This document shows positions 1 to 64,000 of a stretch of DNA of 64,000 nt, piece by piece (position 1 is the stretch's first letter; each line of letters starts with the position of its first letter). The stretch comes from an uncultured Bacteroidales bacterium (GTDB lineage Bacteria; Bacteroidota; Bacteroidia; Bacteroidales; F082), in the NCBI GenBank assembly GCA_947303395.1, contig CAMYYD010000007.1, positions 62,001-126,000 on the forward strand, written 5' to 3'. Below the pieces are notes generated by a model. It was given only the letters and a program-made list of their open reading frames with translations, was not told the DNA's origin and did not search any database. Position numbers and translations under genes: made by a program.

Positions 1-719
1 GGTACAAAGTTTCTTCAGAAAACAACTATGATAAGCTTCACTTCTACATGGACGGTCTTGAGAAGGGCACATGGTCAGGCACAGTGGCGTGGACAGAGTT
101 TACACAGGCTGTGACAGCTGGTCAACACACTTTGAAGTGGGAATACACCAAGGATTCATCAGTGAGCTCAGGCGAAGACTGCGCATGGGTTGACGATATC
201 ATCTTCCCACCAACACATGTTTACACATTCATCGCTCCTGCAACAGACCTTGAGGCAACAGTTGACGGTGGCAATGTTAACCTCACATGGGCAGCATCAG
301 CAGACGCTGTGTCATATGTTGTGAAACGTGATCTTGAGGAAATTGGAACACCAACCGAGACAAGCTTTACAGACGTTGTAGAGGAAGGCGGATATTACAA
401 ATATTCAGTGTATGCAGTCGATGCAAACGGTTCGATGTCGGCCCCTGTTTCAACAGTTGTTTTGGTTGAATTCACTGGTGTTGAAGAAAATGAAGTTCGC
501 TTCGGAATCTATCCTAACCCGGCAGAAAACGAGTTGAACATCAATTCAAGTGCAGCAAGCTTTGAATATCAGATGATCAACAGCGTCGGTCAGGTGGTGA
601 TGAGCGGTGTCGCAAACGGCAACGTGAAACTCAATGTGAGCGAGTTGAAAAATGGCGTGTACTTCCTGAAAGTCGTCGCCAACGGCAACACAAGCGTTGA
701 GAAGGTCGTCATCAAGTAA
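1..719 (+). CDS. C-terminal part of a T9SS-secreted adhesin-like protein (5' end outside window)
   Basis: The reading frame is open to the left edge (first full codon at base 3), so the ATG at 48 is internal and the gene is partial. The visible part starts in a beta-rich stretch ending in DCAWVDDIIFP, which resembles the end of a cleaved-adhesin/MAM-type jelly-roll domain. A fibronectin-III-like domain follows (ATDLEATVDGGNVNLTW ... VYAVDANGS). The last ~75 residues are a type-A T9SS sorting domain (IYPNPAENELNI ... GVYFLKVVANG ... KVVIK). By family knowledge such proteins cross the outer membrane through the type IX system and are released or anchored at the surface. Any catalytic domain would lie upstream of the window. 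A strong terminator follows. Confidence 0.85.
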   Translation, partial: YKVSSENNYDKLHFYMDGLEKGTWSGTVAWTEFTQAVTAGQHTLKWEYTKDSSVSSGEDCAWVDDIIFPPTHVYTFIAPATDLEATVDGGNVNLTWAASADAVSYVVKRDLEEIGTPTETSFTDVVEEGGYYKYSVYAVDANGSMSAPVSTVVLVEFTGVEENEVRFGIYPNPAENELNINSSAASFEYQMINSVGQVVMSGVANGNVKLNVSELKNGVYFLKVVANGNTSVEKVVIK

Positions 720-740
720 GCGACTTTTTTGAAAAAAAGT

Positions 741-771
741 AAAGGACGTCTGTTGAAGGCGTCCTTTTTTT
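741..771 (+). terminator. Rho-independent terminator after the first T9SS gene
   Basis: AAAGGACG (741-748) pairs exactly with CGTCCTTT (760-767). One wobble and one further pair (T749-G759, C750-G758) leave a 7-nt loop, and a T-run continues to 771. Confidence 0.85.
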
Positions 772-774
772 ATT

Positions 775-782
775 TATATTTG
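775..782 (+). promoter_or_regulatory. Bacteroidota -7 promoter box for the C25 protease gene
   Basis: TATATTTG matches TAnnTTTG and lies 14 nt upstream of the ATG at 797, directly behind the preceding terminator. Confidence 0.6.
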
Positions 783-796
783 CAAAAAATTATACC

Positions 797-3628
797 ATGA
801 AAAAAATAATAATCTTAGCTATCGGTCTGATATGCATGCAGTTAGCAACTGCACAGGGATGGAATCAGCGATTGGTTTCATCGACAGAAAATGAGATCAA
901 AGTTGAAATCAATGTCGACGGTTTTGTTAAAAATGCCGTTGTTACACCTAATGGTGACGCTTTTGTCATTACAAACAATAAGATGATGCAGATGGCACAG
1001 GCAGGGGAGCCTAACGTGCCAAGTCTGGTAATTCCAGCAATTATTGGCGATAACGCTTTGATGAGTGTGGAAGTTACTGATGTTCAATATGTTGACTATG
1101 AAAATATTGAAGTCGCACCTTCGAAAGGCGATTTCCCGCGCAGCATCAATCCGGAGGATGTACCGTACACCTATGGCGTTATGTATCAGCAAGATGCATT
1201 CTATCCGAATGAGATTGCAAAACTCGACGAACCATATATTCATAGAGATGTGAGAGCTCAAAATATGATGGTCACACCTTATTCATATAATGCGGTGACA
1301 AAGACCCTCAGAGTTTACACACATTTTACGGTGAAGATGGAGAAAGTCGGCATCGATAACAGAAATGTTTTCGTAAATCGTGCAAAATCAAACAGTTTGG
1401 ACGCGGAGTTTAAGAAGATTTACGAGAGCCGTTACATCAACTACAATGAAGCGATGTCGAGATACACATCTATTGCTGATGACGGTGAACTGTTGATTAT
1501 CTGCCATGACGCTTTCATGACAGCGATGGAGCCATTTGTAGCTTGGAAGAAACAGATTGGACGTCCAACAACTATGGTTGGAACATCGGTGACTGGCAAT
1601 ACAGCGGCAGCGATTCAATCGTACATTGCAACATATTATGCTTCACATCCGAATTTGACGGATATTCTTCTTGTTGGTGATGTGGCTCAGATTCCTGGAG
1701 TTTATATTTCGGCCAATGGTGGTTGGAATAACGATTATTCAGGTTATGGCGATATGCAGTACGGACAACTTGCCGGTAATGACTATTACAATGAGGTTGT
1801 TGTCGGCCGTTTCTGCTGTGCAACAGAGGCTCAGGTGACAAATCATGTCAACAAAGTCTTGAATTACGAAAGAGATTTGGATGAGACAGCCACATGGCTT
1901 TCAGTTGGTCAAGGTGTGAGTAAAAATGAGGGAGCAGGCTCGGGACATTATGGCGAGGCAGATCATGAACATATCGACAACATAAGAACTGATTTGTTGG
2001 CTTACAACTATACCGAGGTACATCGTGATTATCAGAATGTTACTGGAGTTACTTCAAGCGCGGCTATCATCAGTCAGCACATCAATGCAGGTGTGAGTAT
2101 TATCAATTATTGCAACCACGGAAATGAAACATTGTGGGGTGTGTTTAGCTACAGCAACTCGAATGTCAACGCTTTGACTAACGATTACAAACTTCCATAC
2201 ATTATTTCTGTAGCATGTCTCAATGGAAAATACGATAGAAGCGGCGACTGTTTCGCAGAAGCTTGGATGCGCGCGACTAATAACAGTACAGGAAACCCTA
2301 CAGGAGCCATCGGCGGAATGTTTTCATACATTTCACAGCCATGGACACCACCGCAATACGGTCAGGATGAGATGGTTGACGTTCTTGTGGAGTCGTACAG
2401 CAACAATATCCGTCGCACCATGGGAGGTGTTTCGATCAACGGAAACATGAAGGTGCTGGATTTAGGGGCAAATCAGGTTGCAAATAAAGGCACTTATAAC
2501 ACATGGATTTTGTTTGGCGACCCTACTTTGACTTTGCGTAACGCAGTTCCAGCGGTGATGTCAGTTACATGCGGCAATGAAATGAGCACATCGGAGACCA
2601 GTTTCAATGTCAGCGCCACAAATGCCGAAGGAGCCAGAGCCACTCTGACATTAGATGGAGAAATCATGGGATCGGCAGTAATTACTAATGGAAACGCACA
2701 TATCAGCTTTGATGCGCCGGGAAGAACAGGGCAGGCTACACTGACAGTGTTCGGATATAACAAGAAAACTTTTGTGACTACAGTAAACATTACTGATGGT
2801 GGTAGTTTAACACCATTGTTGGTCATCGCTTTTGCTGAGCCTGAGACGATAGAACTTGGCGAGTCGGTTACATTGACAGCAAATGCATCGGGGGGAACCG
2901 GGAATTACACATACGAATGGTCGCCAGCCGCAACGATAGCAAATCCTTACGGACAGACGACGACAGCGATTCCAACCGAGGCTGGATTTATGGTGTATGA
3001 AGTCACGGTTAATGATGGTAACAGCTCAGCTTCGGCAGATGTAACTATTACGGTTAACGAGCCGCAGCCAATCACCTGCCCGATACCAAAGCATTTTGTC
3101 GGTCAGAGCTATTATGATGATGGCGAGTTTGGCGCACATATGGCCTGGGATAGAGCTGAATATGAATACCCACTCGACAGATTTGAGATTTACAGAAGCA
3201 CTGACGGCTATGAATATAAGATGGTTCAACGCATTGTCAACACACCTTCGATAAGTCACTATGAGTGCTATGATCAGGTTTCGGAACCGGGATTGTATTT
3301 CTATAGAATTAAAGCTTTCTATCAGAACGATTGCGAGTCGGATTATGTCCAGATTGAAGTGGAAATCTTAGATTACACGGGAGTTGGCGAGAATTTTGCA
3401 GACAATGCCATGCTTTATCCTAATCCGACATCAGGAATCGTGAATATCAAAGCCGAGTCGATGCAGCAAGTTACAGTTGTCAATATGATTGGTCAGGTTG
3501 TTATGACACAAAATGTTGATAATGATGAGCTTACGATGGATTTTAGTGCATTCGAGAATGGAATGTATTTAGTCAGCATCAAGACTGAAAACGGCAATGT
3601 TGTTAAGATTTTGAATGTTATAAGATAA
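797..3628 (+). CDS. Gingipain-like C25 family cysteine protease with T9SS sorting domain
   Basis: 943 residues. A signal peptide (about 1-19, ending ATAQ) is followed by a propeptide-like region (about 20-200) and a C25 peptidase domain (about 230-580). The catalytic pair is visible: His441 in NYCNHGNETLWG and Cys474 in VACLNG. The 33-residue spacing and the motif context match what I recall for Arg-gingipain (NYTGHG ... CVNG). After the protease come an Ig-like domain (about 590-670), a PKD/SprB-like domain (about 670-755), a fibronectin-III-like domain (about 760-860) and a type-A T9SS tail (LYPNPTSGIVNI ... GMYLVSIKTENG). It is predicted to be an exported, surface or secreted endopeptidase. 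The specificity pocket cannot be assigned from sequence reading, so Arg or Lys specificity is open. The gene overlaps the next one by one base (TAATG), suggesting translational coupling. Confidence 0.9.
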   Translation: MKKIIILAIGLICMQLATAQGWNQRLVSSTENEIKVEINVDGFVKNAVVTPNGDAFVITNNKMMQMAQAGEPNVPSLVIPAIIGDNALMSVEVTDVQYVDYENIEVAPSKGDFPRSINPEDVPYTYGVMYQQDAFYPNEIAKLDEPYIHRDVRAQNMMVTPYSYNAVTKTLRVYTHFTVKMEKVGIDNRNVFVNRAKSNSLDAEFKKIYESRYINYNEAMSRYTSIADDGELLIICHDAFMTAMEPFVAWKKQIGRPTTMVGTSVTGNTAAAIQSYIATYYASHPNLTDILLVGDVAQIPGVYISANGGWNNDYSGYGDMQYGQLAGNDYYNEVVVGRFCCATEAQVTNHVNKVLNYERDLDETATWLSVGQGVSKNEGAGSGHYGEADHEHIDNIRTDLLAYNYTEVHRDYQNVTGVTSSAAIISQHINAGVSIINYCNHGNETLWGVFSYSNSNVNALTNDYKLPYIISVACLNGKYDRSGDCFAEAWMRATNNSTGNPTGAIGGMFSYISQPWTPPQYGQDEMVDVLVESYSNNIRRTMGGVSINGNMKVLDLGANQVANKGTYNTWILFGDPTLTLRNAVPAVMSVTCGNEMSTSETSFNVSATNAEGARATLTLDGEIMGSAVITNGNAHISFDAPGRTGQATLTVFGYNKKTFVTTVNITDGGSLTPLLVIAFAEPETIELGESVTLTANASGGTGNYTYEWSPAATIANPYGQTTTAIPTEAGFMVYEVTVNDGNSSASADVTITVNEPQPITCPIPKHFVGQSYYDDGEFGAHMAWDRAEYEYPLDRFEIYRSTDGYEYKMVQRIVNTPSISHYECYDQVSEPGLYFYRIKAFYQNDCESDYVQIEVEILDYTGVGENFADNAMLYPNPTSGIVNIKAESMQQVTVVNMIGQVVMTQNVDNDELTMDFSAFENGMYLVSIKTENGNVVKILNVIR

Positions 3629-5031
3629 TGAAAATCAAGTTTATAGGCGCGGCGCGTGAAGTTACGGGAAGTAAGCATCTCATCGTCACTGAAAAAGGCA
3701 AGAAGCTGTTGCTTGACTGCGGAATGTTTCAAGGTAAGGGTTTGGAGACTGATGCCATGAACCGTAACGTTATGGTGGAGCCTTCGGAGATTGACTGCAT
3801 CATTTTGACGCATGCACACATCGACCATTCGGGACTGATACCTTATTTTTATAAGAAAGGATTCCGTGGTTCGGTGATATGCACTCCTGCGACGCGAGAG
3901 CTCTGTTCCATCATGCTTCCTGACAGTGGTTTCATACAAGAAAATGATACCCATTGGTTTAACAAAAAACGCGCACGTCAGGGGTTGAAACGAGTCGAGC
4001 CTATATACACTGAGAAAGACGCCCGTGAGTGTATGGAGCTGTTCATCACCACGGAGGTGAACAGAAGATTTTACATTGACAACAACATAAGTGTTAAGTT
4101 TTACAACACTGGTCACATGCTCGGAAGTGCTTGTGCCACAATAAGAATCGATGAAAACGGACACATCACGCAGATTGGATATACCGGCGACATCGGCCGT
4201 TACAACAGCTATTTGCTGAAGGCACCGAACGCATTCCCGCAATGCGATTATCTGATTACTGAGAGTACTTATGGCGACAGGTTGCACAAGGAAAAACAAG
4301 GCGCTGAGGACGAACTTTTGCAGATCATTCAACACACCTGCGTGGAGAAGAGAGGCAAACTCATAATTCCGTCGTTTGCTATCGGCAGGACACAGGAGAT
4401 TGTTTATATTTTGAACAATTTCTACAACGATGGCAAGTTGCCTCGCATCCCGGTTTATGTCGACAGTCCGCTAGCAGTCAGTGCCACTTCAATTTTCAGA
4501 ATGCACCTTGAAGACTTCAACAATAATGTGGCTGAGGTGTTGCGGTATGATGACGACCCGTTTGGTTTTGAAAGTTTGCATTACATAAGAAATGTGGAGC
4601 AGTCGAAAGCTTTGAACGAGATGAAGGATCCGTGCATCATTATCTCGTCATCGGGCATGATGGAGGCCGGACGCGTGAAACACCATCTGGCCAACAATAT
4701 CGACAACCCGAAGAACTCGGTGCTTTCGGTAGGATACTGCGCTCCGACGACACTTGGAGCGAGACTCGTGGCAGGAGAAAAAGATATCTCCATTTTCGGC
4801 ATGCCGCATCACGTTAACGCTGATGTTTATAGCATCGACGCATTCAGTGGGCACGGCGACTATAGCGAGATGGCTGAATATCTGAAATGTCAGAATCCTG
4901 AGAAGCTGAAGAAGGTTTTTATCGTGCATGGCGAGAAACAAGTGCAGGAAACATACGCGAAATACCTCAAGAAAAACAACGGGTTTGACAATATAGTGAT
5001 TCCAGAACCTGGGGAAACATTCAAGATTTAA
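3628..5031 (+). CDS. Beta-CASP metallo-beta-lactamase-fold RNA hydrolase (CPSF/YSH1-like family)
   Basis: 467 residues with no signal peptide, so cytoplasmic. The metallo-beta-lactamase zinc motif HAHIDH is at residues 62-67, a further zinc-ligand His in NTGHMLGS and an Asp in GYTGDIG. The beta-CASP insertion is recognisable from ESTYGDR, PSFAIGRTQEI, VDSPLA and SSSGMMEAGR, and the C-terminal part has FSGHGDY and a VHGE motif. Family members are RNA endo- or exonucleases acting in RNA maturation or decay; the exact substrate here is unknown. The start codon overlaps the stop of the C25 protease gene (TAATG), an odd partner for an RNA enzyme. A 28-nt palindrome with a T-run starts two bases after the stop and probably ends the transcript. 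Confidence 0.88.
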   Translation: MKIKFIGAAREVTGSKHLIVTEKGKKLLLDCGMFQGKGLETDAMNRNVMVEPSEIDCIILTHAHIDHSGLIPYFYKKGFRGSVICTPATRELCSIMLPDSGFIQENDTHWFNKKRARQGLKRVEPIYTEKDARECMELFITTEVNRRFYIDNNISVKFYNTGHMLGSACATIRIDENGHITQIGYTGDIGRYNSYLLKAPNAFPQCDYLITESTYGDRLHKEKQGAEDELLQIIQHTCVEKRGKLIIPSFAIGRTQEIVYILNNFYNDGKLPRIPVYVDSPLAVSATSIFRMHLEDFNNNVAEVLRYDDDPFGFESLHYIRNVEQSKALNEMKDPCIIISSSGMMEAGRVKHHLANNIDNPKNSVLSVGYCAPTTLGARLVAGEKDISIFGMPHHVNADVYSIDAFSGHGDYSEMAEYLKCQNPEKLKKVFIVHGEKQVQETYAKYLKKNNGFDNIVIPEPGETFKI

Positions 5032-5033
5032 TG

Positions 5034-5068
5034 GTAGGGGCGAATAATGATTCGCCCTTACATTTTTT
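5034..5068 (+). terminator. 28-nt palindrome (family P28) serving as terminator
   Basis: Arms GTAGGGGCGAAT (5034-5045) and ATTCGCCCTTAC (5050-5061) pair over 12 bp with one G-T wobble around the loop AATG. TTTTTT begins at 5063. The same palindrome, differing only in the loop and one arm base, follows valS at 57685-57712. Confidence 0.75.
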
Positions 5069-5092
5069 ATCATGTGATATTAAGATTTTTTG

Positions 5093-5100
5093 TAATTTTG
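5093..5100 (+). promoter_or_regulatory. -7 promoter box of the RNase P RNA gene
   Basis: TAATTTTG fits TAnnTTTG and sits just upstream of the predicted 5' end of the RNA (about 5104). Confidence 0.6.
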
Positions 5101-5103
5101 CAG

Positions 5104-5465
5104 CCCGAAAGGCGATTGTCGCGGGCGGAACATTTGTTCCGCGTGAGGAAAGTCGGGACAGCGCAGAGCACCATACTTCTTAACGGGAAGGCGTTGGAGA
5201 CAACGACAGCAAGTGCCACAGAAAATTACCGCCCTGAGTTTGTCGAAGGGTAAGGGTGAAAACGCGAGGTAAGAGCTCACGCCAAGGCATGGTGACATGT
5301 TTTGGAGGTAAACCTTATGGGCTGCAAAACCAAATATACCGGCGGTTGAAGGTTGCTCGCCTGATGCCGGGAGGGTAGGTTGCTAAAGCCATCTGGTGAC
5401 GGCTGGCTTAGAGAAATGACAATCACTCAGCAATGAGTACAGAATCCCGCTTATGCCTTTCTTTT
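5104..5465 (+). ncRNA. rnpB: RNase P RNA (bacterial type A)
   Basis: This is the catalytic RNA of RNase P, which trims the 5' ends of tRNA precursors. Conserved blocks occur in order: GAGGAAAGTC near 5144, AGCACC, GTGCCACAGAAAATTACCGCC (read as GTGCCACAGAAAA and TTACCGCC), TAAGGGTGAAAA near 5251, GAGGTAAGAGCTCAC, GGTAAACC, GCAAAACCAAATA, GGGAGGGTAGGTTGCT, GGCTTAGAGAAATGAC and CAGAATCCCGCTTAT. Helix P1 can be drawn between GAAAGGC (5107-5113) and GCCTTTC (5455-5461), fixing the ends to within a few bases. The loop where helix P12 normally stands is a short CCCTGAG...CGAAGGG palindrome (separate entry). A -7 box lies just upstream and a strong terminator just downstream, so it is an independent transcript. 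Confidence 0.93.
5232..5250 (+). repeat. REP-like palindrome forming the presumptive P12 helix of RNase P RNA
   Basis: CCCTGAGTTTGTCGAAGGG. It lies between the conserved ACCGC block and the TAAGGGTGAAAA block, exactly where the E. coli RNA carries the variable P12 stem. The sequence resembles a dispersed REP-type palindrome I recognise from many bacterial genomes (CCCTGAG..TTGTCGAAGGG). Its copy number in this genome cannot be judged from one window. Confidence 0.55.
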
Positions 5466-5502
5466 GCCTTTGGGTTTTTCGAAATCCAAAGGCAAAATTT
5501 TT
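5462..5502 (+). terminator. Terminator of rnpB
   Basis: TTTTGCCTTTGG (5462-5473) pairs perfectly over 12 bp with CCAAAGGCAAAA (5486-5497), with a T-run from 5498. It overlaps the 3' edge of helix P1. Confidence 0.85.
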
Positions 5503-5528
5503 ATAATATTTCTATGATAATCTCGTTT

Positions 5529-5536
5529 TATTTTTG
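5529..5536 (+). promoter_or_regulatory. -7 promoter box for the TPR/beta-barrel operon
   Basis: TATTTTTG lies 25 nt before the ATG at 5562. It helps fix that start, because longer in-frame starts (for example 5433) fall inside rnpB or its terminator. Confidence 0.55.
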
Positions 5537-5561
5537 TAAATTCGCAAAAAATTTGTTTTTT

Positions 5562-8500
5562 ATGTCGAGCAGTAGAAAAATATTCGTTTTAATAATATTA
5601 TTTTTTGTCGTAACATTCTCATTATCAGCGCAAAAGCGAACCGATGACTACGAACCCACATCAGTGTTCAGTGAAGCTAAAACGCTTTTCGATAATCAAA
5701 ATTACGCTTCTGCCGCGGAACTTTTCCACAAGTATCTTGAGATGGCGGGAGGCAGCGACAATCAAAAGGCAGTGGAAGCCAAATTTTATGAGGCCGCATG
5801 CTCGTCGTACATGGGCGCTGGAGAGCAGCAACTCATGCTTTTCTCGAAGGAAAACCCGACGAGTACATTAGCTGCGAGAGCCGATTTCCTTTATGCGAAT
5901 ATGCTCTTCAAAAACAAGAAATATCGCGATGCGATGAAGAAATATGAGACTGTCGACGAAGAAAGTCTGACGGAAGCCGAGAAGGCCGAGTTCTATTTCA
6001 AGAAAGGCCTGGCATATTATCAGACCAACGATATAAATAAAGCTGCCGACTGTTTTTACAAAACGGTTTATTTGGAGAGTCCGTATAAAGACGATGCCCG
6101 TTACTATTACGCTCATATTCAATATGTTAACAAGAATTATGACGATGCGAGATACCATTTCCAGAAGATTGAGCATTCGCCGAAATACAGAGACATCGTC
6201 CCGCTTTATATCATGCATATCGACTATGTGGATGGCAAATACACAGCAGTGACTGGCGATGCCGACAAAATCTTGGCAAAAGCCAAAGGTCAGACGAAAG
6301 TCGATGCTGCGCTGATAATTGCGGAGTCGTGGTATCAGCAGCACGATTATGAAAAGGCGATGAACTATTATGATATCGCTCAGAAGAACGCCCGTAAACC
6401 ATTCGATAGGGAAGTGGAGTTCAGAATTGGATTCTGCATGATGAAAAAAGCCGATTTTGAAGGCGCTATCAGTCATTTCCAAAACTCTACGAAGAAGATA
6501 AACAATGATGCTTTGGCACAATGCGCTTCATATTATCTCGCTCAGTGCTACATCAAGACAAACCAGGATAAATTCGCGAGAAACGCTTATCTTGCAGCTT
6601 ATAAATGCGATTTTGACCATGAGATGAGCGAAGACGCCTTGTTTAACTATGCGAAGCTCAGTTTTATCAGCGGAGTCGATCCGTTTAACGAAGCGGTGAC
6701 TCAGCTGGAAGATTTTATCGCCAAAAATCCTTATTCGGAACGCAAGGAAGAGGCACAGGCGATAATAATTCATCTCTACCTTAATTCGAAAGATTACGCT
6801 AAGGCTATCAGCACTTTGGAGAAATATCCTACGCTGAACCCGGAGATGCAGAGAATTTATGCCAAGCTGACCTACAATATTGGCATTGAAGATTATAACA
6901 AATCTGATTATGATGGAGCTATCACATATCTGAAAAAGGCTGTCAACAACAAAAACATCGACTCGAAGTTGAAATCGGAGGCCAGTTATTGGCTCGCCGA
7001 CAGCTATTATCAGAAAAAAGACTATACCAACGCTGAGAATAACTATTCCGCATTTTTGAAATCGGGAGGCTCTGGACAGTCGGATTTGGTGCCGATGGCG
7101 TATTATAATCTTGGATATATCTCGTATACAAAAGGAAATTTCCCGGCTGCAATCAAGAATTTCAGTTATTATTTCAACATGACGAGAGGCGACAACCAGT
7201 TTGAGGCGGATGCCTGGATGCGCATCGGTGACTGCTATTTCATGGAACGCAGCTACCAGAAAGCGATAACAGCCTACAGCAATGCGATAAAACTCGACAA
7301 ACGCAGCGCCGACTACGCACTCTTCCAACAGGGAATGGGACAAGGCGCGCTTGGCAACATGAACGCTAAAGTCGAGAGTATGAACGAGTTGACGCAGAAA
7401 TACAAAAACTCGTCGTTCTACGACAGGGCGCTGTACGAAACCGGAATGGCGCATCTGAGCACCAACGACGAACGTTCGGCGATAGCGGCATTCGGCAGGC
7501 TGGTGCAGGAACGTCCTAGATCATCATATGCTCGTGTCGGACAGATGAAAATTGGAATGCTGTATTACAACAACAACCAATATGATCAAGCTTTGACGAA
7601 TCTGAAGAAAGTGATTGACGATTATCCGAATACCGATGAGTCGCGCGAAGCCTTGAATATCATGAGAAACATTTACATGGAAGAAAACAGAACCGGCGAT
7701 TTCTATAAATACACCGAGGAAAAAGGCATAGAGACAAGCGTCTCGGAGCAAGATTCAGTGTCGTTTGCCACAGCCGAGAATTTTTTCCAGCAAGGACAAT
7801 ATGAAAATGCTTTGAGAGCCGTTGATCAGTATATCAGACAGTTTCCGAAAGGAGCTTATCTGTTGAAAATCAATTATTACGGACAGACGGCTATGGAAAA
7901 ACTCGGTCGCAATGGCGAGACTAAGCCATATTTGGAGTACATTATCTCGCAGCCAGACAACGATTATACCGACAATGCTTTGTTGAAGCTTGGAAGCATG
8001 ACCAAGACAGAAGGTGATTTTGAAAAAGCAAAAGGATACTATGACAGACTTTTGAATATCACTGAAAATCAGAAAGTTAAGGCGCAAGCTATGGAAGGTG
8101 TGATGGAATGCTGCTACAAGCTTGAAGACTACGACGGAGCTATTGAAAAAGGCAATGAGTTGGCTGGGATGCAAGATTTGGCACAAAACAAGAAGAATTT
8201 TGTGAATTATATCGTCGGAATGTCGCTGTACAAGAAGAACGAGTACAACAACGCTGTGGCGAAACTCGAGGCCTGCTCGAAGAAAGACAGAACCGAGATG
8301 GGTGCTGAGGCCGCATATTACGTGGTTTTGGGCAATTACAAGCTCGGAAACCTCAGTCAGACCGAGGAAAAGGTGTTTTACATCTCCGATAACTTCAGCG
8401 CATTCAGCTATTACGTCGCGATGTCGTTTGTGACGCTGAGCGACGTTTATGTGGCGAAAGGCAATATTTTCCAGGCGAAAGAGACGCTGAAGAGCATCAT

Positions 8501-8597
8501 CGACAACTATCCGGGAGGAGAACCGAAGACACTCGCCGAGCAGAAGCTTGCAGCTATCGAAAAAGAAGAATCAAATAATGAGGAGGACGCAGAATGA
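5562..8597 (+). CDS. Large exported tetratricopeptide-repeat protein
   Basis: 1011 residues from the ATG at 5562, chosen because it follows the promoter box and opens with a clear signal peptide (SSSRKIFVLII...LSAQ, cleavage after about residue 24). Nearly all the mature protein is helical TPR-like repeats, recognisable by pairs such as YASAAELFHKYLE, YRDAMKKYETV, YEKAMNYYDIAQ, YDGAITYLKKAV, YQKAITAYSNAI and YDQALTNLKKVIDDYPN. No enzyme motif is visible. TPR arrays are protein-binding scaffolds; export and coupling (ATGA overlap, 8594-8597) to an outer-membrane barrel gene suggest a periplasmic partner of that barrel. This is inference: BamD-like lipoproteins are an analogy, but there is no lipobox cysteine. 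Confidence 0.8.
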   Translation: MSSSRKIFVLIILFFVVTFSLSAQKRTDDYEPTSVFSEAKTLFDNQNYASAAELFHKYLEMAGGSDNQKAVEAKFYEAACSSYMGAGEQQLMLFSKENPTSTLAARADFLYANMLFKNKKYRDAMKKYETVDEESLTEAEKAEFYFKKGLAYYQTNDINKAADCFYKTVYLESPYKDDARYYYAHIQYVNKNYDDARYHFQKIEHSPKYRDIVPLYIMHIDYVDGKYTAVTGDADKILAKAKGQTKVDAALIIAESWYQQHDYEKAMNYYDIAQKNARKPFDREVEFRIGFCMMKKADFEGAISHFQNSTKKINNDALAQCASYYLAQCYIKTNQDKFARNAYLAAYKCDFDHEMSEDALFNYAKLSFISGVDPFNEAVTQLEDFIAKNPYSERKEEAQAIIIHLYLNSKDYAKAISTLEKYPTLNPEMQRIYAKLTYNIGIEDYNKSDYDGAITYLKKAVNNKNIDSKLKSEASYWLADSYYQKKDYTNAENNYSAFLKSGGSGQSDLVPMAYYNLGYISYTKGNFPAAIKNFSYYFNMTRGDNQFEADAWMRIGDCYFMERSYQKAITAYSNAIKLDKRSADYALFQQGMGQGALGNMNAKVESMNELTQKYKNSSFYDRALYETGMAHLSTNDERSAIAAFGRLVQERPRSSYARVGQMKIGMLYYNNNQYDQALTNLKKVIDDYPNTDESREALNIMRNIYMEENRTGDFYKYTEEKGIETSVSEQDSVSFATAENFFQQGQYENALRAVDQYIRQFPKGAYLLKINYYGQTAMEKLGRNGETKPYLEYIISQPDNDYTDNALLKLGSMTKTEGDFEKAKGYYDRLLNITENQKVKAQAMEGVMECCYKLEDYDGAIEKGNELAGMQDLAQNKKNFVNYIVGMSLYKKNEYNNAVAKLEACSKKDRTEMGAEAAYYVVLGNYKLGNLSQTEEKVFYISDNFSAFSYYVAMSFVTLSDVYVAKGNIFQAKETLKSIIDNYPGGEPKTLAEQKLAAIEKEESNNEEDAE

Positions 8598-10288
8598 GAA
8601 CGAAATCATTGATAATCAGTATATTATTCGTTGTTATCAGTTTTGTTGGCAATGCACAGTCGCACAATGAGCAGGTGACGGTGGAAGGTTCGTACCGTCC
8701 GCAGATAAAACGTTCGGAGCGACTGGTGAAGACACCGGAAATGCCAGATAAAGAATTCGATATCCCGCAATATAAGGCCGAGGCGAGAGATTTTACTTAT
8801 GGAAGCAATATTGAGATTGAGACGATGAGCGCGATGACCTACAAGGCCGATTACGGAGTGGAAAGCAACAACAACTTCCTCAAAGCTGGCTTGGGTACCC
8901 GTTTGTCGCCAGTTTTCCTGTTCCGTCATTATTCTGATTTGTCGAAAAACATGAGTCTGGGAGTGGGCGTGAAGCATTATTCTTCATGGCTTGAGATGAA
9001 CGACTATAAGAGCTCGTCGTTTATGAACAATGCCTTTAACGTGATGGCAGTCAATAAGTTCAGAACGGGACAGTTGCGCACTTTTGTCGATTACAAATAC
9101 GATATGTATCATCTGCGCGCTTATGATGATGTTGAAAACCCTAACGGTCGCAACATCCATTCGATGAATGCGGGCGCGAAATGGCTCTCTAACGGCTCGA
9201 GCTACCGTGACATATACACTGAATTTGGCGGTGATTACCGCGCGACGTGGATTGCCGGAGGCACAACAGAGCATCAACTCAATGCCAACGCGCACATAGC
9301 TTATTCCGACAATTGGATTAGTGATAAGAATATCAATGATTTGCAGACTTTGGCAACCGATGTCGAGGTGAATTACAACAACATCTATCAGGGACAGTTT
9401 TTGGTGGCGGTGAATCCGTATTTCACCATGAACGGCGATTTCTATCATCTGCATCTCGGTGCGCGTGTCGATTTGAAGACAGGTTCGAGTATCAGCATTT
9501 ATCCTGATGTTTTGGGAAGCATTTTTGTGCTCGATAATACTTTGGAGTTCTACGCGAAACTGGGCGGCCGCTCGAAAATCAACACATTTGCTGATATTGT
9601 TTCGGAAAACCCGTTTGTGACAACGAATTTCACCAACTATAGCGAATTCGGATACGAGAAGACAAAGTTTGATTTTCAGGCAGGAGCTAAGTCAAAGATT
9701 GCCAACAATATTGATGCTCATGTTGGAGTGAGATACCGCACCATCAAAAACAGCGTTTTCTTCATTCCTGATTATGATTTTTACGCTGTTTACGATGAAG
9801 ATGCCACGACATATCATCTGCAGGCGTTTGACATTATTTTCCAGGATTACCATCTTACGACCATCCTTGCCGACGTGCATTGGAAAGCTATGGAAAAGCT
9901 TGATGTTGCCGCTGAGTTTGCGTATAATATCTATAATATTCAGGGCCAAAATCTGATTCAGATTCCTGAAGTTACAAGTCTTTACGGAAAACCATGGTAC
10001 AAGCCGTCGTTCACCATGACTCTGCGTGGCGACTACCGTCTCGACGAGACCTGGAAATTCAACGCCTCGATGACGGTTTTGGGCAAACGTTGGGCTATGG
10101 GTACCGATAAGTGTGAAGTACTGCTCAAACCCGCATTTGACGTTCAACTCGGAGCGGATTATAAGATTCAGGAAGACCTCTCCGCATTTGTCGAAATCCA
10201 TGATCTTTTACATCAAAAATACCAGCTTTATTACAACTATCCGACCATCGGATTTGAGGTTTTTGCAGGTATAAAATACCGTTTCTGA
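8594..10288 (+). CDS. Outer-membrane beta-barrel protein, TPR-operon partner
   Basis: 564 residues. A signal peptide (about 1-21, ending VGNAQ) precedes a short conserved-looking region (VTVEGSYRPQIKRSERL). The rest alternates polar and aromatic residues as in transmembrane beta strands (for example HLGARVDLKTG, VGVRYRT, YAKLGGR), and the chain ends FAGIKYRF with the C-terminal phenylalanine typical of BAM-assembled outer-membrane proteins. No TonB box or plug domain is obvious, so I do not call it a TonB receptor. The ATG overlaps the TPR gene stop by four bases. Its cargo or function is unknown. Confidence 0.75.
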   Translation: MRTKSLIISILFVVISFVGNAQSHNEQVTVEGSYRPQIKRSERLVKTPEMPDKEFDIPQYKAEARDFTYGSNIEIETMSAMTYKADYGVESNNNFLKAGLGTRLSPVFLFRHYSDLSKNMSLGVGVKHYSSWLEMNDYKSSSFMNNAFNVMAVNKFRTGQLRTFVDYKYDMYHLRAYDDVENPNGRNIHSMNAGAKWLSNGSSYRDIYTEFGGDYRATWIAGGTTEHQLNANAHIAYSDNWISDKNINDLQTLATDVEVNYNNIYQGQFLVAVNPYFTMNGDFYHLHLGARVDLKTGSSISIYPDVLGSIFVLDNTLEFYAKLGGRSKINTFADIVSENPFVTTNFTNYSEFGYEKTKFDFQAGAKSKIANNIDAHVGVRYRTIKNSVFFIPDYDFYAVYDEDATTYHLQAFDIIFQDYHLTTILADVHWKAMEKLDVAAEFAYNIYNIQGQNLIQIPEVTSLYGKPWYKPSFTMTLRGDYRLDETWKFNASMTVLGKRWAMGTDKCEVLLKPAFDVQLGADYKIQEDLSAFVEIHDLLHQKYQLYYNYPTIGFEVFAGIKYRF

Positions 10289-10338
10289 AAAAGGCAAAAA
10301 TTTTAACAAAAATAGCTAAAAATCTGTCATTTTTTTCA

Positions 10339-10368
10339 TTGTTATTTCAAAGAAATTTATTACCTTTG
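10339..10368 (+). promoter_or_regulatory. Promoter of gyrB
   Basis: TTG at 10339-10341 and TACCTTTG at 10361-10368 are separated by 19 bp, a full Bacteroidota -33/-7 arrangement. A leader of about 45 nt follows. Confidence 0.65.
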
Positions 10369-10408
10369 CAAGGTTTTAGAAATCTAGTAAATAATTGAAA
10401 GAATATAG

Positions 10409-12370
<1,962 letters not shown>

Positions 12371-12382
12371 AAATTTAAGTTT

Positions 12383-12994
12383 ATGGATAACAAACTTGAT
12401 ATTTTAACAAAGAAAATCTACGAACAAGGTGTCGAGAAGGCAAATCACGACGCTGTTGAGATTGTGGAAAACGCCAAGAAAGAAGCCGAAAAGATTGTCA
12501 ATGACGCTAAAGCTGAGGCCGAACGCATTGTAAATCAAGCGAATAAAGAGGCTGAAGAGCTCAAGACCAAGGTCGCTGCCGACGTGAAGATGGCTGCCAC
12601 ACAGAGCATCGCCGTCACGAAGCAGGAAATCGAGAAGATGGTGGTGATGAACGCTGCTGAACAGGGCGTGAAAGCATCACTCAGCTCCGCAGATTTCGTG
12701 AAGGAATTGGTGAAGGATGTCGTAAAGGCATTCAACCCTGACAATGCGGCACCAGTGGCGTTGGATTTTATCCTTCCAGAGGCTTTGAAGAAAGAAGTCG
12801 AGCCTTTCGTGAAAAACGAGATCGGCAAGATGTTCAAGGCTGAGGTGAAAGTCGAGTTCTCGAAGAAGATGAACGGCGGCTTCAAGGTGGCTCCGCAAGA
12901 CGGCGGCTACGTGCTCCAGTTCACCGACGACGAGTTTACACAGCTCATCGCCAACTACCTGCGTCCGGCAACAAAGAAAATCCTCTTCGGCTAA
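12383..12994 (+). CDS. ntpE: V-type ATP synthase/ATPase subunit E
   Basis: 203 residues. The N-terminal half is a charged Ala/Glu/Lys coiled coil (AKKEAEKIVNDAKAEAERIV), as expected of the peripheral stalk E subunit. The C-terminal half ends NYLRPATKKILFG, resembling the globular E-subunit head that binds the A3B3 catalytic hexamer. It is the first gene of the V-ATPase cluster and overlaps the next gene by one base (TAATG). No Shine-Dalgarno sequence is evident, usual for this phylum. Confidence 0.85.
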   Translation: MDNKLDILTKKIYEQGVEKANHDAVEIVENAKKEAEKIVNDAKAEAERIVNQANKEAEELKTKVAADVKMAATQSIAVTKQEIEKMVVMNAAEQGVKASLSSADFVKELVKDVVKAFNPDNAAPVALDFILPEALKKEVEPFVKNEIGKMFKAEVKVEFSKKMNGGFKVAPQDGGYVLQFTDDEFTQLIANYLRPATKKILFG

Positions 12995-13593
12995 TGGATA
13001 ACTACGTTTATATAGTAGCGAGTTTGCCAGAACTGACAGCGGGTTTCGAGAATACGAGTTTCGACTACGCTGCCACGAAGGAGTCGATAGTGGAGCTTCT
13101 CTCGGAGAAAGATCAGAAACTGGTCGAACTTTTCGAGGAAGGCTTCAACGAGGAGACTCTGGGCGCGGAGTTTTATAAAAAAGCTGCCGAAAGCAAGAAT
13201 CGCTTCATCCGCGAATATTTCGACTTCGACGCTCGCATGCGTAACATGAAGGTGGCGTATCTCGCGAAACGTCTCGACAAGAATGGCGAAGATTATTTTG
13301 TCGATATGCCTGAAGCTGACTTCGATGAATATCAGCAGATTAAGGAAATTCTCGAAAACGCCGACTTCGTGCAACGTGAGCAGAAGATGGATGAGCTAAA
13401 ATGGGAGAAAGCCAGCGACATCGCACGAATGGACTATTTCAACATGAACGCCATCCTCGCATTTCTGGCGAAAGCCAAAACCGTGCAACGTTGGGTGGAA
13501 CTTGATCCAGTGAAAGGACAGGAGATGTTTGAGAAGCTGGTGAAAGAGGTACGCGGAACCTTTGATAATAAGACCTTAGATTTTAGACCTTAG
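12994..13593 (+). CDS. DUF2764 family protein of the V-ATPase operon
   Basis: 199 residues, soluble, starting DNYVYIVASLPELT. This start and the charged helical body (EYFDFDARMRN, VAYLAKRLD, EKASDIARMDYFN) match the DUF2764 proteins that sit between subunits E and A in V-ATPase operons of Bacteroidota, spirochaetes and chlamydiae. Its role is not proven. The cluster contains no recognisable C (d) gene, and helices with YF.M/FD.R patterns and the operon position make it a candidate functional replacement for the C/d socket subunit; that is inference. The last codons and the TAG stop lie inside a palindrome (13582-13628), so the C-terminus TLDFRP is repeat-derived. Confidence 0.75.
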   Translation: MDNYVYIVASLPELTAGFENTSFDYAATKESIVELLSEKDQKLVELFEEGFNEETLGAEFYKKAAESKNRFIREYFDFDARMRNMKVAYLAKRLDKNGEDYFVDMPEADFDEYQQIKEILENADFVQREQKMDELKWEKASDIARMDYFNMNAILAFLAKAKTVQRWVELDPVKGQEMFEKLVKEVRGTFDNKTLDFRP

Positions 13594-13628
13594 ACCTTAG
13601 TAAAAAATGCTAAAGTCTAAGGTCTAAA
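13582..13628 (+). repeat. Inter-cistronic palindrome carrying the DUF2764 stop codon
   Basis: The arm at 13582-13600 (TTTAGACCTTAGACCTTAG) pairs with 13610-13628 (CTAAAGTCTAAGGTCTAAA) at 18 of 19 positions around a 9-nt loop. The 5' arm contains tandem TTAGACC heptamers, which start already at 13571. The T-run needed for a terminator is missing (A-run instead), so it may be an attenuator or mRNA-stability element separating the E/DUF2764 and A-K genes. Confidence 0.75.
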
Positions 13629-13666
13629 GTCTTAAAAAAAATAAAGAATTAAACAAAACAAATAAT

Positions 13667-15412
13667 ATGACAACAGGAAAAGTTACAGGAATCATTGCAA
13701 ACTTGGTCACTGTAGAGGTGAACGGCCCTGTGGCACAGAATGAGATCTGCTTCATCGACCTCAACGGAGTGAAGATGATGGCGGAGGTCATTAAGGTGAA
13801 CGGGAACAAGGCCTCTGTGCAGGTGTTTGAGAGCACTCGCGGACTCCAGATTGGATGCCCGGTGGAGTTCCAAGGCTACATGCTTGAGGTGACACTCGGA
13901 CCTGGTCTGCTTTCGAGTAATTTCGATGGCTTGCAGAATAACCTCTCCACCATGGAAGGCGTGTTCCTTAAGAGAGGCGAGTATACTAAGCCATTGGACG
14001 AGAATAAGTTATGGAACTTTACACCATTAGCGAATGCTGGCGACCAAGTCATCGCCGCCGACTGGCTGGGTGAGGTCAAAGAAGGCTGGCTGCCTCATAA
14101 AATCATGGTGCCGTTCAGTTTTGAAGGCACTTACACTGTGAAAAAAGTTGCTGAAGCCGGTCAATATAAGATTAACGACGTAATCGCAGTGTTGACTAAC
14201 GCCGACGGCGAAGACGTGAACGTCACGATGACACAGAAATGGCCTGTGAAGGTGGCAGTGGGCGGCTACGTCGAAAAACCACGTCCGTTCAAGGTGATGG
14301 AGACAGGCGTGCGTACCATCGACACTCTGAATCCTATCGCTGAAGGCGGTACGGGCTTCATTCCTGGTCCTTTCGGATGCGGTAAGACAGTACTTCAGCA
14401 TGCATTGGCAGAACAAGCCGACGCCGACGTCATCATCATGGCGGCATGCGGCGAGCGTGCTAACGAGGTGGTGGAGATTTTCACCGAATTCCCTGAATTG
14501 AAAGATAAACACACTGGTCGCAGCTTGATGGAACGTACAATCATCATCTGCAACACTTCTAACATGCCGGTGGCTGCCCGTGAGGCTTCAGTTTACACCG
14601 CCATGACCCTCGGCGAATATTACCGCGCCATGGGAATGAAGGTACTGCTGCTCGCGGACTCCACATCACGTTGGGCTCAGGCATTGCGTGAGATGAGTAA
14701 CCGTCTGGAAGAGCTTCCAGGTCAGGACGGATTCCCGGTCGACCTTTCGGCTATCATCTCAAGCTTCTATGCTAGAGCAGGTTATGTGAAGCTGAACAAC
14801 GGTCAATCGGGTTCAATCACATTCATCGGAACAGTGTCGCCTGCTGGCGGTAACCTTAAGGAGCCAGTCACTGAGTCGACAAAGAAAGCTGCACGTTGCT
14901 TCTACGGCCTCTCGCAGAACCGAGCTGATAAGAAACGTTACCCGGCTGTTGACCCTGTCGATTCATATTCGAAATATCTGGAATATCCAGAAATCATTGA
15001 GTATCTCGATAACAAAATCGAAAAAGGCTGGGTTGACAAAGTCATCAAGACCAAATATATCATCCGTAAAGGTAAGGACGCTTACGAGCAAATCAACATT
15101 TTGGGCGACGACGGCGTGCCGATGGCTTACCACGAGCAATATTGGAAGTCAGAACTCATCGACTTCGTGATTCTGCAACAGGACGCATTCGATAATATCG
15201 ACGGCTGCTCGCCATTGGATCGTCAGAAGTTTATGCTCGATTTGATGCTTGAGATTTGCGATAAGTCATTCAAATTCAATAATTTTGAAGAATGTATGAC
15301 TTATTTCAAAAACCTGATAAACATCTGCCGTCAGATGAACTATTCGGAGTATAAGTCGGAGCAATTTGAAAAATATCTTGGACAGTTAAAGGAGGAACTT
15401 AAACATGAGTGA
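13667..15412 (+). CDS. ntpA: V-type ATP synthase/ATPase catalytic subunit A
   Basis: 581 residues, normal length. This is the ATP-hydrolysing subunit of the A3B3 head. The Walker A loop GPFGCGKTV is near residue 233, with Cys where most bacterial and archaeal homologues have Ser. It is followed by AACGERANE and the LADSTSRWAQALREMSNRL block that carries Walker B and the arginine-rich segment. The N-terminal beta barrel (GKVTGIIANLVTVEV) and the A-specific non-homologous region (about 110-190) are both present. The stop overlaps the subunit B start by eight bases. Confidence 0.96.
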   Translation: MTTGKVTGIIANLVTVEVNGPVAQNEICFIDLNGVKMMAEVIKVNGNKASVQVFESTRGLQIGCPVEFQGYMLEVTLGPGLLSSNFDGLQNNLSTMEGVFLKRGEYTKPLDENKLWNFTPLANAGDQVIAADWLGEVKEGWLPHKIMVPFSFEGTYTVKKVAEAGQYKINDVIAVLTNADGEDVNVTMTQKWPVKVAVGGYVEKPRPFKVMETGVRTIDTLNPIAEGGTGFIPGPFGCGKTVLQHALAEQADADVIIMAACGERANEVVEIFTEFPELKDKHTGRSLMERTIIICNTSNMPVAAREASVYTAMTLGEYYRAMGMKVLLLADSTSRWAQALREMSNRLEELPGQDGFPVDLSAIISSFYARAGYVKLNNGQSGSITFIGTVSPAGGNLKEPVTESTKKAARCFYGLSQNRADKKRYPAVDPVDSYSKYLEYPEIIEYLDNKIEKGWVDKVIKTKYIIRKGKDAYEQINILGDDGVPMAYHEQYWKSELIDFVILQQDAFDNIDGCSPLDRQKFMLDLMLEICDKSFKFNNFEECMTYFKNLINICRQMNYSEYKSEQFEKYLGQLKEELKHE

Positions 15413-16727
15413 GAAAGCCTTTCAACGCATATATACTAAGCTGACAGCCATCACCAAGGCCACGGTAACCCTTGAGGCTCAAGGAGTTGCAAACGATGAG
15501 CTTGCTCTCGTGGCAGGTCGTCTGGCACAGGTGGTGAAAATCAAAGAGAAGAGCGTCACCTTGCAGGTGTTCGGCGGCACAGAGGATATACCGACAAATG
15601 CTGAAGTTACCTTCTTCGGCGAACCGCCTTCACTCAACGTGAGCGACGACCTCGCAGGACGTTTCTTTAACGCTTACGGCGAGCCTATTGACGGTGGTCC
15701 GGCAGTGGAAGGCGAGAAACGCCAGATCGGCGGTCCTTCGGTGAACCCTTACAAACGTCGCATGCCTTCAGAGCTGATTCCGACTGGTATCGCTGGCATC
15801 GACTTGAACAACACACTGGTCTCCGGACAGAAGATTCCTTTCTTCGCCGACCCTGACCAACCATACAACAAGGTGATGAGCATGGTGGCCCTCCGCGCTG
15901 ATGTCGATAAGATCATCCTCGGCGGTATGGGCTTGTCAAACGACGATTATCTCTTCTTCAAACATGAGTTTGAGAGTGCTGGCGCCTTGCATAAGATTGT
16001 CAGTTTCGTGAATACTACTGACCAGCCGCCTGTTGAGCGTCTGTTGGTTCCAGACATGGCATTGACAGCAGCAGAGTATTTCGCTGTCGATAAAAACGAG
16101 AAAGTGCTTGTGCTTCTTACAGATATGACGCTTTACGCCGATGCTCTGAGTATCGTTTCGAACCGTATGGATCAGATTCCTTCGAAGGACTCAATGCCTG
16201 GTTCACTTTATTCAGATTTGGCGAAGATTTACGAGAAGGCCGTGCAGCTCCCTGACGGCGGCTCAATCACTATCATTGCTGTGACAACGTTGAACGACGG
16301 CGATATCACGCACGCTATCCCGGATAACACCGGTTACATCACTGAAGGACAGCTCTTCCTGCGTGCCGACCCGGATTCCGGCAAGGTCATTGTTGACCCG
16401 TTCCGCTCGCTTTCACGTCTGAAACAGCATGTCCAGAACAAGAAGACCCGTGAGGACCACAGCGCAGTGATGAACGCATCGGTTCGTTTGTATGCCGATG
16501 CCTCCAATGCAAAAACGAAGTTGGAAAACGGCTTCGACTTGAGCGACTACGACCTCCGCTGCCTCGACTACGCTAAGGAATACGCCACAAGATTGCTCGC
16601 AATCGACGTCAACATCTCCATTGAAGAGATGCTTGACACGGCTTGGGAGCTCTTCGGAAAGTATTTCACCAAAGCGGAAACTGGTCTTAAGGAAAAATTG
16701 ATTGAGAAATATTGGAAAGAAAAATAA
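15405..16727 (+). CDS. ntpB: V-type ATP synthase/ATPase subunit B
   Basis: 440 residues. This is the non-catalytic nucleotide-binding-fold subunit that alternates with A in the head. It shows GGPSVNPYKRRMPSELIPTG (residues in the canonical N..R..P motif), TGIAGID, and MTLYADALS/SNRMDQIPSKDSMPGSLYSDLA, all characteristic of subunit B. The Walker A lysine motif is degenerate as expected (SGQKIPFF). The start at 15405 lies inside the end of subunit A, indicating translational coupling. Confidence 0.95.
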   Translation: MSEKAFQRIYTKLTAITKATVTLEAQGVANDELALVAGRLAQVVKIKEKSVTLQVFGGTEDIPTNAEVTFFGEPPSLNVSDDLAGRFFNAYGEPIDGGPAVEGEKRQIGGPSVNPYKRRMPSELIPTGIAGIDLNNTLVSGQKIPFFADPDQPYNKVMSMVALRADVDKIILGGMGLSNDDYLFFKHEFESAGALHKIVSFVNTTDQPPVERLLVPDMALTAAEYFAVDKNEKVLVLLTDMTLYADALSIVSNRMDQIPSKDSMPGSLYSDLAKIYEKAVQLPDGGSITIIAVTTLNDGDITHAIPDNTGYITEGQLFLRADPDSGKVIVDPFRSLSRLKQHVQNKKTREDHSAVMNASVRLYADASNAKTKLENGFDLSDYDLRCLDYAKEYATRLLAIDVNISIEEMLDTAWELFGKYFTKAETGLKEKLIEKYWKEK

Positions 16728-16733
16728 AAAGTC

Positions 16734-17345
16734 ATGGCAATCAAGTTCCAATATAACAAGACTTCGCTGAACGAGCTGAACAAGCAGCTCAAGACGCGTA
16801 CTCGTGCTTTGCCAACATTAAAAAGCAAGGAGAGTGCGCTACGTCTTGAGGTGAAGAAAGCCAAAAAACGTTCGGAGAGCCTTGTCGCACAACTGGAGGC
16901 CGAGCTCAAATCGTATGAGTACATGGCCCGGCTTTGGAATGAATTTGAGCCAGGACTGATTTCTGTGACCGATGTCAAGCTGAAGACTGTGAAGGTGGCG
17001 GGCGTGCCGGTGCCGGCATTGGAAGAGGTGCTTTACGAAGTGAAAGACATCAACCTCTTCACCAAGCCGATGTGGTATGCCGACGGCGTCCAGATACTGA
17101 AAAACCTTGCACAGTTTGGCATCGAGTCGGAGGTTTACGTTGAGGTGAGTCGCGTGCTCGACTATCAGCGTAAGAAGACCACACAAAAAGTCAACCTTTA
17201 CGAAAAGGTGCAGATACCTGGCTATAACGAAGCCATCCGTAAGATAAAACGATATATGGAAGACGAGGAGAATCTCTCCAAGGCTTCGCAGAAAATCGTG
17301 AAAAACAAACACATCCTTGAGGAGGAGGCAGAGTATGGTAACTGA
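16734..17345 (+). CDS. ntpD: V-type ATP synthase/ATPase subunit D (central rotor shaft)
   Basis: 203 residues. Two long charged helices, at the N-terminus (NKTSLNELNKQLKTRTRALP, then LKSKESALRLEVKKAKKR) and the C-terminus (NEAIRKIKRYMEDEEN...KIVKNKHIL), form the antiparallel coiled-coil shaft typical of subunit D, the counterpart of F-type gamma. The start six bases after the subunit B stop keeps it in the operon, and its end overlaps the start of subunit I. Confidence 0.9.
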   Translation: MAIKFQYNKTSLNELNKQLKTRTRALPTLKSKESALRLEVKKAKKRSESLVAQLEAELKSYEYMARLWNEFEPGLISVTDVKLKTVKVAGVPVPALEEVLYEVKDINLFTKPMWYADGVQILKNLAQFGIESEVYVEVSRVLDYQRKKTTQKVNLYEKVQIPGYNEAIRKIKRYMEDEENLSKASQKIVKNKHILEEEAEYGN

Positions 17346-19113
17346 AATGACGAAATATAACTTCATCCTGCTGAGCGGCGATGTGGAAGATTTCCTCAAA
17401 AAGTTGCAGGGCATGGGCGTGATGGACATCACCCGCTCGACCAAGCCTGTCGACGATAAGTCGGAATACCTGTCGTCGAAGACGGGCGTTTACCGTAAAG
17501 CCTTGTCGTTGCTGAAGGATGTGACACCTGCTGAGTTTGCCGAAAAAGTTGAAGGCGACCTCGCATCCAACGTTATTGAGACTATCAACGAGAGGGAAGT
17601 GGCTGAAAATCAAGTGAATCAGCTGGCGAAAGAGTGGGAGGAACGCCAACCTTGGGGCAAGTTCGATGTCAAAAACTTCGAAAAACTCGAGGAACAGGGC
17701 TTGAAACTGCATTTCTACAAGGTGAAATCATCGAATTTCAAACCTGAATGGAATGACAACTACGCTCTAAGCGAGATTTCAAACGATGGAACCACTACAT
17801 ATTTCGTGGTTGTTTCCGATGATGAAAACTATGAATTCCCGTTGAAGGAACTTCCGGCTCCAGACTGCGATTGTGCGTCGATTGAGAAGAGAATCGATGA
17901 TTTGAGATATGAAATCGAGAAGAAAGAACGTCATCTCGCTGAGCTGAAATGTCACGAAAAAGATATTCAGAAAGAGCTCGACAGGACGGTTTCGAAACTC
18001 GATTTGCATCTGGCTCATATGTCGGGAACGAAAGCAGCTGAAGACTATATCACTGTGTTTGAAGGCTTTGCGCCAGCTGAAAAAGAAGTGGAGATGAAAG
18101 ACATGTTAGATAGGGAAGGAGTTCTTTACTTGGTCGACAAAGCGCAAGTCGAAGACAATCCTCCTATCAAGTTGAAAAACAACAAGTTTGTCTCTATGTT
18201 TGAGATTCTCACCGACATGTACGGTCGTCCGAAATACAACGAGTTCGACCCGACGGTGTGGATTTCCATCTTCTTCATGCTGTTCTTCGCCTTCTGCATG
18301 GGCGATGCCGGTTATGGATTGGTACTCATTGGGTTAGGATACGCGTTGAAGAAAAAACTTCCTGACATTGCACCGCTTGGCATCACTTTAGGTGTAGCGA
18401 CGACGGTGATAGGATTGTTGTTCCACACGTTCTTCTCGACCGACATGCTCACATGGAGCGTGCTTCCTGATGCGGTGAAAAAATGCATGCTTCCGTCGCA
18501 AATCGCTGGTTTTGATGGCACTATGGTGCTGGCAATCATCGTCGGTATCGTGCATATTTGCTTGGCAATGGTGGTGAAAACGTATCAAACAACGAAAGTG
18601 AAAGGTTTCCTCAATTCCCTCGGGACATGGGGCTGGACCTTGCTTATCGTTGGAGGCGTCATCGTCGGTGGACTTGCACTTATCGGCGTCATCGATTCAG
18701 CAGAAACGAAGTGGATTATCATAGTAATCGGCATTTTGTCGGCATTGGGAATCTTCTTCTTGAACGATTTGCATAGAAATCCGTTGGCGAACTTCGGTTC
18801 GGGCTTGTGGGAGACCTACAACACAGCGACTGGATTGCTTGGTGACGTGTTGAGTTATCTCCGTCTGTACGCTCTTGGTTTGGCAGGCGCTAAGCTTGGT
18901 GAGGCGTTCAATGCCATTGGTCTTCAAGCACTTGGCGATGGTGGAGCAGCTTGGATTGCTTTCATCCTCATCGTGGTGATCGGTCACACTTTGAACGTCG
19001 CCATGTGTATCTTGGGAGCCTTCGTCCACCCGCTTCGTCTTAATTTCCTTGAGTTTTTCAAGAATTCTGGATATGAAGGAACAGGTAGAAAATATAATCC
19101 GTTGAAAAATTAA
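17335..19113 (+). CDS. ntpI: V-type ATP synthase/ATPase subunit I (membrane stator, subunit a)
   Basis: 592 residues from the ATG at 17335; an upstream in-frame TTG at 17317 is less likely. A GAGGAGGAGG stretch 8-16 bases ahead could act as an unusually good Shine-Dalgarno sequence. The N-terminal ~290 residues are soluble with coiled coils (KKERHLAELKCHEKDIQKEL). The C-terminal half has seven or so membrane helices. The stator arginine lies in LSYLRLYALGLAGAKL, where it lines the ion half-channels against the K ring. It ends near HPLRLNFLEFFKNSGYEG, a conserved subunit I tail. It overlaps ntpD by 11 bases. Confidence 0.92.
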   Translation: MVTEMTKYNFILLSGDVEDFLKKLQGMGVMDITRSTKPVDDKSEYLSSKTGVYRKALSLLKDVTPAEFAEKVEGDLASNVIETINEREVAENQVNQLAKEWEERQPWGKFDVKNFEKLEEQGLKLHFYKVKSSNFKPEWNDNYALSEISNDGTTTYFVVVSDDENYEFPLKELPAPDCDCASIEKRIDDLRYEIEKKERHLAELKCHEKDIQKELDRTVSKLDLHLAHMSGTKAAEDYITVFEGFAPAEKEVEMKDMLDREGVLYLVDKAQVEDNPPIKLKNNKFVSMFEILTDMYGRPKYNEFDPTVWISIFFMLFFAFCMGDAGYGLVLIGLGYALKKKLPDIAPLGITLGVATTVIGLLFHTFFSTDMLTWSVLPDAVKKCMLPSQIAGFDGTMVLAIIVGIVHICLAMVVKTYQTTKVKGFLNSLGTWGWTLLIVGGVIVGGLALIGVIDSAETKWIIIVIGILSALGIFFLNDLHRNPLANFGSGLWETYNTATGLLGDVLSYLRLYALGLAGAKLGEAFNAIGLQALGDGGAAWIAFILIVVIGHTLNVAMCILGAFVHPLRLNFLEFFKNSGYEGTGRKYNPLKN

Positions 19114-19125
19114 TGTTAAATTTAA

Positions 19126-19566
<441 letters not shown>

Positions 19567-19589
19567 TATCCTAAACAAACAATGGAATG

Positions 19590-19617
19590 GTAGAGACGCA
19601 AAATTTTGCGTCTCTAC
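19590..19617. repeat. 28-nt perfect palindrome (family P28) between ntpK and prmC
   Basis: Arms GTAGAGACGCAAAA and TTTTGCGTCTCTAC are fully complementary (14+14). The element lies between convergent genes. Read on the minus strand, its first bases (GTAG) provide the TAG stop of prmC (complement of 19614-19616). No T-run follows on either strand. Confidence 0.85.
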
Positions 19618-20540
19618 GTGTTATATCTGATTGCCCTCAAAATCCTGTCCTTCCCCCTGAAATCCTTCAAAATTTCAACGTTTTTAAATCCCATTACAAA
19701 ACAGAGATTTTTCATCTCTTTGCCGAATTTTTCATTGATTTCAAACCAGATTTCGCCGGCAGGTTTTAGGGTTTTCTGCGCAAATTCCAAAATTTTTCTG
19801 TAAAAAATCAAAGGATCATTATCGGGAACAAACAAGGCTGTTGAAGGTTCGTAATCCAAAACATTTGCCCGCATCTCGTTTTTCTCGCTTTCGCAAACAT
19901 ATGGGGGATTGCTGACAATGATATCATATTGACTATCAATCAATTCTTGGTTTTTAGGATTCAAAATATCATCCTTTATAAAATTGACATTAACATCATT
20001 TGCTTCAGCGTTCTTTTTTGCAATTTCCAACGCCTTCTCAGAAACATCAACGGCTGTTACTGTACTGTCTTTCAATAATTTTGCCAGACTGATGGCAATG
20101 CATCCTGAACCGGTTCCGATATCCAAAATGGAATCTGGTAGAGACGATGTGCACATCGTCTTTACATTGCATCCCGTTGGGACAAGGCATGCCTTGTCCC
20201 AACAGGTTGCAATATTTTTTACCATTTCTTCTGTCTCTGGCCTCGGAATCAACACTCCGTCTTCAACCATAAACCGCAACCCACAAAATTCCGTCTCACC
20301 TATTATATATTGTATCGGTTTGTTTTTCAACAATTCCTTCACAGCAAAATGCAACGTCAACAGCTCCGATTCGCTCAAACGAAGCTCAGGTTCCATCGCA
20401 ATTTTCACTCTGTCGATATTGAAATAATGCTCCAACAAAATCATTATCAATGCATTAGCTTCATTGGAATCGTAAATTTTCTCCAACTCACTTGCATAAT
20501 ACCTGCGACAATCCCGAACTAAATTTGATGACGTTTTCAT
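19614..20540 (-). CDS. prmC: Release factor glutamine methyltransferase PrmC (HemK) with palindrome-derived insertion
   Basis: 308 residues. PrmC methylates the Gln of the GGQ motif in peptide release factors RF1/RF2 using S-adenosylmethionine. An N-terminal helical domain (about 1-90) is followed by the LIPRPETEEMV motif (98-107), the SAM-binding motif ILDIGTGSGCIAI (138-150), and the substrate-binding NPPY motif. Between PETEEMV and motif I, about residues 113-135 (WDKACLVPTGC...SSLPDS) are encoded by two 28-nt palindromes at 20138-20203, inserted in frame in a normally short, variable linker. The stop codon also comes from a palindrome. A -7 box lies only four bases before the ATG, so the message is probably leaderless. 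Confidence 0.92.
   Translation of the reverse strand: MKTSSNLVRDCRRYYASELEKIYDSNEANALIMILLEHYFNIDRVKIAMEPELRLSESELLTLHFAVKELLKNKPIQYIIGETEFCGLRFMVEDGVLIPRPETEEMVKNIATCWDKACLVPTGCNVKTMCTSSLPDSILDIGTGSGCIAISLAKLLKDSTVTAVDVSEKALEIAKKNAEANDVNVNFIKDDILNPKNQELIDSQYDIIVSNPPYVCESEKNEMRANVLDYEPSTALFVPDNDPLIFYRKILEFAQKTLKPAGEIWFEINEKFGKEMKNLCFVMGFKNVEILKDFRGKDRILRAIRYNT
20138..20165. repeat. 28-nt palindrome (family P28) inside prmC, copy 1
   Basis: Arms GTAGAGACGATGTG and CACATCGTCTTTAC, one G-T wobble. The first eight bases are identical to the 19590 element (GTAGAGAC) while the core differs yet stays self-complementary. Confidence 0.85.
20176..20203. repeat. 28-nt palindrome (family P28) inside prmC, copy 2
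   Basis: Arms GTTGGGACAAGGCA and TGCCTTGTCCCAAC are perfectly complementary. It is 10 bases from copy 1. In the prmC frame it encodes residues around 113-122 (WDKACLVPTG). Confidence 0.85.
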
Positions 20541-20544
20541 ATTG

Positions 20545-20552
20545 CAAAGTTA
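20545..20552 (-). promoter_or_regulatory. -7 promoter box of prmC
   Basis: The minus strand reads TAACTTTG and then CAATATG. Only four bases separate the box from the start codon, which implies a transcript starting at or next to the ATG. Confidence 0.55.
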
Positions 20553-20561
20553 TAAAATTCT

Positions 20562-20720
20562 CACGCAGAACTCGCAGAAAACGCAGAAATTTTAGTTTGC
20601 CAAATAATATAGTTCGCAAGCGAACAGAATTCGCAGAACCAATCTGCGAGATCGGATTGCTTTAGCAATCAAATCAATATGGAAGAATTATTCTGCGAAA
20701 TCTGCGAGATCTGCGAGAAA
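20562..20720. repeat. Degenerate CGCAGA / TCTGCG repeats between prmC and the YigZ gene
   Basis: The short words CGCAGAA (near 20570, 20582, 20631) and TCTGCGA (near 20652, 20692, 20701, 20711) occur in opposite orientations, interrupted by two small hairpins (GTTCGC-AA-GCGAAC and GATTGC-TTTA-GCAATC). The in-frame extension of the downstream gene through this stretch (EICEICE) is repeat-derived, not protein. Confidence 0.5.
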
Positions 20721-20726
20721 AAATAC

Positions 20727-20734
20727 TATCTTTG
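20727..20734 (+). promoter_or_regulatory. -7 promoter box of the YigZ/IMPACT gene
   Basis: TATCTTTG is followed by CATC and the ATG at 20739. The box sits four bases from the start codon, predicting a leaderless mRNA and excluding the longer in-frame start at 20679. Confidence 0.65.
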
Positions 20735-20738
20735 CATC

Positions 20739-21353
20739 ATGTTATTCGAGGATTCATATAAAATCGTGACTACGAAAGGCGAGGGGCTTTACAAAGAGAA
20801 AGGCTCGAAGTTTATCGCTGAGGCGTTTCCTGTTCATTCGGAAGCTGAAGTGAAGGAACGTGTTGCCGAAATCCGCAAAAAATATTTCGACGCGAAACAT
20901 CATTGCTACGCCTTCATGATCGGTCCCGACAAAGCGTGCTACCGCTCGAGCGACGATGGCGAACCTTCAGGAACCGCTGGCAAACCTATTCTGAATCAAA
21001 TACTTTCGAAAGATGTGACGAATGTCTGTGTTGTCGTTACACGTTACTTCGGCGGACAACTTCTTGGCGTTCCAGGTCTCATCAATGCCTACAAAACCTC
21101 AGCGCGCGAAGCCCTCGACAACTGCACCGTTGTTGAAAAAACCATCGACGAAGTCTATAGCCTCGAATTCGACTACCCGCTCCTCAATGAGGTGATGCGA
21201 ATCCTCAAAGACGAAAATCTTGAACAACAGAACCCAAAATTCGAACTCCGTTGCTATCTCGAAATCTCAATCAGACAAAGCGATTCCGACAGAATTGTTG
21301 AAAAACTGAGGCGTCTCTACGGAGTTGATGTGAAATACCTTAAAACCATTTAA
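20739..21353 (+). CDS. YigZ / IMPACT family protein (UPF0029)
   Basis: 204 residues, starting MLFEDSYKIV at the ATG behind the -7 box. The N-terminal UPF0029 domain is clear from GLYKEKGSKFIA, HHCYAFMIG and the family signature DDGEPSGTAGKPIL near 70-83, followed by RYFGGQLLGVPGLI. The C-terminal ~70 residues form the DUF1949-type ferredoxin-like domain. Family members relate to the eukaryotic IMPACT regulator of translation; the bacterial role is unsettled. It is divergent from prmC. Confidence 0.9.
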   Translation: MLFEDSYKIVTTKGEGLYKEKGSKFIAEAFPVHSEAEVKERVAEIRKKYFDAKHHCYAFMIGPDKACYRSSDDGEPSGTAGKPILNQILSKDVTNVCVVVTRYFGGQLLGVPGLINAYKTSAREALDNCTVVEKTIDEVYSLEFDYPLLNEVMRILKDENLEQQNPKFELRCYLEISIRQSDSDRIVEKLRRLYGVDVKYLKTI

Positions 21354-21538
21354 AATCAAATAATTACGCTGAATTTTGCCCTGATTTTTGCAAATTCCTC
21401 GTAATTTATACCAAAAAAAATTAATAATCAATACAAAAAAAATATTTTTATTAACTTTTTTATGTTGATATTTGTAAAGTCGTTTTGAGACCAAAATGAT
21501 AATTATAATCACTTGATATTTAAATACTTGATAAATTG

Positions 21539-22975
21539 ATGAGCAAAAATTTGTACGAGATTTGGAATGAATGCCTCGCGATGATTCGGGAGAACGTTCC
21601 GCCGCAAGCTTATTCGACTTGGTTCGAGCCGATTAAGCCTGTCGACTTCAGGAACGGTCTGCTCACCATCCAGGTGCCTTCCGATTTCTTCTACGAATAT
21701 CTGGAAACTCGTTTCATCAAAGTGATAAAAGCCACCATCCGCAAGGTTTTGGGTCCAGAAGGAAAACTCGAATATTCCATCATGATGGACAACAACGAGA
21801 ACAAACCTGTGGTGGTGAAACAGCCGTCGGTGGACCGCACCAACACCAAAAATCCGCCGAAACAGATTCAAATCGACTTCGAAAAAGCCGAGTCGGCAAT
21901 GCCTAATCCGTTTGTTCTGCCTGGTATTAAGAAGATTAATATCGAGTCGAACCTCAACGAAAACTACTGCATGGAGAATTTCGTGGTGGGCGAGTGCAAC
22001 CGCGTGGCTTACGAAGCAGGTCAAGCTGTGGCGAAAAACCCTGGAAGAACCTCGTTTAACCCGATGTTCGTGTTCAGTCCGACCGGCATGGGAAAAACGC
22101 ATATTTGTCAGGCTATCGGTCTCGAAACGAAGAAACATCATCCTGAACTGACGGTGCTTTACGTCAACGCGGAACAGTTCCTAATGCAGTTCCAGGCCTC
22201 ATGCCGTAACAATAGCTCGAAGAGCAGCCGCGACGACTTTGTGCATTTCTACCAGATGATTGACGTGCTCATCATCGACGATATCCAGTATCTCTCGGGC
22301 AAACCGAAGACTCAGGACACGCTTTTCCATATCTTCAACCACCTGCAGCAGACCGGCAAACAGTTGATTTTCACCTGCGACAAGCCGCCTGCGGAGATTA
22401 AAGACATGGAACAAAGGCTTATCTCGCGTTTCAAATGGGGACTTTCGGCCGAGATGTCGATGCCTGACGTGGAGACTCGCCGTAACATCCTGAAACGCAA
22501 GGCATATAACGAAGGTGTGGAACTGCCTGAAGACGTGGTGAACTACATCGCCGAAAATATCAAGACCAACGTCCGCGAGATGGAAGGTTTCCTGATTTCA
22601 CTCATCGCGCAGTCGTCGCTCAACAGAAAAGCCATCACCATTAGCCTCGCGAAACAGATGGTGGAACGTTTCGTGAATAACTCAAGTCGCGAAATCACAA
22701 TAAGTTACATCATCAGCGCAGTGTGTGAGGAGATGGGAACATCGCAAGCCGATTTCTTCACAACGACCAGAAAACGCAACGTGGTGCAGGCGCGCCAGCT
22801 CTCGATGTATTTCGCCAAAAAATATACCAAAGCCTCCCTTATAGTGATAGGTGAGCAGTGTGGAGGCAAAGACCACGCCACCGTTATCCACTCGCTGAAG
22901 ACGGTCACCAACCTTCTCGATACCGACAAACAGTTCCGCGCAATCGCTGATAAGATTGAGCAGACACTTCAATAA
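21539..22975 (+). CDS. dnaA: Chromosomal replication initiator DnaA
   Basis: 478 residues from the ATG at 21539 (a TTG three bases earlier is in frame but less likely). Domain I (about 1-85) opens LYEIWNECLAMI. The AAA+ domain has its P-loop near residues 179-186 (SPTGMGKT), Walker B in LIIDDIQYL, and the sensor region SRFKWGLSAEM. Domain IV carries the DnaA-box-binding signature GGKDHATVIHS. The P-loop is unusual: the first glycine of GxxxxGKT is Ser. An AT-rich stretch (21354-21538) precedes the gene, but I see no TTATNCACA-type boxes there, so no origin is claimed. dnaN is not adjacent. Confidence 0.95.
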   Translation: MSKNLYEIWNECLAMIRENVPPQAYSTWFEPIKPVDFRNGLLTIQVPSDFFYEYLETRFIKVIKATIRKVLGPEGKLEYSIMMDNNENKPVVVKQPSVDRTNTKNPPKQIQIDFEKAESAMPNPFVLPGIKKINIESNLNENYCMENFVVGECNRVAYEAGQAVAKNPGRTSFNPMFVFSPTGMGKTHICQAIGLETKKHHPELTVLYVNAEQFLMQFQASCRNNSSKSSRDDFVHFYQMIDVLIIDDIQYLSGKPKTQDTLFHIFNHLQQTGKQLIFTCDKPPAEIKDMEQRLISRFKWGLSAEMSMPDVETRRNILKRKAYNEGVELPEDVVNYIAENIKTNVREMEGFLISLIAQSSLNRKAITISLAKQMVERFVNNSSREITISYIISAVCEEMGTSQADFFTTTRKRNVVQARQLSMYFAKKYTKASLIVIGEQCGGKDHATVIHSLKTVTNLLDTDKQFRAIADKIEQTLQ

Positions 22976-22981
22976 ATCATT

Positions 22982-23719
22982 ATGAATCAACAGTTTGGGA
23001 AATTGTATCTCCTCCCTGCGTTGCTCGGTGCGACCTCGGCGGAACAGGTCATTCCTGCAGGCACACTCGATGTCGTCAGAACCCTGCGTTTCTTTGTGGT
23101 CGAAAACGTCCGCACAGCCCGTCGCATGCTCAGCAAGATGCACATGCCTTGTCCTATCGACGAGCTTGAATTTGTGGAACTCGACAAGCACAATCCCACG
23201 AATCCCGACCTGTTGACATATCTCGGCAAAGCCCTTGACGGTCAGGATGTTGGACTGATGTCGGAGGCCGGAACGCCATGTGTCGCCGACCCAGGCGCGT
23301 TGATTGTTGAGCTTGCGCATCAGGCAGGCATTCAGGTCGTCCCGTTGACGGGTCCCAACGCCATGATTCTCGCATTGATGGCTTCGGGTTTCAACGGGCA
23401 ATCGTTCTGCTTCCACGGCTACCTCCCGATAAAAAATCCGGAACGCATTCAGAAGATAAAATCGCTTGAAAGACAATCACTTGCTAATGATGAAACCGAA
23501 CTTTTCATCGAGACTCCGTTCCGCAACAATGCCATGATCGAGGAGCTGGTGAAAAACTGTCATCCGAGCACCATGCTCTGTGTGGCGTCGAACATCACCA
23601 TGGAAGACGAAAAAATCGTCAGCAAACCTATATCAGATTGGAAATCAATAAAATACGACTGGAATAAAAAACCTGCGGTGTTTTTGATTTATTGCCCGAA
23701 ATTCCGCAAGAAATATTAA
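22982..23719 (+). CDS. RsmI-like SAM-dependent methyltransferase (tetrapyrrole methylase fold)
   Basis: 245 residues. The tetrapyrrole-methylase signature MSEAGTPCVADPG lies near residues 94-106, followed by PLTGPNAMILALMASGF and FHGYLP, as in 16S rRNA (cytidine-1402) 2'-O-methyltransferase RsmI. It is shorter than E. coli RsmI (about 286) and begins at KLYLLPALLG rather than the usual GTLYVVATPIGN, a Bacteroidota variant form. rRNA methylation is therefore the best guess, but the exact site is unproven. It is six bases downstream of dnaA and probably co-transcribed. It overlaps the convergent small gene by four bases. Confidence 0.8.
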   Translation: MNQQFGKLYLLPALLGATSAEQVIPAGTLDVVRTLRFFVVENVRTARRMLSKMHMPCPIDELEFVELDKHNPTNPDLLTYLGKALDGQDVGLMSEAGTPCVADPGALIVELAHQAGIQVVPLTGPNAMILALMASGFNGQSFCFHGYLPIKNPERIQKIKSLERQSLANDETELFIETPFRNNAMIEELVKNCHPSTMLCVASNITMEDEKIVSKPISDWKSIKYDWNKKPAVFLIYCPKFRKKY

Positions 23720-24036
23720 ATTATTTCCCTTAACATCGTTATCACGCTCTCTTCCGCTTCGGCGAATCTTCCGTCGAAGAAAAACGCCTTTCTCATTCGC
23801 TCGAAATGATTTTGTCGGTCGAGTTCATCCTTGATATACAACGTCTTATGCTCGCTGATTGTCGTCATTCGACCTGATTCGTTGTCGGCCTCGAAGCCGT
23901 TATACACTCTCACAAACGTCTCGGGGTCGCTTTTCGCGCCCATCGCAATCAGGTCCTGTTTTGTGATGTCGAAATCTTCTTCCGCTGCCAGCAGCAGGCA
24001 ATAAATCTCAAATTCCTCGCGTGATAAGTTTTTCAT
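23716..24036 (-). CDS. Small acidic protein of unknown function
   Basis: 106 residues from the ATG at 24034-24036, selected because a -7 box (TAACTTTG on the minus strand, 24056-24049) stands 12 bases ahead; the longer frame beyond that start is AT-rich leader. The protein is helical and acidic (REEFEIYCLLLAAEEDFDIT, ERMRKAFFF, EESVITMLREII), with no signal peptide or membrane helix. The AAEED...ITKQDL spacing faintly recalls TerB-like helices, but I cannot assign it. It is convergent with the methyltransferase gene and divergent from the giant gene at 24114. Confidence 0.7.
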   Translation of the reverse strand: MKNLSREEFEIYCLLLAAEEDFDITKQDLIAMGAKSDPETFVRVYNGFEADNESGRMTTISEHKTLYIKDELDRQNHFERMRKAFFFDGRFAEAEESVITMLREII

Positions 24037-24045
24037 AAAATTTTT

Positions 24046-24075
24046 TTGCAAAGTTAAAAAAGATTTGTATATTTG
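24046..24075 (+). promoter_or_regulatory. Promoter of the first giant T9SS gene; overlaps a divergent promoter
   Basis: TTG at 24046-24048 and TATATTTG at 24068-24075 have a 19-bp spacer. The minus-strand -7 box of the small gene (24049-24056) lies within this spacer, so the two promoters share DNA and could exclude each other. Confidence 0.65.
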
Positions 24076-24113
24076 CAGATTAATTGTGTAAATATAAATT
24101 GGTTGTAATTGGT

Positions 24114-27100
24114 ATGAGAGGAAAATATATATATAATGCTGCATTTAGAGCAATGCTGCTTGCTGTCATGCTAGTGATATTAGGTATTACTAAGGTTTGT
24201 GCAGAGCAATTTGTTCTTGGCCATCTAAGGTATTCAACTTCAGGTACAAATACAGTTTCTTGTATTGGACATGCATTTAGTAGTGATGAAGCTGTTGGTT
24301 ATCTTATCATTCCCAGTAGTATTTTTTATAATGGGAAATACTGGACAGTGACAGCCGTCGGTGGATTTTCAGGATATACGAGATTGACAGGCGTTAGTAT
24401 TCCAAATTCTGTTACTAGTATAGGAAACTATGCGTTTAGTGGCTGTACAGGGTTTAGCGGAAATTTAAATTTACCAACTTCTTTGACGTCTATTGGTATC
24501 GAATCGTTTTGGGGATGTACTGGTTTTAATGGAACATTAACAATTCCGGAATCGATAACAGATATTGATATTACTGCATTTGCTGGAACAAACTTTACGG
24601 CTGTATATTGGAATGCTGTCAATTGTAATGACATCACTTGTGGATATACAAACTTTTATGGTTATTACATTTATAATTCGACACATTATTACGGTTTGTT
24701 GGCGGCTTGTTCTAACTTAAGATATGTATATGTAGGCGCTAATGTTCAGAGATTGCCTGCATATTCGTTATACGGATGTTCGCAGGTTACGACAATTACA
24801 TCTCAGGCCGAGACGCCTCCTGCGGCAAGCAATTATGTGTTTAATGGTGTTAATACAGGTATCAATGTCAAGGTTCCGTGTGGTAAATCCGGAGCTTATC
24901 AATCAGCGCAAGGATGGAGCGTGTTTCCTATTGTGGAAGGCGATGAATGCGAATATTTGATAACAGGATTGGCCGACCCGGCATATGCGGGTACTGTTTC
25001 TGGTAGTGGAACATACAATAATGGTTCTACATGTACATTGACTGCTAATCCTAATGCGGGTTACACGTTTATAGTCTGGACGGAGAATGGAACACAAGTT
25101 TCTACGGATGCTTCCTATACATTTACTGCAAAAAGCGATCGATTGCTGATAGCACATTTTCAACAGCAGTTATATACAGTTAATGTTTCACATTTTCCAT
25201 CAGCTGGTGGTACTGTAACTGGTGGTGGTACATTTACTTATGGCAATTCATGCACTGTTACTGCCACACCGAATTCCGGTTTCCATTTTGTCAATTGGAC
25301 GGAGAATGGAACACAGGTGTCAACAAATGCCACATATACTTTTAATGTGACAGATTCAAGAGATTTGGTGGCAAATTTCGTATTGGACAACATCGGCCCT
25401 GAACAAATCGTATTTGCTGATGCTAATGTTAAAGCAATTTGTGTTGAGAATTGGGATACTAATGGAGACGGTGAGCTTAATTATGATGAGGCAGCTGCTG
25501 TGACTACAATTGGTACGGAATTCGAAGGAAACACGGCAATAACCAGTTTTGATGAATTCCAATATTTTACTGGTGTAACAACACTTACGGGAGGAACAAA
25601 ACCTACTGGTCATCCGACTGTCATAGTGCAATATGGTGCCTTTTATTATTGTTCGAATTTGACATCAATTATAATACCAGAGAGTGTTACAGATATTAAG
25701 AATTATGCTTTTGCCGGATGTATGGGACTGACATCTTTGACTATTTATGCAGAAATACCGCCGACAACAGGAACCTATACATTCAATAATGTCGACAAAT
25801 CAATACCTGTCTATGTTCCTTGTGCTTATATGAATGCTTATATTGCGGCATCAGGATGGAATGAGTTTACGAACTATCAGGGAATAAATTGTATTTATCA
25901 TGAAATAGCTGTATCAGCAAATCCATCTGAAGGTGGTACTGTGGCTGGAGGTGGTACTTATGTACAAGGGGTAAGCTGCACATTAACGGCGACATTCAAT
26001 AGTGGCTATGTTTTTGTTAATTGGACCGAAAATGGCATTCCAGTTTCAACTAATGCCACTTACACATTTACTGTAACTGAAGATAGAACACTGGTGGCGA
26101 ATTTTAATTCGTTTAATGTAGATGATGTAATAACTTTTGCTGATGATAATGTTAAGGCAATCTGTGTTGCCAATTGGGATACTAATGAAGACGGTGAGTT
26201 GAGTTATGCGGAAGCAGCAGCGGTGACAACATTGAATCAAGTGTTTCAAGGAAATACAACAATAACAAGTTTTGATGAGCTTCAGTATTTTACAGGTTTG
26301 ACAGAATTAAGGGGATATGCGGCAAATCATTTGATAGGTAATACTAACTATTTTACTTATCATGGCGATTTTCGTGGATGTTCTAATCTATCATCTATAG
26401 TAATACCACAAAACATTGTAGTCATAGGACCTGGTTACGTATTTGAAAACTGCTCAACTCTTACATCAATTGAAATTCCGAATTCGGTTGTTTCTATGGG
26501 GAATTGTCTGTTTAGGGGGTGTGCCAGTCTGAATACGGTTGTTATTGGTAATTCTGTTGAATCAATCGGTAATCAATCTTTCTATGAATGCTCTAATCTA
26601 TCTTCATTAACAGTTTATGCTATAACGCCACCAACATTGGGTACCGATGTGTTTTATAATGTGGTAAAAACAATTCCAGTACACGTATATGAAACCACTA
26701 TTCCAGCCTATCAATCTGCGTCGGGATGGAGCGAGTTTACCAATTTTCATGGTATGAATTGTCAAAACTATGAAATTAGTGTTACTGCGAACCCATCTAA
26801 TGAAGGAACAGTAGTAGGGGATGGTATATATGCTCATGGAGAAACTTGTACTTTGTCGGCGACTCCTAATGCCAGTTATTCATTTGTTAGTTGGACAGAA
26901 AATGGAATTCTAGTGTCAACTAAAACAAACTACACATTTAGCGTAACTGATTCGAGAATATTGGTCGCAAATTTCGCTGAGGAGAATCAAGGCAATATCT
27001 CTTTCGCTGATGAAAATGTTAAAAATATATGTGTTAGCAATTGGGACACAAATGGGGATGGAGAATTAAGCTATGCTGAAGCGGCGGCTGTAACAAGTTT

Positions 27101-30100
27101 GAATTATAAGTTTCAGAATAATAACACTATAACTAGTTTTGAAGAACTGCAATATTTTACAGGACTGACTGAGATAACAGGACGTACTGAGCAAACTGTG
27201 TATGGAATTCACAATATTATAACAAGCTATTATGGGGATTTTAAGAGTTGTAACTTATTAACAAAAATAGTTATTCCAAATAGTGTGTCGATAATTAAAC
27301 CTAATGCTTTTAAGAGTTGTTCGAGTTTGACGTCATTAGTAATATATGACCAGGTCGTGTCTATTAATTCAAATGCTTTTAATAATTGCAATGGATTGAC
27401 ATCTATTACCGTTTATGCAGAGGTGCCACCAACATTAGGAAATTATGTGTTTAGTGGCGTGGATAAAAGTATTCCGGTATATGTTCCAGTTGGCAAAGTT
27501 GGAGTGTATCGTATGGCATCGGGATGGAGCGAATTTACTAACATTCAGGAAATACCGATACCAAGTTATGAAATCATTGCCACCATCAATCCATCAGAAG
27601 GAGGCATAGTGACAGGTGGCGATACTTATAATCATGGAACTTTGTGTACACTGGAGGCTGTGCCAAATGTTGGATACCATTTCGTCAATTGGACTGAAAA
27701 TGGTGATGAGGTGTCAACTGATGCTGTTTACACATTTGAAGTGACGGGAGAGAGATCTTTGGTGGCTAACTTCAGCCTTAATAGTTATGTAATTACTGTA
27801 TCAGCCAATCCAACAGAAGGAGGCACAGTGACAGGTGGCAATACCTATTTTCATGGAACATCGTGTACTGTGACAGCGACGACTAATGCTGATTATCTTT
27901 TCGTATATTGGACTGAGAATGGAGATTATGTTTCAGCTGATGAAGAATACACATTTACGGTTACAGAATCGAGAGATTTAGTTGCGAATTATATTCTTAA
28001 TATTTCTGATATTACTGCATCTGTTTTTCCAGCAAATGGAGGGTCGGTTACAGGTGCAGGGATATACACTAATGGCACTTCGTGTACGCTGACAGCTACA
28101 GCCAACGTGGGCTATACATTCGTGAATTGGACTGAGAATGGAAATAGTGTTTCAACTGATGCCGAATACACATTTACTGTGACAGAAGCAAGGACATTAG
28201 TGGCCAATTTCAGTCTTAACATATACTCTGTCAATGCTACTGCAAATCCGATAACAGGTGCGACTATTACAGGTGTTGGCAATTACACGCATGGGACATC
28301 GTGTACATTGACCGTAATAGCTAATGATAGTTATACCTTTATAAATTGGACGGAAAATGGAGAACAAGTTTCCAATGATACTGAATATAGTTTTGTAGTT
28401 ACCGAGACGAGAAACTTGGTGGCTAACTTGATTGAGAATATTACCTTCGCCGACCCTGTCGTCAAATCTCTCTGTGTCGCAAACTGGGATACCAATGGCG
28501 ATGGCGAACTGAGCTATGCTGAAGCTGCTGCTGTAACCGATTTGGGCGAGGTGTTTAGAGGTAAGCATGATATTACTTCATTTGATGAGTTACAGTATTT
28601 TACAGGATTAACAGAAATAGCGGATAATGCGTTTAGATATTCAATTTCATTGTCTTCAATCACATTTCCAAACACGATTACAACAATTGGTAGTTATGCG
28701 TTTTATCAGTGTTATGATTTGCTATCAATTGTAATACCTAGTTCTGTTACAATGATTGAAGATAATGTTTTCGGATTTACTCAGAATTTGGCACATATTG
28801 CAGTTGATCCGAATAACGCGGTTTATGATTCAAGAAATGATTGTAATGCAATTATCAACTCAACAACTAATGCGTTGCTTGTAGGTTGCTATAACACAAC
28901 GATACCAAACACTGTTACGACAATTGAACGTTATGCTTTTATGGATTGTGAGAATCTTACATCTATCATAATACCGAATTCGGTAACTACGATCGAATCA
29001 GAAACATTCTATGGCTGTTCAAGTTTGACATCAATCACAATTCCTAGTTCTGTGACAGAGATAGGTTCTCATGTATTCGCTGGTAATAATCTTGCGCAAA
29101 TTGTTGTTGAACAGGGTAATACCCATTATGATTCAAGAGAGAACTGCAATGCTATAATTAATTCTGAAACTAATGCCTTGATTGTCGGTTGTAAGAACAC
29201 TATTATTCCAAATACAGTGACAAAAATTGCAAGTAGTGCTTTTTATGCTTGTGATGGATTGACTTCAATTGTTATTCCACAAAATGTTACTGAATTAAGT
29301 TATTTAGCATTTTATTGCTGTATGAATCTAGACTCAATAACATTGAATTGTGTTGTTCCTCCTACAGTAGGAGAAAATGCATTTGGTGCAGTTGACAAAT
29401 CTATTCCAGTATATGTCCCTTGCAATACCTCCGCATCTTATGCCTCCGCAATCGGTTGGAATGAATTTACCAATATTCAGGAAATACTTTGTGTAAACAT
29501 TGAAGCTACAGCAAATCCTACAATAGCTGGCATAGTTACTGGTGGTGGTAATTATTATAAGGGAGTGGAATGTACACTGAATGCAGTGGCAAACGAAGGG
29601 TATATGTTTGAGAGCTGGACCGAAAACGGAGTGTTTGTTTCGGATAATCCTGAATATACATTTACTGTCAACGAAGACAGGACATTGGAAGCTAATTTCA
29701 TCAGTACGCAAACCACCCAACTCTTCTCCGGTTGGAACTGGTGGTCGACCTATATCGAGATGGATGGTTTTAACGGACTGGAATATCTTGAGAATACAGT
29801 AGGAGATCTTGGCATTTGCATTAAATCGCAGGTGTGCGCAGTGGTAAATTATTTTCCGGCTACAGGCGAAAGTTTCTGGTTTGGCGATGATATCGTAATT
29901 GACAACGAAAACTGTTATATGATTGACGTCACCGACGATTGTCTCGTGCAATTGGATGGCGATAAAGCCAATCCTGCCGACCACCCGATAAGAATCAAAC
30001 CTAACTGGTCGTGGATAGGCTATGTCGACAATGTTGTGCGAGATGTCAACACGGCACTTGAAGGCTTTGATGCGAGCAATGATGACGTGATAAAGAGCAA

Positions 30101-30842
30101 GGATGAGGCATCGACGTATAGCGAAGGTAATGGTTGGTATCCGGTAATAAACATGATTCCGGGACAAGGCTACAAGTATTTCTCCAATTCCAATGAAGAC
30201 AGATACCTGATATACAACAATGATTTCAACATGTCGGAGGTGGCGAAACGACAGGAGAAATTCTGGCATTATGACACTCATGCTTATGCTAATACGATGA
30301 CAGTGATTTCGGTGGTTGACATTGATAATGAGGAAGTTGCGAAAGGCAATTATGAACTTGCGGCCTTTGTCGACAACGAATGCAGAGGCAGCGTCAAACT
30401 TGATTATTTCGAACCGCTTGACCGTTATTTTGCCGTGATGAGCGTCGCTGGCAATGACTTGGAGGAAGTGAACTTCGGTTTGGCCGACACATCAAATGGT
30501 GAAGTTAACTTCAATTGCGAACAGAGCATGACGTTTGCCACCGATGCCGTTGTAGGCCGACTCAGCAGTCCTTACAACATCAGTTTCAATCATGAAAACA
30601 CAGATGCTGTTGTGCATATTTATCCAAACCCTGTAGACAGAAACGCTTCATTCACACTGGATATTCCGAGCAGCGAAACAATCTCTGAATTATTGATTGT
30701 CAACAGCTTGGGAGCAGAAATGATGCACCAAACTGGCATGACTGGCAAAGTTGTGAAAGGTCTCCCAGTGAGCGGCATCTACAGCATTCAGGTGATAACA
30801 AATACCGGCAACGTTTATCGCGGAAAGCTGGTGGTGAAGTAA
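24114..30842 (+). CDS. Giant BspA-type LRR/InlB-repeat surface protein with T9SS sorting domain (paralog A)
   Basis: 2242 residues from the ATG at 24114 (an earlier TTG at 24084 is rejected because the signal peptide RGKYIYN...KVCA starts here). It alternates leucine-rich BspA-type blocks (motifs such as LTSIVIPQNVTEL, SIPNSVTSIGNYAFSGC) with nine ~65-residue InlB-like B-repeats (GGTVTGGGTY ... FVNWTENG..VST.ATYTF.V...R.LVANF). Four EF-hand-like modules (WDTNGDGELSY.EAAAV) near 25408, 26128, 26997 and 28438 each introduce an LRR block. The C-terminus carries the shared cassette: GWNWWST module (about 29728), AYANTM...AAFVDNECRGS module (about 30262) and sorting domain (IYPNPVDRN ... YRGKLVVK). 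It has no catalytic domain and is probably an adhesin or matrix protein. LRR regions are AT-rich, the cassette GC-richer. Confidence 0.88.
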   Translation: MRGKYIYNAAFRAMLLAVMLVILGITKVCAEQFVLGHLRYSTSGTNTVSCIGHAFSSDEAVGYLIIPSSIFYNGKYWTVTAVGGFSGYTRLTGVSIPNSVTSIGNYAFSGCTGFSGNLNLPTSLTSIGIESFWGCTGFNGTLTIPESITDIDITAFAGTNFTAVYWNAVNCNDITCGYTNFYGYYIYNSTHYYGLLAACSNLRYVYVGANVQRLPAYSLYGCSQVTTITSQAETPPAASNYVFNGVNTGINVKVPCGKSGAYQSAQGWSVFPIVEGDECEYLITGLADPAYAGTVSGSGTYNNGSTCTLTANPNAGYTFIVWTENGTQVSTDASYTFTAKSDRLLIAHFQQQLYTVNVSHFPSAGGTVTGGGTFTYGNSCTVTATPNSGFHFVNWTENGTQVSTNATYTFNVTDSRDLVANFVLDNIGPEQIVFADANVKAICVENWDTNGDGELNYDEAAAVTTIGTEFEGNTAITSFDEFQYFTGVTTLTGGTKPTGHPTVIVQYGAFYYCSNLTSIIIPESVTDIKNYAFAGCMGLTSLTIYAEIPPTTGTYTFNNVDKSIPVYVPCAYMNAYIAASGWNEFTNYQGINCIYHEIAVSANPSEGGTVAGGGTYVQGVSCTLTATFNSGYVFVNWTENGIPVSTNATYTFTVTEDRTLVANFNSFNVDDVITFADDNVKAICVANWDTNEDGELSYAEAAAVTTLNQVFQGNTTITSFDELQYFTGLTELRGYAANHLIGNTNYFTYHGDFRGCSNLSSIVIPQNIVVIGPGYVFENCSTLTSIEIPNSVVSMGNCLFRGCASLNTVVIGNSVESIGNQSFYECSNLSSLTVYAITPPTLGTDVFYNVVKTIPVHVYETTIPAYQSASGWSEFTNFHGMNCQNYEISVTANPSNEGTVVGDGIYAHGETCTLSATPNASYSFVSWTENGILVSTKTNYTFSVTDSRILVANFAEENQGNISFADENVKNICVSNWDTNGDGELSYAEAAAVTSLNYKFQNNNTITSFEELQYFTGLTEITGRTEQTVYGIHNIITSYYGDFKSCNLLTKIVIPNSVSIIKPNAFKSCSSLTSLVIYDQVVSINSNAFNNCNGLTSITVYAEVPPTLGNYVFSGVDKSIPVYVPVGKVGVYRMASGWSEFTNIQEIPIPSYEIIATINPSEGGIVTGGDTYNHGTLCTLEAVPNVGYHFVNWTENGDEVSTDAVYTFEVTGERSLVANFSLNSYVITVSANPTEGGTVTGGNTYFHGTSCTVTATTNADYLFVYWTENGDYVSADEEYTFTVTESRDLVANYILNISDITASVFPANGGSVTGAGIYTNGTSCTLTATANVGYTFVNWTENGNSVSTDAEYTFTVTEARTLVANFSLNIYSVNATANPITGATITGVGNYTHGTSCTLTVIANDSYTFINWTENGEQVSNDTEYSFVVTETRNLVANLIENITFADPVVKSLCVANWDTNGDGELSYAEAAAVTDLGEVFRGKHDITSFDELQYFTGLTEIADNAFRYSISLSSITFPNTITTIGSYAFYQCYDLLSIVIPSSVTMIEDNVFGFTQNLAHIAVDPNNAVYDSRNDCNAIINSTTNALLVGCYNTTIPNTVTTIERYAFMDCENLTSIIIPNSVTTIESETFYGCSSLTSITIPSSVTEIGSHVFAGNNLAQIVVEQGNTHYDSRENCNAIINSETNALIVGCKNTIIPNTVTKIASSAFYACDGLTSIVIPQNVTELSYLAFYCCMNLDSITLNCVVPPTVGENAFGAVDKSIPVYVPCNTSASYASAIGWNEFTNIQEILCVNIEATANPTIAGIVTGGGNYYKGVECTLNAVANEGYMFESWTENGVFVSDNPEYTFTVNEDRTLEANFISTQTTQLFSGWNWWSTYIEMDGFNGLEYLENTVGDLGICIKSQVCAVVNYFPATGESFWFGDDIVIDNENCYMIDVTDDCLVQLDGDKANPADHPIRIKPNWSWIGYVDNVVRDVNTALEGFDASNDDVIKSKDEASTYSEGNGWYPVINMIPGQGYKYFSNSNEDRYLIYNNDFNMSEVAKRQEKFWHYDTHAYANTMTVISVVDIDNEEVAKGNYELAAFVDNECRGSVKLDYFEPLDRYFAVMSVAGNDLEEVNFGLADTSNGEVNFNCEQSMTFATDAVVGRLSSPYNISFNHENTDAVVHIYPNPVDRNASFTLDIPSSETISELLIVNSLGAEMMHQTGMTGKVVKGLPVSGIYSIQVITNTGNVYRGKLVVK

Positions 30843-30861
30843 AAATATAGACATAAATAGT

Positions 30862-30897
30862 TCGGGTTTCATCACAAAGATGGAACCCGATTTTTTT
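30862..30897 (+). terminator. Terminator after paralog A
   Basis: TCGGGTTTCATC (30862-30873) pairs with GATGGAACCCGA (30879-30890), 12 bp with one wobble and loop ACAAA, followed by seven T. The stem sequence recurs almost unchanged in the minus-strand terminator at 51978-52003. Confidence 0.88.
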
Positions 30898-30926
30898 ATT
30901 ACAATTGAAGTTTTTTAAGTTTTTTC

Positions 30927-30957
30927 TTGGAAATGAAATAATAGTTTCATAATTTTG
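30927..30957 (+). promoter_or_regulatory. Promoter of the subtilisin/LRR gene
   Basis: TTG at 30927-30929 and TAATTTTG at 30950-30957 have a 20-bp spacer; the leader to the ATG at 30992 is about 34 nt. Confidence 0.65.
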
Positions 30958-30991
30958 CACAATTTATAACTGATTAATAATTATTTATAAG

Positions 30992-33900
30992 ATGAGACAT
31001 CGTTTATTTTCCAAAAGTTTTATTGGTATTATTGTATTAATTTTGTCGTTATACAGTATTTCTGTCGCTAATGCTCAAACTTCCAGCATTAACTGGAATA
31101 AGATTGATCCAGAGTTACGTGCAGATATCGAGAATTCGACGCGCGATAACCAGATGTATCGCATCATTGTTGTTATGACCGAGCGATATGATCAGTCGGT
31201 TTTTGAGCGTGCAACCCGTAATATGGACAAACAGACAAGACGTGAGTATGTGATGGGGGAGATGAAGAGGTTTACCTCCGAGTCGCAGAGCAACGTTTTG
31301 GGAATTATGAGAAATCAAAACACTGACGCTGTCAGTAATCTTCAGCAGTTTTGGATTTTCAACGGTTTCTCGTGCATGGCGACCGCTTCGGTGATAGAGA
31401 CTCTTTCCAATCGTGGCGATATCAGTATGATTTGTTCCGACAAGGAACGTCAGATGATACCTGATACGGAAGATGCAGAGTATGTCCCACAAAGAGGTAA
31501 TGCTTGGAATGTGACAAAAGTCAATGCAGATGATGTGTGGACTTATTATGGTTCAACAGGTTATACAGGAAAAGGTGTTGTTGTGGCTGTCATTGATACA
31601 GGTGTGAACTATAATCATACCGATATCAAAGATAATATGTGGGATGGCGGTAGCGAATATCCTTATCATGGCTACGATTTTGTGAATTCTGATAACAATC
31701 CTATTGATGATCACAGTCACGGTACACATTGTGCGGGTACGGTGGCTGGATATGGCACAAATGGTACTCAAACTGGAATGGCAACTGGCGCAAAAATCAT
31801 GGCACTCAAGGTTTTGAATTCTAGTGGTAACGGCGAGGATGGTCCTATAGTAAATGCTATGGAGTTCGCCATGGAACATGGAGCCGATATTGTGAGCTTG
31901 TCATTAGGCGCATCGGGTGTTGGAGGATATTGGTATTATCGCGACACGATGGTTACATTGCTAAATGCTGGTGTCGTTGCATCTGTGGCTGCCGGTAATG
32001 ACGGTGACGAATTAAATAAATATCCTATTCCATATAACATTGGGGCTCCTGGCAACTGCCCACCGCCGTATCTGCATCCTGATCAAAAGGATATTCTTGA
32101 TGGTGGTTTGTCGGCTACAATAAGTGTTGGAGCAACCGACCAAAACGATGTTCACACCTACTTTACCTCGGTTGGACCAGCTACATGGTCGACAGGTAGT
32201 TATATAGGAAACTATAATGATTATCCGTATTCAGCCAACAGCAATACCCTAATAGGTCTCATCCGTCCGGATGTTGCTGCTCCTGGTTATCAGATAGTTT
32301 CTCTAACTCATAATAGCAATACAGGCTACTGCACAAAAAACGGCACATCAATGGCAACTCCTTGTGTTGCCGGAGTTATGGCTTTAATGCTGGAGGCTAA
32401 TCCAGATCTTACCCCGCGACAGATCGATTCTATTCTCGAACATACCGCTGTGCGGTGCGAAGGCGCCACATCGAAAAGCAACTACACTGGTTCGGGTCGT
32501 ATCGATGCCTATGCCGCCGTGCAAGGAGCTCTTTCGTTGCCTATCAGTTTCGCCGATGCCAACGTTAAAGCCCTCTGCGTTGCCAATTGGGACACCAACG
32601 GTGACGGAGAACTGAGTTATGGTGAAGCGGCTGCTGTTACGGATTTGGGTAATGTGTTTAAATCGAATCGTAACATTACATCGTTTAATGAGTTACAGTA
32701 TTTCACAGGACTGACTTCAATAGGAGAAAATACTTTTAATTATTGTCGTAACCTTACTTCCATTGTTATTCCAAATAATGTTGTTACAATTGGCTACGAT
32801 GCATTTTATGAGTGTGATGCATTAGCTGCGCTGGATATCCCCAATTCGGTAACAACAATTGCCAATAGTGCGTTTTATGGTTGTATCAGTCTTACCTCAT
32901 TATATATTCCGGCTTCTGTAACATCAATAATTTCTTTAGCTTTTGGGCATAATAACCTTGAGCAGATTGTCGTAGATCCCGATAATCCTGTTTATGATTC
33001 TAGAAATAATTGCAATGCTATAATAAAAACTGCAACAAATGAAGTGCTGATCGGATGTAAAAACACGGTTTTCCCGAATACAGTGACCTCAATCGGCTCT
33101 TATGCTTTTTATCACTGTGATGGTCTAACATTACTGGAGATCCCAAGCACAATAACATCAATTTCAAAATATGCGTTTGAATATAACAGTATAGGACAGA
33201 TAGTAGTAGATTCTGAAAATTCTGTCTATGATTCAAGAAATAATAGCAATGCAGTGATAAAAACTGCTACTAATGAGTTGATTGTCGGTTGTGAAAACAC
33301 GATTATTCCGAATACAATTACGAAGATTGGAGAGTATGCTTTTTATAATTGCAAGGGTCTTACAGCTATTGAAATTCCAAATTCGGTGACAATCATTGAT
33401 AGTTATGCGTTTAATGGGTGTTCCGGACTCACAACGATTAGTATTCCAAGTCAGGTCGTTCAACTTGGATATAATGCGTTTCAGTATTGCTCTCATCTTG
33501 TAGAAATAAGTGTGTATGCAGTTACACCTCCTGTAACATTGGGTAATTATGTGTTTGGCGGCATTAACAAATCAATTCCTGTTACTGTTTACTGTGAATC
33601 GGTCAATGAATATTATAATGCAAACCAATGGAGCGATTTTACAAATTATCAGACTTTTGAAGATGATTGCCCGCAGGAAATAACGGTTTCGATGAACATT
33701 GCTGATGGTGGTACGGTTACCGGTGGCGGCACGTATAACACTGGCGATACCTGTACACTGGTAGCTGTTCCTAATGATGGCTATCTATTCACTCACTGGG
33801 AAAGAAACGGTAATTTGGTTTCATGTAATTCCACTTATTCATTCAGTGTTTGTGGCGAAACAGAGTATGTTGCCATTTTTGATGCTATTGAAGGTTTATA

Positions 33901-36900
33901 TATCGGCAGTGGAGAGGCAGTGAGTAATTCTATTCCAAGCTATTCCAGTTATAAATATTCACTCTCGCAACAGATATATACATCTCAGGAGATCGGTTCC
34001 GGTGAGATACAAAGTATAGCTTTCTTCAATGCTGGAAATGAAAAAACACGTAATTTTAATATCTATCTGATTCCTACCAATAAAAACAAATTCAGCAGTA
34101 CGACTGATTGGATACCGGTAACAGAAAGTGATATGGTTTTTAGCGGTGACGTGACTTTGGTGAAGGGTGATTGGACAGTTATAAATTTAGATACGCCACG
34201 TTATTTTGACGGAAACTCAAATTTAGCTTTTGTGATAGATGATAACACGGGTTTGTACGGCAGCGGTGTGCAATGCCGTGTTCTTGATGCTGATGGTAAT
34301 CAAACACTCCGTTTTGCATCTGATAACAATAACCCTGATCCGTACAACCCGACAAGAATTAGCGGCACTTTGATGTCAGTGAAAAATCAGATAATACTCA
34401 ATATTGATCACGAAGATTCTTTTGAGGTTAATGTTACCAAAGATATCGCTGAAGCGGGAACAGTTACCGGAGCCGGAACTTATTACTATGGCGCGACATG
34501 TACAGTTACAGCAACAGCAAACAATGGATATACATTCCGTTATTGGACTGACAACGGAAACTTTGTTTCATATGACAGTGAGTTTTCTTTTGAGGTTCGT
34601 AAGACTTATAACTTGCAGGCAGTATTTTCTGCAGATTCACCAATACATTTTGAAGATGAAAATGTTAAAACGATATGCGTCGCCAACTGGGATACCAACA
34701 GCGATGGCGAACTGAGCTACAACGAAGCTGCTGCAGTGACTGCGTTGGGAACAGTGTTTAAAAACAATAATTCTATTACTTCGTTTAATGAATTAGAGTA
34801 TTTTACTGGATTGACGACTATTGGAAGCATGGCATTTCGTGCTTGTGAGTATCTAAAATCGATGACTATACCTAATAACGTAACAATCATAGACTCTGAT
34901 GCATTTGCATATTGTTATCGGTTAGCAACAGTTGATATTCCTAATTCTGTTACTACTATTAATAATGGTTCGTTTCAGTACTGTTATAAAATAACTGATT
35001 TATTTATTCCTAGTTCAGTAACAACAATTGGAAATAACGCTTTTTATAATTGTTATGGATTACAACAAATTGTAGTAGATAATAATAATCCGATATATGA
35101 TTCTAGGGATAATTGTAACGCAATAATAGCATCAAATTCTAACAAATTACTGTATGGCTCAAAAAATTCGATAATACCAAATTCGGTGACAACCATAGGT
35201 AATAGAGCTTTTTATGCAATACCAATTGTGTCAATTGTTATACCTAATTCAGTAAATACAATTGAGGACTATGCATTCTCAAATTGCAATAAACTTGAAT
35301 CAATAACAATACCAAACTCAGTGAATAATTTGGGTGAATATGTCTTTTCGTCATGTTATGTTTTGTCATATATTACTGTTGACGAAACAAATGAAGTTTA
35401 TGATTCTAGAGATAATTGTAATGCTATTATTGAAACAGCAACTAATAAGTTGATGTTTGGATGTAAAAACACTATTATTCCAAACACTGTTAATTCAATA
35501 AATAATAATGCATTTTATAATATGGAGGGTCTTACTAACATAGAAATACCAAATTCAGTAACAGAAATAGGTTCGAATGCTTTTGCATATTGTTATAAAC
35601 TGACATCTGTAGATATTGCAAATTCTGTGACGACCATTCATTCCTCAGCTTTTGATTATTGTTATAGATTGACATCCTTAATTATACCAACATCTGTAGT
35701 ATCGATTGGCCAATCAGCATTCTACAATTGTTATGGTTTGACATCTATAACATCGCAATCTGTTGTTCCACCGACATTAGAGGCTTCATGGAATGGACAA
35801 TATTATGTGTTTTACCAAGTTGACAAATCCATTCCTCTTTATGTTCCGCGCGGTGCAGCTGAGGCCTATGCTGCAGCACCTGGATGGAATGAATTTACAA
35901 ATATTCAAGAAGATTGGGATCTTCCAATCTCCTTTGCCGATGCCAACGTCAAAGCTCTCTGCGTCGCCAACTGGGACACCAACGGCGATGGTGAACTGAG
36001 CTACAACGAAGCCGCTGCAGTAACTGATTTGGGCGGGGTGTTTACAAGCAATCAGTCTATTCAAACATTTGATGAATTGCAATACTTTACAGGATTGAAT
36101 GAAATCGGAGAGGATGCTTTCGCTTGGTGCATGAATATGACATCAGTGCAACTGCCAAACACAATTACGAGTATCGGTTCATCTGCTTTCTATGACTGCC
36201 ACAAACTCCATTCAATAACAATACCTGCTGCAGTTAATCACATAGGTTCGTCAGCTTTGTCTTGCTCAAATCTTGAGACAATTGTTGTAGAATCTGACAA
36301 CACTACATACGATTCGCGCGATAATTGTAATGCAATAATTGAAACTGCTACTAACAAACTCATAAGAGGTTGTAAAAACACCATCATACCAAATACGGTT
36401 GTGACACTTGCTGATAATTCATTTAGGAGCTGTTATGGTATGACATATATTGAAATCCCGGCTTCAGTAAGTAATATTGTTAATGGCGCATTTTATGCTT
36501 GTAGCCTTGGATGTGTCGTCGTGGATTCGGGAAATCTTGTTTATGACTCAAGAAATAATTGCAACGCAATAATAGAAACGGCATCTAATAAATTGATTGT
36601 CGGTAGTCAAAATGCTGTAATTCCTGACGATGTGACTGTAATCGGTCGTTACGCATTTTTTTATTGTCTCGAAAACGGCTCATATTCAATAACATTGCCA
36701 AGCGTGCTTTCAACTATTGAATATGGTGCGTTCTATGGTTGCTCAGGTTTGAGTGAAATAACATCTCTTGCGAGTACGCCTCCTTCAGTTGAGAATAAAG
36801 CTTTTGATTATGTCAACAAATCCATTCCGGTCTATGTTCCTGCTGGCACAGTGAACGCATACAAATCAGCTTATGGTTGGAGCGAGTTTACCAACATCCG

Positions 36901-38377
36901 TGAAATCGGCACCCATTGGTCGCCAATTTCTGGTACCGAAAACAATATGATTGTCAATGGTATTATTAAGATAAACAACGAACAGCAGTATAATCCATTG
37001 CTCGAAGTGGGCGCTTTCTGTGGCGACGAATGCCGCGGAAGCTCATTTGCAAGATTGTTCCCTCCAACTGGCGAATATGTCGCGCAAATTACCATTGTCA
37101 GCAACGCAACAGATGGCGAAACAATCAATTTCCGCCTCTATGACCATGAAATTCAGGCTGAACCAGACGTTGTTTGTTTCAACACTATCGAATTCGTGGC
37201 TGATGGAGAAATAGGAACATATGGTGGATGGTACGAATATGTCTTCTACGGCCCTGATAACATTCAGAATGTCAACCTCGTAGAAGGCTGGAATTGGTGG
37301 TCGACATTTATCGAGCAGAACGGCAATAACGGACTCGAAACACTTGAAGACAACCTTGGTCACAACGGCTCGGTGATTAAGTCTCAAACTCAATCGGTGG
37401 TTAATTACTATCCTCAAACCGATGATGACATGTGGTTCGGTGACCTCACTTCATTAGAAAACGAACAGGGTTATCTGGTTAACACAACAGCGGCTTGCGA
37501 GTTTATTTACGCCGGTGTGGCTGTCAATCCTTCAGAACATCCTATAACATTGGTGCCAAATTGGACATGGATTGGCTATCCTGTCAATATCGAACAGTAT
37601 CCGGCTGAAGCGATGAGCGGCTTTGTCCCGACACAAAACGATATCGTCAAAGGTCAGAATTCATTCGCTTTGTACTATGATGGCTGGTTCCCTCAGGATT
37701 TTGTGATGATTCCTGGTCAGAGCTATAAATATCAATCGAAGAGCGACGAAAATAGGACTCTCACCTTCGTAAATAGTGGAAATAGAGCTGAAATTAATAG
37801 GGAGAATCGTTATTGGAAGAGCAATGAGCACGCTTTCGCTGATAATATGAACATAGTGGCCACTGTTACTGTGGCAGGTGTCGAACAAAGTGACACCGAC
37901 CTCGAACTTGGAGCCTTCGTCAACGGAGTGTGCCGCGGTAGCGCTAAACTCAAGTATTTCGAGCCTCTCAACCGCTACTACGCAATGCTGACAATCTCAG
38001 GCGATAAGGAAGAAGATGTCGAATTCGCTCTCGTGAACGCCGAGCAGAACAAGATGGGCAACAGCAGCGATGAAAGTCTTACATTTGTGTCGGATGCCGT
38101 CGTCGGCACTTTAACAGAACCATTCGAGATTCACTTCGGTGAGATGACAGATATCGACAGAAGCAGTCTGGTGATTTATCCAAACCCAGTAGACCGAAAC
38201 GAGATGTTCACACTCGACATCCCGAATGATGAGACAATAAAGGAAATAGTGATTACTGACGCTCTCGGCTCAGTGGTGTGCAAAAATACATTCAGCTTGC
38301 GAGTCTCAGGTGTTTATATGGTTAAAGCCATCTGCGCCTCCGGTAATGTGTATTTTGGTAAATTGATTGTTAAATAA
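30992..38377 (+). CDS. S8 subtilisin-like protease fused to BspA-LRR/EF-hand array, T9SS cargo (paralog B)
   Basis: 2461 residues. A signal peptide (1-29, ending VANAQ) and an inhibitor-like propeptide (about 40-165) precede a subtilisin domain (about 185-515) with an intact triad: Asp202 (VIDTGV), His243 (HGTHCAG), Ser453 (GTSMATP), plus the oxyanion Asn336 (AAGND). Then come three EF-hand-like modules (32543, 34641, 35925), each followed by LRR blocks with six YDSR.NCNAII..ATN.L..GCKNT segments, two InlB-like repeats (about 33680 and 34423), and a jelly-roll-like module between them (GLYIGSGEAV ... FDGNSNLAFVIDDNTG). The tail has the W.PI.GT...VGAFCGDECRGS module (about 36910), GWNWWST (37288), AFVNGVCRGS (37915) and a sorting domain. 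It is predicted to be an exported protease with a long adhesive stalk. Confidence 0.92.
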   Translation: MRHRLFSKSFIGIIVLILSLYSISVANAQTSSINWNKIDPELRADIENSTRDNQMYRIIVVMTERYDQSVFERATRNMDKQTRREYVMGEMKRFTSESQSNVLGIMRNQNTDAVSNLQQFWIFNGFSCMATASVIETLSNRGDISMICSDKERQMIPDTEDAEYVPQRGNAWNVTKVNADDVWTYYGSTGYTGKGVVVAVIDTGVNYNHTDIKDNMWDGGSEYPYHGYDFVNSDNNPIDDHSHGTHCAGTVAGYGTNGTQTGMATGAKIMALKVLNSSGNGEDGPIVNAMEFAMEHGADIVSLSLGASGVGGYWYYRDTMVTLLNAGVVASVAAGNDGDELNKYPIPYNIGAPGNCPPPYLHPDQKDILDGGLSATISVGATDQNDVHTYFTSVGPATWSTGSYIGNYNDYPYSANSNTLIGLIRPDVAAPGYQIVSLTHNSNTGYCTKNGTSMATPCVAGVMALMLEANPDLTPRQIDSILEHTAVRCEGATSKSNYTGSGRIDAYAAVQGALSLPISFADANVKALCVANWDTNGDGELSYGEAAAVTDLGNVFKSNRNITSFNELQYFTGLTSIGENTFNYCRNLTSIVIPNNVVTIGYDAFYECDALAALDIPNSVTTIANSAFYGCISLTSLYIPASVTSIISLAFGHNNLEQIVVDPDNPVYDSRNNCNAIIKTATNEVLIGCKNTVFPNTVTSIGSYAFYHCDGLTLLEIPSTITSISKYAFEYNSIGQIVVDSENSVYDSRNNSNAVIKTATNELIVGCENTIIPNTITKIGEYAFYNCKGLTAIEIPNSVTIIDSYAFNGCSGLTTISIPSQVVQLGYNAFQYCSHLVEISVYAVTPPVTLGNYVFGGINKSIPVTVYCESVNEYYNANQWSDFTNYQTFEDDCPQEITVSMNIADGGTVTGGGTYNTGDTCTLVAVPNDGYLFTHWERNGNLVSCNSTYSFSVCGETEYVAIFDAIEGLYIGSGEAVSNSIPSYSSYKYSLSQQIYTSQEIGSGEIQSIAFFNAGNEKTRNFNIYLIPTNKNKFSSTTDWIPVTESDMVFSGDVTLVKGDWTVINLDTPRYFDGNSNLAFVIDDNTGLYGSGVQCRVLDADGNQTLRFASDNNNPDPYNPTRISGTLMSVKNQIILNIDHEDSFEVNVTKDIAEAGTVTGAGTYYYGATCTVTATANNGYTFRYWTDNGNFVSYDSEFSFEVRKTYNLQAVFSADSPIHFEDENVKTICVANWDTNSDGELSYNEAAAVTALGTVFKNNNSITSFNELEYFTGLTTIGSMAFRACEYLKSMTIPNNVTIIDSDAFAYCYRLATVDIPNSVTTINNGSFQYCYKITDLFIPSSVTTIGNNAFYNCYGLQQIVVDNNNPIYDSRDNCNAIIASNSNKLLYGSKNSIIPNSVTTIGNRAFYAIPIVSIVIPNSVNTIEDYAFSNCNKLESITIPNSVNNLGEYVFSSCYVLSYITVDETNEVYDSRDNCNAIIETATNKLMFGCKNTIIPNTVNSINNNAFYNMEGLTNIEIPNSVTEIGSNAFAYCYKLTSVDIANSVTTIHSSAFDYCYRLTSLIIPTSVVSIGQSAFYNCYGLTSITSQSVVPPTLEASWNGQYYVFYQVDKSIPLYVPRGAAEAYAAAPGWNEFTNIQEDWDLPISFADANVKALCVANWDTNGDGELSYNEAAAVTDLGGVFTSNQSIQTFDELQYFTGLNEIGEDAFAWCMNMTSVQLPNTITSIGSSAFYDCHKLHSITIPAAVNHIGSSALSCSNLETIVVESDNTTYDSRDNCNAIIETATNKLIRGCKNTIIPNTVVTLADNSFRSCYGMTYIEIPASVSNIVNGAFYACSLGCVVVDSGNLVYDSRNNCNAIIETASNKLIVGSQNAVIPDDVTVIGRYAFFYCLENGSYSITLPSVLSTIEYGAFYGCSGLSEITSLASTPPSVENKAFDYVNKSIPVYVPAGTVNAYKSAYGWSEFTNIREIGTHWSPISGTENNMIVNGIIKINNEQQYNPLLEVGAFCGDECRGSSFARLFPPTGEYVAQITIVSNATDGETINFRLYDHEIQAEPDVVCFNTIEFVADGEIGTYGGWYEYVFYGPDNIQNVNLVEGWNWWSTFIEQNGNNGLETLEDNLGHNGSVIKSQTQSVVNYYPQTDDDMWFGDLTSLENEQGYLVNTTAACEFIYAGVAVNPSEHPITLVPNWTWIGYPVNIEQYPAEAMSGFVPTQNDIVKGQNSFALYYDGWFPQDFVMIPGQSYKYQSKSDENRTLTFVNSGNRAEINRENRYWKSNEHAFADNMNIVATVTVAGVEQSDTDLELGAFVNGVCRGSAKLKYFEPLNRYYAMLTISGDKEEDVEFALVNAEQNKMGNSSDESLTFVSDAVVGTLTEPFEIHFGEMTDIDRSSLVIYPNPVDRNEMFTLDIPNDETIKEIVITDALGSVVCKNTFSLRVSGVYMVKAICASGNVYFGKLIVK

Positions 38378-38401
38378 TTGATAAACAATAGGTATTTATA
38401 T

Positions 38402-41400
38402 ATGAAAAGATTATTTTTATCTCTGATATTGACATTGTTGGCAGCCTTCAATGTTGTGCTGGCTAATCCTGTTGATGAAAATCTTGCCCGCGAGATAGGA
38501 GCGAAGTTCATTCAGGCTTCAACCACTATGAAAGTGGCAAACTCTAATGATTTGGAACTTGTAAAGACGTACAACGTCGAAAGAGGCGCTGCTGCGTTTT
38601 ATGTTTTCAATACAACCTCGGGATTCGTCATTGTGGCGGCTGATGAATGCTCAACACCAATCCTCGGTTATTCCGATAATGGTAAGTTTGATGAAAATGA
38701 TATTCCTGTTCAATTGCAGGAATATCTTCAGGAGTTCGTCAACCAGATTCAGTTTGGTATGGAAAACGGCTCCGATGCCGATGAGGAAACCATCCGACAA
38801 TGGGAACTGGTGAAAACCACAGGTCGCATCAAAGAGCAGCGCAACACTAATGTTGTCGAGCCATTGCTCACCGAAACTTGGCACCAGAATTGTTATTATA
38901 ATGCCTTGTGCCCGGTCGATGAATCCAGCCCTGCATGCCAGCGTGTTTACGCAGGCTGTGTGGCGACGGCTATGGGTCAGATTATGCATTATTGGAGATA
39001 TCCTGAAACTGGCGTTGGCTCACATACCTATACTTATTCCACTTATCCGACACAGACAGCCAATTTCGGCGAAACTACATACGACTGGGACAATATGCCT
39101 GATTTTATCGACGAAAATTCGTCACCTGAAGAAATAAATGCTGTCGCAACTCTCTTATGGCATTGCGGTGTTGCTGTTGATATGCAGTATGGCCCTGACG
39201 GATCAGGAGCTTATAGTACGGATGTCCCTAGTGCTATGATTGGCTATTTCAAATACTCTGACGAAATGGCATTTTCATATAGAAGTAATTTTGCCGCAAA
39301 TATATGGAAATCTAAAATGAAAGCTAATCTCGATATCAACCGGCCGATGTATTATTCTGGCTCTAAAGGCTTATTACAGGGCGGTCATGCTTTCGTTTGC
39401 GATGGCTATGATTCCAACGACTTGTTCCACTTCAATTTTGGATGGAGCGGCTCTTCAAACGGTTATTATGCCATTGGATCTGTTCTGACTTATAATTATT
39501 CTGATGCCGCTATTTTCAATATTCATCCTCAAAGCGAAACGACATACTACGAAATATCTGCTTTTGCCAATGATGTTAATGGCGGTACTGTTACCGGTGG
39601 CGGATCTTATGTTCACGGCGCCACTGTTAACCTGACAGCTACTCCTAATGCAGGTTATTCATTCTGTTATTGGGAGGAAGATGGAGCAATAGCTTCTACT
39701 AATGCGAATTATTCATTTACAGCTGATTATAATCGTAATCTTACTGCCGTATTCGCTCTTCCATTCACTATTACTGTCTCTGTCGATGCCAATGGTGGCG
39801 GTTTGGTATCGGGCGGAGGCGTGTTTAGTTATGGCGAGACATGCACAATAACAGCCGTTCCTGATGCTGGTTATATATTCAATTCATGGAATAAAAATGA
39901 TGTGTTTGCATCAGCTGTGCAAAATTATGTTTTCACAGTGACTGGTGCGTGCGATTATGTTGCAAGTTTCGTGGTTCCAAACGGTGTTTGCATTGGCGCA
40001 TCAGAAAGTGTGAATGCTTTTATACCAAGCTATTCTTATTATAATTATTCGTTAACACAACAGATTTATACTGCTGATGAAATTGGTGCCGGTGTGATTC
40101 ACAGTTTGGCATTTTTTAATGGTGGAACATCAAAAACCCGTAATCTTGCGGTTTATCTTAAAACAACTGATAAAAACGTTTTCACAAGTAATACTGATTG
40201 GATTCCTGTGACATCTGACGACATGGTGTTTAGTGGTAATATCACAATACCTGTTGGCGAATGGACCGTCATAACATTTAATACACCATTTTCATTTGAT
40301 GGAAACTCCAATCTTCTGCTAACAGTTGACGATAATACTGGCAGCTATTTGTCGAATCATATGAAATGCCGTACATATAATACCCTTACCCAACAGACAT
40401 TGTATGTATATAACGATAATACTAATTATAATCCTGCAAGTCCTTCTTATACCGGAACACTGCTTTCAATGAAAAACCAGCTGCTTCTCGAGATCGATCA
40501 TGACGACTCGTTCGAAGTTACAGTATCTATTGATGATAACGATGCGGGAACAGTGTCGGGTAGCGGAATCTATAATTATAATGAGATATGCACTATAACC
40601 GTAACTCCTAATGCCGGATATGATTTCCGTTATTGGACTGAAAACGGTCATGTTGTGTCGAAAGATATGGAGTATTCATTCCTTGTTCGTAAAAACAGTG
40701 AAATAATGGCTGTATTCTCTGATGATGCTCCTATTCCTTTCGCTGATTCTAATGTGAAATCAAAATGTGTCAGCAAATGGGATACCAATGGTGATGGCGA
40801 ACTGAGTTATAATGAGGCTGCTGCTGTAACAAGTATTGGAACAACATTTGCATATAATAATACTTACAAGTCTTTTGATGAATTGCAATATTTTACTGGT
40901 TTGACAACTATTCCAGGTTATGCGTTTAACAGTTGCACTAATCTTATATCAGTAAAAATACCTGAATCTGTTGAAAGTATTGGAGCTTATTCGATTTATA
41001 ATACCAGTATAACCAACCTGGAAATACCGGCATCGGTGATTTCATTTGGCAATGCTGCTTTTGGTAATAATATCATTGAACATATTACCGTAGATCCAGG
41101 GAATACAATTCTTGATTCACGTGATAATTGTAACGCTGTTATCGAAACCGCCACAAATAAATTGCTTGTAGGATGTAAAAACACCATAATTCCAAATAGT
41201 GTTACAGCTATTGGTACTCACGCTTTTTATATGTGTTCTGGTTTAACATCATTCGATATTCATAATGCAATTACAACCATTGGAGATTACGCGTATTATG
41301 GTTGCAAAACGCCGACGTCATTGTATATTCCGTCATCAGTCGTCGGCATCGGACAAAACGCCTTCGGAAATTCGTCATTATTGCAAATTTCAGTTGACCC

Positions 41401-44314
41401 TGAAAACACAGTTTTCGACTCAAGAAATGATTGCAATGCAGTAATCAACACTAATTACAATATTTTGGTCGTAGGTTGTAAAAACACTGTTATTCCTGAT
41501 GATATTGTTGAAATAGGTAGTTTCGCGTTTTATGAATGTTCAGGTCTTACATCTGTCGAATTACCAAATACTTTGACGACAATTGGATCTTATGCTTTTT
41601 ATTATTGTCAGGGTCTTACATCTTTGGAATTACCAAGTTCTGTCAATGCAATTAATACTTATGGATTGTATTATTGTTCTGGTTTAAATTCCATTACGGT
41701 TAATTCCGATACGCCACCAACAGCTGGTTCTTATGCTTTTAATGGTATTGGCAATGCTACGGTCATCGTCCCTTGCGGTTCGGTGGCTGCCTACAAGAAT
41801 GCCGCACAATGGAGCTCGTTCTCAAATTATTATACCGACGAATCCTGCACACATGAAATTTCTGTCGTTGCAAACCATGAAGATGCCGGTGTCATTAACG
41901 GCGGGGGAACATTTGTGGAAGGAACAACATGCACTGTTACAGCAACTCCGTCTGATATTTATAATTTTGTGAGCTGGATGGATAACGATGTGGTCGTCTC
42001 AACGAATTCTTCTTATTCATTTAACGTAGTCGCTGACTGTGTCCTCACCGCAGTGTTCGAGCTGAAACCTGCCGACTATGTCGTCGTAAGTCTCTATCCT
42101 GAATATAACAATAACGCAAGCCCTTATGTTAAAATATCCTGGAGAATGAATGAAGATTATTCTTATGATTTTACTAATGGTCTTCAGGGTTGGACTAACA
42201 TCGATGCTGATGGCGATGGCTATAAATGGTCTGCCGGCACTTTCGCTGGACATAATGGTGGTAATTGCGCTTCATCGGCTTCTTATGTGAATAATGTCGG
42301 ACCTCTTACCCCTGACAACTATCTCGTTTCTCCTAAAAAAGGCTTCTATTCAACACTTAACTTCTGGGCTTGCGCTCAAGATGGTGCATGGGCAGCTGAG
42401 CATTTCGGAGTGGCCGTGTCAACAAAAGGTAACACCGATCCCGATGACTTCATCACAATTCAAGAATGGACATTGGCGCGCAATGCCAAAGCTCAAGGGA
42501 CTTGGAATCAATATTCAGTCGACTTGAGCGCTTATGCTGGACAGGATATCTGGGTTGCTTTCCGCCATTTCGATTGTACCGATATGTTTAACCTGAATGT
42601 GGACGATGTTGAACTTGTGGTGAATACTGGCAAGTCTGATTCTGAAATAGAATATTATCGCGTCTATCGTTCTGACTTGCACAATACTCAGCTTATCGCT
42701 GATAATATCGTAGCTTCTTCTTATATCGATAATTCTTGGGAAACACTTGCTTATACTTCTTACAAATATGCAGTTAGTGAAGTGTATGTGGGTGGGAATG
42801 AATCCGAATTGGTGTGGTCTCCAACAATTGAAAAAACTCCGATAACCAAGCATTGGTCCCCAATCACCGGAACCCAATATAATATGAATGTTATCGGCAT
42901 CATAACCATCAACGGTGAAGAACAGTTCAACTCAACTCTTGAAGTCGGAGCTTTCTGTGGCGACGAATGCCGCGGAAGCGTGTGCGCAAGCTTCTTCCCG
43001 CCAACAGGCCAGTATCTGGTGCCTCTCACAATAGTGAGCAACGTGGAAGAAGGGGAGGAGATATCATTCCGCCTCTACGACCATATGGCTCGAGTTGAAC
43101 GCGACGACCTGACATGCAACGTCACTGTTACATTTGAAAATGACGCCGTGATAGGTGCTGTTGAGGATTTGTTCGACTTCTCATTCAATAACGAACATAC
43201 ATTCGACCTGATGGCCGGCTGGAACTGGTGGTCTACTTACGTCGAACAGAATAATATCGACGGACTAACCATGCTCGAAAACAGCCTCGGTCATAATGGT
43301 TTGGTGATAAAGAATCAGACACAGTCTTTGATTAATTACTATCCACAAACCAACGATGACATGTGGTTCGGCGACCTGAATGCCATTACCAACGAAAATG
43401 GTTATCTTATTCAGACAAATGCCGCATGCAGCATCGTTCTTTATGGTCCTGAAGCTGATGTGGCAAACCATCCTATAACTCTCACTCCTGCATGGAATTG
43501 GATCGGATATCCTGTTGATATTCAGCAAAATATGGCGGCAGCGACAAATAATCTCACACCAGAACACAACGACATCATCAAAGGACAGAACACTTCTGCA
43601 ATCTACGCTGATGGCTATGGTTGGTTCCCTGACGACTTCGTGATGAAACCTGGCCGGGCTTATAAATACAAGTCTCTGGCTGATGCTGATAAGACTTTCG
43701 TTTACACTCGCTCTGCAACTGAATCGGTTAGCTCGCCTCATAAGCGCTATTGGAACGATAACAGCCGTGCTTTCGCTGAAAACATGACAGTGCTGGCCAC
43801 AGTCTATGTCGCTGATATCGAACAACATAACTCCGACCTCGAACTCGGTGCCTTTGTCAACGGCGTTTGCCGCGGTAGTGCTAAACTCAAGTATTTCGAG
43901 CCTCTCAACCGCTACTACGCAATGCTGACAATCTCAGGCGATAAGGCCGAAGACCTCGAATTCGCTCTCGTTAACGCCGAACAGAACATGATGGGCAACA
44001 GCAGCGAGGAAAGCCTTACATTTGCAGCTGATGCTGTAATAGGTTCTTTCGACGAGCCTTTCAAAATTCATTTTGGTGAGATGACCGAAATCGACAGAAA
44101 CAGCTTGCTGATTTATCCTAACCCTGTCGACCGTAACGAAACGTTCACTCTCGACATTCCGAAAGACGAGACGATAAAGGAAATCATAATTACCGACGCT
44201 CTCGGCTCAGTGGTTTGCAAAAACACCTTTAGCCTGCGAGTTTCAGGCGTTTATATGGTTAAAGCCGTCTGCGCTTCAGGTAATATTTATATTGGGAAAA
44301 TTGTAGTAAAATGA
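38402..44314 (+). CDS. C10 (streptopain-like) cysteine protease with LRR and adhesin modules, T9SS cargo (paralog C)
   Basis: 1970 residues from the ATG at 38402, 24 bases after the previous stop, probably co-transcribed. A signal peptide (1-22) and a Spi-like propeptide (about 22-145: GGYV-type TSGFVIVAADE) precede the C10 peptidase domain (about 150-385) with Cys186 (YAGCVATAMGQ) and His329 (QGGHAFVCDGY), followed by the usual FGWSG.SNGYY. Then two InlB-like repeats, the jelly-roll module (GVCIGASESV, about 39988), another InlB repeat, one EF-hand-like module (40734), LRR blocks to about 41830, a fourth InlB repeat, and a cleaved-adhesin-like domain (YDFTNGLQGWTNIDADGDGY, about 42160-42640). 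The cassette ends the protein: CGDECRGS, GWNWWST, AFVNGVCRGS, sorting domain. Its last ~450 bases closely resemble those of paralog B. Confidence 0.92.
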   Translation: MKRLFLSLILTLLAAFNVVLANPVDENLAREIGAKFIQASTTMKVANSNDLELVKTYNVERGAAAFYVFNTTSGFVIVAADECSTPILGYSDNGKFDENDIPVQLQEYLQEFVNQIQFGMENGSDADEETIRQWELVKTTGRIKEQRNTNVVEPLLTETWHQNCYYNALCPVDESSPACQRVYAGCVATAMGQIMHYWRYPETGVGSHTYTYSTYPTQTANFGETTYDWDNMPDFIDENSSPEEINAVATLLWHCGVAVDMQYGPDGSGAYSTDVPSAMIGYFKYSDEMAFSYRSNFAANIWKSKMKANLDINRPMYYSGSKGLLQGGHAFVCDGYDSNDLFHFNFGWSGSSNGYYAIGSVLTYNYSDAAIFNIHPQSETTYYEISAFANDVNGGTVTGGGSYVHGATVNLTATPNAGYSFCYWEEDGAIASTNANYSFTADYNRNLTAVFALPFTITVSVDANGGGLVSGGGVFSYGETCTITAVPDAGYIFNSWNKNDVFASAVQNYVFTVTGACDYVASFVVPNGVCIGASESVNAFIPSYSYYNYSLTQQIYTADEIGAGVIHSLAFFNGGTSKTRNLAVYLKTTDKNVFTSNTDWIPVTSDDMVFSGNITIPVGEWTVITFNTPFSFDGNSNLLLTVDDNTGSYLSNHMKCRTYNTLTQQTLYVYNDNTNYNPASPSYTGTLLSMKNQLLLEIDHDDSFEVTVSIDDNDAGTVSGSGIYNYNEICTITVTPNAGYDFRYWTENGHVVSKDMEYSFLVRKNSEIMAVFSDDAPIPFADSNVKSKCVSKWDTNGDGELSYNEAAAVTSIGTTFAYNNTYKSFDELQYFTGLTTIPGYAFNSCTNLISVKIPESVESIGAYSIYNTSITNLEIPASVISFGNAAFGNNIIEHITVDPGNTILDSRDNCNAVIETATNKLLVGCKNTIIPNSVTAIGTHAFYMCSGLTSFDIHNAITTIGDYAYYGCKTPTSLYIPSSVVGIGQNAFGNSSLLQISVDPENTVFDSRNDCNAVINTNYNILVVGCKNTVIPDDIVEIGSFAFYECSGLTSVELPNTLTTIGSYAFYYCQGLTSLELPSSVNAINTYGLYYCSGLNSITVNSDTPPTAGSYAFNGIGNATVIVPCGSVAAYKNAAQWSSFSNYYTDESCTHEISVVANHEDAGVINGGGTFVEGTTCTVTATPSDIYNFVSWMDNDVVVSTNSSYSFNVVADCVLTAVFELKPADYVVVSLYPEYNNNASPYVKISWRMNEDYSYDFTNGLQGWTNIDADGDGYKWSAGTFAGHNGGNCASSASYVNNVGPLTPDNYLVSPKKGFYSTLNFWACAQDGAWAAEHFGVAVSTKGNTDPDDFITIQEWTLARNAKAQGTWNQYSVDLSAYAGQDIWVAFRHFDCTDMFNLNVDDVELVVNTGKSDSEIEYYRVYRSDLHNTQLIADNIVASSYIDNSWETLAYTSYKYAVSEVYVGGNESELVWSPTIEKTPITKHWSPITGTQYNMNVIGIITINGEEQFNSTLEVGAFCGDECRGSVCASFFPPTGQYLVPLTIVSNVEEGEEISFRLYDHMARVERDDLTCNVTVTFENDAVIGAVEDLFDFSFNNEHTFDLMAGWNWWSTYVEQNNIDGLTMLENSLGHNGLVIKNQTQSLINYYPQTNDDMWFGDLNAITNENGYLIQTNAACSIVLYGPEADVANHPITLTPAWNWIGYPVDIQQNMAAATNNLTPEHNDIIKGQNTSAIYADGYGWFPDDFVMKPGRAYKYKSLADADKTFVYTRSATESVSSPHKRYWNDNSRAFAENMTVLATVYVADIEQHNSDLELGAFVNGVCRGSAKLKYFEPLNRYYAMLTISGDKAEDLEFALVNAEQNMMGNSSEESLTFAADAVIGSFDEPFKIHFGEMTEIDRNSLLIYPNPVDRNETFTLDIPKDETIKEIIITDALGSVVCKNTFSLRVSGVYMVKAVCASGNIYIGKIVVK

Positions 44315-44354
44315 GAATTTTAAAAAATAATAGTAATAATTCAAAAATTATTCG

Positions 44355-44362
44355 TAATTTTG
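44355..44362 (+). promoter_or_regulatory. -7 promoter box of paralog D
   Basis: TAATTTTG, 23 bases before the ATG at 44386. It argues against the upstream in-frame ATG at 44311, which would start before the promoter. Confidence 0.6.
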
Positions 44363-44385
44363 CACCGATTAGTGTAACTATATCC

Positions 44386-46494
44386 ATGAGGAAAGTTGTT
44401 TTTATTTTATTAACTATTTTATTATCAGCTACTTATATTGCTAAAGCTGATAATAACGATTTTACTAAACATTGGACACCTATCACAGGTACCCAATATC
44501 ACATGAGTGTTTATGGCATCATTACCATCAATGGTGAGGAACAGTTTTCCGATGCCCTCGAAATTGGCGCTTTCTGCGGTGACGAATGCCGCGGTAGCTC
44601 TATGGCTCAATTATTCCCGCCTACATCTCAATATGTGGTGCCTCTCTCAGTGGTGAGTAACCAGGAAAGTGGCGAAACAATACGTTTCCGTATCTACGAC
44701 CACTCAATTAACGAAGAACTTGAACTGACTTGTCTTACAGCGGTTCTTTATCAGGATAACAATGACCTGGGCACTGTTGGCAACTGGTTTAATTTCGCTT
44801 TCAGCAACCTCACTCATTATTGGACTCCAATTACCGGCACCCAATATAACATGACTGTTTCTGGTATAATTGTCATTAACGGCGTTGAGCAGTTTACTCC
44901 ATATCTCGAAGTTGGCGCTTTCTGCGGCGACGAATGCCGCGGTAGCGAATTCGCTCAGTATTTCCCGCTGACCGGACAGTATGTGGTGCCAATGACTATC
45001 GTGAGCAACCAGGAGAGTGGCGAGACTATTACTTTCCGCCTCTACGATCATGAATTGGCTGAGGAACTTGTTGAACTTCATTGCACTAACCCTGTAACTT
45101 TCGTCAACGATGCTGTGATTGGCAATCCTATGGAATGGTTCCAGTTCGCATTCAGCAATATGTTTATGGTTACTGTAACTATCGAACCTGAAGGCGCCGG
45201 CACAGTTGAAGGCGCTGGCGAATACGCTTGGGGCTCAACAGCTACACTCACAGCTAGCGACAATGTCGGTTTTGTGTTTAAAGAATGGGAGATTGGCGGC
45301 GAGATAGTGTCGACCGAAAGAACCTATTCTTTCGATGTCTATGCCGATGTGAACCTCATCGCAAGATATTACTACCAGCAGATCAACAACTTGGTTAATG
45401 GCTGGAACTGGTGGTCAACCTATATCGAACAAAACAACAACGATGGTCTCACAATGCTTGAGAACAGTCTCGGACATAACGGAGTGGTGATTAAATCGCA
45501 GACTCAGTCGGTGATAAATTATTATCCGCAAACTGAAGATGACATGTGGTTTGGTGATCTTACCGCTTTGAATAACGAAAACAGCTATCTTATCCAAACT
45601 AACGCTGCTTGCGAGATTGCAGTAACAGGCGACATAGCGGTAGCAGCCAACCATCCTATTACATTGACGCCAAATTGGACTTGGATCGGCTATCCGATGA
45701 CAGCTCCTTTGACAATACAGACGGCAATGAGCCAGTTGGAACCTGCAGCCAACGATGTGTTGAAAAACCAGACCCATTCGGTAGTTTTCTATGAAGGATA
45801 TGGCTGGTGGCCTAACAACTACACATTTACACCTGGCTGCGGTTATAAATATTTCTCCAATGCTACTGAAAACAAGACATTTGTTTACACAGCAACAGGC
45901 AGCAAAGACGGTGGAATGACCGAAGTTGAAAACCGTTTCTGGAACAACGACGCTCACGCTTTTGCTGAGAATATGTCTGTTTTGGTGATGGCTTATGTCG
46001 ACGATGAGGCTATGCAAAACGACAATCTAGAGGTTGGCGCTTTTGTTAACGGTGAAAACCGTGGCAGCGCGCATCTCACTTACTTCCCTCCGCTCAACCG
46101 CTACTGCGCACTCATTACAGTGGCCGGACAGAAAGGCGATAAGGTTGAGTTTGGCCTTGTCGATGCCGAAAACAACAAGATGAGTTTGGAATGCTCCGAT
46201 AACGTTATGTTTGAAGCCGATGCCATGATAGGCAGCCTCGACAAACCTTTCGAAACTCATTTTGCTGAGATGAAAGATATTAATAAGGAGAACATCTTCG
46301 TTTATCCTAACCCGATGGACCGCAACTCCACATTCTCGGTTGAAGTTCCTTACGGCGAGACGATAACTGAGATTATGGTGACCAATACCCTCGGTAAAAC
46401 AATGCACAAGGAACACCTGACACCTGGCACATATATTATTAAGGTGTCGTGCCAATCAGGCAGTGTTTATTATGGTAAACTGATTGTAAAATAA
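44386..46494 (+). CDS. Minimal cassette protein: adhesin modules plus T9SS sorting domain (paralog D)
   Basis: 702 residues from the ATG at 44386, where a signal peptide begins (RKVVFILLTILLSATYIAKA). It has no protease or LRR part. Two consecutive HWTPITGTQY.M...GAFCGDECRGS modules (about 44469 and 44814), one InlB-like repeat (about 45166), the GWNWWST module (about 45400) and the AFVNGENRGS module (about 46030) lead to the sorting domain (VYPNPMDRN ... YYGKLIVK). It is therefore almost exactly the C-terminal cassette of its neighbours as a free-standing protein, which suggests that the cassette itself has a function such as ligand binding or anchoring. It has its own promoter. Confidence 0.88.
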   Translation: MRKVVFILLTILLSATYIAKADNNDFTKHWTPITGTQYHMSVYGIITINGEEQFSDALEIGAFCGDECRGSSMAQLFPPTSQYVVPLSVVSNQESGETIRFRIYDHSINEELELTCLTAVLYQDNNDLGTVGNWFNFAFSNLTHYWTPITGTQYNMTVSGIIVINGVEQFTPYLEVGAFCGDECRGSEFAQYFPLTGQYVVPMTIVSNQESGETITFRLYDHELAEELVELHCTNPVTFVNDAVIGNPMEWFQFAFSNMFMVTVTIEPEGAGTVEGAGEYAWGSTATLTASDNVGFVFKEWEIGGEIVSTERTYSFDVYADVNLIARYYYQQINNLVNGWNWWSTYIEQNNNDGLTMLENSLGHNGVVIKSQTQSVINYYPQTEDDMWFGDLTALNNENSYLIQTNAACEIAVTGDIAVAANHPITLTPNWTWIGYPMTAPLTIQTAMSQLEPAANDVLKNQTHSVVFYEGYGWWPNNYTFTPGCGYKYFSNATENKTFVYTATGSKDGGMTEVENRFWNNDAHAFAENMSVLVMAYVDDEAMQNDNLEVGAFVNGENRGSAHLTYFPPLNRYCALITVAGQKGDKVEFGLVDAENNKMSLECSDNVMFEADAMIGSLDKPFETHFAEMKDINKENIFVYPNPMDRNSTFSVEVPYGETITEIMVTNTLGKTMHKEHLTPGTYIIKVSCQSGSVYYGKLIVK

Positions 46495-46533
46495 TAAATT
46501 ATAAAAAACAGGGTGCCGTATCGAAATTAATTG

Positions 46534-46541
46534 TAATTTTG
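46534..46541 (+). promoter_or_regulatory. -7 promoter box of the paralog E operon
   Basis: TAATTTTG, with a leader of about 35 nt to the ATG at 46583. It probably drives the three-gene unit to 51880. Confidence 0.6.
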
Positions 46542-46582
46542 CAGCCCCAAATAAAATAGGAATAATTAAAAAATTAAATACT

Positions 46583-49500
46583 ATGAAAAAAACTTTATTA
46601 TTATTGTTATTTGCAGTTTTTGCAATGGGTTTTTCAGCTAATGCATGTGAAATCAAATTTTACTTGCATGATGCCTATGGTGCTGGATGGAATACAAATC
46701 AAATCAAAGTTGATTACATAAATAATTCTATTGTTCAAACAGAGAATATGACTATTTTAGATGGTAACCAGGCAATGTATACTATAGATGTTGATGATGG
46801 CAGTACGATTAGTATTGATTGGATTCTAAATTACAATGATGGTGTGTCAAGATCTTTTTCGATAAAGTTTACTAATGGAATAAGAATCTATGAAAGTCCT
46901 GTGTTGGAAAATGGATATCATTATGAGTTTGTTTTAAATTGCTCTGATGCAACAAAACAACGTAGTATAACAGTTAATCCCAATCCATTAGATGGTGGTA
47001 ATGTTAGTGGCTCTGGCAATTATGAGCCAATGACTTCAGTAACAGTTTCTGCTACACCAAATGATGGATTTCTTTTCAATAATTGGTCCATAGACGATGA
47101 GATTACTGCGACTACTTTATCATATACTTTTGATGTAGATTATGATTATAATATCATAGGTAATTTCTTTGAGTATAATGGTTTGTATGTTGGAAACGAT
47201 GAGAACTCCAATGTTAATATTCCTTTAAATTCAAGTAAAAAGCATTCAGTGTCACAACAGATTTATACACGTTCTGGTGATGGACTTACTGCTGGAGTAA
47301 TTAATAGTATTGCAGTTTATAATAATGGCACTGAAAAAACTCGTAATATTGATGTTTATATGGTTAATATTGGTAGTAAAGAATCATTTGATGGCACTAA
47401 AGATTGGATATCATTAACAGCAGATGATAAAGTGTTTAGTGGTATTGTTTCTTTACCCCAAGGTCAGTGGACTACAATAGCTTTTAATGTTGGAGAAAAT
47501 GCATTTACATTAAATGATAATAACAATCTTGCTTTAGTTATTCATGACCATACTGCAACAGGTTCAGCTGGTTGTGAGTTTAGAGTGTTTCCTGCAAACA
47601 ATGATGCTAATCAAACTTTATATTATTTGTCGTCTTTATCAAGTATAAATCCATTGAGTTTAAGCAGTAAGACAGGTACTTTGTTGGCATCAAAGAATCA
47701 AATTGTATTCGGCTATAGCTCAATGTCTTGTACTGTTACTGCAACTTCTCATAATACTACTTATGGAACTGTTACTGGTGGTGGAACTTATACTAGTGGC
47801 GAAACATGCACTTTAACAGCAACTGCCGCTACAGGCTATGAGTTCAAATGCTGGAAAGAAGCTAATACAATAGTATCAACAGACGCTGAATATACATTTA
47901 CAGTTGAAGGCGACAGAACTTTGACCGCTTATTTCGGTACGCACTGGACTCCAATAGAAGGTAATCAGACTACAGCTACGGTTAAAGGTGTCGTGTCAAT
48001 TAACGGACAGCAGCAAGTCAATCCAGACAATGTTCTTGAAGTTGGCGCATTCTGTGGTGATGAATGCCGCGCAGTTACAAGACCACAATATTTCCCGCCA
48101 ACCCAAGAATATGTGGTGCAGATGTCTGTAAGAAGTAATGTGCTTTCAGGTGAAACAATTACTTTCCGTCTCTATAATTATGCGACAATGGAAGAGTATG
48201 ATATCTGTCCAAACACGATAGAGTATGTTGCGGAAGCAGTTTATGGTGGTATGGGTAATTGGTTCCAATTCGCTTTCTATACCGAATTGGATATCACAAC
48301 AAGTGTAAATCCTGAAAATGCAGGAATAGTAACCGGTGCAGGCTCATATTTATATGGTACACAGGCAACAATCACTGCTACTCCAAATGAGGGCTATGTA
48401 TTTGTAAACTGGACTAAGAACAATGTGGAAGTTTCAACCAACCCATCATATACATTCACTGTTGAAGAGGCTGCTGAATATGTCGCTAATTTCAATATTG
48501 TGATTTCAGCTACAGCAAACCCGACTGCAGGCGGTACAGTAACAGGTGCAGGTAACTATGCCTATGGTACCACATGCCAATTGGTTGCTACAAACAACAG
48601 CGGATATGAGTTTGTAAACTGGACAAAAGGCGGAGTGGAGGTTTCAACCGAACCGAGCTATAGCTTTACAGTTGAAGCTCCAGGCGCTTATGTCGCTAAC
48701 TTTAATCCAATCGAGTTCGAAATCAATGCAATAGTAAATCCGGCCGAAGCAGGTACCGTTTCAGGTGCAGGAATGTATATGGTTGGCACTAATTGCACAT
48801 TGACAGCTACTGCAAATCCAGGATATGAGTTTGTAAACTGGACAAAAGACAATGTCGAGGTTTCAACAAATGCATCACTCAGCTTCACAGTTGAAGGTGC
48901 CGCTACATATTATGCCAATTTTACAGGCAAACAGGTTACACAACTTGTAAATGGTTGGAACTGGTGGTCAACAGCAATTGAAACCGACAACAATAGCTTG
49001 ACAGTGCTTGAGGAAACTCTCGGTCATAATGGATTGACTATTAAATCACAAGATTTAGCTACAGAAAACTATTATCAGGATTTAGGTTATGATTATTGGT
49101 GGGGCGCTTTGACGATGTTAAATAACGAGAGCAACTATCTGATTCAAACAAATGCTGCATGTGAAGTTGTGATGACTGGCGAATATGTTGATCCGGCCGA
49201 GCATCCGATAACAATTGTGCCGAACTGGTCATGGATTGGATATCCTGTCAATGCTACACAGGAAGTTGCAGATGCTATTAGCAATACATTTGTTCCTGCC
49301 GATGGTGATATGATCAAATCACAGGGAGCTTCAATAACATATTATGACGGATATGGATGGTGGACATCTGAGGTGATTAACATGATACCTGGTAAAGGAT
49401 ACAAATACCAGTCAAATGCATCGGAAAACAAGTCATTGACGTTTGTTAATAACGGAAACAGCAATAGCAAGTCAGGTAGTATCGATAATCACTATTGGAA

Positions 49501-50080
49501 GAGCAACCCATACGCTTATGCCGACAATATGGTGATTTTCGCTACTGCAATTGTGGCCAATGAAGAGCAGCATGATGCCGACCTTGAACTCGGCGCATTT
49601 GTTGATGGCGTTTGCCGTGGTAGAACTCACATGAGATATTTCGAACCTCTCAACCGTTATCTCGCTTTGATGACTGTGTCGGGTGAGGAAGGCGATGTAA
49701 TTGAATTTGGTCTTGTTAATGCCAATAGTAATCTTATCAGCCTCGATTGTTCTGATAATGTAGTGTTCGAAAGCGATGCTATTATCGGTAGCTTGGATGA
49801 GCCGTTTGAGGTTCACTTCTCGGCAATGCAGGAGTTCAGCAGAAGCCAGCTCGAAATGTTCCCTAACCCAGTAAGCCGTAACGAAACAGTTACATTCAAC
49901 TTGCCAGACGATGAAATGGTTAAGGAAGTTGTTGTGACAAATGCAGTGGGCGCAGTTGTAAAGCATAATGCTTCATCGCTCACAATGATTGGCGAGGGAA
50001 TGCCAATGTCGGGAGTTTACATGGTGAAAGTTATCTGTAACTCTGGCAATGTTTATACTGGCAAACTTATTGTGAAATAA
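46583..50080 (+). CDS. Modular T9SS adhesin-like protein (paralog E)
   Basis: 1165 residues. The signal peptide (KKTLLLLLFAVFAMGFSANA) is followed by a beta-rich N-terminal domain (CEIKFYLHDAYGAGWN ... YHYEFVLNC) not seen in the other paralogs. Then come an InlB-like repeat, the jelly-roll module (GLYVGNDENSNVNI ... LALVIHDHT), four more InlB-like repeats (about 47735, 48290, 48500, 48715), with one HWTPIEGNQ...GAFCGDECRA module between the first and second of these. The shared GWNWWST (about 48956), AFVDGVCRGR (about 49590) and sorting-domain cassette ends it (FPNPVSRN ... YTGKLIVK). It has no catalytic motif and no LRR. It is probably a surface adhesin, and 13 bases separate it from the next gene. 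Confidence 0.88.
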   Translation: MKKTLLLLLFAVFAMGFSANACEIKFYLHDAYGAGWNTNQIKVDYINNSIVQTENMTILDGNQAMYTIDVDDGSTISIDWILNYNDGVSRSFSIKFTNGIRIYESPVLENGYHYEFVLNCSDATKQRSITVNPNPLDGGNVSGSGNYEPMTSVTVSATPNDGFLFNNWSIDDEITATTLSYTFDVDYDYNIIGNFFEYNGLYVGNDENSNVNIPLNSSKKHSVSQQIYTRSGDGLTAGVINSIAVYNNGTEKTRNIDVYMVNIGSKESFDGTKDWISLTADDKVFSGIVSLPQGQWTTIAFNVGENAFTLNDNNNLALVIHDHTATGSAGCEFRVFPANNDANQTLYYLSSLSSINPLSLSSKTGTLLASKNQIVFGYSSMSCTVTATSHNTTYGTVTGGGTYTSGETCTLTATAATGYEFKCWKEANTIVSTDAEYTFTVEGDRTLTAYFGTHWTPIEGNQTTATVKGVVSINGQQQVNPDNVLEVGAFCGDECRAVTRPQYFPPTQEYVVQMSVRSNVLSGETITFRLYNYATMEEYDICPNTIEYVAEAVYGGMGNWFQFAFYTELDITTSVNPENAGIVTGAGSYLYGTQATITATPNEGYVFVNWTKNNVEVSTNPSYTFTVEEAAEYVANFNIVISATANPTAGGTVTGAGNYAYGTTCQLVATNNSGYEFVNWTKGGVEVSTEPSYSFTVEAPGAYVANFNPIEFEINAIVNPAEAGTVSGAGMYMVGTNCTLTATANPGYEFVNWTKDNVEVSTNASLSFTVEGAATYYANFTGKQVTQLVNGWNWWSTAIETDNNSLTVLEETLGHNGLTIKSQDLATENYYQDLGYDYWWGALTMLNNESNYLIQTNAACEVVMTGEYVDPAEHPITIVPNWSWIGYPVNATQEVADAISNTFVPADGDMIKSQGASITYYDGYGWWTSEVINMIPGKGYKYQSNASENKSLTFVNNGNSNSKSGSIDNHYWKSNPYAYADNMVIFATAIVANEEQHDADLELGAFVDGVCRGRTHMRYFEPLNRYLALMTVSGEEGDVIEFGLVNANSNLISLDCSDNVVFESDAIIGSLDEPFEVHFSAMQEFSRSQLEMFPNPVSRNETVTFNLPDDEMVKEVVVTNAVGAVVKHNASSLTMIGEGMPMSGVYMVKVICNSGNVYTGKLIVK

Positions 50081-50093
50081 ATTAGATACAAAA

Positions 50094-51599
50094 ATGAGAA
50101 GATTTCTAATAACATCGTTTATATGCGTATGTTTTGTGCTCAATGCATTAGCTCAATCTAAGATAACGATTGATGAGAATGAGTTTGATACACCTTATAC
50201 ATTGGAAACTAATATTTCTGCTACAACAGTTACAATTCCTAGTGATTGTCAATTGACAATACCAAATGGAAAAGTTTTAACAGTTACTGGTACACTAACT
50301 AGTCAAGATGTTAATTGTTTGATTATTGAAGAAGGTGGACAGTTGGTATATGTTGGTAATAATACAGTAAAGGCTACTGTTAATAAACATATTGATGCTT
50401 TTGCAGGTTATAAATGGTATACTATATCAACTCCGATGGTGGAACCGAGTATTATACATAGTGCATTATGTCCTAATGATGACTCACATTATGATTTATA
50501 TCAATACATTGAACCGGGACAAGGCTGGGTGGAATCTTTATCTGTTGATCCTGAATTTGACGAACAATTAGGAATGGGATATCTGTATGCTAATACCGTT
50601 AACGATGTTTATCGTTTTGAGGGTGAATTGAACACACAATCTAATCAGAGTATTATTGTAACATATACTGGTGATGTAGAATTAAAAGGTTTTAATCTTA
50701 TTGGTAATCCTTATCCTCATGATATATACATGGGTAGGTATAATACATCTGCGGGGTATAGAAATTGTGCTATTTATCACGACAAAGTATTGCCATATTA
50801 TTATAGTATCAATGGTAGCGGTAGTTGGATTAGTTATGAATTTACGGATGCTATAAAGCCCTGTCAAGGTGTATTGATAAAATTAACTGACAATACGGAT
50901 GATGGTTATTTGCGTATTGATAATACTGATCATAATCCAGATTTTTATTCACAATCAACTGCTAACAGGATTTTTGAACCAAAACTTATTATGACGGTTT
51001 CAGGTAATAGTGGAAAAGATAAAATTATTGTTCATTTAAGCGATGGTATAGGTTTGGATAAAATAGATCATATATCAGAAAATGCTCCGTATATGTGTGT
51101 CAATTACGATAATAAAGACTATGCAATAGTTCATGTAGGTAGTGATTGTAGTACATCGGATATTATTTTTAGAAATAATCAGACAGGTTTCTTTACATTA
51201 AATGTGGAGGAAGGTTTGTCAGATTTCAGTTATCTGCATCTTATTGATAATATTACTGGAGATGATATTGATTTGTTGATGGAACCTAGTTATAAGTTTG
51301 CAGCCAATGGTAACGAATACGAATCACGCTTTAAATTAGTTTTCGCTCCTAATTCAAATGATGGTATTGATAATACAATCTTTGCATATATTTCAAATAA
51401 CGATATCATAATTTCAGGAGTTAAAGAGAAAGCTACATTACAGGTTTATGATATTACGGGTCGTATAATTAGCTCTGATATTATTTCTGGCACAGAAGGC
51501 AGTGTTTGTCGTGTCTCTAAACCAAATGTAACAGGTGTTTATGTGTTACGTCTAATTGAAAGTAATAATGTGAACACACAAAAAATAGTTGTTGAATAA
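50094..51599 (+). CDS. T9SS-sorted protein of unknown function, second gene of the paralog E operon
   Basis: 501 residues. It has a signal peptide (RRFLITSFICVCFVLNALA) and then a beta-helix-like start (TVTIPSDCQLTIPNGKVLTVTGTL ... IIEEGGQLVY), common at the beginning of Bacteroidota surface proteins. The middle (AGYKWYTISTPM, FNLIGNPYPHDIYM) is a recurrent T9SS-cargo motif set in which the protein describes no known catalytic site. The C-terminus is a shorter sorting domain (ATLQVYDITGRIISS ... GVYVLRLIES...QKIVVE). It lacks the GWNWWST/CRG cassette of its neighbours. Codon use is more AT-rich than in the paralog tails. The stop overlaps the next ATG (TAATG). Confidence 0.8.
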   Translation: MRRFLITSFICVCFVLNALAQSKITIDENEFDTPYTLETNISATTVTIPSDCQLTIPNGKVLTVTGTLTSQDVNCLIIEEGGQLVYVGNNTVKATVNKHIDAFAGYKWYTISTPMVEPSIIHSALCPNDDSHYDLYQYIEPGQGWVESLSVDPEFDEQLGMGYLYANTVNDVYRFEGELNTQSNQSIIVTYTGDVELKGFNLIGNPYPHDIYMGRYNTSAGYRNCAIYHDKVLPYYYSINGSGSWISYEFTDAIKPCQGVLIKLTDNTDDGYLRIDNTDHNPDFYSQSTANRIFEPKLIMTVSGNSGKDKIIVHLSDGIGLDKIDHISENAPYMCVNYDNKDYAIVHVGSDCSTSDIIFRNNQTGFFTLNVEEGLSDFSYLHLIDNITGDDIDLLMEPSYKFAANGNEYESRFKLVFAPNSNDGIDNTIFAYISNNDIIISGVKEKATLQVYDITGRIISSDIISGTEGSVCRVSKPNVTGVYVLRLIESNNVNTQKIVVE

Positions 51600-51880
51600 T
51601 GAAAGATAGGGTCATGAAAAAGATATTATTATTAATTGGCGTATTTATAATAGCATTAAGTGTCAATGCTCAAAGTGATGGCTTCTTTAAAAGTACTTAC
51701 AATGATAACGTATACAATAGAATTGGATCAGAAGTACCTACCGGAGGTCTCCCATCATTGCCTGATTTTAATGGAGAGCTAGTACAGGAAGCTGAAGCTC
51801 CTCTCGGCACTGGCATCTTCCTTCTCACCGCTCTTGGAGCCGGTTATGCTATCTCAAAACGCCGCAAGGAAGAGAGATAA
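51599..51880 (+). CDS. Small exported protein with an exosortase/sortase-like C-terminal tail
   Basis: 93 residues (88 if the ATG at 51614 is used). The signal peptide KKILLLIGVFIIALSVNAQ is followed by about 40 polar residues and then PLGTGIFLLTALGAGYAI and SKRRKEER. A short Pro/Gly motif, one hydrophobic helix and a basic end form the three-part layout of PEP-CTERM/PID-CTERM-type sorting tails. Whether an exosortase-like enzyme recognises it, or it is just a small membrane protein, cannot be decided here. It is the last gene of a three-gene unit with coupled start (TAATG). Confidence 0.75.
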   Translation: MKDRVMKKILLLIGVFIIALSVNAQSDGFFKSTYNDNVYNRIGSEVPTGGLPSLPDFNGELVQEAEAPLGTGIFLLTALGAGYAISKRRKEER

Positions 51881-51911
51881 TAGAGTATAGATTATAGATA
51901 ACAGATAATAG

Positions 51912-51965
51912 AGGCGCTAAGCGATGTGGTGTTTAAAAGCTCCAAATCGCTTGGCGCTTGTTTTA
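51912..51965 (+). terminator. Terminator ending the T9SS cluster
   Basis: AGGCGCTAAGCGAT (51912-51925) pairs with ATCGCTTGGCGCTT (51946-51959) over 14 positions with two G-T wobbles and a 20-nt loop; GTTTT follows. A related inverted word CGCTTAGCGCC recurs at 52123-52133. Confidence 0.65.
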
Positions 51966-52003
51966 AAACAACAAAAACGGGTTCCACCAAACGATGAAAC
52001 CCG
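51966..52003 (-). terminator. Minus-strand terminator of the candidate small RNA
   Basis: On the minus strand CGGGTTTCATC pairs with GGTGGAACCCG (11 bp, two G-U wobbles) around the loop GTTT, followed by TTTTTGTTGTTTT. On the plus strand the wobbles become C-A mismatches, so the signal is directional. Confidence 0.75.
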
Positions 52004-52053
52004 ATTTATACGGCACCCGAAGGTTTGATTTCTCAGGGACACAACGGGAATTA
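51970..52053 (-). ncRNA. Candidate small RNA of about 80 nt
   Basis: A good minus-strand promoter (52059-52087) and a directional terminator (51978-52003) bracket about 80 bases without an open frame of useful length. The RNA could form a 5' hairpin between CCCG and CGGG (around 52045 and 52018) and ends in the terminator hairpin. I do not recognise it as 6S, SRP RNA, tmRNA or a known riboswitch. It could be a trans-acting or antisense RNA against the 3' region of the T9SS operon; end points are estimates. Confidence 0.45.
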
Positions 52054-52058
52054 GATTG

Positions 52059-52087
52059 CAAAGATACAAAATCTTGTTTAATATGCA
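52059..52087 (-). promoter_or_regulatory. Promoter of the candidate small RNA
   Basis: On the minus strand TTG (52087-52085), an 18-bp spacer and TATCTTTG (52066-52059). Confidence 0.6.
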
Positions 52088-52187
52088 ACTGGTTTTTTGA
52101 CAATTTTTATAAGATTCCTCGCTTAGCGCCAGGTTGTCTCAAGTGTACTGGATTGGTTGACAGTTTCCTGAAACAGTTGACATAAAC

Positions 52188-52299
52188 GGTTAACGGTAAA
52201 CGGTAAATTTTAAATGCAACGCATTTTTCCAACATGGTATATATATGATTTATTAATGCAAATCCACGTACAAATGCATTTTACCGTTAACCGTTAACC
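52188..52299. repeat. Inverted-repeat element of about 112 bp
   Basis: GGTTAACGGTAAACGGTAAA (52188-52207) is matched at 19 of 20 positions by the reverse complement of 52280-52299. The 72 bp between contain no frame. Each arm contains tandem CGGTTAA/CGGTAAA words. It could be a small non-autonomous element or a repeat remnant; no target-site duplication was evident. Confidence 0.6.
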
Positions 52300-52416
52300 A
52301 TCGCTTCGTGAACGACACGAAGAATCAGGTAGCATTCACGAAGGAATCACGAAGGAATTAGGAAGCGCCCAAAAGAAAAATTTTCAGCAATCAGCTGCAC
52401 GAGATAAAATTTTTAT
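52300..52416. other. Intergenic stretch with one small hairpin
   Basis: CTTCGTG (52304-52310) and CACGAAG (52316-52322) form a short hairpin, followed by degenerate TCACGAAGGAAT repeats. No gene is seen here. Confidence 0.4.
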
Positions 52417-52424
52417 TATTTTTG
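52417..52424 (+). promoter_or_regulatory. -7 promoter box of the GNAT module
   Basis: TATTTTTG followed by CAGCGC; the leader to the ATG at 52453 is about 25 nt. Confidence 0.55.
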
Positions 52425-52452
52425 CAGCGCAAACAAATAAAAATTAAAATAT

Positions 52453-52608
52453 ATGCAAACCCCATTTAAAGAAACCCCGATTTTATACGGTAAAGACGCC
52501 CGCCGTTTTTTACAGCGGATGAAGGAGAAACGTACAGAAACGCCAGAACAAAGAGAAAGAAGAATCGCAAACTACGAAATGGCGATGAGAATGTTTAAAG
52601 ACAAATAG
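52453..52608 (+). CDS. Small basic protein, candidate antitoxin to the adjacent GNAT protein
   Basis: 51 residues, ATG to TAG: begins QTPFKETPILYGKDARRFL and continues with a charged helix (RMKEKRTETPEQRERRIANYEMAMRMF). The beginning P.L.G.DA.RF and the length resemble short proteins I have seen preceding GNAT acetyltransferases and toxins in Bacteroidota. The gene has its own promoter box and ends eight bases before the GNAT start. I infer an antitoxin role from the arrangement only. There is no classical ribbon-helix-helix N-terminus, so DNA binding is uncertain. Confidence 0.6.
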   Translation: MQTPFKETPILYGKDARRFLQRMKEKRTETPEQRERRIANYEMAMRMFKDK

Positions 52609-52616
52609 AATTGTTT

Positions 52617-53177
52617 ATGAAAACCAAAACAAATGAAACCTTAGAAAAGAAGTTTTATATCGAACAATTGAATGACTCCAACAGAGTGGCGTCGTTCGAT
52701 TGTGGCGATGCCGATTTAAACGACTTCATTCTTAATCAAGCGCAATTGTTTTATAAGGAAAAACTGGCAGTTAATTATGTTTTAAAAGCCAATGAAAACG
52801 AAAAAGAAATCGCCGCTTTTTTCAGTTTATCCAACGATAAGATTGCAATCACTGACTTTGAGGATAAAAACAAGTACAACCGTTTCAGCAGGAGGTTTAA
52901 TAATCGAAAACGTTTTAAAAGCTATCCTGCAGTGAAAATCGGTCGGCTCGGCGTTTCAAATTCACATAAAGGTGAAAAAATAGGCTCGTTTATTATGGAT
53001 TTTGTCAAAAGCTATTTCATCTTTAATAACAAATCTGGTTGCCGCTTTCTCACTGTCGATGCCTATTATGAAGCGATCCCATTTTATCAGAAAAACGGCT
53101 TCATACCTCTAAATGAAGCGGACGCCCATGATAAAACCAGGCTTCTTTATTTCGATTTAAATGACGTGAGCGATTAA
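52617..53177 (+). CDS. GNAT family N-acetyltransferase, TacT-like candidate toxin
   Basis: 186 residues from the ATG at 52617 (a TTG at 52611 is in frame). The GNAT fold is recognisable: FDCGDADLNDFI near the start, a beta-strand/acetyl-CoA loop region IGRLGVSNSHKGEKIGSF (the Q/RxxGxG/A loop is degenerate here), then DAYYEAIPFYQKNGF with the tyrosine used as general acid in TacT-type enzymes. In TacT toxins the enzyme acetylates aminoacyl-tRNA; whether this one does so or modifies a small molecule is not shown by the sequence. Pairing with a small upstream gene supports a toxin-antitoxin module. Confidence 0.8.
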   Translation: MKTKTNETLEKKFYIEQLNDSNRVASFDCGDADLNDFILNQAQLFYKEKLAVNYVLKANENEKEIAAFFSLSNDKIAITDFEDKNKYNRFSRRFNNRKRFKSYPAVKIGRLGVSNSHKGEKIGSFIMDFVKSYFIFNNKSGCRFLTVDAYYEAIPFYQKNGFIPLNEADAHDKTRLLYFDLNDVSD

Positions 53178-53211
53178 AAAATTGGCAGCTGTAATCTCTT
53201 ACAACTGCCAA
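53176..53211 (-). terminator. Terminator of the POT transporter gene
   Basis: On the minus strand a 13-bp stem (TTGGCAG-T-TGTAA with TTACA-G-CTGCCAA, one U-G pair) around GAGA precedes six T (53181-53176). The plus strand has a C-A mismatch at the wobble, so direction is minus. Confidence 0.8.
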
Positions 53212-53232
53212 CTTCAAACTTTAAACTCTAAA

Positions 53233-54927
53233 CTAAGCAGTGACGCGTTCGAGCCATTTCACCATGCCGAACATCACCGACATCGAGACAACGCAGATGG
53301 CGAGGAACACGCCCCAGCATACCCAGATGTCCCAAGCGTTGTACATGAGGGGTCCGACGAAGATGAACAGGTTGCCGATAGCTGTTGCACCGAGCCACAA
53401 ACCCTGGCATAAACCCACCATGTGACGTGGAGCCACCTTTGATACGAATGAAAGTCCGAGAGGTGAGATGAACAGTTCAGCGACTGTCAAGAAGAAGTAA
53501 GTCACGATAAGCACCCATGGTCCTGATTTTGCGAGACCGTTAGCTGCCATCGTAGCTGCATCCATTGCGCGGAACTCTTCGCCTGAAGGATAGCCACAAG
53601 AAATTGAAAGCGCCATCAGGAAGAGATATGCCAATCCGGCGATACCCATACCGTAAGCGATCTTGCGAGGTGTTGAAACGCCTTTGCCTCTTCTGACCAG
53701 CCATGCGAAAGCGGCCATGACGAGAGGTGTTAAGACGATGACATACAATGGGTTAAGTGCTTGCCAAATCTCAGCAGGGAAGATGTCGGTGACAACGAAG
53801 TCGCGTGCCAACAACGTCAACGACTGGCTGTTCTGGTGGAACGAGAGCCAGAAGAAGATGGCGATGCCGAGAACTGCAAACAAAGCGTAGAGACGCTGTT
53901 TGATTTCCTTTGCCATTGCGAGTTTTTCCTCCTGAGTGTATTCGACCACTTCGGCTTTCTCTTTCTTTGCCGGCTGTGGGAAAATCTTCTTTGTGCAGAG
54001 GAATACTGTCAATGAAATCATCATGGCGATCACTGAAGCGATGAATGCAAAGTGAACGCCAGTGTTGAACACGTCAATATATTGTGAGCTGAATGTCACG
54101 AGGTTGTCAGGCATTGCTGCACCGTCGACCAGTGATTTAGCCATGTTTTCGGTGAACTTTGTTGTCTGTTCGCCATTGGCGAGATATTGATGGCAGAGTG
54201 CCGGCATGTCGGCGTTGTAGACGAAGTTATGTACTCCCAACCACCATTTACGAAGCATAGGAGCCACGAATGGAGCGATCACACCGCCGATGTTGATAAA
54301 CACGTAGAAAATCTGGAAACCGCTGTCGCGACGGTCTTTTGCCTCAGCTAAAGCCTCAGGACCTTTTTCAGCGGCTTCGGCTTCGAATTTGTCGTAAAGC
54401 TTACCTACAAGAGCCTGCAAGTTGCCTTTGAACAGACCGTTACCAAACGAGATGCAGAGCAATGCGAAGCATGTGAAGATCAAGATACCCCACCATGCGC
54501 CGCCGTTGTCGAGGATGATGCCGTTGGCGTCCTTGCTGAACAACGGGATAGCCAGTCCTACATAACCTGCTGCCATGATAATCAAGCCCCACTGGATAGT
54601 TCTCGGATAGTTCTGAGTGCGGTCAGCAATGATACCACCCACCAAACTCAAAACGTAAATTCCGAAATAAAACACCGAGTAGATGATACTTGCGGTCTTA
54701 TCCGGCAAACCGAATTTTGAAACGAGGAACAACAGCAGGATGGCGTTCATGATGTAATATCCGAAACGCTCGCCCATGTTGCTCAAAGCTGCTGCAATCA
54801 AGCCTTTAGGATGATACTTTTTGGCTTGACGGAGATAATAAACCAAAAATGGGATGACGACGATCAAAACGCCGATCAAAATCACCAACAATTGGTTGGT
54901 CGCCCATAAACGTTCAATTAATGACAT
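53233..54927 (-). CDS. POT/PTR family proton-dependent peptide transporter (MFS)
   Basis: 564 residues with about 12-14 membrane helices, in the inner membrane. Family: proton-coupled oligopeptide transporters importing di- and tripeptides. The POT motif on the first core helix reads SNMGERFGYY: the E-R-F-x-Y-Y part is intact, but the first glutamate of ExxERFxYY is Asn. The N-terminal YLRQAKKYHPKGL is typical, and a cytoplasmic charged loop (AKKEKAEVVEYTQEEKLAMAKEIKQR) splits the two halves. A large periplasmic segment (about residues 230-310) is longer than in small POT proteins. A -7 box (TATTTTTG, minus strand 54993-54986) lies about 60 bases upstream. Peptide import fits the nearby secreted proteases, as inference. 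Confidence 0.85.
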   Translation of the reverse strand: MSLIERLWATNQLLVILIGVLIVVIPFLVYYLRQAKKYHPKGLIAAALSNMGERFGYYIMNAILLLFLVSKFGLPDKTASIIYSVFYFGIYVLSLVGGIIADRTQNYPRTIQWGLIIMAAGYVGLAIPLFSKDANGIILDNGGAWWGILIFTCFALLCISFGNGLFKGNLQALVGKLYDKFEAEAAEKGPEALAEAKDRRDSGFQIFYVFINIGGVIAPFVAPMLRKWWLGVHNFVYNADMPALCHQYLANGEQTTKFTENMAKSLVDGAAMPDNLVTFSSQYIDVFNTGVHFAFIASVIAMMISLTVFLCTKKIFPQPAKKEKAEVVEYTQEEKLAMAKEIKQRLYALFAVLGIAIFFWLSFHQNSQSLTLLARDFVVTDIFPAEIWQALNPLYVIVLTPLVMAAFAWLVRRGKGVSTPRKIAYGMGIAGLAYLFLMALSISCGYPSGEEFRAMDAATMAANGLAKSGPWVLIVTYFFLTVAELFISPLGLSFVSKVAPRHMVGLCQGLWLGATAIGNLFIFVGPLMYNAWDIWVCWGVFLAICVVSMSVMFGMVKWLERVTA

Positions 54928-54985
54928 AAACTTAAAATTTTAATTATACATAGAATTATTTCTCGTTTTCATTTCAAAAAACGTA

Positions 54986-54993
54986 CAAAAATA
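54986..54993 (-). promoter_or_regulatory. -7 promoter box of the POT transporter gene
   Basis: The minus strand reads TATTTTTG, with a leader of about 58 nt. Confidence 0.5.
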
Positions 54994-55026
54994 ATAAAAA
55001 CTTTTAATATCAAAGAGAAAAAATCG

Positions 55027-55034
55027 TAATTTTG
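55027..55034 (+). promoter_or_regulatory. -7 promoter box of valS
   Basis: TAATTTTG, 18 bases ahead of the ATG at 55053. Confidence 0.6.
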
Positions 55035-55052
55035 CGCTTTAATTTATAAAAA

Positions 55053-57680
55053 ATGGAACTTTCGAGCAAATACAGTCCGCAGACGACAGAAGAGAAATGG
55101 TACGAACACTGGATGAAAAAGAACTATTTTCACTCCACTCCTGATGAACGTGAACCTTACACCATCGTGATCCCGCCTCCGAATGTGACAGGCGTGCTTC
55201 ACATGGGCCACATGTTGAACAACACGATTCAGGATGTATTGGTGCGTCGTGCCAGAATGATGGGTAAGAACGCCTGCTGGGTGCCGGGTACAGACCATGC
55301 TTCTATCGCTACAGAGGCGAAAGTGGTGAATAAGCTGGCTCAACAAGGCATCAAGAAGACCGACATCGGACGCGAGAAATTCCTTGAACATGCTTGGGAT
55401 TGGACTCACGAGCATGGCGGAATCATTTTGAAACAGCTCCGCAAACTCGGCTGCTCCTGCGACTGGGAACGCACATCGTTCACCATGGATGAAATCCGCT
55501 CGAAGAGCGTTATCCACGTGTTCTGCGACCTTTATAAAAAAGGCCTCATATACCGTGGCGTGCGTATGGTCAACTGGGACCCGAAGGCTCTCACGGCTTT
55601 GAGCGACGAGGAAGTCATCTACAAAGAGGAACATAGCAAGCTTTTCTATCTGAGATATAAGATTGAGGGCGAAAACGGCTACGCTGTGGTGGCTACCACA
55701 CGTCCTGAGACTATCATGGGCGATACCGCAATGTGTATCAACCCTAACGACCCGAAGAATCAGCATTTGAAAGGCAAGAAAGTCATCGTTCCGTTGGTTA
55801 ACAGAGTGATTCCGGTTATCGAAGACGAATACGTCGACATCGAGTTCGGTACAGGCTGCTTGAAGGTGACTCCGGCTCACGATGTGAATGACTATATGCT
55901 CGGTGAAAAACATAACCTCCAGAGTATCAATATCTTCAACGATGACGCAACAATCAGCGAGGCAGCTGGAATGTACGTCGGAATGGACCGCGAGGCAGTG
56001 CGCAAGCAGATTGTCATCGACCTCAAGGAAGCCGATTTACTCGAAAAAGTTGAAGACTATAATAATAAGGTGGGATATTCAGAGCGCACCAACGTCCCGA
56101 TTGAGCCGAAGCTCTCGATGCAGTGGTTCCTCAAGATGGAACACCTCGCACAGATCGCATTGAAGCCTGTAGAGACTGGCGAAATCCAGTTCTATCCTGC
56201 AAAATATGTCAATCTCTACCGCCACTGGTTGGAGAACATCAAAGACTGGTGCATCAGCCGTCAGTTGTGGTGGGGACATCAGATTCCGGCTTATTATCTG
56301 CCTGAAGGCGGCTATGTTGTTGCTGAATCTGACGAAGAAGCACTCAAACTCGCAAAAGAAAAGACTGGCAATAACAACCTGACAATGAGTGACTTACGTC
56401 GTGACAGCGACTGTCTCGACACCTGGTTCAGCTCATGGCTGTGGCCTCTCTCGTTGTTCAACGGCATTCTTGACCCGAACAACGCCGAGTTCAAATATTA
56501 TTATCCGACCAACGACCTTATCACCGCTCCTGATATCATCTTCTTCTGGGTTGCCAGAATGATTATGGCAGGTGAGGAGTACGAGGGAAAAGTCCCGTTC
56601 GGCAATGTTTATTTCACCGGTATCGTGCGCGATAAACTCGGCCGCAAGATGTCGAAATCATTAGGCAACTCGCCTGATCCGATTGAGCTGATTGAAAACT
56701 ATGGTGCCGACGGTGTTCGTATGGGAATGCTGCTCTCAGCTCCAGCCGGAAACGATATTTTGTTCGATGTGGCACTTTGCGAGCAGGGACGTAACTTCTG
56801 CAACAAGATTTGGAACGCATTGCGCCTTGTCCGCGGTTGGAATGTCGACGAAAATGCTGCTCAACCTGACACCGCCAAGATGGCTGTGAAATGGTTCGAT
56901 GCACGTTACAATCAGGTTCTCGCCGATATGATGGATAACTTCGAGAAATATCGTCTCTCCGATGCTTTGATGGGCGTTTACAAGCTCACTTGGGACGACT
57001 TCTGCTCATGGTATCTCGAGATGGTGAAAGCCCCTATGGGACAAGCTGTTGATGGCGCAACTTACAGAGCCACAGTCACTTTCTTCGAGAATTTGATGAA
57101 GCTCCTGCATCCGTTTATGCCATTCATCACCGAGGAAATTTATCATAACCTCGATGAGCGTAAGGATGGCGACGACATCATCATTGCACAGCTTCCAAAG
57201 CAGCAAACCATTGACAATCAGGTGCTTGCGCAGTTCGATTTCACCATGGATGTCATCAACAACATCCGTAAGATTCGTGCCGAAAAGAACATCTCATTCA
57301 AAGAGGCATTGGATTTGGTGGTCATCGACAATGGCACTGCAAACAAAGATTTCGACTGCATCATTGAGAAGTTAACTAACGTTAAATCAATAACTTACAC
57401 CACAGAGAAACCAGCTGATGCATTCGGATTCTTGGTACGCTCTAAGGAATACTTCATCCCGGTCACCGACTCAGTCGATACTGAAGCCGAGTTGAAGAAA
57501 CTCGAAGAGGAACTGAAATACGCTCAAGGTTTCTTGAAGTCGGTGGAGGCGAAGCTCTCGAACGAAAAATTCGTCAACGGAGCACCAGCCGCTGTTGTCG
57601 ACAAGGAACGCAAGAAAAAAGCTGACGCCGAAGCGAAGATTGCAGTCCTTGAACAACAAATCAAAGGATTGAAAAAATAA
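55053..57680 (+). CDS. valS: Valyl-tRNA synthetase
   Basis: 875 residues, normal bacterial length. It charges tRNA-Val with valine. Class I signatures: HMGH at residues 50-53 within [16 protein letters not shown], and KMSKS near residue 532 ([12 protein letters not shown]). The editing (CP1) domain lies between, with [12 protein letters not shown] and [12 protein letters not shown]. Anticodon-binding helices follow ([13 protein letters not shown]), and a C-terminal coiled coil ([16 protein letters not shown] ... QQIKGLKK) typical of ValRS closes the protein. A 28-nt palindrome plus T-run starts five bases after the stop. Confidence 0.97.
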
Positions 57681-57684
57681 TATT

Positions 57685-57719
57685 GTAGGGGCGAATGATG
57701 ATTCGCCCCTACTTTTTTT
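57685..57719 (+). terminator. 28-nt palindrome (family P28) serving as valS terminator
   Basis: Arms GTAGGGGCGAAT (57685-57696) and ATTCGCCCCTAC (57701-57712) pair perfectly, loop GATG, followed by seven T. It is nearly identical to the element at 5034-5061, 52 kb away. Confidence 0.8.
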
Positions 57720-58389
57720 ATTCCTCTTCAACTAAAAACAATGCTATTTGTTTGATTCCTTGAGCGCCGATAACTAATTGATTGTCAATTTCGGTGCTCT
57801 TACTTGGACCGCTGATGATGACGGTCTCGGTAGGTTTGTGTGAATCGTATTTTTCTTTCAGGAGATGGATGGCGTCTTTCATGCTTGCCACAATCTGGCT
57901 TGGTGAGGCGTAAACCAACAGCGTGTCGACGTTTGAATAAGCGGCGCGTGATCCTGCGCATTTGTCAGTAATCATTATGCTTCCTGTGTGAGCGATGAGG
58001 CACTCGCAGTCGGTGATGCTCACGGTCTTTTTGCGTTTTGTGGTGTAATCGCGGCTCAATTCAATGCCTGAATCCTTGAAAACGGCCTCCATCTTCATGC
58101 TGGTAGAGCAGAGTGGTTCCCATTGGTTTTCAACGATGTACTGCTTCATCGCCTCGATAAAGTTTTCTTGGCTCTCGAAATAGACGAAGATTCCGCCGTT
58201 GTCCTTGAAACGTTCCACGAAGGTGAAATCGGCACCGTCTTCTTCTTTGAAAGGCGTCCAGGTGTCAGCCTTCATGTTAACGTCAGAGAAAAGGTTCTCG
58301 TCCTTTGCCATCACGGCCTCACGCACCTTTGCGAGGATTTGCTCCTTGTTAGTGCGCTCACTCAGATTTCCAAACGAGAATATTTTCAT
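57718..58389 (-). CDS. LUD domain protein (LutC/YkgG-like)
   Basis: 223 residues. The LUD fold is recognisable from DCECLIAHTGSIMI, followed by ...AYSNVDTLLVYASPSQIV and ...TVIISGPSKSTEID with the terminal KQIALFLVEEE. Proteins of this family act with LutA/LutB in lactate oxidation, but single copies beside ftsH occur in many Bacteroidota and their role is unclear. No lutA or lutB is in the window. The start overlaps the ftsH stop (ATGA). Convergent with valS; the palindrome T-run abuts its stop. Confidence 0.85.
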   Translation of the reverse strand: MKIFSFGNLSERTNKEQILAKVREAVMAKDENLFSDVNMKADTWTPFKEEDGADFTFVERFKDNGGIFVYFESQENFIEAMKQYIVENQWEPLCSTSMKMEAVFKDSGIELSRDYTTKRKKTVSITDCECLIAHTGSIMITDKCAGSRAAYSNVDTLLVYASPSQIVASMKDAIHLLKEKYDSHKPTETVIISGPSKSTEIDNQLVIGAQGIKQIALFLVEEE

Positions 58390-60329
58390 GCTTCTTCAGG
58401 TTTTTCTTCTTTTTCTTCGTTACGTCTCTTGAAAGTTCTTTCCTCATGTTTCCAAGGGCGCTCGCCGAATATTGCCACGAGGTCGTCGCTGAATATCACT
58501 TCCTTGTCGATAAGCTTTTGTGCGAGCTGAGCGAGTCCGTCTTTGTGTTCGTTGAGGATGCGCAAAGCCTCCTGATAAGCGCTCTCGATGAGTTTGCTCA
58601 CCTCTGCGTCGATCTTCTCAGCAGTCTTCTCGCTGAACGGCTTCTGGAATGAATATTCTTGCTGACCTGTTGAGTCATAATAACTTACGTTGCCGATGGT
58701 TTCGTCTAAGCCATAGTACATCACCATTGCGTGAGCTTGTTTCGACACCTTTTCGAGGTCGTTCAAAGCACCTGTCGAGATCTGTCCGAAGATGATTTGT
58801 TCTGCGGCGCGGCCGCCAAGTGTCGCAATCATCTCATGGTACATCTGCTCTTTAGTCGTTATCTGACGCTCATCTGGCAAGTACCAGGCCGCGCCGAGGG
58901 CTTTACCACGTGGAACTATCGTCACTTTCACCAGCGGATGAGCGTATTCAAGCATCCAGCTAGTAGTGGCGTGTCCGGCCTCGTGATAAGCGATGACTTT
59001 CTTTTCAGACTCTGTGATGACAGAATTTTTCTTTTCCAAGCCTCCGACGATGCGGTCGATGGCATCGAGAAAGTCTTGTTTTTCAATGTTTTCCTTGTTT
59101 TTACGTGCTGCGATGAGAGCTGCCTCGTTGCAGACGTTGGCGATGTCGGCTCCGGAGAATCCTGGGGTTTGTTTTGCAAGGAATTCTTTGTCGACATCTG
59201 TGCCGAGTTTCAGTCCGCGCATGTGGACTTCGAAAATCTCGCGACGACCGTTTAAGTCAGGGAGTTCGACGTAAATTTGGCGGTCGAAACGACCAGCGCG
59301 CATCAGAGCTTTATCGAGGATATCGGCACGGTTGGTGGCTGCGAGCACGATGACGCCTGAGTTGGTTCCGAATCCGTCCATCTCTGTAAGCAACTGATTC
59401 AGAGTACTTTCACGTTCGTCGTTACCACCGCTCATGATGTTCTTTCCACGGGCTCGTCCGATGGCGTCGATCTCATCGATAAAAATAATACAAGGTGATT
59501 TTTCTTTTGCTTGTTTGAAGAGGTCGCGCACACGTGAAGCGCCAACGCCCACAAACATTTCCACGAAGTCGGAGCCTGAGATGCTGAAGAACGGCACGTT
59601 AGCCTCGCCAGCCACTGATTTTGCCAGCAAAGTCTTACCAGTTCCTGGAGGGCCTACCAGCAAAACGCCCTTCGGAATCTTACCGCCCAAACGTGTGTAT
59701 CTGCCTGGATTCTTAAGGAAATCAACGATTTCCATCACTTCTTCCTTGGCTTCTTCGAGTCCGGCCACGTCTTTAAACGTGGTCTTGTTGTCTTTTTCCT
59801 GATCGTATAGTTGTGCTTTCGACTTTCCGATGCTGAAAATCTGTCCGCCGCCCATTCCGCTGCCACCGCCGCTCATTCTGCGCATTATCAGGATCCAGAA
59901 CACGATGATCAGCAGTAACGGGAGCCATCCGATAATCTCGCCCCAGAAGTTGGCTCGGTCGATAGGGATGACTTCCACAGGATTTGAAAGACCCTGCTGA
60001 GCCTCGTCAACCTTGGTGTAAAGACGATCTTCCGACACTTTGAGGGTGTAGTTAGGCGTTTTCCCGAATGTCTGCTTGGTGTCGTTTGGGAAATACTTGC
60101 GCATTCCCTGTTCGTTGAGGTATATCTCGGCGGTTTTGCCGTTAATCAACTCAATTTTCTCGATGTCCTGTTCTTTCAGCATCTTCGAAAGGTCGGTCAT
60201 CGTGGTTTCCTTCACGCTGCTCGTGCTTCCAAACACAATCGATCCGATGAAAAACGCTATCAGGACGATGTAAACCCAGTAAAAACCTATCTTTTTCTTC
60301 GGTTTGTTATTGTTGGGGATTTCTGCCAT
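58386..60329 (-). CDS. ftsH: ATP-dependent zinc metalloprotease FtsH
   Basis: 647 residues, membrane-bound AAA+ protease that degrades misfolded and short-lived membrane and soluble proteins. Two membrane helices (about 15-34 and 134-150) flank a periplasmic domain. Walker A GPPGTGKT is at 226-233, Walker B IIFIDEID near 281-288, the second region of homology includes [21 protein letters not shown], and the zinc site HEAGH is at 449-453. It sits 11 bases after rsfS and overlaps the LUD gene, giving a three-gene unit. Confidence 0.97.
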
Positions 60330-60340
60330 TTTAAAATTTT

Positions 60341-60712
60341 TTAATCTTCGTAAACCTTTTTATCCGCGTCGGCCCATAATTCCTCAAGCTGGAAGAAATT
60401 GCGTTTCTCGGCGAGGAACACGTGAACCACCACGTCTACATAATCCAACAAAATCCATTCCGAATTTTCAAAACCTTCTTCATGATAAACGTGAACGTGA
60501 AGTTTGTTGCGGACGTTGTCGATGATTTTTTCCGCGATGGCGTTCACCTGTGTCTTTGATTGGGCGTGGCAAATTACGAAATAATCGGTTACTGCTGAAT
60601 GTAACTCTCTCATATCCAATGAAGTAACCTCTTGTGCCTTAGCCTCCAACATTGTATCAACGATAGTCTTCAAGACATCTTCTGTATTGTCGTTTTCGTG
60701 TCTGATTCTCAT
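60341..60712 (-). CDS. rsfS: Ribosomal silencing factor RsfS
   Basis: 123 residues from the ATG at 60710-60712; an upstream in-frame ATG at 60742 lies beyond the -7 box (60737-60730) and is rejected. RsfS binds ribosomal protein uL14 and blocks subunit joining in starved cells. Recognisable parts are LDMRELHSAVTDYFVICHAQSKTQVNAIAEKI and SEWILLDYVDVVVHVF with FYQLEELW-like ending (FFQLEELWAD), each in the family positions. First gene of rsfS-ftsH-LUD, divergent from birA. Confidence 0.92.
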   Translation of the reverse strand: MRIRHENDNTEDVLKTIVDTMLEAKAQEVTSLDMRELHSAVTDYFVICHAQSKTQVNAIAEKIIDNVRNKLHVHVYHEEGFENSEWILLDYVDVVVHVFLAEKRNFFQLEELWADADKKVYED

Positions 60713-60729
60713 AAATCGAAAAATTTTTG

Positions 60730-60737
60730 CAAAGATA
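60730..60737 (-). promoter_or_regulatory. -7 promoter box of the rsfS-ftsH-LUD unit
   Basis: The minus strand reads TATCTTTG, 17 bases before the ATG. Confidence 0.65.
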
Positions 60738-60761
60738 CTCAATAAATTTGATAATTATTAT

Positions 60762-60769
60762 TATTTTTG
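60762..60769 (+). promoter_or_regulatory. -7 promoter box of birA
   Basis: TATTTTTG, leader about 30 nt to the ATG at 60804. It is back to back with the rsfS promoter. Confidence 0.5.
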
Positions 60770-60803
60770 TATTTTTAATAAAATAAGGTGATTTTTTTGC
60801 AAA

Positions 60804-61580
60804 ATGGCTCTGAAAATTATTCATTTTGATGAGATAAACTCGACCAACGTCTATCTGTATGACAAAATTTCCGAAAAAAATGACATTTCGGCTACGGTTG
60901 TCGTCGCTGATTATCAGACAGCTGGTCGAGGGATGGATAAAAACCATTGGGAGAGTGAGAAAGGTAAGAATCTTTTGTTCAGTATCGCATTGAATGTCAA
61001 TTTCTTAGAGGCTGAAAACCAATTTAAAATCTCGCAAGCAGTTTCTGTTGCGATTGTTGAGACTTTGCAGAAAATCATCGGTTCGGACGAGTTTTACATC
61101 AAATGGCCTAACGATATTTATTTTGGTGATAAAAAGCTTGCAGGAATGCTGATTCAGAACACCATCGAAGGTCGCATGATGGGAACTTCTATTATCGGTA
61201 TCGGATTGAATGTCAATCAGATAGAGTTTTCAAAGGAAATTCCAAATCCGATTTCTTTAAAAATAATATCGAGAGAAAACTACTATATAGAAAATCTGTT
61301 AAATATATTGGTTGATAGTATTAAATCTGGAGTCGAAAGCCTTCGTTTTGAAGAAAACCAGATTGAAATAAACAAGAAATATATTTCAAAATCATATCGT
61401 TATAATCAGTGGGCTGATTATTTTTATCATAATCAAGTTAAAGCTCTGAAAATCAATGGTTATGATAAATACGGACGACTCCTTCTTTGCGATAAAGAAG
61501 GAGCCGATATAGTTTGTGACGTTAAAGAGTTACAGTTTTTTCCGCCATCATGTCGACAAGGTTCTGAAGCGGACGTTTAG
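60804..61580 (+). CDS. birA: Biotin--[acetyl-CoA-carboxylase] ligase (group I, no DNA-binding domain)
   Basis: 258 residues. It activates biotin with ATP and attaches it to biotin carboxyl carrier protein. The catalytic loop GRGMDKNHWES is at residues 41-51, and KWPNDIYFGDKKLAGML carries the lysine and Asp of the ligase centre. The N-terminal winged helix of bifunctional BirA is absent, so it is an enzyme only. The last 19 codons (QFFPPSCRQGSEADV region) overlap the 3' end of the convergent SRPBCC gene by 59 bases. Confidence 0.93.
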   Translation: MALKIIHFDEINSTNVYLYDKISEKNDISATVVVADYQTAGRGMDKNHWESEKGKNLLFSIALNVNFLEAENQFKISQAVSVAIVETLQKIIGSDEFYIKWPNDIYFGDKKLAGMLIQNTIEGRMMGTSIIGIGLNVNQIEFSKEIPNPISLKIISRENYYIENLLNILVDSIKSGVESLRFEENQIEINKKYISKSYRYNQWADYFYHNQVKALKINGYDKYGRLLLCDKEGADIVCDVKELQFFPPSCRQGSEADV

Positions 61581-61911
61581 CCATCATCGCCATCAGCGGG
61601 TTGAGTTCGGCGTCGATTTCGTACATCACGCGGCAGTTGTTGCCCAATCCAGCGATTTTTATGCTTAACACGAACGGAAACGGCACCTTTCCGACTGGCA
61701 CCAATTGCACCAAACTGTATGTTATTCTTTGACATACGCGCAGAGCGATACCGCCCATGCCTTGTACAGTGAACGATAGGTTGTCCTCATCGGCCTGCAC
61801 GTTGATAGCTTGTTCAGGAAGCAGCGCCGGAATATTCCGCATATCACTGACGACCGCGAAAAAATCCTGTTCGCTCTTGCTGTTATCTACGTATTGAGAC
61901 TGAATTAACAT
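61522..61911 (-). CDS. SRPBCC (START/polyketide-cyclase-like) family protein
   Basis: 129 residues from the ATG at 61909-61911 (the longer frame to 61962 runs into pyrE). A single-domain helix-grip fold protein: LIQSQYVDNSKSEQDFFAVVSDM at the N-terminus, a beta-sheet middle and LNPLMAMMAKRPLQNLVDMMAE at the C-terminal helix. The family binds hydrophobic ligands, but no ligand can be inferred. The start is five bases after the pyrE stop, so it is probably co-transcribed with pyrE. Confidence 0.75.
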   Translation of the reverse strand: MLIQSQYVDNSKSEQDFFAVVSDMRNIPALLPEQAINVQADEDNLSFTVQGMGGIALRVCQRITYSLVQLVPVGKVPFPFVLSIKIAGLGNNCRVMYEIDAELNPLMAMMAKRPLQNLVDMMAEKTVTL

Positions 61912-61916
61912 TGTTA

Positions 61917-62567
61917 TTATTTTTGATGAGCGTCTGACCAAGCCTGCGGGCTCTTTCTCCATTCTTTCAGGCTCTGCATCTGGTCGTCGCTCACGTAGTT
62001 TTCTTCAACGGCTTTTTGTATCAAAGACTCGTAATTGCTGATGGTTACGAGGTCGCAGTTGGCTTTTTTGAATGCCTCGGTCGCAGCGTCGAGCTGGTAG
62101 GTGAATATAGCCATCATGCCTTTCACGCTGGCACCTTTTTCGCGGAGAGCCTCAACAGCTGCAAGACTTGATTTTCCTGTTGAAACGAGGTCTTCGATCA
62201 CAACTACCGAAGCGCCTTGAGGAACGATGCCTTCAACCTGGTTGTTGAGACCGTGCGACTTAGCTTCTGAGCGCACATAGCAGAACGGGAGACCCAGTTC
62301 CTGCGCTACCAAAGCGCCCTGAGGGATGCCGCCTGTTGCAACGCCAGCGATGAGATCCGGCTTGCCATAATGCTCAACGCACATCTTCACGAAAGCCTCG
62401 CGGATGAACGTGCGGATGTTTGGATACGACAAAGTGATGCGGTTGTCGCAGTAAATCGGCGATTTTAATCCGCTTGCCCATGTAAAAGGACTTGCAGGAT
62501 TCAATTTTATTGCTTTAATTTGCAGCAGGAAATTCGCTAATGCTAAAGCGGTCTCTTGTTCGTTCAT
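61917..62567 (-). CDS. pyrE: Orotate phosphoribosyltransferase
   Basis: 216 residues from the ATG at 62565-62567, placed after the -7 box (62595-62588); the longer frame to 62630 is rejected. It makes orotidine monophosphate from orotate and PRPP in pyrimidine synthesis. The PRPP-binding loop VVVIEDLVSTGKS is at about residues 121-133, the ATGGIPQGALVA motif near 77-88, and the catalytic loop region YVRSEAKSHGLNNQVEG near 97-113 has the conserved lysine and His. The N-terminal motif SGLKSPIYCDNR is also typical. Confidence 0.95.
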   Translation of the reverse strand: MNEQETALALANFLLQIKAIKLNPASPFTWASGLKSPIYCDNRITLSYPNIRTFIREAFVKMCVEHYGKPDLIAGVATGGIPQGALVAQELGLPFCYVRSEAKSHGLNNQVEGIVPQGASVVVIEDLVSTGKSSLAAVEALREKGASVKGMMAIFTYQLDAATEAFKKANCDLVTISNYESLIQKAVEENYVSDDQMQSLKEWRKSPQAWSDAHQK

Positions 62568-62587
62568 ATTGTAACTAAATTTTTGTG

Positions 62588-62595
62588 CAAATGTA
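62588..62595 (-). promoter_or_regulatory. -7 promoter box of pyrE overlapping the NUDIX start codon
   Basis: The minus strand reads TACATTTG at 62595-62588. The plus strand ATG of the NUDIX gene (62591-62593) lies inside it. Confidence 0.55.
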
Positions 62596-63211
62596 CAGAC
62601 TTTTTTGTAATAATCGGATGTTGTCGGCAAATAATTTTTGCGAAAATTTGTTATCTGTTGATAATAAATGTGTTAAAAATTGTGATGATTTGGTTTTAAA
62701 AATCAGGCGTTGGCTTGATGATGAGACACTCGAAAACCTCGATTTGGGCGATATTGACGGTGAAGAATTAGCTTGCGCAGTCAAACAGATTTTTCGTCAG
62801 GCACCGGCGGCAGGTGGAGTGGTAGTCATTGACAATCAGTTTGTTGCGATTGAGAGAAATGGTATTCCAGACCTCCCGAAAGGGCATATTGAAAAAGGTG
62901 AGAGTCCAGAAGTCGCCGCTTTGCGCGAAGTGGAGGAGGAGACCGGCATAACAAACCTCGAAATAATCAAAGAATTGCCAGCTACATGGCATTGCTATCT
63001 ACTTAATAATCAATGGACTATAAAGAAAACTAGCTGGTTTTTGATGCGCACGAAATCTGGTATGAAAAACATTCCGCAAACCGAAGAGGGAATAACAAAA
63101 GTGTATCTTGTTGATAAAGAACATGTTAAAAATTTTGAAGAAAAGACCTTCGCTTCGTTAAAAACATTGATTCCATCAGTTCTCCCTGTCATTTCGAGCG
63201 TAACGAAGTGA
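62591..63211 (+). CDS. NUDIX hydrolase
   Basis: 206 residues from the ATG at 62591; the GTG at 62585 is an alternative. The NUDIX box GHIEKGESPEVAALREVEEETG (G-x5-E-x7-REVxEE-x-G) is near residues 97-118, and the domain is preceded by a roughly 75-residue N-terminal region (YRLFCNNRML ... AVKQIFRQ) of unknown use. It hydrolyses a nucleoside diphosphate linked to another group; the substrate is unknown. The last codons (VISSVTK) and the TGA stop lie inside a REP-like element (63183-63225), so the natural C-terminus was probably shorter. It is divergent from pyrE. Confidence 0.88.
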   Translation: MYRLFCNNRMLSANNFCENLLSVDNKCVKNCDDLVLKIRRWLDDETLENLDLGDIDGEELACAVKQIFRQAPAAGGVVVIDNQFVAIERNGIPDLPKGHIEKGESPEVAALREVEEETGITNLEIIKELPATWHCYLLNNQWTIKKTSWFLMRTKSGMKNIPQTEEGITKVYLVDKEHVKNFEEKTFASLKTLIPSVLPVISSVTK

Positions 63212-63225
63212 AGTCGAGAAATCTC
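63183..63225 (+). repeat. REP-like element supplying the NUDIX C-terminus
   Basis: It begins TCCCTGTCATTTCGAGCG, continues TAACGAAGTGAAGTCGAG and ends AAATCTC. It resembles a dispersed element I recognise in many Bacteroidota (TCATTTCGAGCG...GAGAAATCTC). It supplies the VISSVTK end and TGA stop of the upstream gene. Confidence 0.6.
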
Positions 63226-63258
63226 CAGCAAATAATTCACTATATCAAAAATTTTTCG

Positions 63259-63266
63259 TAATTTTG
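63259..63266 (+). promoter_or_regulatory. -7 promoter box of coaD
   Basis: TAATTTTG, about 32 bases before the ATG at 63299. Confidence 0.55.
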
Positions 63267-63298
63267 TAAGTTTATTAATTAGGTGCAAATTTGAACAA

Positions 63299-63763
63299 AT
63301 GAAAATTGGAGTTTTTGCAGGTTCATTCGACCCGATTACAAAAGGACATGAAGATATTGTGCTTCAGGCGATGCCGCTTTTCGACGAGATAATCATCGCG
63401 ATAGGCGTCAATATCGATAAAAAATATGCGTTTCCGCTTGAAAAACGAATCAAGTGGATCAAGAATACTTTTGCCAGTTATCCAAAGGTGAAAGTCGTTA
63501 GTTATGAAGGACTTACAGTCGATTTTTGCAAGAAGATGAACGCCGGCTTCATCATCCGCGGACTAAGAAATACCACCGATTTTGAGTACGAGAGCATCAT
63601 TGCGGAGGCTAACAAAAAACTGAATCCTGATGTGGAGACAGTGTTCTTCCTTGCCAACCCGACCTTGCGCTGCGTTTCTTCGACAGTGGTGCGCGACCTT
63701 ATAAAAAACGGCGCCGATTTAAGCGGTTTCATCCCTGAAAAATCAGGATTTTATGAGAAATAA
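63299..63763 (+). CDS. coaD: Phosphopantetheine adenylyltransferase
   Basis: 154 residues, the family's usual length. Makes dephospho-CoA from phosphopantetheine and ATP in coenzyme A synthesis. The nucleotidyltransferase motif GSFDPITKGHEDI (8-20) includes the GH pair; RGLRNTTDFEYE and PTLRCVSSTVVRDL are the substrate and KMSKS-like motifs. It overlaps the next gene by 11 bases. Confidence 0.96.
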   Translation: MKIGVFAGSFDPITKGHEDIVLQAMPLFDEIIIAIGVNIDKKYAFPLEKRIKWIKNTFASYPKVKVVSYEGLTVDFCKKMNAGFIIRGLRNTTDFEYESIIAEANKKLNPDVETVFFLANPTLRCVSSTVVRDLIKNGADLSGFIPEKSGFYEK

Positions 63764-64000
63764 GAGCCTAATTTGTCTGATTTTGGCGTTGCTTTGTCCG
63801 CTTTTTATGCTCGGACAAAACGTTACGATTGTAGGAAATACCAACATTCCGAATGCTTTGGTGCGACTGCTGGCATACGATGAGATGCTGACGTGCGAGC
63901 AGACTAAAATCGCTGAGACTCAATCAGATAAAGATGGAAAGTTCACTTTGAAAGCCACTGTAAACGAGATAACTCCGGTGCAAATCGCAATCAATCTCGA
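63753..64000 (+). CDS. 5' end of an exported protein (continues beyond window)
   Basis: The frame starts at the ATG at 63753 inside the end of coaD and stays open to the edge (82 codons). A signal peptide is clear (RNKSLICLILALLCPLFMLGQ), followed by a beta-rich domain (VTIVGNTNIPNALVRLL ... SDKDGKFTLKATV). The latter looks like the N-terminal carboxypeptidase-regulatory or DUF4369-type domain seen in Bacteroidota exported proteins and TlpA-like oxidoreductases, but the rest is missing, so this is only a guess. Confidence 0.6.
   Translation, partial: MRNKSLICLILALLCPLFMLGQNVTIVGNTNIPNALVRLLAYDEMLTCEQTKIAETQSDKDGKFTLKATVNEITPVQIAINL

Follow-up and report, generated by a model that had tools for sequence, protein, structure and literature searches.

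Tandem T9SS genes of an uncultured Bacteroidales bacterium carry one C-terminal GW-CRG tail on varied heads

Introduction

In Porphyromonas gingivalis, RgpA and Kgp carry common adhesin domains behind a catalytic domain in an arrangement of combinatorial modularity, and HagA is built without a protease, as set out in the sections available of the source (PMC5266723). According to the same sections, the domains of the gingipain adhesins remain together after cleavage, by non-covalent association, in large complexes of the outer membrane (PMC5266723). The sorting domain of type A cargo in this species is described, in the extracts to hand, as being recognised and then removed, the removal being the work of PorU, with the chain anchored to A-LPS; a further report, in its available part, distinguishes three types of T9SS sorting domain, A, B and C (PMC10202324). 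Multi-modular T9SS cellulases have been described for Candidatus Paraporphyromonas polyenzymogenes, again as far as the accessible portion of that paper goes (PMC5831590).

In the current study, 64,000 nucleotides of DNA from an uncultured Bacteroidales bacterium (hereafter the window) were analysed, in which five consecutive giant genes had been predicted, from the letters alone, to combine interchangeable N-terminal heads with one C-terminal cassette.

The run and its modules

Six open frames, A to F, lie head to tail on the plus strand between positions 24114 and 51599 (Table 1). The intergenic gaps are 149 nt (A-B), 24 nt (B-C, to the ATG of C), 71 nt (C-D, counted to the likely start of D), 88 nt (D-E) and 13 nt (E-F), and from these small distances the six genes look like one predicted transcription unit. 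Gene C was taken to start at the ATG at 38402, the longer frame opening with a TTG at 38378. All six genes have signal-peptide-like N-termini according to a lax hydropathy rule under which 72 of 180 other ORFs qualify as well, and F is the sixth gene of the run with a sorting domain.

Table 1. Positions of the genes, domains and modules of the run in the window
Feature	Position	Strand	Remarks
Gene A	24114..30842	+	LRR_5 blocks interspersed with Flg_new_2 repeats; ends in GW-CRG2-sorting domain; without CRG1
GW of A	29715..30242	+	
CRG2 of A	30243..30599	+	
Type A sorting domain of A	30618..30839	+	T9SS; TIGR04183, 34 bits
Gene B	30992..38377	+	S8 protease head, LRR_5 arrays, then CRG1-GW-CRG2-sorting domain
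Peptidase_S8 of B	31568..32470	+	Pfam E 1e-53
CRG1 of B	36905..37261	+	
GW of B	37271..37807	+	
CRG2 of B	37805..38155	+	
Sorting domain of B	38174..38374	+	Alignment with the other genes only; no curated model listed
Gene C	38402..44314	+	I69 propeptide, C10 protease, LRR_5, Cleaved_Adhesin, then CRG1-GW-CRG2-sorting domain
Peptidase_C10 of C	38879..39469	+	Pfam E 2.7e-65
Cleaved_Adhesin of C	42182..42613	+	Pfam E 5.6e-33
CRG1 of C	42842..43201	+	
GW of C	43202..43744	+	
CRG2 of C	43742..44092	+	
Sorting domain of C	44111..44311	+	TIGR04183, 25.6 bits
Gene D	44386..46494	+	Headless; signal peptide, two CRG1 copies, Flg_new_2, GW, CRG2, sorting domain
CRG1 of D, first copy	44464..44811	+	
CRG1 of D, second copy	44812..45159	+	
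GW of D	45385..45921	+	Structure modelled
CRG2 of D	45922..46281	+	
Sorting domain of D	46300..46491	+	TIGR04183, 25.8 bits
Gene E	46583..50080	+	Unnamed N-terminal domain, jelly-roll-like region, Flg_new_2, CRG1, GW, CRG2, sorting domain
CRG1 of E	47936..48280	+	
GW of E	48938..49489	+	
CRG2 of E	49487..49837	+	
Sorting domain of E	49856..50077	+	TIGR04183, 33.9 bits
Gene F	50094..51599	+	Companion without CRG; TIGR04183 sorting domain

The order predicted for the C-terminus, namely GW, then CRG2, then the sorting domain, was found in five of five genes (A to E), and the related module expected ahead of GW in four of them, CRG1, is indeed present in B, C, D and E and absent from A, D having it in duplicate. 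In gene E the motif of CRG1 reads CRA instead of CRG. The two CRG modules, which had been called related on sight, are homologous (hhalign probability 99.1%), while GW consists of two repeats that arose by internal duplication; the 'GAF' of the CRG module is a sequence motif only and not a GAF domain. Searches against Pfam and NCBIfam (E ≤ 1) matched neither GW nor CRG to a family, chance-like hits aside. The structure of GW was predicted with confidence, the model giving no clear match in the PDB; fold searches with GW and CRG returned no informative neighbour, and the Ig-like type A sorting domains (3+4 beta sandwich) were not among the matches of GW.

By TIGR04183, genes A, C, D, E and F have sorting domains that score above the cut-off, the model not being listed for B. 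PF18962, wherever it came up in the run (A, C, E and F; in a second scan D, E and F), stayed under its own cut-off. Residues 301-369 of the D model are similar to the sorting domains of HBP35 and PorU. Models of GW, CRG, F and the sorting domain were custom-built in this analysis.

The heads differ as had been proposed, with LRR_5 and Flg_new_2 in A, S8 and LRR in B, I69, C10, LRR and Cleaved_Adhesin in C, none in D and, in E, no Pfam domain beyond Flg_new_2 and PKD-like repeats. S8 and C10 are the catalytic heads of the window, from which C25 is absent according to Pfam; Cleaved_Adhesin occurs there as a single domain in gene C only, and the part common to the run is GW/CRG. No cohesin or dockerin model was among the Pfam matches of A to F at E ≤ 1. 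Beside the run, at 53233-54927, a POT-family peptide transporter is encoded, which fits peptide uptake, albeit weakly.

In the genome as a whole GW matched six times, five times in the run and once on another contig, and CRG 13 times, ten times in the run and three times in the single GW gene of that other contig. The cassette being limited to the run and one further gene, against 100 matches of PF18962 (E ≤ 0.001, some under its cut-off), few T9SS proteins of this organism use it. A PorU-type sortase is encoded in the genome (NF033707, 1167.5 and 923.9 bits), and two tandem PorU-like sortases were found in nine of the ten genomes checked.

The cassette in relatives

Within the family, GW was detected in at least 97 of 173 genomes (at most 19 candidates scored per genome); for the genus, counted from the family listing, the figure is at least 80 of 99 genomes, our own included. 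An even draw from the order gave at least 49 of 295 genomes and at least 41 of 183 genera (E ≤ 1e-10; at most 12 candidates per genome), and named genomes, when scanned, yielded 61 GW loci, mostly from ruminant MAGs. The material of the analysis consists of MAGs. The recurrence of the module order in related genomes, which had been suggested as a check, was found in many, and CRG-GW-CRG-sorting domain terminates giant proteins in other families too, several of them near 3200 aa. Tandem clusters also recur: contig 8 of one genome (G128) holds eight headed GW genes and a headless one, the heads comprising C10 three times, LRR heads, IgGFc-binding and AhpC/TSA + Lcl_C, and contigs 5 of G118 and G127 hold eight GW genes each, two of those of G118 being frame-broken.

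From the 61 loci 85 heads were cut, from any GW-bearing chain, and nine representatives were read singly. As lower bounds, at least 60 heads contain Flg_new_2, at least 15 LRR_5, at least 13 a gingipain-like C25, at least nine Cleaved_Adhesin, at least eight C10, at least six M14, at least three each PAD_porph and IgGFc-binding, and at least two each endonuclease I and S8; the head of one relative (L049) gave a cohesin match. When genes with the full GW-CRG-sorting-domain tail were tallied by custom models, window and dense clusters included, the 84 genes comprised 18 with LRR, 12 headless, 11 with C10, six with Cleaved_Adhesin, four with C25, three with IgGFc-binding, one with S8 and 29 with other heads. 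The models found no M14, PAD or endonuclease I head among these 84; an M14 and an endonuclease I head were seen on chains that end at GW (L086 and L097, respectively), and PAD on a cut-off chain (L088). The original picture, in which protease heads and repeated scaffolds form one combinatorial system at the surface, thus has good support, and the relatives extend it by C25, C10, LRR, adhesin and other heads on the tail as well as by tandem clusters.

In a tree of 83 tails (the 84 minus L083, whose frame is broken), the genome label required 31 changes as against 47-56 in 300 shuffles (67 tails from 17 genomes with at least two tails each). The head label required 28 changes as against 26-36 when shuffled (54 tails, the 29 'other' heads being left out), hence there is no clear head signal, and the tails cluster by genome rather than by head. 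The tails of B (S8) and C (C10) are sisters, 68% identical, and two neighbouring genes of G128 have tails that are 98.9% identical under heads, C10 and AhpC/TSA + Lcl_C, with common stretches of 70-75 residues only. Exchange of heads together with local copying of tails would be the simple reading of this pattern; since close genomes retain matching genes, such copying is not constant.

GW and CRG as neighbours

In relatives, the gene directly 3' of a GW gene often encodes a signal peptide followed by CRG. An ORF follows within 600 nt for 85 of the 101 GW genes whose 3' end is complete. This next ORF is CRG-first in 35 cases (24 without GW and 11 with GW, which are headless like D and include two broken frames, L070 and L083), a headed GW gene in 29, free of any of the modules in 18 and of another kind in three. 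Seen from the other side, 34 of 38 CRG-first genes stand directly 3' of a GW gene, a count biased by the choice of loci for GW. Gene F is homologous to the main part of one such companion (L053; 169 of 490 columns identical), and its profile matched 40 ORFs, window copies and partial matches included. The companion of relatives runs CRG-F-sorting domain, but F of the window carries no CRG; there it is D in which CRGs come straight behind the signal peptide.

CRG tracks GW genome-wide. Among 20 genomes of the genus, selected for having GW, CRG was within 5 kb of GW in 67 of 72 matches (54 of 59 with our own genome excluded), the ±5 kb around GW covering at most 0.36 of the 52 Mb searched and the CRG profile being derived from the window, so that distant CRGs may be missed. 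With this profile, G064 and G116 among the 20 were devoid of CRG matches, and a wider profile gave one weak match in G116.

Some relatives have chains that stop 0-5 residues past GW (17 in one case), without CRG2 or a sorting domain. They account for 34 of 107 unique GW frames in loci L049-L109, 24 of 29 in L130-L159 and 4 of 34 in L020-L048, the first two sets overlapping in genomes and a few GW-ending frames being broken genes. Such proteins are also present in other families (L180, L182) and in a genome of the same genus (G110, L198), and their heads, where read singly, include C25 (L093) besides the M14 and endonuclease I named above; S8 also occurs.

Nine genomes with GW-ending cargo (the 12 searched, picked for having GW, minus G000, G110 and G116, the row of the last being identical to that of G179) gave 38 matches with the wide CRG profile. 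Thirteen share a frame with GW and 25 lie in frames without it, 24 of these 25 within 2.5 kb of GW, and each of the nine genomes has at least one separate CRG frame near GW, although in G174, G176 and G179 these matches are weak (best E 9e-10 to 1e-11). A sorting domain was found on the separate CRG protein in the loci that were read (L093, L097, L100 and L106). There are up to 24 GW matches per genome, fragments included, and separate CRG matches near GW number one to three in eight of the nine genomes and seven in the remaining one; many GW and few CRG proteins is the pattern expected of a hub, draft genomes possibly missing some.

Discussion

The reading that we favour, while granting it slightly less than an even chance, makes GW and CRG partner modules, which share a chain here, are split elsewhere and would build a common surface complex. 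The products of A to F would be exported by Sec and then by the T9SS to the surface, where B and C would serve as proteases and A, D and E as adhesive LRR or beta proteins, with a common GW-CRG-type A tail. Were the chain processed as it is in P. gingivalis, losing its sorting domain and becoming anchored, GW-CRG would form the membrane-near base of each protein. In relatives with GW-ending cargo, the two modules would be divided between neighbouring genes, and proteins that begin with CRG (D in the window, the F-type companion in relatives) may act as a hub that gathers differently headed proteins into a mixed protease-adhesin complex for protein breakdown and peptide uptake. The lack of CRG in F and the presence of both modules in D count against a clear hub in the window. 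In favour of the reading are the full tail on unrelated heads, the genome-wide pairing of CRG with GW, the CRG-first genes behind GW genes, the separate CRG in all nine genomes with GW-ending cargo, the signal-peptide-like starts, the PorU sortase and the POT transporter. Counted against it are the 18 next ORFs without modules, the choice of loci and genomes for GW, the two genomes in which the first profile found no CRG, the weak CRG matches in three of the nine genomes, the sorting domain seen on separate CRG proteins in four loci only and the uninformative fold searches; the division between cis and trans fits a common pathway or ancestry equally well. A more specific version appears unlikely to us, namely docking of GW to CRG at the base of a protease-rich Bacteroidales surface machine, in which GW-tailed cargo that lacks any known sorting domain of the T9SS would be exported, or retained, by a CRG protein bearing such a domain.

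A quite possible, if doubtful, alternative sees in GW and CRG ordinary beta modules of T9SS cargo, stalk-like or adhesive, which lift the heads off the surface or bind glycan or mucus, the whole tail being co-copied by duplication and gene conversion with no docking pair involved. Such a stalk would, however, predict neither the CRG-first genes directly behind GW genes nor the separate CRG beside GW in all nine genomes with GW-ending cargo.

It is also conceivable, though rather improbable, that GW is a T9SS secretion or sorting signal beyond types A, B and C, and that in the window it is a relic or a second signal before the type A domain. Signal-peptide-like starts in 23 of 26 GW-ending proteins (72 of 180 other ORFs under the same lax rule) point this way, as do heads from the cargo families of the P. 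gingivalis T9SS (C25 and M14) or of endonuclease I, six GW-ending tails for which no NCBIfam sorting model was listed, and the tandem PorU-like sortases. A terminal K or R was counted in 28 of 51 GW-ending proteins and in 117 of 168 sorting-domain proteins as against 37 of 160 other ORFs (Fisher p 3e-5), but this test ignores relatedness. The fold searches with GW did not return the Ig-like type A domains, and a signal would leave the neighbouring CRG unexplained. GW as a signal can nonetheless be compatible with docking. Collapsed or misassembled repeats, or decaying copies, are hardly credible as an explanation: cassette genes are frame-broken in L065, L070 and L083, but all six frames of the window are open, and the recurrence of the identical module order in many independent assemblies refutes for the window the assembly error that had been raised at the outset.

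The headless gene D had been taken to imply that the cassette has a function of its own, such as binding; a binding function is plausible. As a whole, the original prediction holds for the combinatorial system, and headless members do recur, while it had overlooked gene F, the fact that GW and CRG can be separated, and the spread of the cassette over the whole order instead of this locus alone. Two widespread module families absent from the libraries searched (Pfam and NCBIfam) have been found in a tail that serves many secreted heads across Bacteroidales, which offers a testable case of either a modular T9SS-built surface complex or a further T9SS signal. Should either be true, it would help to predict which unnamed giants cooperate in the breakdown of protein in the gut.

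With regard to known systems, A, B and C carry LRR_5 arrays as do BspA-type LRR proteins (Pfam LRR_5), the LRR here being one head type of several on a common tail. In the cohesin-dockerin system of the cellulosome, many enzymes have a common C-terminal module and few scaffolds have the partner module. The likeness to it lies in the proposed logic only, no relation in sequence or fold having emerged, and the modules of the run are joined to T9SS sorting. Candidatus Paraporphyromonas polyenzymogenes, as far as the available part of the paper describes it, is alike in being a rumen Bacteroidales with large multi-modular T9SS cargo, operon-like clusters and hypothetical domains beside catalytic ones; its enzymes are, however, CAZymes and not proteases, and that part of the paper describes no GW/CRG tail and reports no cohesins or dockerins (PMC5831590). 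The closest precedent, to the extent that the sections available portray it, is the RgpA/Kgp/HagA set, which has the T9SS, protease heads and common C-terminal modules in varying combinations, HagA resembling the headless D. The common modules are Cleaved_Adhesin and DUF2436 in that set and GW and CRG in the run, which also has more head families and tandem genes. The run would accordingly seem to work alike without being a member of that set.

Cassette genes of related genomes

Among the loci of relatives carrying the GW module, the head of one cassette gene (L049 8108-9994) matches the Pfam cohesin domain (E 2e-10), a domain also matched by two of the 11 heads in one set cut from relatives' GW genes and scanned with Pfam. 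HYDIN-type Ig domains were likewise observed in heads of such genes, that of L049 8108-9994 included.

In a single gene (L074 5327-11143) GW occurs three times, the modules running CRG-GW-CRG-GW-CRG-CRG-GW-CRG ahead of the sorting domain. The split tails listed in the table represent assembly errors or decay.

Giant, secreted-looking proteins ending just past GW were encountered at loci L086, L093, L096, L097, L102, L106, L107 and others, and no T9SS sorting domain is among the matches listed for these proteins. Three genomes (G266, G279 and G325) each yielded more than 100 first-look GW candidates, 12 of which were scored per genome; these candidates are weaker and more diverged, some frames stopping at GW and others continuing with an extra stretch and a sorting domain.

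The run and its genome

Ahead of the LRR blocks of genes A, B and C (window 24114-44314) lies an EF-hand-like stretch (DTNGDGEL..), the Pfam EF-hand matches scoring close to the cut-off. Elsewhere in the window, a gingipain-like C25 protease (797-3628) lacks the cassette; it has a propeptide, and its sorting domain is a plain one.

Neighbours of the run and relatives' cassette genes with split tails
Feature	Position	Strand	Remark
dnaA	21536-22972		flanks run on one side
POT-family peptide transporter	53233-54927	-	adjoins run
Valyl-type tRNA synthetase	55053-57680		flanks run opposite dnaA
Cassette gene	L065 11394-15219		tail split into overlapping frames
Cassette gene	L070 11118-12225		tail split into overlapping frames
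Cassette gene	L083 6941-11075		tail split into overlapping frames

Outside the window, its genome encodes a tandem pair of PorU-like sortases (G000:C2:218147-224742; 1167.5 and 923.9 bits), and such tandem sortases occur in nine of the ten genomes searched.
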